A DNA stretch of 47,212 nt, taken from positions 1 through 47,212 of the forward strand of contig BGKB01000282.1 in NCBI GenBank assembly GCA_003116975.1, written 5' to 3'. The notes beneath the pieces were generated by a model. The model was not told the DNA's origin. It was given only the letters and a program-made list of their open reading frames with translations, and searched no databases. The first letter of the stretch is position 1; each line of letters opens with the position of its first letter. Origin of the DNA: Aurantiochytrium sp. KH105. Taxonomy: Eukaryota > Sar > Bigyra > Thraustochytrida > Thraustochytriidae. The translations under genes were made by a program, and so were the position numbers. Of this stretch, positions 1 through 47,212 are shown in pieces.

Positions 1-1284
1 CAAGGGCCATCGAAATGCGACGATAGTGGCACCAGGAGGAGTTGTTGCGGGGATCACTGCAAACCCATCAGCAAACAAGTCATGGCAAGGAGTCGAGATC
101 GCGAACATTTGCGCTCGTTTCGGCGAAGTCATTGCTGCACCAGAGCATTCTTTGATTGTTTGATTGTTCAGAATATCCTCGGCGGAACAGAAACTCTTGA
201 AGCCATGAATGCAGCGGGTGGACGAGATGCCCCAATTCCGAACAAAGTGGAAGCGTGGGAACGTCTAGCTGGAGTGGTCAATGGAACACTGAGTGTTTCA
301 GGCTTTGACACAGCGGACGCGGCAAGTGAAGGCCCAGGTAGCAGGTTCGCAAGATTCGAAGTTCAGAATAGATTCCCGAGCTACTGTCCCTCCCTACACC
401 CGGAGGAGGTTCCTCGTAATCAGTACATCGTCAAGCCGTCTGATCTGCAGTATCTTCGAGGCCGGATCAAAAGATCCATTGTTAAAGCTCTTTCAGACAT
501 CGGTAGAAGCGGTCGTTGTGATCCTGAAGAGGCCCTTCATGGCGCATCGTCGTCCACAGACCATGACGATTTCATGGGCGAGAGCACACGCTCTCAGATT
601 GACGCAGCGACAACGCCATCGTCAAGTGGAAGTTCGCGATTGCAAATTCGTATACCCCCGTCACAAGAACCAAGTAGTGCATCTCAATCGTCGCCCCCAT
701 CAAGAACGGCGCATGAAGCAGATAGCTGTGTGGTTGATCTTGATGGCACAGTGCTTGACACCCTGCGCCGGGACGCACGATTGGCCAGGATTCACTGGCA
801 GGGACCCCTTTACATTCTACTTCTGACGCAGTACGGAGATTTGAATGCAAAGACCCTTGTGAGCGGCTTTTTTGGTGCTGGCACACGAGAGACGCAACTA
901 AAGTCTAGTGATTTGAACCGGACTCGCCGCAGCAGGACAACAGGCATGTATGATGGAGTCATTGAAGTTATACGGGAGAATGGAAGTTCACAGAATCGGT
1001 TAAGGCTTGACATGGAGAGGCATGAGTCCATGCGTCGAGAGCAAACCCAAAATACTATACTCAAGACAATCGAATGGAAGCGCGAGAAGTTCGGCTATGA
1101 AAAGGAGCTTGCACTTCTTCGTTTGGAAATCGATAGGAAAGACGCTGCAACACGAGAACTTGAAGCAATTGCACGTCATTTTGAGTTTGCGGCTACTCAT
1201 TCAGATACCTCCAACAAGCGTAAGCTGCAGCTGCTTGATATGCACCAGAATGCTGTACTGAAACGTTTCCTCAAGGAAATATAA
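1..1284 (+). CDS. Harbinger accessory (Myb/SANT-type companion) protein, 5'-partial
   Basis: The reading frame is open from base 1, so the first ATG (82) need not be the start and the gene probably begins outside the window. From 82 the product is 400 aa. The middle (about residues 170-225) is Ser/Pro-rich and low in complexity. The C-terminal 110 residues are highly charged and helical, with many Arg, Glu and Lys and heptad-like Leu spacing, as in a coiled coil. Such tails are typical of the Myb/SANT-like DNA-binding partner that PIF/Harbinger transposases need for nuclear import and end binding. No clear Myb repeat is visible, so the assignment rests mainly on its position beside the transposase. 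Its stop is 11 nt from the stop of the convergent transposase. Confidence 0.5.
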   Translation, partial: QGPSKCDDSGTRRSCCGDHCKPISKQVMARSRDREHLRSFRRSHCCTRAFFDCLIVQNILGGTETLEAMNAAGGRDAPIPNKVEAWERLAGVVNGTLSVSGFDTADAASEGPGSRFARFEVQNRFPSYCPSLHPEEVPRNQYIVKPSDLQYLRGRIKRSIVKALSDIGRSGRCDPEEALHGASSSTDHDDFMGESTRSQIDAATTPSSSGSSRLQIRIPPSQEPSSASQSSPPSRTAHEADSCVVDLDGTVLDTLRRDARLARIHWQGPLYILLLTQYGDLNAKTLVSGFFGAGTRETQLKSSDLNRTRRSRTTGMYDGVIEVIRENGSSQNRLRLDMERHESMRREQTQNTILKTIEWKREKFGYEKELALLRLEIDRKDAATRELEAIARHFEFAATHSDTSNKRKLQLLDMHQNAVLKRFLKEI

Positions 1285-1295
1285 TAATCATCTTT

Positions 1296-3089
1296 TTAGA
1301 AATATCTCGCTCCCGATAATAAACGGCATCGTTTCGATGCGCGATCCTCAATTGCTTGTTGTTCGCGTCGCCGGATGCCCAATACTGAAATTTGGTAGTG
1401 TTGGGCCAGTTGGAGCGTCAGCTGTTGGCGTCGCGCCTGTCCTGTTTTGGTTGCTCGGTTTCTTGTTGATGAGCCCGAACCGCAATCTGTGTGAATGTGC
1501 GCCGGCGTTATATCATCATTAAATGTCACCGTGAATCCATTCTGAGTACGTGCCGATATTTCCACGCCGTCGGACGAAACGCTTTCGTCGATGCAGTGAT
1601 TGTGCAGGGCTGCAGCAGCGTACATCAAATTTATGCAATCTCCAGGACATCCAAAGTGCAGGGGTGATCGGAATACACGCCATTTGCCTTTGTAAATGCC
1701 GAACGCGCACTCGACTGCCGACCTCAGACTAGACGCCTTGATGTTGAAACCTCTTGCTTGATCAGCGGTGACACCTGCATGACGACTGTACTGCCGGTAA
1801 GGAATCATGACATGATCATCAAGTGCATAGCCTCCATCGCCAATAAACCAGAAATCCCCGAGGTCAGGTCGAGATTCCTGTAGCCAACGTCCGAGAGGAG
1901 AGAGGCTGAATGCGAGAACGTCATTGGTGCCCCCAGAACTGTAAACATGAATCATCGTGAAGCGCCTGCGGGCATCAACACAGGCCTGTACATTAACGGC
2001 AAACTTCGACGTCTTGTGATTGCACATGCCTCGATCATTTGCCACTACAATTTGCCTGTCAACCTCAAGCAGCATCCCGTCAAAAGCGCCTATGCAGTTT
2101 TGCATGGTCTTAATACCGCGTGCTGCACCAAATGTAAGTCTGTTGAATCCTTCGGCCAGCTTCGAGCGCTTTTCGACAGTATCAAAAGCAGATACACCGT
2201 CAGGTACGAAGAGGTGCCTCCGGTCGCAGACAATGTCCCGCGCCTCAGCTACATTGCGAATTGCACACGATGTGCTGATCATTGCGAGACTGATTACGTG
2301 GCAGTCGCGTCCTGCGCAGTACAAAATGAGACATGCGAGGATACAAATCGGCTCACAGAAGCCTCTCCCAACGCCTGCCTCCTTCTTACGCTTGAACAGA
2401 TCTCTGATATTGGCTCCTTCGGTCAGCTTTGTGAAAAAGCTTTCAACGTGCTTTGGCCACATGCGAAACATGCCATAGAACATCTGCGATCGATGAGACT
2501 TTACCATATCCCATGTGTAAGGGTGAGAGGTTTTCGTCAGCCGGTACGAACGAGGCGATGACGCTGCACGCAGTTCCTCTATCCGCAGAAGAGTAACGGC
2601 AGTCACTTCGTGAGCGGTGTTTCGCTGCATCTGTAACAGAGCTTCCGCTCGGATCTTGAGCTCTCTACGCTCTTGTCTTCTAAGTCGGCCAACAAGGATC
2701 TCAAATATCCGATCTTGGTGATCACTCTTTGGTTTCAACCTGTTAAAAGCTGCAAAATCTCTGGCTCGAGCTACTTCTCGAAAGGCGCTTGCGATCGATT
2801 CGAGCTCTTCGAATACTCAGAGAAGAGCAGCGAAAATTTCTTCCGACGACTCCAGCAAGGCCAAGTTCGCCTCTGGGCTGCTTGCAAGGTAGGCAAGGTC
2901 TTCGTCTTCTTCGATGTCAGGAACATCATCTCCAAAAGTCAAGCGGGGCAGTGCGAGGTTTGAGTTTACGAGAAGAATGATCAGCTCAAGCTCTGCTATC
3001 TCGTCCTCTGGCTTAGGAGCGTCTCGAGCACCATGAGCCATTGCACCATGAGCCATTGCACTTGTCCAGACGTCACGCCGTCTCGACAC
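1296..3089 (-). pseudogene. PIF/Harbinger (HARBI1-like) transposase with one in-frame TGA
   Basis: The 1296-2738 part encodes 480 aa with a DDE_Tnp_4-type core. In that numbering the likely catalytic residues are Asp220 (GAFDGM), Asp301 (IGDGGYAL) and Glu343 (SAVECAFG), followed by the usual KGKWRVF and ALHNHCI segments. The frame does not begin at 2738, where the codon is TTG. It continues upstream in the same frame through about 26 more codons to a TGA at 2817-2819. Beyond that it runs 90 further codons to an ATG at 3089. The upstream stretch is acidic and protein-like. The simplest reading is a transposase of about 597 codons interrupted by one nonsense codon; a shorter protein from an internal start or a sequence error is possible. 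A short tandem duplication near the N-terminus gives AMAHGAMAHGA. Confidence 0.8.
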
Positions 3090-3181
3090 GGACCGACGCT
3101 ATCAAAGAGCAGCTTAATCACAATCAGTCCGCGCGCTACGTTTGCCCGTACGTGTTGGTTGCCCTCGCGCGATAGTTGTGT

Positions 3182-3195
3182 GCGCGCGCGCGCGC
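3182..3195. repeat. CG dinucleotide run
   Basis: An uninterrupted alternating G/C tract lies in the gene-free interval between the transposase start and the array. Alternating purine-pyrimidine tracts can adopt Z-DNA. No function is implied. Confidence 0.7.
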
Positions 3196-3393
3196 TTACC
3201 GCGTTCTGCGATGCTAACCACCGTCCTCTCCCCTTTCTACGCCCCCTCCCCTCCGTCTACCTAAATGCGTGTCAATCCCTCCCGGTCGATTGACAGTTCG
3301 ATTTCAACTTTCAGGTAGCCCAACCTAAAACCGCCGCTTTTGAAGCCCCAATTAACCCCTTTTTTGCTTGATTCTTAATGAAAATTAACCTTC

Positions 3394-4141
3394 TAAGTCA
3401 TACCGCTTGCATGCCAGCTGTGATGTAGCGCTGCGTAGTTGTCCGTCGTTCTCACGCCGAGCCAGAGTTTGGCGACTTTTTATAGAAAAGAAAAGTGAAG
3501 GGAAAGAAGCAGGCGCGGGGGCTGTATTGTAGCGTTAATCGTCAAGCGCGGCCGAAGTTGCCGAGCTGCCGGCGTCTGATCTCTCCGCGAAAAAGGACTG
3601 CCTTCTTCGGAACAGCCTTGGCCGGCTGCACAGCCATGCTTCGCATGATGAGCGCCCGCCGACAGCCCAGCAATCTTGCTTCGACCTCTCCCTCGAGCAG
3701 CATTCGCCCGGGTCGGGTGTGTACCTTCCTCCGCCTCCGGGACTTTCGGTCACGAATGCCTGTAAAGCTGGCTGCTCCAGAACACCGATCTGCAATCATT
3801 CATCGCGCAAACAACTCGACGGCGCGAGGCGCGCTCTGCCATGCCTGCCGACCTTGATGTAAAGCGAAGCGACCCGCGAGGTGCGCGGCGCCTCCCGCGG
3901 AGATCGGCTGCGCCAGCACGTGAGGAAGACTGGCAGCAGAAGCAGTGACACGTTTTTTGGCCGCAGAAATGGCGGTGTCACGTTTTCCGCCCTCGGGTGT
4001 TGCTCGGTGACACGATTTTGGGCATCGCTGCGCCACGGACGGAAGCTATCCTCACGGGGAAGTCCGGGCGAGCAAACCCGTATCTCCGCAAGGGCTCAAA
4101 GCGGAGTCGGTGACAACAGCACTGTTTTGCCTGTCACCAAT
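3394..4141 (+). promoter_or_regulatory. Leader of array copy A
   Basis: Noncoding 5' region homologous to the other leaders. It carries an E-box-like CACGTG (3917-3922) and three copies of the 7-mer GTGWCAC (3945, 3975, 4007). Short ORFs here do not keep frame between copies because of small indels, so it is read as promoter plus 5' UTR. The transcription start is not identifiable. Confidence 0.6.
3945..3981 (+). promoter_or_regulatory. GTGACAC/GTGTCAC inverted pair, copy A
   Basis: GTGACAC (3945-3951) and GTGTCAC (3975-3981) are exact reverse complements 30 nt apart. The inner arms are weakly complementary in this copy. It could be a DNA-binding site pair or an RNA hairpin in the leader. 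Its presence in A, B, C and E argues against chance. Confidence 0.45.
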
Positions 4142-7100
4142 ATGGACGAAGAGGCCATGGAGAACTTGCGCGGTGGCGAAGGCGCCGGAGACGCGGAGAT
4201 ACTTGCTCACGCCGATGATGCAGCAAACGCCGAGCCTGTTCAAGGCAATCAAGTGCCTCAGCAGCATGGTGCGGGATTGCATGATGGAGATGACCAGCAA
4301 GTGCTTGAAGCTAATCAAGAGGTCTTAGATCTTGCTGCTGCTCCTGATGGAGGCAACGATCTTCCGCCGGCTGCTGCTGATGAGGACATTGACTTTGTTC
4401 GGCTGGATGATTTCATGTGGGAAGAGTTTGAAGCACTTTGGGAGACAGAGCAAAGCTCGATCGAGCATATGCGCAGGACTCATACTAATAATACGCAAAG
4501 ATCTGCAGGGACAAATCAGTCCAATGAAATCAGGGATGGTCACATCGAAGATGATGTGGAACAATTTTTCAGGAGTCATGTGAAGAAAGATTGCCTTGAC
4601 AAATATGAACAAGAAGTCAGGAACAGAAAAGAGAAAAGTCGCTTTGTGGATCTCAATAAAGTTCGAAAACCTATCGAGAAGGCGCTCGAGATTGGCCGTC
4701 CATCTTCTGACTCTGATTATCTTGAAACTTTTTCTGGGTACAATCAGTCCAATATCACAGACTTGCACAACTTTCTGAAAAGGCTGGTCACCAACACCAA
4801 CTCTAAATCCGAGCAGATGAGAACGATATGGTCCAATGCCCAAGAGCGTATCAAAAATCGTAATCCCCGAAATCTCGTGACAAAGGGGAAAATGTACAAG
4901 TTCTCTCGGCTAGTCGTGAAACACCTGGTCGAGCTTTCTGAGAGTCAACATTTCCCTTCGAATAATGAGGGCACGAATCGCAGAATCGACGAATGGATTG
5001 CCTGGTGCGATGTGCAGACTATTACAGCGCTCGTTCGAGAGGCCGAGACGTTTCTCGACGAGGGGAATCAGTTTGGCCTCATGAACCATCTTCTCAGCAG
5101 CTACGTAGGCGTTCATGAGCTGAACAAGCTGCGCTCCTCGTTCACACGTTTCAATGAACAAAAGAAAAAGATTGGATGGAGCCTCCGTCGTATTGGGTGG
5201 CTACTTTGCGGGCAACGCCCTGGACGGCCCCAAGCGAATCCTCCAGAAGATACCTTACCACTCGCACATTTTGCCAAATGGACCGCTGTAGTTCTCTTTA
5301 CATCTCCAGAGGCTTTACTTGCAAAAGAGCCCGAAGAACTCAGAGTTTGGCTTGATGGTGTGGTGCGCGACGTCAGCAAAAAAGCAAACAATCAAGCCTC
5401 TGGCCAAAAGCGTTCATCGTCATCTGGATCTGCGGCCTCATCACAATCGAACACGAGGCGTCGCACCAACGGGAACATGGGTCAAGCTCCTCTCGCGACC
5501 CTTGTTCGGCTGCCAATGCTCTCGTTTCGTTACATTCTCGAGTTTGTGCAATCTCAAATTTCGGCACTTTTCCCTTTCCAGGTGCCTCAGCTGATGGGAC
5601 CCAGCGCACCCGAGAGCAAACATCGTGCCAAGCCTCGTGTGCGAGGTGTCAGCTCGACGTTCGTCAAACTTTTGGGCCGCTTCATTGCCCCCAACACACT
5701 CGATGCTTTCCAAGTAGCAGACTTGCTTGCCGAAAAGATGGATTGCGAGGTCGATGATGCAGAAGGAGGCTGTACCGGCCTGGAGAGCTTTCTAGGCTCA
5801 GAGCATGGTGCCGCCATGCGAGACGAGCTGCTTGGGCTGGCCGAAGGTCCGGCGGAGAAGGACATGAGCACCTGGTTTGATAAGGCAACGCACTTTGTCT
5901 GCTACCACCCCGAGCGACCCTTCCAGACTGTCATCGATAGTCTGGTCGACGATTCGCAACCTCGTGCCTACTGGTGGATCGACCTCGTGAGCAACGCAAG
6001 ACCAAGAGGCCAGAACGAGAGTACGCGTGTGGACTCGTTTGTTGCCATTCGGTCAACACAGAGTTTCGCCATGGTCATCGATGACTGGCAGAACCCTTCT
6101 GTGGTCTCTCGCGAGTCGTGTCGCGCTGAAATCGCCGTTGCTGTTGATGAAGGCCGGACCCTGCGTGCCGTCATGCCCAAGGCCATTCGTGAGGACCTAA
6201 ACGCGTTCAGCAATAACGTCATGAGCCTGAAACAAGACGAAGCACCGGAGGACGACCGTCGAGACGGCCAGGCCGAAATCGACAAGCTCCGCGACGCGCT
6301 TCAAAGCCAAGACAAGAGCCTAGAAGCCTCAAACAAGTACAGTGCACAGATCGACTTGAAGACGCGTTTGGCAATCATGGAAGTCATTCTCAAGCCCGCC
6401 AAAGATCTCATCAGACAGCACAGAGGCCCCGGGAACCCCACGCCGCTGTTGAATCTCATCGAAAGATGCCTGGATGTTGTCGACGCCACCAATGCGTTTG
6501 TCGCACTCGCCCCGGCATTCACCATCCAAGGGAGGCTCGTGGAAGGGATCAACATGCTTGAGCGCATCGCCGAGAAGGTCAGCAACGAGCTGTACGGTAC
6601 CCCGAAACCCTCGCGCGCGCGCTGTGCCGATCTGGAAAACGTATTGGGACGTGCGCTCTTTTCCATGGGTCGTCTGTATTGCGACTCGTTCAGCGGCGAC
6701 AAGGCTGTGGCCTGCGCAGAGCTCTGCTGCGATGCGGCCATTGCTATTCTCGAAGCAAGTAGGGACCCTCTCTGTGCTCGGGCCCAGTACGTTCTAGCCC
6801 GAACGCTCGTCAATTGCCATATGACGATCACCAGTTTCTCGGCTCGAGACAAGGCAGCAGACACCGAAAAGGCGACCAAGATGCTCGATGCGGCTATCGC
6901 GTCAATGGAACATGATAATGCACTTCAGGCTGACCTGGGGGCCTTGTATGTCCACCGAGCAAAGCTGAGCGATCTGAGCGGCAAGTCAGCTTCCGTGGTG
7001 GAGGAGGACTTCGAGAGAGCCATAGGCGTGCAGGTCGACCTTTACGGCCCTTGTGACCCGCGACTGAACCTCACCTCAAAGTGCCGCGGTCAAAGCTGGT

Positions 7101-7813
7101 ACTGGCGGGGGAACGTCGCGAAAGCTGTCTTCCATTGGACGCAATCGTTCTCGCACATTTTCGACGGCTTCGCGGTCCATTCTGTGCCGGCATACCACGT
7201 GTTCAAGATCTTGTCGTTCAGCTGGATAGGCTTCGCCAAGCTGCGCGAGGAGAGATCTGAGATGTCGTTCCAGGAGCAAGGCTTTGTCGCACGTACAGTG
7301 GAGCCTTACTTTGTGCAGAATCGCGAGCGTCTTTTTGAAGAGCTGGAGGGGTACTACCCCGGCGAGGCGGTTCAATGCGACGAGATCGGCTTTGACTGGA
7401 TCGCAACGAGCCTGCGACGGATCTTGGTGGTCGAAGAGGATGCACGCCTTGATGCGGCCATCAAAGATGAGCTCTTCGCAGACTATCAAGTCGATCTCGT
7501 CACAACGGTCGAGGGTGCAAAGCAAAAGCTCGCCGAGCACATCTACGCCGCCGCGCTGGTGGCGAGCGACAGCGTTGCTGCTTCGGCGCTGGCAGCACAC
7601 CGAACGATTTCGAGCACGGAAGGGTCGAGTGCGCGACCTCATTCCAAACTGATCCGATTCAGCGATGAAGAACTTGATGATGACGGTGAGTTTGACGTGC
7701 ATCGTCCCGCGGACTTGCAAAGTGTTTTGTCGGACGCCTTTTTTGAGCCCACTGCACGTCTTACTGTTGCCTTTGCGAAGCTTCCGCGCATGTCTTCGCA
7801 CCTTACAGCCTAA
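4142..7813 (+). CDS. Array copy A: TIR-like/TPR-like/receiver-like protein
   Basis: 1223 aa from ATG 4142. The frame is open further upstream (to 3881), but copy B is not open there and copies B and E share the same MDEEAMENLRGG start, which fixes this ATG. Order: acidic variable N-terminus with one VPQQHGAG-type repeat (about 32-80); shared helical domain (about 133-405); basic Ser-rich linker, possible NLS (about 413-443); TIR-like region 578-685 with YWWIDL (610-615), DDWQNP (647-652) and SCRAEI (659-664, Glu663 at the place of the TIR catalytic Glu); charged coiled coil (695-735); TPR-like helices (740-1075); REC-like fold 1092-1205 (ILVVEED, then IRFS, then RPADL). The protein has no signal peptide or clear membrane segment, so it is probably cytosolic or nuclear. 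The domain names are my reading of motif patterns; I know no characterised relative. Confidence 0.8.
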   Translation: MDEEAMENLRGGEGAGDAEILAHADDAANAEPVQGNQVPQQHGAGLHDGDDQQVLEANQEVLDLAAAPDGGNDLPPAAADEDIDFVRLDDFMWEEFEALWETEQSSIEHMRRTHTNNTQRSAGTNQSNEIRDGHIEDDVEQFFRSHVKKDCLDKYEQEVRNRKEKSRFVDLNKVRKPIEKALEIGRPSSDSDYLETFSGYNQSNITDLHNFLKRLVTNTNSKSEQMRTIWSNAQERIKNRNPRNLVTKGKMYKFSRLVVKHLVELSESQHFPSNNEGTNRRIDEWIAWCDVQTITALVREAETFLDEGNQFGLMNHLLSSYVGVHELNKLRSSFTRFNEQKKKIGWSLRRIGWLLCGQRPGRPQANPPEDTLPLAHFAKWTAVVLFTSPEALLAKEPEELRVWLDGVVRDVSKKANNQASGQKRSSSSGSAASSQSNTRRRTNGNMGQAPLATLVRLPMLSFRYILEFVQSQISALFPFQVPQLMGPSAPESKHRAKPRVRGVSSTFVKLLGRFIAPNTLDAFQVADLLAEKMDCEVDDAEGGCTGLESFLGSEHGAAMRDELLGLAEGPAEKDMSTWFDKATHFVCYHPERPFQTVIDSLVDDSQPRAYWWIDLVSNARPRGQNESTRVDSFVAIRSTQSFAMVIDDWQNPSVVSRESCRAEIAVAVDEGRTLRAVMPKAIREDLNAFSNNVMSLKQDEAPEDDRRDGQAEIDKLRDALQSQDKSLEASNKYSAQIDLKTRLAIMEVILKPAKDLIRQHRGPGNPTPLLNLIERCLDVVDATNAFVALAPAFTIQGRLVEGINMLERIAEKVSNELYGTPKPSRARCADLENVLGRALFSMGRLYCDSFSGDKAVACAELCCDAAIAILEASRDPLCARAQYVLARTLVNCHMTITSFSARDKAADTEKATKMLDAAIASMEHDNALQADLGALYVHRAKLSDLSGKSASVVEEDFERAIGVQVDLYGPCDPRLNLTSKCRGQSWYWRGNVAKAVFHWTQSFSHIFDGFAVHSVPAYHVFKILSFSWIGFAKLREERSEMSFQEQGFVARTVEPYFVQNRERLFEELEGYYPGEAVQCDEIGFDWIATSLRRILVVEEDARLDAAIKDELFADYQVDLVTTVEGAKQKLAEHIYAAALVASDSVAASALAAHRTISSTEGSSARPHSKLIRFSDEELDDDGEFDVHRPADLQSVLSDAFFEPTARLTVAFAKLPRMSSHLTA

Positions 7814-7847
7814 GGTAAGAGCTAAACCCTGAAAGGACCCCGGACAA

Positions 7848-7853
7848 AATAAA
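7848..7853 (+). terminator. AATAAA-type polyadenylation signal, copy A
   Basis: AATAAA lies 35 nt after the stop codon in an A/T-rich tail shared with copies B and E. It is absent from the shortened tails of C, D and F. Confidence 0.45.
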
Positions 7854-7875
7854 AATTTATACAATAAGAAGTTGA

Positions 7876-8651
7876 TAAGTCATACCGCTTGCCTGCCAGC
7901 CAGCTGTGATGTAGCGCTGCGTAGTTGTCCGTCGTTCTCACGCCGAGCCAGAGTTGGCGACTTTTTTCAGGAAAGAAAAAGAGGAAAGGGAAAGAAGCAG
8001 GCGCGGGGCTGTATTGTAGCGTTGTCGTCCTACCGCCGCAGGATCATCCAAGCTGCCGAGCTGCCGGCGTCTGATCTCTCCGCGAAAAAGGACTGCCTTC
8101 TTCGTGACAGCCTTGGCCGGCTGCACAGCCATGCTTCGCATGAAGAACGCCCGCCGACAGCCCAGCAATCTTGCTTCGACCTCTTCCTCGAGCTGGCATT
8201 CGCCCGGGTCGGGTGTGTACCTTCCTCCGCCTCCGGGACTTTCGGTCACGAATGCCTGTAAAGCTGGCTGCTCCAGAACACCGATCTGCAATCATTCATC
8301 GCGCAAACAACTCGACGGCGCGAGGCGCGCTCTGCCATGCCTGCCGACCCTGATGTAAAGCGAAACGACCCGCGAGGTGCGCGGCGCCTCCCGCGGAGAT
8401 CGGCCGCGCCAGCACGTGAGGAAGACTGGCAGCAGAAGCAGTGACACGTTTTCTGGCCGCAGAAACGGCGGTGTCACGTTTTCCGCCCTCGGGTGTTGCT
8501 CGGTGTCACGATTTTGGGCATCACTGCGCCACGGACGGAAGCAATCCTCACGGGGAAGTCCGGGCGAGCAGTCCCGTATCTCCGCAAGGCCGCAAGGAGA
8601 CGGGCTTAGAGCGGAGTCGGTGACACCAGCCCTGTTCTGGCTGTTGCCAAT
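7876..8651 (+). promoter_or_regulatory. Leader of array copy B
   Basis: Homologous to leader A, with indels that break any leader reading frame. GTGWCAC motifs are at 8441, 8471 and 8503. The CACGTG element is retained just upstream of the first motif. The breakdown of frame here is the main evidence that translation begins at 8652 in this family. Confidence 0.6.
8441..8477 (+). promoter_or_regulatory. Leader hairpin/inverted pair, copy B
   Basis: The outer arms are GTGACAC and GTGTCAC. The inner arms GTTTTCTG and CAGAAAC pair with one bulged T around a GCCG loop. This is the best-paired version of the element. Confidence 0.5.
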
Positions 8652-11600
8652 ATGGACGAAGAAGCCATGGAGAACTTGCGCGGTGGCGAAGGCGCCGGAG
8701 ACGAGGAGAGTCTTGCTCGCGGTGTGACCACTGACAGCAACACCATCGACGATACAGCAAACGCCGTGTCTATTCACGGCAATCAAGTGTCTCAGCAGCA
8801 TGGTGCGGGATCGCATGATGGAGATGACCAGCAAGTGCATGAAGCTGATCAAGAGGTCCGAGATCTTGCTGCTGATTCTTCGGGAGGCAACGATCTTCTG
8901 CAGGCTGCTGCTGCTGCTTCTGCCGATGATTGGCAGCAGATGGCTGATTTTCTTCAATTTGCGGAGGAAGAATTGCTCCAGACACCTTTGGAGACAGAGC
9001 CAGGGTGTGTTGAAGATGCACCAAGGAGTCCTGCATTAGGGGCTCTTGACAATTTGCAACGAGGCCCTGAGACAATCCTGACTTATGAATTCTCTGAGCC
9101 TGTTCACCGTGAGCAAGTGCCTCAGCAGCATGGTGCGGGATTGCTTGTTGGAGATAGCCAACAAGTGCTTGAAGCTAATCAAGAGGTCCGTGCTCTTGCT
9201 GCTGCTTCTTCGGGAGGCAAAGAGCTTCCGGAGACTGCTAATTTCAAAGACCTCGGAGCTGATGCTAACTCGGATTCGCGTGAAACTGACTCCGTAGACC
9301 AAAGAGATGAGGGCGATGACTTTCATCCGCTGACCGAGTCAAGCAACGCCACCGCAGGAGGTAACGCTGGCAGCGGTGCCCTTCAGGCAAACAATGCGTC
9401 CAAACCCACGAAGGAAGAGTCTCTTAAGGCTACTATCAATGAAGAGCTAAGGTCTGTTGAAAATGCACGACAGGGTTGGGGGGCAACCCAAGCCGATGAA
9501 ACTAGAAATGCTCACGTCGAAGACCATCCCGGATATTTTTTCCGATATAGCTTAAGGGATGGCGCGTTGGATGAATATCGAGATAATCTCACGAACATCA
9601 GGACGTACCTCGACGCTCTGCAAACCAGACCTGGAAATGATTCGAACGATTTCAAACAATGCAAAAGTCACTTCGTGGATCTCGACAAGATTCGGCAACC
9701 TATTGAGAAGGCGCTCGAGATTGGCGGTCTTGCTTCTGACTTTGATTATCTCGATTATCTCGAACTTTGGGGTGGGTACAATCAGTCCGATATTACAGAC
9801 TTGTTGGACTTTCTGAAAAGGCTGGTCACCAACACCAACTCTAAATCCAAGAAGATGAGCACGATATGGTCCAACGCCCAAAAGCGTGTTGAAAATGGTG
9901 GTCCACACCAAATTGGGAGGAATGGAAGCATGTACAAGTTCTCTCAGCGTGTCGTGGATCACCTGGTCGAGCTTTCTGAGAGTCAACATGACTCTTCGAC
10001 TCATGATATGCAGAGAAAGATTATTGCGTGGCGCGCCTGGTGCAATGTGCAGACCATCACAGAACTTGTTCGAGGGGCTAAGCCGTTTCGTGCAGAGGGG
10101 AATCAATTTGGCCTCATGAACAATCTTCTCAGCAAGTATGTGGACGAGCGTGGGCTGAACAAGCTGCGTTCTTTATTCATGAAATTCAATGATGAAAAAG
10201 CGGCAGTTGGGTGGCGCCTCCGCCGTATTGGGTGGCTACTTTGCGGGCAACGCCCTGGACGGCCCCAAGCGAATCCTCCAGAAGATACCTTACCCCTCGC
10301 ACATTTTGCCAAATGGACCGCTGCAATTCTCTTTATGGTTCCAGAGAAATTTCTTGCGAAATCGCCCGAGAAACTCAGGGTTTGGCTTGAGGATGTGGTG
10401 CGCGACGTCAGCAAAAAAGGAAACAATAAAGCCTCCGGCCAAAAGCGTTCATCGTCATCTGGATCTGCGGCCTTGTCACAATCGAACACGAGGCGTCGCA
10501 CCAACGGGAACATGGGTCAAGTTCCTCTCGCGACCCTTGCTCGGCTGCCAATGCTCTCGTTTCGTTACATTCTCGAGTTTGTGCAGTCTCAAATTTCAGC
10601 ACTTTTCCCTTTCCAGGTGCCTCAGCTGATGGGACCCAGCGCACCCGAGAGCAAACATCGTGCCAAGCCTCGTGTGCGAGGCGTCAGCTCGACGTTCGTT
10701 AAACTCTTGGGCCGCTTCATTGCCTCCAACACACCCGATGAACCGGGCCGATTCACAGTCAATGCCTTCCAAGTAGCAAACTTGCTTGCCGAAAAGATGG
10801 ATCGCGAGGTCGATGATGAAGAAGGAGGCTTTACCGGCCTGGAGAGCTTTCTAGGCTCGGAGCGTGGTGCTGCAATGCGGAACGAGCTGCTTCGGCTGGC
10901 CGAAGATCCGGCGGAGAAGGACACGAGCACCTGGTTTGACAAGGCGACGCACTTTGTCTGCTACCACCCCGAGCGACCCTTCCAGACTGTCATCGATAGT
11001 CTGGTCGACGATTCGCAACCTCGCGCCTACTGGTGGATCGACCTCGTGAGCAACGCAAGGCCAAGAGGTCAGAACGATAGTACGCGTGTGGACTCGTTTG
11101 TTGCCATTCGAACAACACAGAGTTTCGCCATGGTCATCGATGACTGGCAGAACCCTTCTGTGGTCTCTCGCGGGTCGTGCCGCGCTGAAATCGCCGTTGC
11201 TGTTGATGAAGGCCGGATCCTGCGTGCCGTCATGTCAAAGGCCGTTCGTGAGGACCTAGTCGCGTTCAGCAACAAAGTCATGCGCTCAAAACAAGACGAA
11301 GCACCGGAGGACGACCGTCGAGACGGCCAGGCTGAAATCGACAAGCTCAGCGACGCGCTTCAAAGCCAAGGCAAGAGCCTAGAAGCCTCAAACAAGTACA
11401 GTGCGCAGATCGACTTGAAGACGCGTTTGGCAATCATAGAAGTCATTCTCAAGCCCGCCAAAGATCTCATCAGACAGCACACAGGACCCGGGAACCCCAC
11501 GCCGCTGTTGAATCTCATCGAAAGGAGCCTGGATGTTGTCGACGCCACCAATGCGTTTGTCGCACTCGCCCCGGCATTCACCATTCAAGGGAGGCTCGCG

Positions 11601-12872
11601 GAAGGGATCAACATGCTTGAGCGCATCGCCGAAAAGGTCAGCAAAGAGCTGCATGGTACCTCGAAACCCTCGCGCGCGCGCTGTGCCGATCTGGAAAACG
11701 TATTGGGACGTGCGCTTTTTTCCATGGGTCGTCTATATTGCGACTCGTTCAGCGGCGACAAGGCCGTGGCCTGCGCAGAGCTCTGCTGCGATGCGGCTAT
11801 TGCTATTCTCGAAGCATGTGGGGACCCTCTCTGTGCTCGGGCCCAGTATGTTCTGGCCCGAACGCTCGTCAACTGCCATATGACGATCACCAGTTTCTCG
11901 GCTCGAGACAAGGCAGCAGACACCGAAAAGGCGACCAAGATGCTCGATGCCGCTATCGCGTCAATGGAACGTGATAATGCACTCCAGGCTGACCTGGGGG
12001 CCTTGTACGTCCACCGAGCAAAGCTGAGCGATCTGAGCGGCAAACCAGCATCCGTGGTGGAGGAGGACTTCGAGAGAGCCATAGGCGTGCAGGTCGACCT
12101 TTACGGCCCTTGTGACCCGCGACTGAACCTCACCTCCAAGTGCCGCGGCCAAAGCTGGTTCTGGCGGGGCGACGTCGCGAAAGCTGTCTTCCATTGGACG
12201 CAATCGTTCTCACACATTTTCGACGGTTTCGCGGCCCATTCTGTGCCGGCATACCACGTGTTCAAGATCTTGTCGTTCAGCTGGATAGGCTTCGCCAAGC
12301 TGCGCGAGGAGAGATCGGAGATGTCGTTCCAGGAGCAAGGCTTTGTCGCACGTACAGTGGAGCCTTACTTTGTGCAGAATCGCGAGCGTCTTTTTGAAGA
12401 GCTGGAGGGGTACTACCCCGGCGAGGCGGTTCAATGCGACGAGATCGGCTTTGACTGGATCGCAACGAGCCTGCGACGGATCTTGGTGGTCGAAGAGGAT
12501 GCACGCCTTGATGCGGCCATCAAAGATGAGCTCTTCGCAGACTATCAAGTCGATCTCGTCACAACGGTCGAGGGTGCAAAGCAAAAGCTCGCCGAGCACA
12601 TCTACGCCGCCGTGCTGGTGGCGAGCGACAGCGTTGCTGCTTCGGCGCTGGCAGCACACCGAACGATTTCGAGCACGGAAGTGTCGAGTACGCGACCTCA
12701 TTCCAAACTGATCCGATTCAGCGATGAAGAACTTGATGATGACGGTGAGTTTGACGTGCATCGTCCCGCGGACTTGCAAAGTGTTTTATTGGACGCCTTT
12801 TTTGAGCCCACTGCGCGTCTTGCCGTTGCCTTTGCGAAGCTTCCGCGCATGTCCCCGCATCTCGCAGCCTAA
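8652..12872 (+). CDS. Array copy B: TIR-like/TPR-like/receiver-like protein (longest copy)
   Basis: 1406 aa from the conserved MDEEAMENLRGG start. It is longer than copy A because the N-terminal region holds two repeat units of roughly 110 aa (each with a QVxQQHGAG core, a GGNDL/GGKEL segment and an acidic tail) plus an extra Asp/Ser-rich stretch before the HVEDHPGYFF motif that opens the shared middle domain. From the basic linker to the C-terminus it is nearly identical to copy A, including WIDL, DDWQNP, SCRAEI, the TPR-like helices and the receiver-like end. A small insertion (EPGRFTVN) precedes the segment NAFQVANLLAEKM; C carries a shorter form (EPGRVN). The reading frame is intact, with AATAAA at 12910. 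Confidence 0.8.
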   Translation: MDEEAMENLRGGEGAGDEESLARGVTTDSNTIDDTANAVSIHGNQVSQQHGAGSHDGDDQQVHEADQEVRDLAADSSGGNDLLQAAAAASADDWQQMADFLQFAEEELLQTPLETEPGCVEDAPRSPALGALDNLQRGPETILTYEFSEPVHREQVPQQHGAGLLVGDSQQVLEANQEVRALAAASSGGKELPETANFKDLGADANSDSRETDSVDQRDEGDDFHPLTESSNATAGGNAGSGALQANNASKPTKEESLKATINEELRSVENARQGWGATQADETRNAHVEDHPGYFFRYSLRDGALDEYRDNLTNIRTYLDALQTRPGNDSNDFKQCKSHFVDLDKIRQPIEKALEIGGLASDFDYLDYLELWGGYNQSDITDLLDFLKRLVTNTNSKSKKMSTIWSNAQKRVENGGPHQIGRNGSMYKFSQRVVDHLVELSESQHDSSTHDMQRKIIAWRAWCNVQTITELVRGAKPFRAEGNQFGLMNNLLSKYVDERGLNKLRSLFMKFNDEKAAVGWRLRRIGWLLCGQRPGRPQANPPEDTLPLAHFAKWTAAILFMVPEKFLAKSPEKLRVWLEDVVRDVSKKGNNKASGQKRSSSSGSAALSQSNTRRRTNGNMGQVPLATLARLPMLSFRYILEFVQSQISALFPFQVPQLMGPSAPESKHRAKPRVRGVSSTFVKLLGRFIASNTPDEPGRFTVNAFQVANLLAEKMDREVDDEEGGFTGLESFLGSERGAAMRNELLRLAEDPAEKDTSTWFDKATHFVCYHPERPFQTVIDSLVDDSQPRAYWWIDLVSNARPRGQNDSTRVDSFVAIRTTQSFAMVIDDWQNPSVVSRGSCRAEIAVAVDEGRILRAVMSKAVREDLVAFSNKVMRSKQDEAPEDDRRDGQAEIDKLSDALQSQGKSLEASNKYSAQIDLKTRLAIIEVILKPAKDLIRQHTGPGNPTPLLNLIERSLDVVDATNAFVALAPAFTIQGRLAEGINMLERIAEKVSKELHGTSKPSRARCADLENVLGRALFSMGRLYCDSFSGDKAVACAELCCDAAIAILEACGDPLCARAQYVLARTLVNCHMTITSFSARDKAADTEKATKMLDAAIASMERDNALQADLGALYVHRAKLSDLSGKPASVVEEDFERAIGVQVDLYGPCDPRLNLTSKCRGQSWFWRGDVAKAVFHWTQSFSHIFDGFAAHSVPAYHVFKILSFSWIGFAKLREERSEMSFQEQGFVARTVEPYFVQNRERLFEELEGYYPGEAVQCDEIGFDWIATSLRRILVVEEDARLDAAIKDELFADYQVDLVTTVEGAKQKLAEHIYAAVLVASDSVAASALAAHRTISSTEVSSTRPHSKLIRFSDEELDDDGEFDVHRPADLQSVLLDAFFEPTARLAVAFAKLPRMSPHLAA

Positions 12873-12909
12873 GGGAAGAGCTAAACCCTGAAGAAAGGTC
12901 GTCGGACAA

Positions 12910-12915
12910 AATAAA
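12910..12915 (+). terminator. AATAAA-type polyadenylation signal, copy B
   Basis: Same position relative to the stop codon as in copy A, within the conserved 3' tail. Confidence 0.45.
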
Positions 12916-12937
12916 AATTTATACATTAAGAAGTTGA

Positions 12938-13697
12938 TAAGTCATACCGCTTGCCTGCCAGCCAGCTGTGATGTAGCGCTGCGTAGTTGTTCGTCGTTCT
13001 CACGCCGAGCCAGAGTTTGGCGACTTTTTTCAGGAAAGAAAATTGAAAAGGGAAAGAAGCAGGCGTGGGGACTGTACAGAAGCGTTGTCGTCAAGCGCGG
13101 CCGAAGTTGCCGAGCTGCCGGCGTCTGATCTCTCCGCGAAAAAGGACTGCCTTCTTCGTGACAGCCTTGGCCGGCTGCACAGCCATGCTTCGCATGAAGA
13201 ACGCCCGCCGACAGCCCAGCAATCTTGCTTCGACCTCTTCCTCGAGCTGGCATTCGCCCGGGTCGGGTGTGTACCTTCCTCCGCCTCCGGGACTTTCGGT
13301 CACGAATGCCTGTAAAGCTGGCTGCTCCAGAACACCGATCTGCAATCATTCATCGCGCAAACAACTCGACGGCGCGAGGCGCGCTCTGCCATGCCTGCCG
13401 ACCCTGATGTAAAGCGAAGCGACCCGCGAGGTGCGCGGCGCCTCCCGTGGAGATCGGCTGCGCCAGCACGTGAGGAAGACTGGCAGCAGAAGCAGTGACA
13501 CGTTTTCTGGCCGCAGAAATGGCGGTGTCACGTTTTCCGCCCTCGGGTGTTGCTCGGTGTCACGATTTTGGGCATCACCGCGCCACGGACGGAAGCTATC
13601 CTCACGGGGAAGTCCGGGCGAGCAAACCCGTATCTCCGCAAGGAGACGGGCTCAGAGCGGAGTCGGTGACACCAGCCCTGTTCTGGCTGTCGCCAAC
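12938..13697 (+). promoter_or_regulatory. Leader of array copy C
   Basis: Well-preserved leader although the gene behind it is broken. GTGWCAC motifs are at 13495, 13525 and 13557. It is nearly identical to leaders A, B and E, which points to recent duplication or conversion. Confidence 0.55.
13495..13531 (+). promoter_or_regulatory. Inverted GTGACAC/GTGTCAC pair, copy C
   Basis: Same 37-nt element as in B, with one inner-arm mismatch (CAGAAAT). Confidence 0.45.
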
Positions 13698-16188
13698 ATG
13701 GACAACCCGCATGGTGGCGAGGAGTGGCCATGGTGGCTTGATGATAGGCCGCAGCCGGTTCATCTTCATGATACAGAGGCGTTGAGGGCATTATTGGAGA
13801 CAGAACTAAGAGCCCTTGATAATCAACAGGCCGATGAAGCTGGGGATGGTCATATCGAAGATGAGGCCGGAAATTTTTTCCGAGGTAGCTTAAGGGATGG
13901 CGCGTTGGATGAATATCGAGATAATCTCACGAAGATCAGGACGTACATTGTCGCTCCACGAAGTATCCCTCCAAGAGAATCCACCAAGGCCAAACTATGC
14001 AAAAGTCGCTTTTTGGATCTCAACGAGATTCTAAAGCCTATTGAGAAGGCGCTCGAGATTGGCCGTCCACCTTTTGATTCTGCTCATTCCGAAACTTGGG
14101 GTGGGTACAATCAGTCCGATTTTACAGACTTGCACAACTTTCTGAAAAAGCTGGTCACCCACACCAGCTCTACATCCCAGCAGATGATCACGATATGGTC
14201 CAACGCCCGGAGGCGTATCGAAAACCGTGGTTCACAACAACTCGGGAGGAATGGAAACATGTACAAATTCTCTCAGCGTGTCGTGGATCATTTGGTCGAG
14301 CTTAGTGAGAGTCAACATGACTCTTCGACTCATGATATGCAGAGGAAGATCATTGAGTGGCGCGCCTGGTGCAATGTGCAGACCATCACAGAACTTGTTC
14401 GAGGGGTTAAGACGTTTCGCGCAGAAGGACTTGGGTTTGGCCTCATGAACAATCTTCTCAGCAAGTACGTAGACGCCCATGGGCTGAACAGTCTGCGTTC
14501 TTCATTCGTAAACTTCAATGATACAAGAGCGACAGTTGGATGGCGCCTCCGTCGTGTTGGGTGGCTACTTTGCGGGCAACGCCCTGGACGGCCCCAAGCA
14601 AATCCTCCAGATGATACCCTACCCCTCGCACATTTTGCCAGGTGGACCGCTGCAATTCTCTTTACATCTCCAGAGACTTTTCTTGCGAAATCGCCCGAAG
14701 AAATCAAAGTTTGGCTTGATGGTGTGGTGCGCGACGTCAGCAAAAAAGCACACAATCAAGCCTCCGGCCAAAAGCGTTCATCGTCATCTGGATCTGCGGC
14801 CTTGTCACCGCCGGACAAGAGACAGCGTACCGACGGGACCATCGTGCAAGTTGCTCTCGCGACCCTTGCCCGGCTGCCAATGCTCTCATTTCGTTACATT
14901 CTCGAGTTTCTGCAATCTCAAATTTCGGCACGTTTAACTTTCCAGGTACCTCTGCTGATGCGTCCTAGCACAGCTGAGGACAAACATGGTGACAAACCTC
15001 GTGCGCGAGGCGTCAGCTCGACGTTCGTCAAACTCTTGGGCCGCTTCATTGCCTCCAACACACTCGATGAACCGGGCCGAGTCAATGCCTTCCAAGTTGT
15101 AGACTTGCTTGCCGAAAAGATGGATCGCGGGGTCGATGACGAAGAAGGAGGCTTTACCGGCCTGGAGAGCTTTTTAGGCTTGGAGCATGGTACCGCCATG
15201 CGAGACGAGCTGCTTGGGCTGGCCGAAGGTCCGGCGGAGAAGGACACGAGCACCTGGTTTGACAAGGCGACGCACTTTGTCTGCGACCACCCCGAGCGAC
15301 CCTTCCAGACTGTCATCGATAGTCTGGCCGACGATTCGCAACCTCGCGCCTACTAGTGGATCGACCTCGTGAGCAACGCAAGGCCAAGGCCAGAACGAGA
15401 GTACGCGTGTGGACTCGTTTGTTGCCATTCGATCAACACAGAGTTTCGCCATGGTCATCGATGACTGGCAGAACCCTTCTTTGGTCTCTCGCGAGTCGTG
15501 CCGCGCTGAAATCGCCATTGCTGTCGGTGAAGGCCGGATTCTGCGTGCCGTCATGCCAAAGGCCGTTCGTGAGGGCCAAGAAGCGTTCAGCAACAACGTC
15601 ATGCGCTCAAAACAAGACGAAGCACCGGAGGACGACCGTCGAGACGGCCAGGCCGAAATCGACAAGCTCCGCGACGCGCTTCAAAGCCAAGGCAAGCGCC
15701 TGGAAGCCTCAAACAAGTACAGTGCGCAGATCGACTTGAAGACTCGTTTGGCAATCATGGAAGTCATTCTCAAGCCCGCCAAAGATCTCATCAGACAGCA
15801 CAGAGGCCCCGGAAACCCCACGCCGCTGTTGAATCTCATCGAAAGAAGCCTGGACGTTGTCGACGCCACCAATGCATTTGTCGCACTCGCCCCGGCATTC
15901 ACCATCCAAGGGAGGCTCGCGGAAGGGATCAACATGCTTGAGCGCATCGCCGAAAAGGTCAGCAACGAGCTGCGCGACGATTTCGAGCACGGAAGGGTCG
16001 AGTGCGCGACCTCATTCCAAACTGATCCGATTCAGCGATGAAGAACTTGATGATGACGGTGAGTTTGACGTGCATCGTCCCGCGGACTTGCAAAGCGTTT
16101 TATCGGACGCCTTTTTTTTGAGCCCACTGCACGTCTTGCTGTTGCCTTTGCGAAGCTTCCGCGCATGTCTCCGCACCTTACAGCCTAA
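13698..16188 (+). pseudogene. Array copy C: broken TIR-like/TPR-like gene
   Basis: It starts MDNPHGGEEW, an N-terminus lacking the VPQQHGAG repeat, and stays open through the shared middle domain and most of the TIR-like region. Four lesions follow relative to the intact copies. (1) The Trp codon TGG of the WWIDL motif is TAG at 15354-15356. (2) Two bases are missing near 15385, shifting frame. (3) About 1.0 kb is missing at a junction near 15972, which removes the TPR-like helices and most of the receiver-like domain. (4) The T-run near 16112 has eight T instead of six. A second open segment (15409-16041) is the shifted remainder. A truncated protein of about 550 aa, containing only the N-terminal and middle domains, could still be made from 13698 to the stop. 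Confidence 0.9.
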
Positions 16189-16237
16189 GGTAAGAGCTAA
16201 ACCCTGAAAGGACCCCGGACAAAATATAAGAAGTTGA

Positions 16238-17066
16238 TAAGCCATACCGCTTGCCTGCCAGCTGTGATGTAGCGCTGCGTAGTTGTCCGTCGTTCTCACG
16301 CCGAGCCAGAGTTTGGCGACTTTTTTCAGGAAAGAAAAGAGAAAAGGGAAAGAAGCAGGCGTGGGGACTGTACAGAAGCGTTGTCGTCAAGCGCGGCGAA
16401 GTTGCCGAGCTGCCGGGGTCTGATCTCTCCGCGAAAAAGGACTGCCTTCTTCGGGACAGCATTGGCCGGCTGCGCAGCCATGCTTCGCATGAAGAGCGCC
16501 CGCCGACAGCCCAGCAATCTTGCTTCGACCTCTTCCTTACACTGGCATTCGCCCAGTGAATGCCTGCAGCCTGCAGCTGGCTGCTCGAGATCGCGGGCCT
16601 GCAATCGATCATCGCGCGTACGACTCTTCGGCGCGGCGCGCTCTGCCATGCCTGCCGACCCTGTTTAGAGCGAAGCGACCCGCGAGGTGCGCGGCGCCTC
16701 CGGCGGAGAACGGCAACACACGCACGTGAGGACGACTGCCAGCGGTCACAGGTTTTTTATACCGCAGAAGCGGCGGGCTCGAATTTTCTCCTCGGGTGTT
16801 GCTGAGCCAGCCTTCTCTTTTTTTTGCTCGGGGAGAACGGGAGAACGGCAGCGTCCGCTCGCGAGGATCCCAATGCCACTATGTTGGCCTCGCGGCGCAA
16901 TCTCTACGGCGTCCGCTGCCGGCCACAAACCCAAAACTCCCCAGGAGACGGGCTTGGAGCGGACTCGGCGACGAAAGCACTGTAGATCTTGCGCGGCGGC
17001 GAAGACACCGGAGACGAGGAGAGAGTGGCTGGAGGAGTAACCACCGAGGACGATACAGCAAACGCC
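16238..17066 (+). promoter_or_regulatory. Diverged leader of array copy D
   Basis: The first 300 nt match the other leaders, then the sequence diverges. The GTGWCAC pair is not recognisable. About 40 nt that include the usual start codon are missing at 16982-16986 relative to copies A, B and E. An in-frame TAG (16983-16985) immediately precedes the homologous coding sequence. Confidence 0.55.
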
Positions 17067-20000
17067 ATGCCTGCCCACGGTGAGCAAGTGCCTCAGCAGC
17101 ATGGTGCGGAATCTCTTGTTGGAGATAGCCAACAAGAGCTTGAAGCTGATCAAGAGGTCCCTGAACTTCCTGCTGCTTCTTCGGGAGGCAACGATCTTCC
17201 GCAGGCTGCTGCTCCTTCTGCCAATGAATGGCAGCAGACCGACTTACTTCAACCCACGGAGGAGAAACTACCCCAGGCCCTTTTCGAGACAGAGCCAGGG
17301 TGTGTTGAAGATGCACCAAGGGTTCCTGCATACGGGGCTCATGACGGTTTGCAACAAGGCCCTTGGACAATCCCGACCAATGAAACCGCCGTGCCTGTTC
17401 ACCGTGAGCAAGTTCCTCAGCAGCATGGTGCGGGATTGCTCTTTGGAAATAGCCAACAAGAGCTCGAAGCTAATCAAGAGTTCCGTGGTCTTCCTGCTGC
17501 TTCTTCGAAAGGCAACGATCTTCCGCAGGCTGCTGATTCCAAAGAACTTCGAGCTGATTCTATCTTGGATCCGCGTGAAATTGAATCTATAGACCAAAGA
17601 GATGCGGGTGCTGACTTGCATCCGCTGACCGAGTCTAGAAACACTACCGCAGGAGGTAAGGCTGGCATCGATGCCCATGAGGGAAACAATGCTCCCGAAC
17701 CCACGGAGAAAGAGTCCCCTCAGGCTACTCTCAGTAAAGAGGAAAGGTGTGTTTTTTCCATCTTACAGGTTCATGGGACAGCCCAAGCCAATGAAATCAG
17801 GTATGGTCACGTCGAAGATCATCCCGCAATTTTTTTCCTGGTTAGCTTGGAGAATGGCGCGTTGGGTGAATATCAAGACCTCCTCACGCTCATCAGCACG
17901 TGCATTAACGATCCGGAACGCATCTCTCTCGGAAAACAGGAACATGCCAAACAGTGCAAAAGTCGTTTTATGGATCTCGACAAGATTCGAAAGCCTATTG
18001 AGAAGGCGCTCGAGATTGGCCGTCCACCTTCTGTCTTTGTGTATACCGAAACTTTTTCTGGGTGCAATCAGTCCGATATCACAGACTTGCACAACTTTCT
18101 GAAAAGGCTGGTCACCAACACCAACTCTACATCCAAGAAGATGAGTACGATATGGTCCAATGCCCAGAATCATGTCGCAAATCGTGGTCCGCAACAAATC
18201 GGGTGGAATGGAAACATGTACAAGTTCTCTCAGCGCGTCGTGGATCACCTGGTCGAGCTTTCTGTGAGTCAACATGTCTCTTCAACTTATGATATGCACA
18301 GGAAAATCACTGAGTGGCGCGCCTGGTGCAATGTCCAGACCATCACAGAACTTGTTCGAGGGGCTAAGACGTTTCTCAACGAGGGAAATCAGTTTGGTCT
18401 TATCAATCTCCTTCTCAGCAAGTACGTAGATGTTCATGAGCTGAACAATCTGCGTTCTTCGTTCACAAGCTTCTGTGAAAGTAAAAAGAAATATGGATGG
18501 CTCCTCCGTCGTATTGGGTGGCTACTTTGCGGGCAACGCCCGGAGCGGCCCCAGACCAATCCTCCAAGAGAACCCTTACCCCTCGCCCATTTTGCCAGGT
18601 GGACCGCTGCCATTCTCTTTATATCTCCGGAGGATTTGCTTGCAAAAGAGCCTGAAGAACTTAAAGCCTGGCTTGATGGTGTGGTGCACGATGTCAGCAA
18701 AAAAGGAAACAATAAAGCCTCCGGCCAAAAGCGTTCATCGCCATCTAGATCTGCGGCCTCGTCACCAGCGGACAAGAGACAGCGTACCGACGGGACCATG
18801 GTGCACGGTGCTCTCGCGACCCTTGCTCGGCTGCCAATGCTCTCGTTTCGTTACATGTTCGAGTTTCTGCAATCTCAATTTTCGGCACTTTTACCTTCCC
18901 AAGTTCCTCTGCTGATGGGACCCAGCACAGCTGAGGACAAACATCATGCCAAGCCTCGTGCACGAGGCGTCAGCTCGGCATTCGTCAAACTCTTGAGCCG
19001 CCTCGTTGCCTCCAACACACTCGATAAACTCGATGCCTTTCAAGTAGCAGACTTGCTTGCCGAAAAGATGGATCGCGAGGTCGATGATGAAGAAGGAGGC
19101 TTTACCGGCCTGGAGAGCTTTCTAGGCTCGGAGCATGGTGCCGCCATGCGAGACGAGCTGCTTGGGCTGGCCGAAGGTCCGGCGGAGAAGGACACGAGCA
19201 CCTGGTTTGACAAGGCGACGCACTTTGTCTGCTACCACCCCGAGCGACCCTTCCAGACTGTCATCGATAGTCTGGTCGACGATTCGCAACCTCGCGCCTA
19301 CTGGTGGATCGACCTCGTGAGCAACGCAAGGCCAAGAGGCCAGAACGATAGTACGCGTGTGGACTCGTTTGTTGCCATTCGGTCAACACAGAGTTTCGCC
19401 ATGGTCATCGATGACTGGCAGAACCCTTCTGTGGTCTCTCGCGAGTCGTGCCGCGCTGAAATCGCCGTTGCTGTTGATGAAGGCCGGACCCTGCGTGCCG
19501 TCATGTCAAACGCCGTTCGTGAGGGCCTAGAAGCGTTCAGCAACAAAGTCATGCGCTCAGAACAAGACGAAGCACCGGAGGACGACCGTCGAGACGGCCA
19601 GACTGAAATCGACAAGCTCCGCGACGCGCTTCAAAGCCAAGACAAGAGCCTAGAAGCCTCAAACAAGTACAGTGCGCAGATCGACTTGAAGACGCGTTTG
19701 GCAATCATAGAAGTCATTCTCAAGCCCGCCAAAGATCTCATCAGACAGCACAGAGGCCCCGGAAACCCCACGCCGCTGTTGGATCTCATCGAAAGCAGCC
19801 TGGATGTTGTCGACGCCACGAATGCATTTGTCGCACTCGCCCCGGCATTCACCATCCAAGGGAGGCTCGTGGAAGGGATCAACATGCTTGAGCGCATCGC
19901 CGAAAAGGTCAGCAAAGAGCTGCATGGTACCCCGAAACCCTCGCGCGCGCGCTGTGCCGATCTGGAAAACGTATTGGGGCGAGCGCTCTTTTCCATGGGT

Positions 20001-21143
20001 CGTCTGTATTGCGACTCGTTCAGCGGTGACAAGGCCGTGGCCTGCGCAGAGCTCTGCTGCGATGCGGCTATTGCTATTCTCGATGCATGTGGGGACCCTC
20101 TCTGTGCTCGGGCCCAGTACGTTCTGGCCCGTACGCTCGTCAACTGCCATATGACGATCACCAGTTTCTCGACTCGAGACAAGGCAGCAGACATCGAAAA
20201 GGCGACCAAGATGCTCGATGCGGCAATTTCGACAATGGAACGTGATAATGCACTCCAGGCTGACCTGGGGGCCTTGTACGTCCACCGAGCAAAGCTGAGC
20301 GATCTGAGCGGCAAGCCAGCATCCGTGGTGGAGGAGGACTTCGAGAGAGCCATAGGCGTGCAGGTCGACCTTTACGGCCCTTGCGACCCGCGACTGAACC
20401 TCACCTCCAAGTGCCGCGGCCAAAGCTGGTACTGGCGGGGGAACGTCGCGAAAGCTGTCTTCCATTGGACGCAAGCGTTCTCACACATTTTCGACGGCTT
20501 CGCGGCTCATTCTGTGCCGGCATACCACGTGTTCAAGATCTTGTCGTTCAGCTGGATAGGCTTCGCCAAGCTGCGCGAGGAGAGATCTGAGATGTCGTTC
20601 CTGGAGCAGGACTTTGTCGAACGTACAGTGGAGCCTTACTTTGTGAAGAACCGCCAACATCTTCTTAAGGAGCTGGAGGGGTACTACCCCGGCGAGGCGG
20701 TTCAATGCGACGAGATCGGCTTTGACTGGATCGCAACAAGCCTGCGACGGATCCTGGTGGTCGAAGAGGATGCGCGCCTTGATGCGGCCATCAAAGACGA
20801 GCTCTTCGCAGACTATCAAGTCGATCTCGTCACAACGGTCGAGGGTGCAAAGGAAAAGCTCGCCGAGCACATCTACGCCGCCGTGCTGGTGGCGAGCGAC
20901 AGCGTTGCTGCTTCGGCGCTGGCAGCACACCGAACGATTTCGAGCACGGAAGTGTCGAGTACGCGACCTCATTCCAAACTGATCCGATTCAGCGATGAAG
21001 AACTTGATGATGACGGTGAGTTTGACGTGCATCGTCCCGCGGACTTGCAACGCGTTTTATCGGACGCCTTTTTTGAGCACACTGCACGTCTTGCTGTTGC
21101 CTTTGCGAAGCTTCCGCGCATGTCTCCGCACCTTACAGCCTAA
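17067..21143 (+). CDS. Array copy D: TIR-like/TPR-like/receiver-like protein, usual start lost
   Basis: The homologous frame opens right after a TAG at 16983-16985, and the conserved MDEEAMEN start is deleted. The first in-frame ATG is 17067 (MPAHGEQVPQQHGA), giving 1358 aa. Translation from a TTG at 16989 is conceivable but unlikely in a eukaryote. Like B, it has two N-terminal repeat units of about 110 aa. The region before the middle domain has a unique stretch (about 215-250). The TIR-like, TPR-like and receiver-like regions are intact and match the other copies. Shared changes with E (FLEQDFVERTVEPYFVKNRQH, split by position: FLEQDFVERT then PYFVKNRQH) mark D and E as closest relatives at the 3' end. 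Expression is less certain because the leader is also altered. Confidence 0.65.
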   Translation: MPAHGEQVPQQHGAESLVGDSQQELEADQEVPELPAASSGGNDLPQAAAPSANEWQQTDLLQPTEEKLPQALFETEPGCVEDAPRVPAYGAHDGLQQGPWTIPTNETAVPVHREQVPQQHGAGLLFGNSQQELEANQEFRGLPAASSKGNDLPQAADSKELRADSILDPREIESIDQRDAGADLHPLTESRNTTAGGKAGIDAHEGNNAPEPTEKESPQATLSKEERCVFSILQVHGTAQANEIRYGHVEDHPAIFFLVSLENGALGEYQDLLTLISTCINDPERISLGKQEHAKQCKSRFMDLDKIRKPIEKALEIGRPPSVFVYTETFSGCNQSDITDLHNFLKRLVTNTNSTSKKMSTIWSNAQNHVANRGPQQIGWNGNMYKFSQRVVDHLVELSVSQHVSSTYDMHRKITEWRAWCNVQTITELVRGAKTFLNEGNQFGLINLLLSKYVDVHELNNLRSSFTSFCESKKKYGWLLRRIGWLLCGQRPERPQTNPPREPLPLAHFARWTAAILFISPEDLLAKEPEELKAWLDGVVHDVSKKGNNKASGQKRSSPSRSAASSPADKRQRTDGTMVHGALATLARLPMLSFRYMFEFLQSQFSALLPSQVPLLMGPSTAEDKHHAKPRARGVSSAFVKLLSRLVASNTLDKLDAFQVADLLAEKMDREVDDEEGGFTGLESFLGSEHGAAMRDELLGLAEGPAEKDTSTWFDKATHFVCYHPERPFQTVIDSLVDDSQPRAYWWIDLVSNARPRGQNDSTRVDSFVAIRSTQSFAMVIDDWQNPSVVSRESCRAEIAVAVDEGRTLRAVMSNAVREGLEAFSNKVMRSEQDEAPEDDRRDGQTEIDKLRDALQSQDKSLEASNKYSAQIDLKTRLAIIEVILKPAKDLIRQHRGPGNPTPLLDLIESSLDVVDATNAFVALAPAFTIQGRLVEGINMLERIAEKVSKELHGTPKPSRARCADLENVLGRALFSMGRLYCDSFSGDKAVACAELCCDAAIAILDACGDPLCARAQYVLARTLVNCHMTITSFSTRDKAADIEKATKMLDAAISTMERDNALQADLGALYVHRAKLSDLSGKPASVVEEDFERAIGVQVDLYGPCDPRLNLTSKCRGQSWYWRGNVAKAVFHWTQAFSHIFDGFAAHSVPAYHVFKILSFSWIGFAKLREERSEMSFLEQDFVERTVEPYFVKNRQHLLKELEGYYPGEAVQCDEIGFDWIATSLRRILVVEEDARLDAAIKDELFADYQVDLVTTVEGAKEKLAEHIYAAVLVASDSVAASALAAHRTISSTEVSSTRPHSKLIRFSDEELDDDGEFDVHRPADLQRVLSDAFFEHTARLAVAFAKLPRMSPHLTA

Positions 21144-21192
21144 CGTAAGAGCTAAACCCTGAAAGGACCCCGGACAAAATATAAGAAGTTGA

Positions 21193-21933
21193 TAAGCCAT
21201 ACAGCTTGCCTGCCAGCTGTGATGTAGCGCTGCGTAGTTGTTCGTCGTTCTCACGCCGAGCCAGAGTTTGGCGACTTTTTTCAGGAAAGAAAATTGAAAA
21301 GGGAAAGAAGCAGGCGTGGGGACTGTACAGAAGCGTTGTCGTCAAGCGCGGCCGAAGTTGCCGAGCTGCCGGCGTCTGATCTCTCCGCGAAAAAGGACTG
21401 CCTTCTTCGTGACAGCCTTGGCCGGCTGCACAGCCATGCTTCGCATGAAGAACGCCCGCCGACAGCCCAGCAATCTTGCTTCGACCTCTTTCGCCCGGGT
21501 CGGGTGTGTACCTTCCTCCGCCTCCGGGACTTTCGGTCACGAATGCCTGTAAAGCTTGCTGCTCCAGAACACAGATCTGCAATCATTCATCGCGCAAACA
21601 ACTCGACGGCGCGAGGCGCGCTCTGCCATGCCTGCCGACCCTGATGTAAAGCGAAGCGACCCGCGAGGTGCGCAGCGCCTCCCGCGGAGATCGGCTGCGC
21701 CAGCACGTGAGGAAGACTGGCAGCAGAAGCAGTGACACGTTTTCTGGCCGCAGAAACGGCGGTGTCACGTTTCCGCCCTCGGGTGTTGCTCGGTGTCACG
21801 ATTTTGGGCATCGCTGCGCCACGGACGGAAGCAATCCTCACGGGGAAGTCCGGGCGAGCAAACCCGTATCTCCGCAAGGAGACGGGCTCAAAGCGGAGTC
21901 GGTGACAACAGCACTGTTTTGCCTGTTACCAAT
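21193..21933 (+). promoter_or_regulatory. Leader of array copy E
   Basis: Homologous to leaders A-C, with a small deletion near 21490. GTGWCAC motifs are at 21732, 21762 and 21793. CACGTG is present upstream. Confidence 0.6.
21732..21768 (+). promoter_or_regulatory. Leader hairpin/inverted pair, copy E
   Basis: Same sequence as the copy B element: outer GTGACAC/GTGTCAC and inner GTTTTCTG/CAGAAAC arms. Confidence 0.5.
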
Positions 21934-24900
21934 ATGGACGAAGAGGCCATGGAGAACTTGCGCGGTGGCGAAGGCGCCGGAGACGCGGAGATACTTGCTC
22001 ACGCCGATGATGCAGCAAACGCCGAGCCTGTTCAAGGCAATCAAGTGCCTCAGCAGCATGGTGCGGGATTGCATGATGGAGATGACCAGCAAGTGCTTGA
22101 AGCTTATCAAGAGGTCTTAGATCTTGCTGCTGCTCCTGATGGAGGCAACGATCTTCCGCAGGCTGCTGCTGCTTATGCCAATGATTGGCAGGAGGTGGCT
22201 GAAAATCTTCAGCCCACGGAGGAAGAGTCTCTTGAGGCTACTATCAATGAAGAGCTAAGGTCTGTTGAAAATGCACGACAGGGTTGGGGGGCAATTCAAG
22301 CCGATGAAAATGGTCACGTCGAAGACCATCCCGGATATTTTTTCCGATATAGCTTAAGGGATGGCGCGTTGGATGAATATCGAGATAATCTCACGAACAT
22401 CAGGACGTACCTCGACGCTCTGCAAACCAGACCTGGAAATGATTCGAACGATTTCAAACAATGCAAAAGTCACTTCGTGGATCTCAACAAGATTCGACAG
22501 CCTATTGAGAAGGCGCTCGAGATTGGCGGTCCACCTTCTGACTCTGATTATCTTGAAACTTTTTCTGGGTACAATCAGTCCAATATCACAGACTTGCACA
22601 ACTTTCTGAAAAGGCTGGTCACCAACACCAACTCTACATCCCAGCAGATGATCACGATATGGTCCAACGCCCGGAGGCGTATCGAAAATCGTGGTCCGCA
22701 ACAAATCGGGGGGAATGGAAACATGTACAAGTTCTCTCAGTGCGTCGTGAATCACCTGGTCGAGCTTTCTGGGAGTCAGCATGACATTTACGAATTGCAT
22801 GAAAAGATTACTGAGTGGATCGCCTGGTGCAATGTGCAGACCATTACAACGCTCGTTCTCGAGAATGGGAACTTTCGCAAAGATGGAAATCAGTTTGGCC
22901 TCATGAATTACCTTCTCAGCAAGTATGTAGACGTCCATGGGCTGAACAATCTGCGTTCTTCATTCGTAAGCTTCTGTGAAAGTAAAAAGAAATATGGTTG
23001 GCTCCTCCGCCGTATTGGGTGGCTACTTTGCGGGCAACGCCCTGGGCTGCCCCAGGCAAGTCCTCCAGAAGATACCTTACCACTCGCACATTTTGCCAAA
23101 TGGACCGCTGCAATTCTCTTTATGGTTCCAGAGACGTTTCTTGCGAAATCGCCCGAGAAACTCAGGGTTTGGCTTGAGGATGTGGTGCGCGACGTCAGCA
23201 AAAAAGCAAACAATCAAGCCTCCGGCCAAAAGCGTTTATCGTCATCTGGATCTGCGGCCTCGTCACAATCGAACACGAGGCGTCGCACCAACGGGAACAT
23301 GGGTCAAGCTCCTCTCGCGACCCTTGCTCGGCTGCCAATGCTCTCGTTTCGTTACATTCTCGAATTTGTGCAATCTCAATTTTCGGCACTTTTCCCTTTC
23401 CAGGTGCCTCTGCTGATGGGACCCAGCGCACCCGAGAGCAAACATCGTGCCAAGCCTCGTGTACGAGGCGTCAGCTCGGCATTCGTCAAACTCTTGGGCA
23501 GCTTCATTGCCTCCAACACACTCGATAAACTCGATGCCTTTCAAGTAGCAGACTTGCTTGCCGAAAAGATGGATCGCGAGGTCGATGATGAAGAAGGAGG
23601 CTTCACCGGCCTGGAGAGCTTTCTAGGCTCGGAGCATGGTGCCGCCATGCGAGACGAGCTGCTTGGGCTGGCCGAAGGTCCGGCGGAGAAGGACACGAGC
23701 ACCTGGTTTGACAAGGCGACGCACTTTGTCTGCTACCACCCCGAGCGACCCTTCCAGACTGTCATCGATAGTCTGGTCGACGATTCGCAACCTCGCGCCT
23801 ACTGGTGGATCGACCTCGTGAGCAACGCAAGGCCAAGAGGTCAGAACGAAAGTACGCGTGTGGACTCGTTTGTCGCCATTCGGTCAACACAGAGTTTCGC
23901 CATGGTCATCGATGACTGGCAGAACCCTTCTGTGGTCTCTCGCGAGTCGTGCCGCGCTGAAATCGCCGTTGCTGTTGATGAAGGCCGGACCCTGCGTGCC
24001 GTCATGCCCAAGGCCATTCGTGAGGACCTAAACGCGTTCAGCAAAAACGTCATGAGCCTGAAAAAAGACGAAGCACCGGAGGACGACCGTCGAGACGGCC
24101 AGGCTGAAATCGACAAGCTCCGCGACGCGCTTCAAAGCCAAGACAAGAGCCTAGAAGCCTCAAACGAGTACAGTGCGCAGATTGACTTGAAGACGCGTTT
24201 GGCAATCATAGAAGTCATTCTCAAGCCCGCCAAAGATCTCATCAGACAGCACACAGGACTCGGGAACCCCACGCCGCTGTTGGATCTCATCGAAAGCAGC
24301 CTGGATGTTGTCGACGCCACGAATGCATTTGTCTCACTCGCCCCGGCATTCACCATCCAAGGGAGGCTCGTGGAAGGGATCAACATGCTTGAGCGCATCG
24401 CCGAAAAGGTCAGCAAAGAGCTGCATGGTACCCCGAAACCGTCGCGCGCGCGCTGTGCCGATCTGGAAAACGTATTGGGACGTGCGCTCTTTTCCATGGG
24501 TCGTCTGTATTGCGACTCGTTCAGCGGCGACAAGGCCGTGGCCTGCGCAGAGCTCTGCTGCGATGCGGCCATTGCTATTCTCGAAGCATGTGGGGACCCT
24601 CTCTGTGCTCGAGCCCAGTACGTTCTGGCCCGTACGCTCGTCAACTGCCATATGACGATCACCAGTTTCTCGGCTCGAGACAAGGTAGCAGACATCGAAA
24701 AGGCGACCAAGATGCTTGATGCCGCTATCGCGTCAATGGAACGTGATAATGCACTCCAGGCTGACCTGGGGGCCTTGTACGTCCACCGAGCAAAGCTGAG
24801 CGATCTGAGCGGCAAACCAGCATCCGTGGTGGAGGAGGACTTCGAGAGAGCCATAGGCGTGCAGGTCGACCTTTACGGCCCTTGCGACCCGCGACTGAAC

Positions 24901-25644
24901 CTCACCTCCAAGTGCCGCGGTCAAAGCTGGTACTGGCGGGGGAACGTCGCGAAAGCTGTCTTCCATTGGACGCAATCGTTCTCGCACATTTTCGACGGCT
25001 TCGCGGTCCATTCTGTGCCGGCATACCACGTGTTCAAGATCTTGTCGTTCAGCTGGATAGGCTTCGCCAAGCTGCGCGAGGAGAGATCTGAGATGTCGTT
25101 CCTGGAGCAGGACTTTGTCGAACGTACAGTGGAGCCTTACTTTGTGAAGAACCGCCAACATCTTTTTAAGGAGCTGGAGGGGTACTACCCCGGCGAGGCG
25201 GTTCAATGCGACGAGATCGGCTTTGACTGGATCGCAACGAGCCTGCGACGGATCTTGGTGGTCGAAGAGGATGCACGCCTTGATGCGGCCATCAAAGATG
25301 AGCTCTTCGCAGACTATCAAGTCGATCTCGTCACAACGGTCGAGGGTGCAAAGGAAAAGCTCGCCGAGCACATCTACACCGCCGTGCTGGTGGCGAGCGA
25401 CAGCGTTGCTGCTTCGGCGCTGGCAGCACACCGAACGATTTCGAGCACGGAAGTGTCGAGTACGCGACCTCATTCCAAACTGATCCGATTCAGCGATAAA
25501 AAACTTGATGATGACGGTGAGTTTGACGTGCATCGTCCCGCGGACTTGCAAAGCGTTTTATCGGACGCCTTTTTTGAGCCCACTGCGCGTCTTGCCGTTG
25601 CCTTTGCGAAGCTTCCGCGCATGTCTTCGCACCTTACAGCCTAA
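21934..25644 (+). CDS. Array copy E: TIR-like/TPR-like/receiver-like protein, mosaic N-terminus
   Basis: 1236 aa from the conserved MDEEAMENLRGG start. The N-terminal half is a patchwork. The first 75 residues are nearly those of A. The next stretch, from TINEELRSVENARQG through NDSNDFKQCKSHFVDL, matches B. DSDYLETFSGYNQSNITDL matches A again. SQQMITIWSNARRRIENRG matches C. FCESKKKYGWLLRRIGW matches D. The rest (basic linker, TIR-like WIDL/DDWQNP/SCRAEI, TPR-like, receiver-like) is the common version. One late difference is SDKKLDDD where others have SDEELDDD. The frame is intact and AATAAA follows at 25682. Confidence 0.8.
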   Translation: MDEEAMENLRGGEGAGDAEILAHADDAANAEPVQGNQVPQQHGAGLHDGDDQQVLEAYQEVLDLAAAPDGGNDLPQAAAAYANDWQEVAENLQPTEEESLEATINEELRSVENARQGWGAIQADENGHVEDHPGYFFRYSLRDGALDEYRDNLTNIRTYLDALQTRPGNDSNDFKQCKSHFVDLNKIRQPIEKALEIGGPPSDSDYLETFSGYNQSNITDLHNFLKRLVTNTNSTSQQMITIWSNARRRIENRGPQQIGGNGNMYKFSQCVVNHLVELSGSQHDIYELHEKITEWIAWCNVQTITTLVLENGNFRKDGNQFGLMNYLLSKYVDVHGLNNLRSSFVSFCESKKKYGWLLRRIGWLLCGQRPGLPQASPPEDTLPLAHFAKWTAAILFMVPETFLAKSPEKLRVWLEDVVRDVSKKANNQASGQKRLSSSGSAASSQSNTRRRTNGNMGQAPLATLARLPMLSFRYILEFVQSQFSALFPFQVPLLMGPSAPESKHRAKPRVRGVSSAFVKLLGSFIASNTLDKLDAFQVADLLAEKMDREVDDEEGGFTGLESFLGSEHGAAMRDELLGLAEGPAEKDTSTWFDKATHFVCYHPERPFQTVIDSLVDDSQPRAYWWIDLVSNARPRGQNESTRVDSFVAIRSTQSFAMVIDDWQNPSVVSRESCRAEIAVAVDEGRTLRAVMPKAIREDLNAFSKNVMSLKKDEAPEDDRRDGQAEIDKLRDALQSQDKSLEASNEYSAQIDLKTRLAIIEVILKPAKDLIRQHTGLGNPTPLLDLIESSLDVVDATNAFVSLAPAFTIQGRLVEGINMLERIAEKVSKELHGTPKPSRARCADLENVLGRALFSMGRLYCDSFSGDKAVACAELCCDAAIAILEACGDPLCARAQYVLARTLVNCHMTITSFSARDKVADIEKATKMLDAAIASMERDNALQADLGALYVHRAKLSDLSGKPASVVEEDFERAIGVQVDLYGPCDPRLNLTSKCRGQSWYWRGNVAKAVFHWTQSFSHIFDGFAVHSVPAYHVFKILSFSWIGFAKLREERSEMSFLEQDFVERTVEPYFVKNRQHLFKELEGYYPGEAVQCDEIGFDWIATSLRRILVVEEDARLDAAIKDELFADYQVDLVTTVEGAKEKLAEHIYTAVLVASDSVAASALAAHRTISSTEVSSTRPHSKLIRFSDKKLDDDGEFDVHRPADLQSVLSDAFFEPTARLAVAFAKLPRMSSHLTA

Positions 25645-25681
25645 GGGAAGAGCTAAACCCTGAAGAAAGGTCGCCGGACAA

Positions 25682-25687
25682 AATAAA
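25682..25687 (+). terminator. AATAAA-type polyadenylation signal, copy E
   Basis: Same tail as copies A and B, about 38 nt after the stop codon. Confidence 0.45.
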
Positions 25688-25709
25688 AATTTATACAATA
25701 AGAAGTTGA

Positions 25710-26458
25710 TAAGCCATACCGCTTGCCTGCCAGCCAGCTGTGATGTAGCGCTGCGTAGTTGTCCGTCGTTCTCACGCCGAGCCAGAGTTTGGCGACTTTT
25801 TATAGGAAAGAAAAGTTAATTTAAGGGAAAGAAGTAGGAAGGGGGTGGTGTGCGCAGGGACTGCATTGTAGCATTGTCGTCCTACGCGCCTCAGGATCAT
25901 CCAAGCTGCCGAGCTGGCCACCCTCCCCGCGAAAAAGGACAGCCTTGGCCGATTGCGCAGCCATGCTTCGCGAGAATAGCGACCGCCGACAGCTCAGCAG
26001 TCTCTTGCTTCGATCGCTTTCGTCCACGATCCCGGTCGGGTGTGCGTCATACTCTTGACACATAACTTCGACCGTCATTCGCCAGCCGCCGCAGACGACT
26101 TTCGGTCAAGAATGCCCAGGCCTAGTTGCCTCTCAGCTTAACGGACATTCACAGTCAGTCATTGCGACGTAGGCCTACTACATGTTGACAGCGCGAAGCA
26201 CGCTCTGCCGTGCCCGCAGACCCCCAACAGAAGTCTCGCGCAGAGACGGCAGCGTAGTTGACGGACCGCCAAAGGTCCGCGAGGCTCAATCCAGCGCGAG
26301 CTGACACGCTTTGGGTGACACGCTTTGGCCGTGGCCGAGCGAGGGACGGAAGCAAACAAAGTTCACGCCCGAGCCCGGCCGAGCAAACCCAAATCTCCGC
26401 AGAGACACGGTCTTGGAGCGGGGCCGGCGCCGCCAGCGCTGCACTGACTGTTGACAAC
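25710..26458 (+). promoter_or_regulatory. Strongly diverged leader of array copy F
   Basis: Only the first 130 nt and scattered later segments match the other leaders. In place of the inverted pair there are two direct copies of TGACACGCTTTGG (about 26303-26329), a rearranged form of the GTGACAC motif. Confidence 0.5.
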
Positions 26459-29400
26459 ATGGAGAACTTGCGCGGTGGCGAAGACCTTGGAGACGAGGAG
26501 GAGCTTGCTGACTTAAACGTTCATGAGCCGCAGCCGGAGAATCTTCATCGCTCTGATTCGCTGTCAGAGGAGTTCAACGCATATGTGGAGGCAGAGAAAA
26601 AGGATGTTGCAGCTCGGCTAAGGGCTTTTGATAACAAGCAGGCCGTCGGAGCCGGGGGTGGTCACATCGAAGATGACGCCGGAGATTTTTTCTGGAGTCA
26701 TGTGGAAAATGACGCGCGCTTTATCAAAAACCTTCGCAAGTATGAACAAATTATCACAAACATCATCCAAAACCCAAGAAACGTCAAAAAGCAGAAAAAT
26801 CGCTTTTATGATCTCTATAAGCTCCAAAAGCTGGTTGAAAAAGTGTTGGAAACTTATAATCACGCAGATGAACTCGACTCCGAGAACATCCAAGATCTCC
26901 GCATCATACCATACCTGCAGCCGCATGTCCTAAGGTTCCTGACCAACTCCAACACTGACGCCAAATCGCTCAAGGCAAGGTTTGAAAGGCTCCTTACGGT
27001 CACCGAAAACCCGCTCCCCGTACAAGAAGCAGGAGGAAAAAAGTTCAGGTTTTCTCAGCGAGGTATTAAGCATCAAGGTGAGCTCGCTATGGCCAGTCCG
27101 AGCGAAAGAGAGACGATGCTCTCGAAATGGCTTGCTCTGTTCTCTTTAGATGCCTTCGCAAAGAATCTTCCGAGTCCGAGAGACAAATTTCACGAAACAG
27201 GGAATACTTTTGGCATCGTGAGTGCCCTTCTCGGAGACTTTGTCGGCCAGGACCCCGCCAGCATCTCGCCTCATATATTTCTGGACTTTGTGAAACGGCG
27301 AAAAGGGTTTACTTGGAGCCTCCGTAAAATCGGGTGTCTCCTTTGCCGCAACTCTCGAGGGGGGCTCCTCGTCACAGACTTTGCAAAATGGACCGCTGCA
27401 ATTCTTTTCGTGAATCCAGAGAAGAATTTTGATGCGAAATTGCCCGAGGAATACAGAGTCTGGCTCAAGAATATGTTGCACCGCCCCAGAGACGAAGCAA
27501 ACAACCAAGGCCCCGGCCCAAAACGTCCACTGTCACCTGAACCAGAGGCCTCGCCACAGCCGAACAAGACACAGCGCACGGACAGGGACATGACGCAAAC
27601 TCCTCGCGAGACCCTTGCTCAGCCGCCAATGGCCCCGTTTGCATCTGCGGACGAACCTCATGCCAAGCCTCGTGTGCGAGGCGTCAGCTCGGCATTCGTC
27701 AAACTCTTGGGCCGCTTCATTGCCTCCAACACACTCGATAAACTCGATGCCTTTCAAGTAGCAGACTTGCTTGCCGAAAAGATGGATCGCGGGGTCGATG
27801 ACGAAGAAGGAGGCTTTGCCGGCCTGGAGAGCTTCCTAGGCTCGGAGCATGGTGCTGCCATGCGAGATGTGCTGTTTGGGTTGGCCGAAGATTCGGCGGA
27901 GAAGGACACAAACCCTTGGTTTGACAAAGCGACGCACTTTGTCTGCTACCACCCCGATCGGCCCTTCCAGACGGTCATCGATAGTCTGGCCGACAATTCG
28001 CAGCCTCGCGTTTACTGGTGGATCGACCTCGTGAGCAACGCAAGGCCAAGAGGCCAGAACGAAAGTACGCGTGTGGACTCGTTTGTTGCCATTCGATCAA
28101 CACAGAGTTTCGCCATGGTCATCGATGACTGGCAAAACCCTTCTGTGGTCTCTCGCGAGTCGTGCCGCGCTGAAATCGCCGTTGCTGTCGATGAAGGCCG
28201 GACCCTGCGTGCCGTCATGCCAAAGGCCATCCAAGAGGACCTAATCGCGTTCAGCAACAACGTCATGCATTCAGAACAAGACGAAGCACCCGAGGACGAC
28301 CATCGAGACGGCCAGGCTGAATTCGACAAGCTTAGTCACGCACTAGTAGATCAAGGCAAGAGCCTAGAAGCCTCAAACAACTACAGTGCGCAGATCTACT
28401 TGAAGACGCGTTTGGCAATCATAGAAGTCATTCTCAAGCCCACCAAAGATCTCATCAGACAGCACAGAGGCCCTGGAAACCTCACACCGCAGTTAAACTT
28501 TATCGAAAGAAGCCTGGATGTTGTCGACGCGACCAATGCATTTGTCGCACTCGCCCCGGCATTCACTATCCAAGGGAGGCTCGCAGAAGGGATCAGCATG
28601 CTTAAGCGCATCTCTAAAAAGGTCAGCAAAGAGCTGTACGGTACCCCGAAACCCTCTCTCGCGCGCTGTGCCGATCTGAAAAACGTATTGGGGCGTGCGC
28701 TCTTTTCCATGGGTCGTCTGTATTGCGACACATTTAGCGGCGACAGGGCCGTGGCCTGCGCAGAGCTCTGCTGCGATGCGGCCATTGCTATTCTTGAAGC
28801 ATGTGGGGACCCTCTCTGTGCTCGAGCCCAGTACGTTTTGGCCCGTACGCTCGTCAACTGTCATATGACGATTACCAGTTTCTCGGCTCGAGACAAGGCA
28901 GCAGACATCGAAAAGGCGACCAAGATGCTCGATGCGGCAATTTCGACAATGGAACGTGATGAAGCACTCCAGGCTGACCTGGGGGCCTTGTACGTCCACC
29001 GAGCAAAGCTGAGCGATCTGAGCGGCAAGCCAGCATCCGTGGTGGAGGAGGACTTCGAGAGAGCCATAGGCGTGCAGGTCGACCTTTACGGCCCTTGCGA
29101 CCCGCGACTGAACCTCACCTCAAAGTGCCGCGGCCAAAGCTGGTACTGGAGGGGCAACGTCGCGAAAGCTGTCTTCCACTGGACGCAAGCGTTCTCGCAC
29201 ATTTTCGACGGCTTCGCGGCCAATTCTGTGCCGGCATACCACGTGTTCAAGATCTTGTCGTTCAGCTGGATAGGCTTCGCCAAGCTGCGCGAGGAGAGAT
29301 CGGAGATGTCGTTCCAGGAGAAGGACTTTGTCGCATGTACAGTGGAACCTTACTTTGTGACGAATCGCAAGCGTCTTTTTGAAGAGCTGGAGGGGTACTA

Positions 29401-29857
29401 TCCCGGCGAGGCGGTTCAATGTGATGAGATCGGCTTTGACTGGATCGCAACGAGCCTGCGACGGATCTTGGTGGTCGTAAAGGATACTTGCCTTGAGAAG
29501 GCCATCAAAGATGAGCTCTTCGCAGACTATCAAGTCGATCTCGTCAGGACGGTCGAGGGTGCAAAGGAAAAGCTCGCCGAGCACATCTACGCCGCCGTGC
29601 TGGTGGCGAGCGACAGCGTTGCTGCTTCGGCGCTGGCAGCGCATCCAACGATTTTGGACACGGAAGGGTCAAGTGCGCGACCTCATTCCAAGCTGATCCG
29701 GTTCAGTGATGAAGAAGTTGATGATGACGGTGAGTTTGACGTGTATCATCCCGCGGACTTGCAAAGCGTTTTATTTGACGCCTTTTATCAGCACGCTACG
29801 CGTCTTGACGCTGCCTTTGCGAAGCTTCCGCGCATGTCTCTGCACCTTACAGCCTAA
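26459..29857 (+). CDS. Array copy F: most divergent TIR-like/TPR-like/receiver-like protein
   Basis: 1132 aa from ATG 26459 (MENLRGGEDLGDEEELA). The shared frame is open upstream to 26258, but the alignment with other copies favours this ATG. The N-terminal 400 residues are much more diverged than in A-E: no VPQQHGAG repeat, and the middle domain is recognisable only by GHIEDDAGDFF, GNTFGI and the WSLRKIGCLLC segment. The hydrophobic LPMLSFRYILEF segment after the basic linker is missing. From KPRVRGVSSAFVKLLG on it closely resembles D and E, which implies sequence transfer into its 3' half. The receiver-like region has local changes (VVVKDTCLEKA, DAFYQHATRLDAAF). The reading frame is intact. 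Confidence 0.8.
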   Translation: MENLRGGEDLGDEEELADLNVHEPQPENLHRSDSLSEEFNAYVEAEKKDVAARLRAFDNKQAVGAGGGHIEDDAGDFFWSHVENDARFIKNLRKYEQIITNIIQNPRNVKKQKNRFYDLYKLQKLVEKVLETYNHADELDSENIQDLRIIPYLQPHVLRFLTNSNTDAKSLKARFERLLTVTENPLPVQEAGGKKFRFSQRGIKHQGELAMASPSERETMLSKWLALFSLDAFAKNLPSPRDKFHETGNTFGIVSALLGDFVGQDPASISPHIFLDFVKRRKGFTWSLRKIGCLLCRNSRGGLLVTDFAKWTAAILFVNPEKNFDAKLPEEYRVWLKNMLHRPRDEANNQGPGPKRPLSPEPEASPQPNKTQRTDRDMTQTPRETLAQPPMAPFASADEPHAKPRVRGVSSAFVKLLGRFIASNTLDKLDAFQVADLLAEKMDRGVDDEEGGFAGLESFLGSEHGAAMRDVLFGLAEDSAEKDTNPWFDKATHFVCYHPDRPFQTVIDSLADNSQPRVYWWIDLVSNARPRGQNESTRVDSFVAIRSTQSFAMVIDDWQNPSVVSRESCRAEIAVAVDEGRTLRAVMPKAIQEDLIAFSNNVMHSEQDEAPEDDHRDGQAEFDKLSHALVDQGKSLEASNNYSAQIYLKTRLAIIEVILKPTKDLIRQHRGPGNLTPQLNFIERSLDVVDATNAFVALAPAFTIQGRLAEGISMLKRISKKVSKELYGTPKPSLARCADLKNVLGRALFSMGRLYCDTFSGDRAVACAELCCDAAIAILEACGDPLCARAQYVLARTLVNCHMTITSFSARDKAADIEKATKMLDAAISTMERDEALQADLGALYVHRAKLSDLSGKPASVVEEDFERAIGVQVDLYGPCDPRLNLTSKCRGQSWYWRGNVAKAVFHWTQAFSHIFDGFAANSVPAYHVFKILSFSWIGFAKLREERSEMSFQEKDFVACTVEPYFVTNRKRLFEELEGYYPGEAVQCDEIGFDWIATSLRRILVVVKDTCLEKAIKDELFADYQVDLVRTVEGAKEKLAEHIYAAVLVASDSVAASALAAHPTILDTEGSSARPHSKLIRFSDEEVDDDGEFDVYHPADLQSVLFDAFYQHATRLDAAFAKLPRMSLHLTA

Positions 29858-29901
29858 GGTAAGAGCTAAACCCTGAAAGGCCCGGACAAAAGATAAATAT
29901 A

Positions 29902-30090
29902 CAGTAAGAAGTTGAAAAGCCATACCGCTTGCCTGCCAGCTGTGATGTAGCACTGCATACAGTAAGAAGCTGATATATACCGCTTGCCTGCCAGCTGTAA
30001 CGCACCGCTGCGTAGCTCTTCGTATTCACGGCGAGCGAGAGATCGACAGTTTAGGGGAAGGAAGGGGGTGCGCGCGGGGACTGCGTCCCA
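29902..30090 (+). repeat. Right edge of array: decayed, internally duplicated leader start
   Basis: After copy F the unit-start sequence appears twice with a 58-nt period (from 29902 and from 29960). Each has AGTAAGAAG, then CCGCTTGCCTGCCAGCTGT. The match then fades into leader-F-like sequence (GGAAGGGGGTGCGCGCGGGGACTGC region). It is the stump of a seventh unit and marks the array boundary. Confidence 0.75.
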
Positions 30091-30522
30091 GCGGTGTGCG
30101 CCAATACCGTCGCTCTACTAGGCAGTAGGAGCTGAAGGTAGGATGGAGCGGCACGCGGCAAACAGTGTAGTATAGTAAGTGCAGAGCAGGGCAGGGCAGC
30201 GCGAGCGCATGAAGGCGTAGCCTGGCGCGAACGAGGGCGAGGGCACCTTCGGCTTGCGAAAGTGCGCGCGAGCGCGGCGAGGGCGCCCTGGAGCAGCCCC
30301 GTCTCGAATGCGCAGGAAGGCGCCTGCCTGCCTGCCTGCGAGCCCGCCTGGCCAGCAGTCTGTATGTATGCCAGGGAGGCGGAGCGCGCAATTCGGGGGC
30401 GAGCGTAGCAAAACCAGAACGACCCGGAGCAGGACCTGGACCGGAAGAGCACGCAGAGGAAGAGTCGTATTGAGTTGGTGTGTTGTTAATTGATTGGGGA
30501 TCTAGAGCAAAGACTCGCAAGC
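30091..30522 (+). promoter_or_regulatory. Upstream region of the first SDR gene
   Basis: GC-rich, gene-free sequence with a short CCTG repeat (30323-30338, four copies). Presumed promoter and 5' UTR; no defined element is recognised. Confidence 0.35.
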
Positions 30523-31617
30523 ATGAAGGTCGAAGGTCTTGTAGCGATGGTGACGGGCGGCGGGTCCGGCATGGGCCGGGACCTCGTGGTGCAGCTGGCC
30601 AAGGCTGGCTGCCACGTCGCGTTCTGCGACGTCTCGCAAGCCGGCATTGACGAGACTGTCAAGCTCGCCCAGGCCACGGCGCGCAAAGGAATTCGCGTCA
30701 TGGGCGGCAAGGTCGACGTGACGGACCGGGAAGGCCTCCAGCGCTTCGCAGAGGAGGTCGTGTCCAAGAACAACGACAAGCTCCACTTGTTGTTTGCCAA
30801 TGCAGGTATCGCCTCGCACGGCCCGCTCATTCACGACGCCAACGCGACGGCCGAGCAGATTGCCAGCAAGGAGCGCGAGTGGGACCGTTGCTTCGAGATC
30901 GACTTTTTTGGCGTGCTGTACACACTCCGCGCGTTTCTCCCGCATATTGTGCGTCAAGACAAGGGCTACGTTGTGGTGACGAGCTCTGTGAATGGCTTTT
31001 GGACGTGGCCCGAGCACAGCTGCTACACGGCCGCCAAGTTTGGCGTTCGCGGCTTGACCGAGTCTCTCCTCGTTGAAACGTACGCCAAGGCCCCGCACGT
31101 CCAAGTGGCGTGCGTGCACCCTGGTGGCGTACGTACGAACATCGTGCGCAATTCGACCTTTGCCAAGAACAAGGAGGGCAAGACTTCAGACATTACTGGC
31201 GACTTTGACAAAATTGCGGGTCTCTCGTCTGCGGAGGCCGCCGAGTGGATCCTCGACGGCGTCGCTCGTGACCACACGCGTATTCTCGTCGGCTATGACG
31301 CTGTGCTTTGGGACAAGATGAACCGTCTCAGTCCCCACGGCGGGTACAAGGTCTTTGGCGCTCTCGGCCGGGAGGGCATTGCCCAGTGGGACCCGACTCG
31401 TGCTTCTGAGAACATTGTCCAGGCCAAGAAGGTTTCCTTGCTCGGCTGGTTGCGCTTCCTCAAGGACGGTGGCCTCTTTTTCCTTATCTTTAGCGCTCCC
31501 GCCACGGCCATGAACTTGATTCGCCAGCTTACGGGCGCTTCGGCATCGCAGGTTCTTACCCTTTCTGCCATTCTCGCGCTCGTCAAGCTCCAGCGCTCCT
31601 CGCGCTCCCGTATTTGA
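30523..31617 (+). CDS. Short-chain dehydrogenase/reductase (SDR) 1
   Basis: 364 aa from ATG 30523 (MKVEGLVA); an 11-codon in-frame extension upstream starts at TTG and is not used. This is a classical SDR Rossmann fold. The cofactor glycine motif TGGGSGMG is at 11-18, and an Asp at the end of strand 2 (Asp36, CDVS) suggests NAD(H) preference. NAG is at 93-95, the catalytic Ser at about 154/155, and YxxxK is Tyr168/Lys172. The protein is longer than a typical SDR (about 250 aa). The extra C-terminal 110 residues contain two hydrophobic stretches (GGLFFLIFSAPA and VLTLSAILALV), so it may be membrane-associated. The substrate is unknown; sequence style recalls multispecies SDRs acting on sterols, retinoids or simple alcohols. 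A tandem paralogue follows about 0.94 kb downstream. Confidence 0.9.
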   Translation: MKVEGLVAMVTGGGSGMGRDLVVQLAKAGCHVAFCDVSQAGIDETVKLAQATARKGIRVMGGKVDVTDREGLQRFAEEVVSKNNDKLHLLFANAGIASHGPLIHDANATAEQIASKEREWDRCFEIDFFGVLYTLRAFLPHIVRQDKGYVVVTSSVNGFWTWPEHSCYTAAKFGVRGLTESLLVETYAKAPHVQVACVHPGGVRTNIVRNSTFAKNKEGKTSDITGDFDKIAGLSSAEAAEWILDGVARDHTRILVGYDAVLWDKMNRLSPHGGYKVFGALGREGIAQWDPTRASENIVQAKKVSLLGWLRFLKDGGLFFLIFSAPATAMNLIRQLTGASASQVLTLSAILALVKLQRSSRSRI

Positions 31618-32420
31618 TTTGATATGATGCATTTCGTTCTTCTTTGTCGCTTTTACACTAGATACATACCAAGTAAGCAAGTCCACAACTATTCACTCAC
31701 CAATTGTAGCCAGCCTGAGGCCTCTTTGCCCCGCCAATGTTTGCGCTTCCTAAAGATTATCTCATTCTTTCATCATCTGGCAGTCCCAATTGTCACAGTT
31801 GGCGAGGGGTTCGCGCCTTTGACCGGCCACATTGCCATGACCTGTTGGATGCCATGGTGCTGGCGTCCCCTACCCTCGCTAGCTTTCGCATTTCGCTCCA
31901 CGGCCGCCCACCTGGCCGCGTGTATCTTCGTGAGTAAAAACTGCAGCATCTTCTCTTCCAGTAGACCTGGATCACTAGTCGGCCTATAGCTGGCAGGCAG
32001 GCAATGCGTCAACGAAGAGAGCGGAGTTTGTGAGCTCGACCTGGACCTTGAGCGGCGGCTCCTCGACGCAGCCAGGACGCTGCCGTTCTGCCGCCCGCTG
32101 CGGCGCGCCTAGGCCTTCCTGGCGAAAACCACGTCGCGGCCGTTCCTCCGCGAATGAAGATAGATGCCCGCCCCGTCGCGTCCAGTCCGCCGCCCTGGGG
32201 TCGCGGCGGGTGCAGGATACCCATTGCGGGACCCACTTTGTCGGATGAGTAGCTGGCAACACTGCCGGGGTTCGTTCGTGAAAGCAGCAAAAGGGAGAAG
32301 CAGCAGCAGGTCTGGCTGGATCAGCAAACCCGCAAAAGCGAAGAATCTATCAAGTTGCCCGCAAACTCACTGTCAGACCAAGGTTCGGAGCTTCTCGTCT
32401 CAACGACCCCAACGACCCCA

Positions 32421-32451
<31 letters not shown>

Positions 32452-32552
32452 TAGCAAGAGCGACTTATTGTACGAGAGGGGGGAAAAGTAAAAAGGTAAA
32501 AAGGTAGCCAAGACGAGACGAGAGAAGGTCAAGGGGATCAACAGCTGCCGCC
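31618..32552 (+). other. Spacer between the two SDR genes
   Basis: 3' UTR of SDR 1 and promoter of SDR 2. Short ORFs on both strands are compositional and none has a recognisable motif. It ends with an (ACG)n microsatellite. Confidence 0.5.
32402..32451 (+). repeat. AACGACCCC then (ACG)n microsatellite
   Basis: Imperfect CCCAACGAC repeats run into about eight ACG trinucleotides, roughly 100 nt upstream of the SDR 2 start codon. Confidence 0.85.
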
Positions 32553-33640
32553 ATGAAGGTCGAGGGTCTCGTCGCGGTGATCACGGGAGCGGGTCCGGGA
32601 TGGGCCAGGAGATGGTCGTGCAGCTGGCCGAGGCCGGGTGCCATGTAGCCTTTTGCGACGTGTCGGAGGCGAGCATTGAAGAAACCATTGAGCGCGCCAA
32701 TGCAGCAAAGTCGCAGGGCGTACGGGTCATGGGACGCAAGGTGGACGTGACGGACCGTGCAGCCCTGCAACGCTTCGCCAAAGAGATTCTTGCGGAGAAC
32801 GAGAACAGGATCAACCTTTTATTCGCCAACGCTGGAATATTCGCGCATGGCCCGCTCATCCACGGCGACGACGCCTCGGAGGAGCACATTGCCAAAAAGG
32901 AGCGCGAATGGGACAATTGCTTTGACGTGGATTACTTTGGTGTGCTGCACTCGATTCGCGTTTTCCTGCCGCACATTGTGCGCCAAGACAAGGGGTACGT
33001 GGTTGTCACGTGCTCGGTAAATAGCTACTGGACGTGGCCAGAGCAGGGCTGCTACACGGTGTCCAAGTTTGCGGTGCGTGGTCTCACGGAAGCGCTTCTC
33101 ACAGAGACGTACGCCAAGGCCCCGCACGTCAAGGTAGCGTGCGTGCATCCAGGTTTCATTCGGACCAACATTGTACGGAACTCGGAATATGGCAAGGACG
33201 CCTCAGGCAAGGACACTCGGGTCGCGAGCGATTTCGACAAGATCCCTGGCATGCCAGCTTCGGAGGCGGCGGCCTGGATCCTTGACGGTGTCGCGAACGA
33301 CCAGACGCGCATTATTGTTGGCTACGACGCCATTCTCTGGGACAAGATGGCCCGTATCAGCCCACACGGTATTTACTCGGTCTATCGCGCGCTCTCGCGC
33401 GAAGGCGTTACGGAATGGGACCCGGTCCGTCCCGATGAGAAGGCGGCCCAGATCGAAAAGGTTACCTTGCTCGGATGGTTGCGCATTCTCGCCAATGGCG
33501 GTCTCTTTATCTTGGCATTCACGCTTCCCTCTGGCCTCATGCGCTCGTTGACCAAGTCTACGGGTGCCTCGCCTCGCCAGCTTGGCGTCTTGCTCATCGC
33601 GCTTGTGGCCCTCATCGCTCGTCGCAAGAGCTTGCGCTAG
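32553..33640 (+). pseudogene. SDR 2, tandem paralogue with 1-nt deletion in the glycine motif
   Basis: The start ATGAAGGTCGAGGGTCTC at 32553 matches SDR 1 (MKVEGLVA). Within the cofactor motif one base is missing at about 32587-32591: the sequence reads ACGGGAGCGGGTCC where ACGGGNGNCGGGTCC-like spacing is expected. The frame then shifts into the long ORF 32600-33640 (346 aa from an internal ATG at the GMGQ position). That ORF keeps NAGIF, the Ser of TCSVNSYW, YTVSK and the same hydrophobic C-terminal tail, with no other damage. Starting at 32600 would remove strand 1 and half the nucleotide-binding motif. Either the gene broke very recently, a tiny unrecognised splice exists, or the base is a sequencing error; a protein of 362 aa would result if the base were present. 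Confidence 0.8.
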
Positions 33641-36127
33641 CTAGCTCACATTTTTCTTTACATCGCACCTCGAGCTACTATCTGCACTGCTGTTGGCGGA
33701 TACTACTATTCATTCATTTTTGCGCTGCACATCCGTTTCCAAAGGTTTGGTCAATCTTGAGAAATTATGATCGTCATCATGGCGGCGTGTCGATTGGCGG
33801 TGGCTGTGACCAGCAAAATACACCTGCCCAGAGAGTCGGCGGCTGCCATGGCTTGTGGCTGCAGCCAGTTGCAGCTGCTGCGAACTCCTTGTGCTCTCCT
33901 TGTCCACTCTCTCATGGATCAGCCACGTGCCAGTCGCAGCCCGCAGCCCGCTGCCGCTGCCGCCAGTGCGAGGGGAGTCTGAAATGTCCTGCCAATTTGC
34001 CAGCGATGGACCACTGGCGAGAGACAGCGACAGGAGACAGCCAGCCTTGCACATGCCATCACCTGAGCCAGGCTCTGGCCGATGTCGATCAAAGAGCGTC
34101 TGTGTGCATGCGCCAGCGTCCTACCTTGCGTCGCTGTCGCTGTCGCAGTGTCGCTGCGGCAGCGAGGGAGGACTCATCGGTCGGAGGCAGCACGCAGGCG
34201 CAAACAGACTTGTCTATCCCCGACGGTCCAAGCCGGCACGAGGGCGCGTGCCCTGGCTGCCGCAAACTCTCGCGCATAGTTATCAGCCGCTGCCGCCGGC
34301 AGCCAGCCCTGTCGTGCTCTCCGCAGCCGCCCGTCTCTGCGGCATGCCATCCTCGACACGATCTGCAGCTGCATTGGTCGTAGCAGCGCGACACGCGCGC
34401 CGGTGATGCCACGTGCACCTGCGAATGGCACGTGCCCAGCCGAACAACCCTTTTTCGGAGGTCGAATCGGGCCAAAAAGCCAAGACTTTCCATCTCAGAT
34501 ACCTTCCACGCCTCCGCTCCGTCCTTACTGTTAGCCAGCTATGCATACCAGCACGTGCTACAGACACAGCATTCGTCGCGACGCCACTGAATAGCTCAGC
34601 TCGTCACGTCACGGTGCGGCTGCGGGTTGGCCATGCGCAGAACGAGGCCGCTGTCGCTGTCGTCGGTGCGGCAGGCATCGTCCTTTTCTCCTTTTTTTTT
34701 TATCCTTTTTCTTTTTTAGCGCTTCGGACGCTCTTTCCACCGACTCTGCCATCGTGTCCCCCTGCCCCGCCCATGTTCTTGCGCGGTTCCGTTCCAATCC
34801 GCCGCACTCGATTTCTCTAGGCAGCAAGGCGCGTTCTGTGCACGTGCCCGCAAGCCGCGACCGTGTTCTTGTAGCTGCACCCTAGCACCTCCCACCGGAT
34901 CGCCCCTACGCTCACCTCTGATGATCCCGTTCTCTTTGCCGTTCTCTCGCCTCGCTCTCATCTTTCATTTTGTCGGCTCCCAAGAGGCCCTCCTCGCTGC
35001 CTCGCTGCGCTCTCGCTCGGCCCCTCGCGCCGCTCCGGCCTGCCTGCCCGCCCGCCGCCCGCCTGCCTACAGCCCCTCCGCCCCGCCCCTGCGCAGGCTG
35101 CAGCTGGCCGACCGGCCGGCAGGCCGAAGACGTGCCGCGCGATACCGCAGCGTCCCTCCGTCTGGCCCAGAAAACCCGGTGCTCGGGCCTCGAAATCCAG
35201 GTGGCGGCGCCGGAAACGCTGGGCCGGTGGTTGGGCCGGCCGCCCTTTCCTTCTTTCAAGTTGGTTGCGCCGGCAGAGAGAGGCCGACGGCGGCGCCAAT
35301 CGAGCGCCTGCGGAGGGCCTCGCTGCAGCTGCGGCTGCGGCCGCGAGCGATCGAGCTGCGGCGAGGCACATCATCGCGACGCGGGCCATGGTGGCTGCTG
35401 CTGATGCGCGCCCCAGAGAGCGGGCGAGGCGCGCCGAGCTTCTCGCCGACGGAGGGAGCCTCGGCCGGCTTCCTTCTGCGCGGCAGCGAGCTGCAGCGAG
35501 GAGCGTTAGGTCATGCTCTGGTCTGCGTGTGCGCCTGTGTGCTAGGGGAGGCGGTAGGGGGGGCTAGGGACCGACCACGACTCAGCGTGGGCGCGAGGAC
35601 CGACCCGGCCCAATAACTTGAAGACAGCCGGCTTCTTCAGGTTCAAGTTGGGCCAGCCAGGTCGTCTGCGGCATGCCGGCTGGCGGCTGGCCGTCTGCGA
35701 TGGGGTGGCAGCCTGCCGTGGCAGGCAGGAGCCGAGCTGCAGCTCTGTCGAGTTTTTGCAGCTGCAGGCCGCCTCGCCACGCCGCGGCGTCTCGGGGAAG
35801 CGCGTCTGGAAACAGAACAGAGTGGAAGGCTTCCGAGTCCTTGGGGAAGAAGAGGGAAAAAAGAAGAAAAAGTAAAAAAGAGCGCCAGCCCTACCTCCTT
35901 CTCATGCACCCCCTTCCTCGGTCCCTCACCCCCCTTCCAGCCCAAAAGCCCTCGCGCTCCCGCTCCCGCCAGGCTCGCGCGGGGCCGATGCGGGAGCGGG
36001 CGAACGAGCGGCTGCGGCCACTGCGTCCGGCGGGCTCGTCCTTGTGCACGAGTCAGAAGTAGCGCGTGCACACGCGCGGCGCGCTAGGCGGGTGCTAGGC
36101 GTGTGCTAGGCGCCGGGCGGGCCTCCT

Positions 36128-36218
36128 GCTTTCCTTTCCTTTCCTTTCTTCGACGCACGCGCGGCCACGTTCATCGAATGCAAAGGGAAGGAAAGAAAGG
36201 AAGAAAGAAAGAAGAACA
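36128..36218. repeat. Homopyrimidine and homopurine arms in inverted orientation
   Basis: A (CTTTC)n tract near 36128-36151 is followed about 30 nt later by a GGAAAGAAAGGAAGAAAG tract (36184-36218) that can pair with it. It could form a hairpin or triplex (H-DNA). Confidence 0.6.
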
Positions 36219-36310
36219 AGAAGGCAAGCGCCGCGCCGCGTGGGAGGCAAAGAGGCAACCGCGCGCACCGCAGGCTCGGAGTCGAGAGCAGCTCGCTGCC
36301 TTTCGCTAGT

Positions 36311-36334
36311 GGCTGGCTGGCTGGCTGGCTGGCT
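36311..36334 (+). repeat. (GGCT)6 microsatellite
   Basis: Six perfect GGCT units in the 5' flank of the M6 protease gene. Confidence 0.9.
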
Positions 36335-36536
36335 TCGAAGCTTCGAAGAGGACGCGCTGCCCCGCATCTCCAGCGCAAGGTAGCGCAGGGAATCGCAACG
36401 CAGCAGAGCGCAGAGCGGAGCGGGACTGCGCGTTCTATTCAGATTCACGCGCTCGCGCGGCGTTCCTTTTCGCCATCTACATTTGGTGGACCCAGGACAC
36501 TACCCACTCAGACAGACAAACAGCATAAGCAAATCG

Positions 36537-36584
36537 CGAACGAACGAACGAACGAACGAACGAACGAACGAACGAACGAACGAA
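36537..36584 (+). repeat. (CGAA)12 microsatellite
   Basis: Twelve perfect CGAA units about 110 nt upstream of the M6 protease ATG. The NERT-repeat ORF over it is a consequence of the repeat. Confidence 0.95.
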
Positions 36585-36599
36585 GGCGCTGCTCGGCGC

Positions 36600-36620
36600 T
36601 TCGCTCGCTCGCTCGCTCGC
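36600..36620 (+). repeat. (TCGC)5 microsatellite
   Basis: Five CTCG-phase tetranucleotides immediately after the CGAA tract. Confidence 0.85.
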
Positions 36621-36654
36621 AAGCTCGTGCTTGGCCGCGCCTGCAGACAGGCGG

Positions 36655-36688
36655 CTAGCTATCTAGCTAGCTAGCTTGCTTGCTTGCA
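36655..36688 (+). repeat. CTAG/CTTG tetranucleotide tract next to the start codon
   Basis: Imperfect CTAG units followed by CTTG units end 3 nt before the M6 protease ATG, so the 5' UTR itself is repetitive. Confidence 0.85.
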
Positions 36689-36690
36689 AC

Positions 36691-38988
36691 ATGGCGGCGG
36701 CCCAGCAGAAGAGGAGATGCGCCATGGCGGCGCTCGTGGCCACAGTCCTCGCAGTACTCGCGGCACCGACGCGGGCGATGCCGGCACAGGGGGCGTGCCT
36801 CGACTACGAGCTGCCGGGCTCGTGCGGGGAGACGGCGTGCGTGAAGCTGGTCGGAACCCCCTTCTCGCATACCTGGACGTACAGAGGCATGTTTGCGCTG
36901 TGCCAGCGAAGAAACAACGAAACAGAAGAGGTCTATTACGTCTTTGGCGAGGAGGATGAAGAGCTCGGCATGGTCTGCTCCGAGACGAGACTCAACTGCA
37001 CACAGCGCACACCGGCATCCTACGACGCCGGTCGGCCCGGAAACGAGGTCGACGAGTCCAAACCACCCCCGATGCCAAACCCCGTCCCTAGCGAAGAGGA
37101 ACGGGCCAACGACGATGACGACTCGCTCTTCGCACAAATGTCTGACATTGACAACGACGACGACCGCCGCCGCGCACTTTCCAGCGTCACGGAAATGCAC
37201 AACATGGTCTTGCTCATCCGCTTCAGTGACCACAAAAACGTCGACCTCCCCACTGCAGAAGAATACGACGTTCTCTTCAACAATGACGGCGCTGACGAGG
37301 ACATTTGTCCCACCGGCTCCGTCTCCGACTTTTTTGAAAACAATTTCCACAGCAAAATTAAAATCACGAGCACCATCATCGGGTGGATCGATATCGACAT
37401 GACCGAACTCGAGGCCGCCGGTGATGAAAGTGTTTCTTGTAATGGTCTCTGTAGCAGCGCGCAATTCAGAGATGGCATTTCCGAGGCGCTCTCCTATGCG
37501 GAGAACACGCTCGGAATCGTCTTCAAAGACTTTGACCTCGACGATGACGGCAAGGTCGACATTTTCACCGTCATCCACAGTGGTCACGGCGCGGAGACTG
37601 GCGGCAGCTCCAGCAGTCAGCGTATTTGGAGCCACAAGTGGCGTCTGTCGCCGTCCTATTACTCGGATGATGACGTCAAGGTTTCCAAGTACGCCGCAAA
37701 CCCGGGTCGCTGGGGATCTTCCGGTAACGACATCTCCCGCATCGGTGTCATCTCCCATGAAATGACACACTTTTTCGGTGTTCCTGATCTCTACGATACG
37801 ACCAGCGCCTCCAAGGGCATTGGCCGCTATGGCCTCATGTCTGACGCATGGGGCATCGATGGCTCCCAGCGCTACCCGCCAAGCATGTCTGCCTGGACAA
37901 AGGTGCAGCTCGGCGTCGTTGACCCGATTGTCATCACGGACGAGGGCACCTATTCGATCACTGCCGCGCAGGATGGTGGCGACGACTCCGTCTACAGGAT
38001 CAACTACTATGATGCGTCTGGTTCCCAGCAAAAGGACTACATTCTCATTGAAAACCGCCAGGCCAAGGGGTTTGACGCCCTCCTCCAGGGCGGGCTTCTC
38101 ATCTACCATTGTGACACCAAGATCACCTCCAACAGCTTCGTATCCTATCCGGGTGACGCCAATTGGCCCACATACCATTACATGGTCGCGGTCATCCAGG
38201 CGGATGGCAACTACGACCTCGAAAAGAACACAAACACTGGAGAAGCCGCCGACTGGTGGTTCAAGGGCCGCGCCGCACTTTCGGACACCTCGACACCCTC
38301 CCTCAATTCGTACTACCTCATTGAAGATGGTGTGTGCTCCGGCCATATTCTTTCCGACTTTTCTGCGAGCGCAGATACCATGACCTTTACATATTCCACC
38401 ACTTCCCAAGATTGTAGCGCACAAGTCGTGACCCCGAGCCCTACGTCGGCGCCGACTCCATCCAGTGGCTCCTCGGTCGTGGCATCATCCACGCCAGCGC
38501 CCTCGCATTTCACAGGGGAAACGGAGTACCCGACGCGATTTCCAACGCCGTACCCGACGCGTGATTTTGGCGATGACAACAGGGATCCCTACAGTACCTC
38601 TGCAACGGGAGGCGGTTTTAATGGCCCTGATGATGATGACGATACCGAGTCGGATTCAGAGTCAAACAACATGATGATCTTCATCATTGCTGGCGTCGGT
38701 GCTTTTGCCGTGCTGTCCATTGCCGCTGTGGCCTTTGCATTTTACCGCCGTCGCAAGGCACTTAAATTGGACAAGTTTGCAGCGGCCAAGAATGGCAAAA
38801 AGGGTCCAGGAGCAGGCGACAGCAAGGTCATGGAGCTTGGTTTTGCCGAGAATCCTGACTTTGACGCCGTCTACGGCGGTGCAACGGGCGTTCCGCCCTA
38901 TGCTAGTGGCGGTCGCTTCGCGACTTCGACCAATCCCCGCCTCGCGAATTTGCAAGGTCAGACATCCTTTCATCACTCGGCTGTGTAG
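36691..38988 (+). CDS. Secreted, membrane-anchored M6-family (immune inhibitor A-like) metalloprotease
   Basis: 765 aa from ATG 36691. The N-terminus has a signal peptide (basic QQKRR, then a hydrophobic core about 11-25, cleavage near 30). A Cys-containing N-terminal segment (35-105) and an acidic Asp-rich linker (135-160) follow; the linker may be a propeptide boundary. The catalytic domain contains a DxDxDGxxD calcium-site-like loop (Asp282-Asp290) and the M6 zinc signature HEMTHFFGVPD (His356, Glu357, His360, Gly363, Asp366), then GRYGLMSDAW. The C-terminal stalk is Ser/Thr/Pro-rich with repeated YPTRFPTP motifs. One transmembrane helix (about 660-683) is followed by YRRRK and a cytoplasmic tail of about 80 residues. 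This makes it a type I ectoenzyme, probably cleaving extracellular proteins. It converges with UFD1. Confidence 0.92.
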   Translation: MAAAQQKRRCAMAALVATVLAVLAAPTRAMPAQGACLDYELPGSCGETACVKLVGTPFSHTWTYRGMFALCQRRNNETEEVYYVFGEEDEELGMVCSETRLNCTQRTPASYDAGRPGNEVDESKPPPMPNPVPSEEERANDDDDSLFAQMSDIDNDDDRRRALSSVTEMHNMVLLIRFSDHKNVDLPTAEEYDVLFNNDGADEDICPTGSVSDFFENNFHSKIKITSTIIGWIDIDMTELEAAGDESVSCNGLCSSAQFRDGISEALSYAENTLGIVFKDFDLDDDGKVDIFTVIHSGHGAETGGSSSSQRIWSHKWRLSPSYYSDDDVKVSKYAANPGRWGSSGNDISRIGVISHEMTHFFGVPDLYDTTSASKGIGRYGLMSDAWGIDGSQRYPPSMSAWTKVQLGVVDPIVITDEGTYSITAAQDGGDDSVYRINYYDASGSQQKDYILIENRQAKGFDALLQGGLLIYHCDTKITSNSFVSYPGDANWPTYHYMVAVIQADGNYDLEKNTNTGEAADWWFKGRAALSDTSTPSLNSYYLIEDGVCSGHILSDFSASADTMTFTYSTTSQDCSAQVVTPSPTSAPTPSSGSSVVASSTPAPSHFTGETEYPTRFPTPYPTRDFGDDNRDPYSTSATGGGFNGPDDDDDTESDSESNNMMIFIIAGVGAFAVLSIAAVAFAFYRRRKALKLDKFAAAKNGKKGPGAGDSKVMELGFAENPDFDAVYGGATGVPPYASGGRFATSTNPRLANLQGQTSFHHSAV

Positions 38989-39610
38989 GCCCTGTTTGTG
39001 AAAAAATAGAAGCAAGTGCATGCACACATGCCATCTAAGGTTGTGAGAGACCTAGGTAGCAGCCAGCCCACTCTTTGTCCTCTGCGTCGCCTTTAGCGGC
39101 GGACGCGGGAAGCAGACGTGGATATGCGGCTCTGTAGTCTCTCCTGTACCTAGCTTCTGGCTTGCGTCTCGCGTCATTCTGTAGATAACAACACTCACTC
39201 CCCCACAAACCCACCCCTCTTCTGTATAGCAGCTTTCTTTTTTAACCACTTCCACACGAGAACATAAAAAAAATGACAGTTTCCGCCCGCCGGCGGTACT
39301 GCAGCTTTGTAAATTCATAATTGCTGAACTCCTTTTTTTTTTCTCTCTGCTTTCCAAGTAAACAACGCAACCTTTTCAAAATCAAAAAACGTCGTGGAGA
39401 AGCGCTTCAATTTCTCCTTCTTTCTTTTGATTTACAATCTAACGCCAAAGCTAATTGAAAAGTCTGAATGAAACAACGAGCTGCCAGGAAACGAGTAAAA
39501 GTAAAATGAGAAAAGACACCTGAACAGGCCAGAATCCGCAAACTCTTCTCTTGTCCTTTCTTTCTGGCACTCGACCACTCATCGCATCCATGCAGTAGTC
39601 CTTGCCTTTC
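38989..39610. other. Convergent 3' regions of the M6 protease and UFD1 genes
   Basis: A/T-rich relative to the surroundings, with several T-runs and A-runs that suit 3' UTRs and poly(A) sites in both directions. I see no gene in it. Confidence 0.5.
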
Positions 39611-40666
39611 CTAATCCGCCAAAGACCTTCCCTGGCCCTGGAAAGATGATCCCTTGTTCTTGGACTTCCACTTGCCCTTTCGCACGGACGCCAAAGGCTG
39701 CGCAACCGGACCGCTCGCACTCGTGCTCGTTCCAGACTTGGCATCTCCGTTTTCTTGCTGGGGCGCCGGTTTCCGCTTGCCGTCAACACGCTGTCCCGTA
39801 CCTGAAAATGCTACGTACGAGGATTTCTGCGCATCCAGCTCTTTCATGCGAAGCTCTCTTGCGCGTGCAAGCTGTGCGAGAAAATCGGATGACCTCTCGC
39901 TCGAGACGCTCGTGGACGAGCCCGCGCCTTCCTTTTCAGAAGCCGCGCTCGCATCTCCGGCCTTGACACCCTCGGCCCCAGCCCCCGATGCAGCAGCGGC
40001 TGCTGCGGCAGCCAAGGCAGCTTCTGCTGTCGCTTGCGATGCTGCTGCGCCGGGTTCCTGGTAGCCCGGGGGTGCCTCAAAATCAACCTTGACGTCCGCC
40101 TCCACAATCGAGCAGGCATCCTTGGGTTTGACATCCACAACATCCAGATAGTACTTTTTGCCATTGTACGGCAAGCAGATTGTGTCTTCCTTGGTGACGC
40201 ACGAAAAGTTGCGCAGCGTGCTCTCGAGCACCGCCTTCGGGTTCGAAATGTCCAGAAAGTCAACGGACTGTGGTCGAAACTTGATAAATTGCGCAAGCGG
40301 CAGCGTCACATTCTTCACCGTCAGATAGCCCCCCTCTTGCACAAACAGGTTCTGCATGATCCAGTACGGCACGTAGCAACGGCCCTCGGGCGCCGTGAAC
40401 TCGAGCACGCCCACATGCGTGCGTGGAATCCTTGTTTCGTCGCCTTCGGAAATGTCGCAGTACTCGTCGTTTCGCAGCTCGAACTGCATCGGGTACGTGA
40501 TCGTCATGCGTGCAAGCGTTTCAAATGCAGACGTTGGCAGGATAATCTTGTCGCCATTCTCCTTGTCTTCCTTGTCGCTAAACGAGATCGGCAGGCACCT
40601 GTACGTCTCCTGGAACGGGCCCTGTGGTGCCCCAAAGTTCCCGAAGTTCATGCCGTTGAACATCAT
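39611..40666 (-). CDS. UFD1: Ubiquitin fusion degradation protein 1 (UFD1), Cdc48/p97 cofactor
   Basis: 351 aa. The frame is open upstream to 40810, but the family begins with a short Met-Phe-rich N-terminus, so the start is MMFNGMNFG at 40666 (or the adjacent Met at 40663). The UFD1 double-psi barrel plus alpha/beta region spans about 15-200, with TYRCLPISF, GDKIILPTSAFETLA, PYWIMQNL and LEFTAPEGRCYVP-type signatures. With Npl4 it forms the Cdc48/p97 adaptor that recognises ubiquitin chains in ER-associated and ribosome-linked degradation. The C-terminal tail is low in complexity, with a poly-Ala run (217-227). It has two SHP-type Cdc48-binding motifs: FSGTGQRV (287-294) and FQGQGRSL (342-349), the second almost at the end. 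Confidence 0.95.
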   Translation of the reverse strand: MMFNGMNFGNFGAPQGPFQETYRCLPISFSDKEDKENGDKIILPTSAFETLARMTITYPMQFELRNDEYCDISEGDETRIPRTHVGVLEFTAPEGRCYVPYWIMQNLFVQEGGYLTVKNVTLPLAQFIKFRPQSVDFLDISNPKAVLESTLRNFSCVTKEDTICLPYNGKKYYLDVVDVKPKDACSIVEADVKVDFEAPPGYQEPGAAASQATAEAALAAAAAAAASGAGAEGVKAGDASAASEKEGAGSSTSVSSERSSDFLAQLARARELRMKELDAQKSSYVAFSGTGQRVDGKRKPAPQQENGDAKSGTSTSASGPVAQPLASVRKGKWKSKNKGSSFQGQGRSLAD

Positions 40667-41164
40667 CGTGCCTTGGGTTTTTTCTCTCGCGCGTTCTCCC
40701 TCTTCTCGCCCGCTGCTCGCGTCCACCTTCGCGACCGCGCTCCGACGAGCCTCGCTCGCTGCACGGGACGAAAGGAGAGTGTGAGTGCGTGTTGCCAAGA
40801 TCGCGATCACCGCTGCGGCCTTTTTTCCTTCTCTTGAAGCACGGCTGCGCCTCTCGCCCTGCGCGGAACTGCGTCGCCCGCTGGGCTCTCTGCGCCCGTA
40901 TCACTGCCCACCCCTCCCTTGCACGCGCACGCGCACGCGCCTGCTGCCTGGGCGCGCCAAGTGTTCCGGCTTTGGTGCTTGGTCTGCGAGCTTCGTCCTC
41001 TTTTACAGTTTTACATAGATGAAGCGATTACGACTCGCAGGTGGATGATTCATGATGTGTACACGGACACCCACCACGATGCGGCTGTTGCACTCCTCAT
41101 GCATTTATGATCTTCTGATAGTCAAGGCCAGTGTTTGCTCGTTTGTTTGTTTACTTTATCAATC
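40667..41164 (-). promoter_or_regulatory. UFD1 upstream region
   Basis: About 500 nt between the UFD1 start and the transposon. It contains a pyrimidine-rich stretch and an ACGCGC-type run near 40924. No gene is visible. Before the transposon inserted, this was also the 3' flank of the TBP-like gene upstream. Confidence 0.4.
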
Positions 41165-41168
41165 TTAA

Positions 41169-41246
41169 GACCGTCTCCACGTAAGACCAGGAGACGATTT
41201 CCCATATTGGTGTACGGAGATTTGGCACTCGCGATATTCCGCACTT
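41169..41246. repeat. Left terminal inverted repeat
   Basis: Aligned with the reverse complement of the right end it shares GACCGTCT, TAAGA-CAGGAG, ACGGAGATTTG-CA and ATTCCG-ACTT in the same order, separated by mismatches and small gaps. Confidence 0.85.
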
Positions 41247-41521
41247 CAGCCAATCGCCTCGCCGCCGCGCAGGCTCGCTCCGCCGCCGCCTGGCTGCCCA
41301 GAACACCCGGCGGCACGGCCGTGCAAGCCTTCGTTGTAAAGTTGTGTCACCCCCCTTTTTTCACCTCATGCGTCTAATCATCGACGATGGACCAGCGCAG
41401 AACTGCGCGAAAGGGCGACTTTGCGCGGGCTTTGCGACCGTGTTCGGGGAGGAGACTGCCGCGCAGCTGGGCTAGATGGCAGGCACAGGCAAGGAAATGC
41501 GTGGAGAAGACAAACTTGCTG

Positions 41522-44500
41522 TTAGATATCGTTGTTGGTCGGTTTTGCTTGCATTTTGCGATATTTGGTCTTCACGTTGGCAATCTTTGCCTTGATCTGG
41601 GTCTCTGTAGGAAAGCTAGCTGGCTTGGGCCCAACGTGTTGATCAAGAAAGGTCTTCATGATTTGCTTGGGTGTCTTGCTTGGGTTCGTGACCGTAAGAA
41701 GTTGAATCTCGTTGGCAAATTTGGCTTCCATGCCTTTTCGCCCCCTTCCTGATGACCCAGACTGCATAACTGCTGCAGCTGCTGCGTCCTTCGGTGCAAG
41801 CTCTGCTGCTCTTGCCATTCTTTCAGCTTGCTCTCGAGCCTTCTGTTGAGTGCTAAGCTGCCCGATGAGCAACTTGATGCGTTCCTCAGAAGGAAGACAC
41901 AATCGTCCTGGGAACTCCTTCTCGAGATGCGCGCGCATCGCACCTGGCCCCATCTTGTGCGACGAGTTCTCGACGCCTAATTCAAAAAGCTCTTCGACTC
42001 GCTCCCTGTAAGGGCCCATGTAGTCGTTACCGTAAGTCGAGCCGTGATGAGGCCGCCGCGCCCAACCTTGAGGTTTCGCTGGAAGAACATGGTGTTCCGC
42101 GAGCGCATATTCTGGCATATCGCTTCTCCCGTCTCGCAGGCTGATCATCGCTTGCGAGTCATTGCTTGCTATTGGCGCTGCGTTGTCCACGCCGATCGTC
42201 TCGCATGCTTGCTCAATTGTATCCTCGTCATTGTGGGCATCATCACGCAAGTCGATACCAGTCGAGGTCGTGGCTCGCATAAGCAAGTCCCCACTCTGGC
42301 CCATCAACTCCACCATGCGACGAACTGCGTATGCAACGACATCTTGCCGCTCGGAATCGACAAAGTTTGCCGATCGTTGCTGCTGTGCTTGCTGCTGGGA
42401 TCGATGTTGGTCTGACAAGCTGTCAGAGCCTTCGTTTGTTGCACCGCTCGGTGAAGCATGACGCCCAGGTCGACGAGGACCAAGAACTGTCCCACAACGA
42501 AACACACTTAGCAAGTGTACTCCCCAAAGCGGTCCCTCGAACAAAATATCATCGGTCACCACACCAGGAGCTTGTTCAGAATGCTGACTTGCTTCTTCAT
42601 CGTCTGTCTCATGCTCATCCTCGATCTCGACAGAATCGACCTCGTCGGCAGCTTCTGTTGGCGATGACGGTGTCGAGACTGAGCGTTCCAGGTGACGGCA
42701 AGTCTTCTGCGACAGGTCGATACGGACCTTAGAACTTGCATGTCCAGAGTACTCGAAAGTTTCGACAGTCATTGCAGCGTTCGTTGGCGATTCAAAGTCC
42801 AATTGCACATCAGAGAAGAACGCGTCCATGACCCTTCCCGAAGGCATTAGCATCGCGCGCACATCCTTCCTATCAGCGAGAGAGCGCAGGTCATGTGCCC
42901 AAGTACCAGCTTCTCGATTGAAATCAACAAGATGGGTAATTGTATTTGGAATGCCTCCATCTGCTTTCAATGCCTCGAAAATTGCGTCAGGCGTCGCGAT
43001 GTCGTTTCCCTGGCGGCAGAATGAAGTAAACTTTGCTGAAACCTGACCAAAATGCGCATCAAGCAAGCTCTTGCCGCGCTGCACCGGAGACTTGATCATT
43101 CGTTTCACAGTGATTCCGCAGACGCCATTCAGAAGGCCCACGCCGAGAAGAAAAAGTAAGCTTCGATAGCACCCTGCGTTGTCAGACTGAATCGACACTT
43201 CCTTGATGTGCTTGAGATGGGGATGTTGCGAGAGTTCATAAAAGATAGCTTCGTTGATTGCGAGAACCTCGTCGGTTCCTTGCTGGTTCCCTCGCAAGAC
43301 GATCGAGTCGAGATAGACGTTTTTCCGAACTGCTGTCTGCGAGACAGGGTCCCAGTCAAAGAAGACGACAAGAGCCCCGTGCAGGCTCATGCCTCGCTTG
43401 GAATAGTGTCCTAGCGTAGTCTCTTTCGCGTACATCGCAAGGACCTTCATCTTCCAATCTTCGATTATGAGCGCCTCACTGGATCCGCAGTTTTGAACGC
43501 ACCGTGTGCTCATTCCTTGCAGGTGTGTGTCAATGGCATCCTCTTGAGCAACACACCGAGCGGCTCGACCGTGGTATAAGAACCACTTGGTTTCGACATC
43601 AGAAATATATTGCAGCGCATCTAACTTGTCCTCCTCGCCAATCATGTCTGTGTTTCTTTGAACGAGGCTCCTTAGCTGTGCTAAGACCCAATACGGAAAC
43701 TTGCACGCGCCGCAGGAAGGGGAATACTCCTCGCCACCACTCGCCCGGACGCTTGGACCGTCTGGTGGAGCAAGAGCATAGCAAATGTTATGGGTGTCGC
43801 AGCAGCCATCAGCTTTGCGCATGTGATCAAAAGCTTTTACCTTCAAAAAGTTTCGAGCGTGGTCGATGTACCCATCGAAGCATGTACGCTCTATCTCTGT
43901 GCGTGCAAACCTCGCCACAAGGCGATGGAGATTTCGTGTGGTCTCGTTCAGGAGTGTTCCAACAACATTGTCGACAGATGTTAGAAGCTTCTGATTTGAG
44001 CTGATGATGGTGTTGAGGATATCGTACATGATGCTGTCTGAAAATGCCTTGCGGCCAGACTTGTCGCAAGCTTCTCTATACCGGCGAATGAGAATCGCTT
44101 TATCAACCTGCAAAACGACTCGAGGAAGTGTCCAAGCCTCGCGCTTGGTGAGGCGAACGCGACGGCTGCCCCAAGATAGAAACCCGACGTGCCTTGGGGC
44201 GAGAGCAAAACGCAGCGCAAAGTCAGCATCCGAAGTATTGAATTTGCGCCGACGAAAGGTGGGGTCTGTGAGCACGCCAAACTCGAACAGGTCCGCGTAG
44301 TCACGACGTGCGCGCTGCCACGTCACGCTGCCCATCCCTATTTGACCGGCTGCTCGCATGTCTCCAAGGACCTTGCGGGGCAAGCTGTTTGCCAATATCG
44401 CGCGACTCGTACGAGACTCGATGGAGCCACGTCGCGAACTGTCTATTACTGCTTGGCAAGAAGCGACAAAATTGTCGCAATTGCAGGTTCTCTTGTCATC

Positions 44501-45250
44501 GATGCGCTTAGCAAGCTCTCGAATCAAGAACTCAGGGATCCCTGGATACAGGGCAGATGCGATGGCACGTGTAGCTTGAAGCATCGCCTGTGCCATCGAA
44601 GATCTGTGCTTCTTTGTCATACTCCCAGGGTTCGAATTGTCACGACTTTCTTGAGATGGAAAGTTGCTCACAGCCCCTTCCGTCAAATCAAAAAGCACCT
44701 TCAAGTCGCGCAGACTTGTTCTAGAGTTAATGCATCCCTCGAAGCAGTCTTTACTTGAGCGAAAAGCACTTGATGGTGCATCGTTCGAAAAAGGCGGCAG
44801 CGGGATCTCACCTTCTGGTCCTTGATTTGGTATGCCAGCTGTGTACTGCGCAGGGTCTGGCGCGTGCAGGGGTCCGTCAATGTCGAAGTTGAATAAGTCA
44901 GGCATTGCGTCTTGCGCAGCATTGCCACTGTCGTCAAATTCTTCTTCAACGTGGTCCTGCTGCTGATTGGTCTGCACATTTTGCGACCCGGACACGGTCA
45001 TCTTTCTTTTCGTTTGCCGAGCGCCTTGGGACAAAGAAACCTTAGCGGTGTCTCGAGCTAGGGAACGCAGACGCTTGGCACTCTTCGTTTTCTCCTCACG
45101 CGACGGTCTTTGCTCTTTCCGAGGGCGACCACGGGTCCGAGCAACTCGCTGGGCGGTGGTTAGCTTGTTGTGCGTGCACTCACACTGACAGCGTGAGCAC
45201 AGGTTGCATTCTCCGCAAAGAGACACATGGCACTTGCACCTGTCCCCCAT
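41522..45250 (-). CDS. Transposase-like protein of unrecognised family
   Basis: 1242 aa, intact, from ATG 45250; it fills the TTAA element. The N-terminus has a dense Cys cluster (Cys5 to Cys25, CxC and CxxC spacing) that probably binds zinc, then an AT-hook-like RGRPRK (40-45). An acidic disordered region follows (100-215). The central part has Cys pairs (483/484/490 and 513/516) and an RNase H-like pattern: IIEDWK (Asp598), VSIQSDNAGCYRS (Asp690) and GKSLLDAHFG (Asp731). These are candidates for a catalytic DDD/DDE triad. A second acidic/Ser-rich linker (about 820-890) follows. The C-terminus has two related helical modules (about 1107-1160 and 1185-1237), each ending in a PxExxIKxxI-type helix. 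The catalytic assignment is inference; the association with inverted repeats is strong. Confidence 0.75.
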   Translation of the reverse strand: MGDRCKCHVSLCGECNLCSRCQCECTHNKLTTAQRVARTRGRPRKEQRPSREEKTKSAKRLRSLARDTAKVSLSQGARQTKRKMTVSGSQNVQTNQQQDHVEEEFDDSGNAAQDAMPDLFNFDIDGPLHAPDPAQYTAGIPNQGPEGEIPLPPFSNDAPSSAFRSSKDCFEGCINSRTSLRDLKVLFDLTEGAVSNFPSQESRDNSNPGSMTKKHRSSMAQAMLQATRAIASALYPGIPEFLIRELAKRIDDKRTCNCDNFVASCQAVIDSSRRGSIESRTSRAILANSLPRKVLGDMRAAGQIGMGSVTWQRARRDYADLFEFGVLTDPTFRRRKFNTSDADFALRFALAPRHVGFLSWGSRRVRLTKREAWTLPRVVLQVDKAILIRRYREACDKSGRKAFSDSIMYDILNTIISSNQKLLTSVDNVVGTLLNETTRNLHRLVARFARTEIERTCFDGYIDHARNFLKVKAFDHMRKADGCCDTHNICYALAPPDGPSVRASGGEEYSPSCGACKFPYWVLAQLRSLVQRNTDMIGEEDKLDALQYISDVETKWFLYHGRAARCVAQEDAIDTHLQGMSTRCVQNCGSSEALIIEDWKMKVLAMYAKETTLGHYSKRGMSLHGALVVFFDWDPVSQTAVRKNVYLDSIVLRGNQQGTDEVLAINEAIFYELSQHPHLKHIKEVSIQSDNAGCYRSLLFLLGVGLLNGVCGITVKRMIKSPVQRGKSLLDAHFGQVSAKFTSFCRQGNDIATPDAIFEALKADGGIPNTITHLVDFNREAGTWAHDLRSLADRKDVRAMLMPSGRVMDAFFSDVQLDFESPTNAAMTVETFEYSGHASSKVRIDLSQKTCRHLERSVSTPSSPTEAADEVDSVEIEDEHETDDEEASQHSEQAPGVVTDDILFEGPLWGVHLLSVFRCGTVLGPRRPGRHASPSGATNEGSDSLSDQHRSQQQAQQQRSANFVDSERQDVVAYAVRRMVELMGQSGDLLMRATTSTGIDLRDDAHNDEDTIEQACETIGVDNAAPIASNDSQAMISLRDGRSDMPEYALAEHHVLPAKPQGWARRPHHGSTYGNDYMGPYRERVEELFELGVENSSHKMGPGAMRAHLEKEFPGRLCLPSEERIKLLIGQLSTQQKAREQAERMARAAELAPKDAAAAAVMQSGSSGRGRKGMEAKFANEIQLLTVTNPSKTPKQIMKTFLDQHVGPKPASFPTETQIKAKIANVKTKYRKMQAKPTNNDI

Positions 45251-45417
45251 TGCGACCTCCCACTATCCGACCCTTACTAGCGCCTAGTGTCAAACCCCCA
45301 CGCGGCCCGCGCACGCGATAACTTTTCGTCTACGAAGTTTCGTGGCTCAAAAAGACCAGATTCGCGCTCTCCCGGCCGAGCCGAAGCCAGGCGTCCTCGC
45401 CGCGGTCTGCGAAACGC

Positions 45418-45484
45418 AAGTACGGATTTTCGGGTCTGTCAAATCTCCGTAATAATTTGCTCCTGCTCTTATAAAAAGACGGTC
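45418..45484. repeat. Right terminal inverted repeat
   Basis: Reverse-complement partner of the left repeat; it ends GACGGTC next to TTAA. About 10 nt shorter than the left repeat because of gaps. Confidence 0.85.
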
Positions 45485-46543
45485 TTAAAAAAAAAAGAGA
45501 GAGTCGCTGTCGTACTCGTCACCACCTTTTTCGGCGTCTCTCGTATCACAGAGTGCGTGCTGAGCCATCATCGGCGCCAACCGCGTCGTAATGTACTCTT
45601 GCACTCGCTCGAAACACTCTTGGCTCGGGATCCCTGCCACATTGAGCGTTCCTGATGTAAATATTTCGATGGCAAGCTTGAAATCAAGTGGGAAAGGGTG
45701 CACCACAAGCGCACAGAACGATTGCTGATCCATCGACAGGGCTGGCTTTTGCCCGTAGGTCCCAGCAGCAGCAGCATCTCCTCCCCCATCGCGCTCAATG
45801 TTGATGCCGTCGCTGTCGTTGCTGTTGTTTTTCACAGTGAAGCACGTGTCCTCTGGGTAGTTGGCAGCGTCTGCGTCATAGGAGTGGATCTTATTGGCCG
45901 TACGAGGAGCAGCACTGGCCTTGTTAACACCACCGCCGCCGCCGCCGCCGCCGCTGCTGCTGCTGCTGCTGTTACCGTATCCTCTCACGCCACTCTTTGG
46001 ACGCCTACCCCGAGTCCCTGAAACTCGTCTTTGATCTTCACGTGCTACTGCCGTAACCATAGGCTTTCCTCTTTTCATGGAGACAGACGTGTCGGCCTCA
46101 GCATTCAAGGTAGCAAACAAACCGTCCAGATCGAGTGGGCGATATGGCGTGTAGAATTTCTCAACCCAGTTCACCAGTGTTGGTTTGCCCACACAGTCTC
46201 CACTCACGCCGAATAGTTCAACAAAGTCTCGCCGGAAGTCCTCTTCGCTCTTCTCCTTTGTGAAAGCCATGCACACGATAGCAGGGTAAGGAAGTTCTTT
46301 CGCAGCAAAGATGTTGACGGTGAAGTCAGAACCATAGTATGTGCACCGCCAATTGCTCTCTGTGGACAGCACACAGTTCACCGTGCGATGAGCAAAGTCA
46401 TCAAGCTGAAGGTCAACCTTAATGACGAATCGAAAGAGAGTCAAACTAGTCTTGTGCGGTATCGCGATCGTCGTTGTGGCTGTCGTAGTAGTGGTCATAC
46501 CCCCCTCGCCGTCACGCGCGCCCCTCTGAGCTCCCACCACCAT
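45485..46543 (-). CDS. Protein with a possible TBP-like segment; stop codon at the transposon junction
   Basis: 352 aa from ATG 46543 (MVVGAQRG); a Met 15 codons later (MTTTTTATT) is an alternative. The frame upstream begins only at a TTG. Residues about 35-115 form a mixed alpha/beta segment (LTLFRFVIKVDLQLDDFA onward). The middle is disordered with Ser6-Gly8 encoded by a trinucleotide repeat. The C-terminal part contains LAIEIFTSGTLNVAGIPS followed by an amphipathic helix. This pattern recalls the strand-strand-helix repeat of TATA-binding proteins (sGk..v.G..s), including divergent ones, so a TBP-like role is suggested but weak. The last codons are Phe codons from a T10 run. The stop TAA is the first TAA of the TTAA target duplication, so the 3' UTR is now transposon sequence. 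Confidence 0.6.
   Translation of the reverse strand: MVVGAQRGARDGEGGMTTTTTATTTIAIPHKTSLTLFRFVIKVDLQLDDFAHRTVNCVLSTESNWRCTYYGSDFTVNIFAAKELPYPAIVCMAFTKEKSEEDFRRDFVELFGVSGDCVGKPTLVNWVEKFYTPYRPLDLDGLFATLNAEADTSVSMKRGKPMVTAVAREDQRRVSGTRGRRPKSGVRGYGNSSSSSSGGGGGGGGVNKASAAPRTANKIHSYDADAANYPEDTCFTVKNNSNDSDGINIERDGGGDAAAAGTYGQKPALSMDQQSFCALVVHPFPLDFKLAIEIFTSGTLNVAGIPSQECFERVQEYITTRLAPMMAQHALCDTRDAEKGGDEYDSDSLFFF
45934..45972. repeat. Coding trinucleotide repeat (Ser6-Gly8)
   Basis: (CCG)n followed by (CTG)n on the + strand encodes a poly-Ser then poly-Gly linker in the minus-strand protein. Likely length-variable. Confidence 0.85.
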
Positions 46544-46597
46544 CGCGCGCACTTGGTCGATCAATAGATTGATGGATTAACCGACACACCTAACACT

Positions 46598-47164
46598 TCA
46601 CTCACTACCGCCCCGGCGTCTTCGTTTTGCACCCAATGCAGCTGGAGATTCGGGTTTGCCGCTGCTGATACCGCGCCCCTCCACCACGCAAACTTTGAAA
46701 ATAGGGTGCTTGTTTTCGCCCCATAGTGAGAACTTTATCCGTGGTAATTGCGGAACTGTGATTTTCTCCCCTTCATCAAGAAAGTACACGAAGTCGCAGC
46801 CGTCGATCAAGAACTTCTGAGCACGACCAAGCGCAAGGTCGTTGAAAGCGATCATTGACAGTAGAGCATGTTCGATCAAATACGAACGCACAGGAAAAGA
46901 ACTTGCGAAAGACGTTGCCATTGTAAGAGACTTGAGAGGGCTTGGACGCATGCGAGGCAGGGAGCTCTCGACCTTCCACCACGCCTTACCATCAGGTCGC
47001 GTCACAAGTCCGAAAGTCAAGGGCTCCGAATCTGCTAGAGACACGGTACGAATAGAAGGGACATGGTAAGAGTTGCTGCTGCTGCCGCCGAGCCCTGTCG
47101 ATGGAGAGGAAGAAGACGAAATATATGTAGTCCCGGAGTGGCTGCTACTGCTGACGCCGTGCAT
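46598..47164 (-). CDS. Small protein of unknown function with C-terminal basic cluster
   Basis: 188 aa from ATG 47164, only 48 nt from the window edge. The N-terminal 35 residues are Ser-rich and low in complexity. The core (about 45-165) is a globular mixed sequence with LIEHALLSMIAFNDLALGRA and FKVCVVEGRG segments I do not recognise. The C-terminus ends with AKRRRRGGSE, a likely nuclear localisation signal. Its stop lies 54 nt before the ATG of the next minus-strand ORF. That is unusually close for separate eukaryotic genes, so the two may be exons of one gene or share a transcript. No convincing intron boundaries that keep frame were found by eye. Confidence 0.5.
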   Translation of the reverse strand: MHGVSSSSHSGTTYISSSSSPSTGLGGSSSNSYHVPSIRTVSLADSEPLTFGLVTRPDGKAWWKVESSLPRMRPSPLKSLTMATSFASSFPVRSYLIEHALLSMIAFNDLALGRAQKFLIDGCDFVYFLDEGEKITVPQLPRIKFSLWGENKHPIFKVCVVEGRGISSGKPESPAALGAKRRRRGGSE

Positions 47165-47212
47165 GCTCCGTCTCTACTATGCTATGCTTAACGTTGTATG
47201 TACTGAATGAGT

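Follow-up and report, generated by a model that had tools for sequence, protein, structure and literature searches.

A six-unit tandem array of large proteins with TIR-like, TPR-type and receiver-like parts in the thraustochytrid Aurantiochytrium sp. KH105

What kind of protein does a thraustochytrid encode in six neighbouring, look-alike units, and what does it mean that these units resemble one another closely in one half and poorly in the other? The window analysed here is the whole contig BGKB01000282.1 (47,212 nucleotides, hereafter C282) of Aurantiochytrium sp. KH105, from an assembly of 76 Mb in 367 contigs. A sequence-only reading had proposed six tandem genes sharing one order of regions, with a diversifying N-terminus, a TIR-like domain, TPR-type helices and a REC-like end, and had likened them to immune or self/non-self recognition families.

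Positions 3394-29959 are occupied by six head-to-tail units, each carrying one gene of the family: unit A (about 3394-7863), B (7876-12925), C (12938-16229), D (16238-21184), E (21193-25697) and F (25710-29959). In repeat family D1, 300 bases of the reference copy recur in the other five at 89-97% identity. All six genes lie on the plus strand and the array genes read as single open frames, as in copies A (4142..7813, 1223 amino acids), B (8652..12872, 1406 amino acids), E (21934..25644, 1236 amino acids) and F (26459..29857, 1132 amino acids). Copy F is the divergent one, above all in its N-terminal region: its identity to A is 71%, where B, D and E reach 84-87%. The proposed row of six same-order genes holds for the six units and their place but not for the integrity of each gene. 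Copy C (13431..16185) is a broken pseudogene remnant: its reading frame is interrupted by a stop and by further breaks, the repeat region is lost to a large internal deletion, and the front part of its open frame (13431-15356) is the upstream sequence of unit C. Copy D (17067..21143, counted from the first in-frame ATG of an open frame of 1384 amino acids at 16989-21143) misses the shared first codons and has a stop just upstream, its normal start region being lost. Adjoining the array is a repeat (window 200-3300) that includes a DDE_Tnp_4 transposase on the minus strand (1296..2738), gave 13 further rows in the genome and has near whole-length relatives on contigs C241, C122 and C44.

Eight further family genes were found in the assembly, three on contig C133, one on C69 and two each on C88 and C59. 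C282 22213-41161, spanning a dehydrogenase, an M6 peptidase and the UFD1 region, is colinear with C133 at 91-95% identity; window 41162-47212 and 1-3393 gave no match in the part of C133 compared (60001-110000). Upstream of its array, C133 runs colinear with C69 (94% over 12.7 kb), and C69 opens at its contig start with one more, frame-shifted family copy. C133 is apparently the allelic counterpart of C282 with its own, different array, and copy F appears to be an allele of C133 copy 1. C59 and C88, each with a divergent tandem pair of relatives, are 91% identical over 15 kb and likewise look allelic. If C69 lies on the window's side, the two haplotypes would carry three copies (C133) and at least seven (six on C282 and one on C69), these being assembly counts with an unbridged gap between C282 and C69, deduced phasing and possible repeat collapse. 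It is unlikely that faulty assembly turned one gene into the array, since synonymous differences separate copies A, B, D and E in the conserved half too (dS 0.064-0.103) and C133 has a different array of its own; the six-unit array is real. The suggested loss of copies is supported.

Outside this assembly, protein searches of 5.8 billion sequences, each scoring about 8000 word-sharing candidates so that absence elsewhere is unproven, found as relatives two Hondaea fermentalgiana proteins (P0001 and P0002) and one metagenomic protein (P0003), the latter aligning to the core of gene 1 on C88 with 26% identity over 92% of the core. Among bacterial and archaeal species genomes 26 pattern matches were obtained and among viral contigs 25, none of which was confirmed as a relative. 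Pfam, NCBIfam, PDB and protein searches agree with the initial statement that no described family is known to have this order of regions. Text searches of the open-licence literature found no paper on TIR domains in thraustochytrids, on TIR-like parts with tetratricopeptide repeats in stramenopiles or on TIR with kinesin light chain and tetratricopeptide repeats in algae, so this kind of protein seems to be unstudied in these marine decomposers. The use of thraustochytrids for omega-3 oil is known from paper titles. Judged by its sequences, the array would represent a previously undescribed family of large proteins with a TIR-like signalling part.

The TIR-like segment of copy A (5873..6241, plus strand, residues 578-700) carries the motif SRESCRAEI, which includes C..E. 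For the array proteins, neither Pfam nor NCBIfam gave a match over cut-off and PDB searches with single sequences gave none that names them; no Pfam TIR (PF01582/PF13676) match over cut-off was found in A, B, F, the relatives or the cut-out segments, in an assembly with at least 150 canonical TIR matches. Direct hhalign comparison of the family segment with eight canonical TIRs of the genome came near to noise (1.8%, score 19.3; best of 40 shuffles 17.3). The profile of the segment matched arabinose isomerases alone in PDB (E 0.37-0.39), which we took as chance.

A search of the genome with the core of gene 1 on C88 gave 63 rows, 26 of them the family's own loci and 37 elsewhere; of the latter, 35 hit the TIR-like segment, with an E value of 0.001 or lower in 14 cases, allelic copies being counted apart and two loci read (one on C26 and a 321-base piece of C52). 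The C26 protein reads FFVSHAWG ... FWLDIFAVNQH ... RSWCWLE, followed by TPR and then by an N6_N4_Mtase domain (36.7 bits against a cut-off of 26.7). By hhalign, the array family matched C26 with 98.7% probability (score 94.7; best of 50 shuffles 18.9) and C26 matched the canonical TIRs with 82.9% (score 37.6; best of 50 shuffles 20.1), while a joint profile of the family and C26 stays weak against the canonical TIRs (8.0%, score 24.3). The shuffle control is imperfect, as one of 50 column shuffles of the family and C26 set reproducibly scored 133.5, an outlier absent from the comparisons relied on here. A remote TIR relationship of residues 578-700 is supported indirectly by this two-step profile bridge inside the genome, and not by Pfam. 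The C..E motif was found in 18 of 18 sequences read, a count outside which copy C and 33 unread TIR-like loci stand, and the Glu after beta-C (E75, the C..E position) is present in all 18. Its equation with the Glu of TIRs rests on the alignment, and according to one study such a Glu alone does not predict NADase activity (PMC7075850).

The repeat region that follows (copy A 6257..7381, plus strand, about residues 706-1080) is in part of the kinesin-light-chain TPR type. A, B and F gave no Pfam TPR match over cut-off and the TPR_12 matches of the relatives (18.5-24.8 bits) lie under the cut-off of 30.1. Of the 21 matches that the family profile found among PDB sequences, 14 are kinesin light chains (best E 0.0023, about 50 residues), with consensus TPR proteins at E 2-2.4 in the same search, and this supports the TPR-type helices, though under curated cut-offs. 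At the C-terminus (copy A 7415..7756, plus strand, residues 1092-1205), all nine PDB matches of the segment profile are response regulators (best E 3.6e-4, over the first 40-50 residues only), and hhalign against 12 receivers of this genome gave 79.4% (score 35.2; best of 40 shuffles 16.3). PF00072 matched none of six C-terminal segments, and none of the 38 rows of a whole-genome PF00072 search is a locus of the array. Read by eye, the phosphoacceptor position after beta-3 holds Ala, or Met in P0003, and no Asp, so that the C-terminus, if a receiver at all, is a pseudo-receiver. The predicted REC-like end stands in this form for its first half and lacks profile support for its second.

Kinesin light chains as the main PDB relatives, together with a pseudo-receiver devoid of the usual phosphorylated Asp, would suit a protein that resembles kinesin light chains in its TPR repeats and serves as a scaffold or cargo adaptor; its TIR-like and receiver-like parts would merely bind proteins, its copy number would change gene dosage, and it would have no role in defence. 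We regard this as unlikely, though worth serious attention: such an adaptor predicts neither allelic arrays of different size nor the roughly 5-fold synonymous contrast between the two halves of the gene, and the C..E motif is kept in all 18 sequences read.

The N-terminal variable region of copy A (4427..5311, plus strand, about residues 96-390) has no known match; it can be aligned with B, F and the C88 relatives, with 12 invariant columns among five sequences. Compared with PDB it gave sugar-kinase matches only (E 0.32-0.58), taken as chance. The basic and serine-rich linker behind it (5390..5461, plus strand, about residues 417-440) looks by eye like a nuclear localisation signal, and similar basic linkers were read in the sequences of the relatives. 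A membrane anchor was considered for the array proteins and dropped, the two top hydrophobic stretches lying elsewhere in nine array copies. In gene 1 of C88, gene 1 of C59 and P0003 a hydrophobic stretch precedes the TIR-like part (mean 1.79-2.23 over 19 residues).

Rates were compared among nine of the ten array copies (A, B, D, E, F, the three of C133 and a 976-codon part of the C69 copy), leaving out copy C. F groups with C133 copy 1; in the 14 pairs that set either of them against one of the seven remaining copies, dS is 0.16-0.21 in residues 576-1223 against 0.84-1.12 in residues 96-440, the latter being near saturation and drawn from an alignment of about half-identical proteins, and the drop is located near residue 360-420. 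The divergence behind the proposed diversifying N-terminus is supported by these values (dS about 1.0 for F-type against other copies). The topology test that we rely on contains array copies only, without copy C and without the C88/C59 outgroup, whose branches are very long; the C69 copy entered with its 976-codon open part, and many nodes have low support. In this test, neither C tree is compatible with the N data (p-AU 0.0019 and 0.00035) and the N tree is rejected by the C1 data (p-AU 0.00015) and the C2 data (3.8e-6). The C1 and C2 parts disagree with each other too (p-AU 0.037 for the C1 data, for which SH gives 0.185 and no rejection; 0.0001 in the reverse direction). The C69 copy has different close neighbours in its two parts: its N part lies at dS 0.087 from C133 copy 3, 0.096 from copy 2 and 0.302 from A, and its C part is close to copy A (dS 0.058, against 0.147 to C133 copy 3). 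A longest-run test without C69 reached p<=0.01 for 8 of 28 pairs; no conclusion leans on it here, its p values being uncorrected and affected by uneven rates along the gene. Since the part trees reject each other and dS contrasts between the halves, recombination between copies homogenises the 3' half: the C-terminal part is homogenised by recombination while the N-terminal regions stay divergent.

Across 36 pairs, dN/dS ranges from 0.51 to 1.04 in residues 96-440 and from 0.24 to 0.41 in residues 576-1223. By region, the pairwise mean is highest in the linker at residues 441-500 (1.21) and amounts to 0.26 in the TIR and TPR parts and 0.59 in the REC part, which is under moderate constraint only. 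In the N-terminal region the ratio lies under 1 in 35 of the 36 pairs and above 1 in one, so the divergence there may reflect relaxed constraint as well as positive selection. Neutral tandem amplification, in which unequal crossing-over makes and breaks copies, the N-terminus is weakly constrained and nothing is recognised, would fit these ratios as well as the damage seen in three of the ten array copies (C, D at its start and the frame-shifted copy of C69). This explanation is improbable in our judgement, as open frames of 1129-1406 codons are kept in eight of the ten array copies (among them D, which lacks the shared start), constraint on the C-terminal half is clear, and even copies that approach synonymous saturation against each other retain a pattern of conserved residues in the N-terminal region. 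A selfish or mate/self-recognition locus, at which haplotypes with differing arrays are incompatible or driving, as in HET vegetative incompatibility or with poison-antidote genes, would account for very different arrays at one locus and recalls the weak HET (PF06985) match of P0003 alone (E 0.0093, 16.7 bits against 22.5; no match of any protein over cut-off), but both arrays coexist in one assembly and we consider it very unlikely.

The reading that we favour, tentatively and a little short of calling it probable, is a tandem family of intracellular receptor-like proteins, whose sensing, assembly, enzymatic output and part in defence or self/non-self recognition we infer. The fast-diverging N-terminal region would sense something variable, such as a parasite, a virus or another cell, the TPR-type repeats would assemble the protein, and the TIR-like domain would be the output, probably NAD+-consuming or signalling by analogy with TIR/HET cell-death domains. 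The C-terminal pseudo-receiver may serve for docking or regulation independently of phosphate. Copy number could change between haplotypes through gene conversion and unequal exchange, which would also keep the signalling half uniform while leaving the N-terminal regions different. Taken together, the constant signalling half with its divergent front, the unequal copy numbers, the damaged copies and the TIR-like output recall clusters of receptor genes such as those of immunity, a likeness that would suit an immune or self/non-self role. Counting against the receptor reading are the lack of database matches over cut-off, the near-noise direct TIR comparison and weak joint profile, the missing switch module, N-terminal dN/dS values mostly below 1, the moderate constraint on the REC part, the damaged copies and the limited meaning of the Glu for NADase activity. 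A more specific version, in which this would be a lineage-restricted receptor family of single-celled marine protists, with a TIR-like/TPR/pseudo-receiver half made uniform by gene conversion and with N-terminal recognition regions that vary in number and kind between haplotypes, an NLR-like immune or self/non-self repertoire without an NTPase switch, is doubtful. With its differing copy number and its split into constant and variable parts, the locus offers a concrete test case for defence or self/non-self recognition.

Comparison with known systems places the family as follows. Hondaea FCC1311_083952 (P0001) is an F-type copy, to which copy F lies closest with 94.7% and 93.3% identity in two blocks; it differs in being a partial, hypothetical protein without the receiver end and without about 120 residues of the F frame. 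Hondaea FCC1311_056652 (P0002), also hypothetical, is 97.1% identical to the gene-2 relative on C59. Kinesin light chains are the best PDB profile relatives of the repeat region, whereas the match covers about 50 residues and the rest of the array protein is unrelated. The Roc-COR-TIR proteins of the same genome share a TIR output and the large family size, but their Pfam TIR is C-terminal, after a Roc-COR GTPase, and the stretches of three loci that were read hold no TPR-receiver part. A, B, F and the relatives gave no Pfam match to an NTPase (NB-ARC/NACHT) or other NTP-binding switch, with NNH6 in one relative below cut-off (E 0.21), and because these defining modules were not found the array family is not filed as NLR. 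Brown algae have NB-ARC-TPR and LRR-ROCO candidate immune receptors (PMC11378527), which are likewise stramenopile proteins with TPR or LRR repeats, with tandem duplication of the NB-ARC genes; they differ by an NTPase (NB-ARC or ROC) and exon shuffling, and the array genes gave no such NTPase match. In fungi, cell death in allorecognition is driven by HET domains, which are distant relatives of TIR, and the HET/TIR proteins of het loci form large, variable families tied to non-self recognition (PMC10197012); the array shares with them a remote TIR-type relationship, but the array segment scanned shows no HET match. The C26 protein has a WFGPA start, a TIR-like segment with C..E and then TPR in common with the array, and differs by FFVSHAWG at the first box and by a C-terminal DNA-methylase domain in place of a receiver, so that the TIR-like/TPR plan is combined once with a pseudo-receiver and once with a DNA methylase.

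Divergent relatives of the array genes are found elsewhere in the assembly as a tandem pair on each of two contigs, C88 (75-83 kb) and C59 (76-84 kb), which look allelic to one another (loci L034, L011, L036 and L012). Identity is 43-44% for gene 2 of the pair and 30-36%, piecewise, for gene 1, in which a candidate transmembrane stretch precedes the TIR-like part. In the same genome, an N6_N4 DNA methylase domain is fused to a TIR-like and TPR protein on contig C26 (L066, 117000-120300).

The array itself is adjoined at the contig end by a DDE_Tnp_4 element (window 1-3393), close copies of which are present on contigs C241 (99%), C122 and C44 (94%), and on its other side by a tandem pair of short-chain dehydrogenases (30490-33640). 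Further along, positions 41162-47212 gave no match in the compared part of C133, the otherwise colinear and apparently allelic contig. This stretch contains an open frame of 1242 aa (41522-45250, minus strand), possibly transposon-related, with an N-terminus judged by eye to be zinc-binding-like, and the window also carries one of 363 aa (45485-46576, minus strand), the start of which looks HORMA-like, by eye only; neither gave a match in a Pfam scan.

Canonical TIR_2 matches above the Pfam cut-off number at least 150 in this genome (150 of 150 scored, from 258 candidates), apparent alleles being entered separately, and lie in open frames of 173-2016 aa, for example at L058 (C137), L059 (C16) and L060 (C24). 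Both canonical-TIR proteins scanned possess a Roc-COR-TIR architecture. Since unicellular SAR relatives have four or fewer ROCO genes, according to a brown-algal study (PMC11378527), this could be a remarkable expansion.
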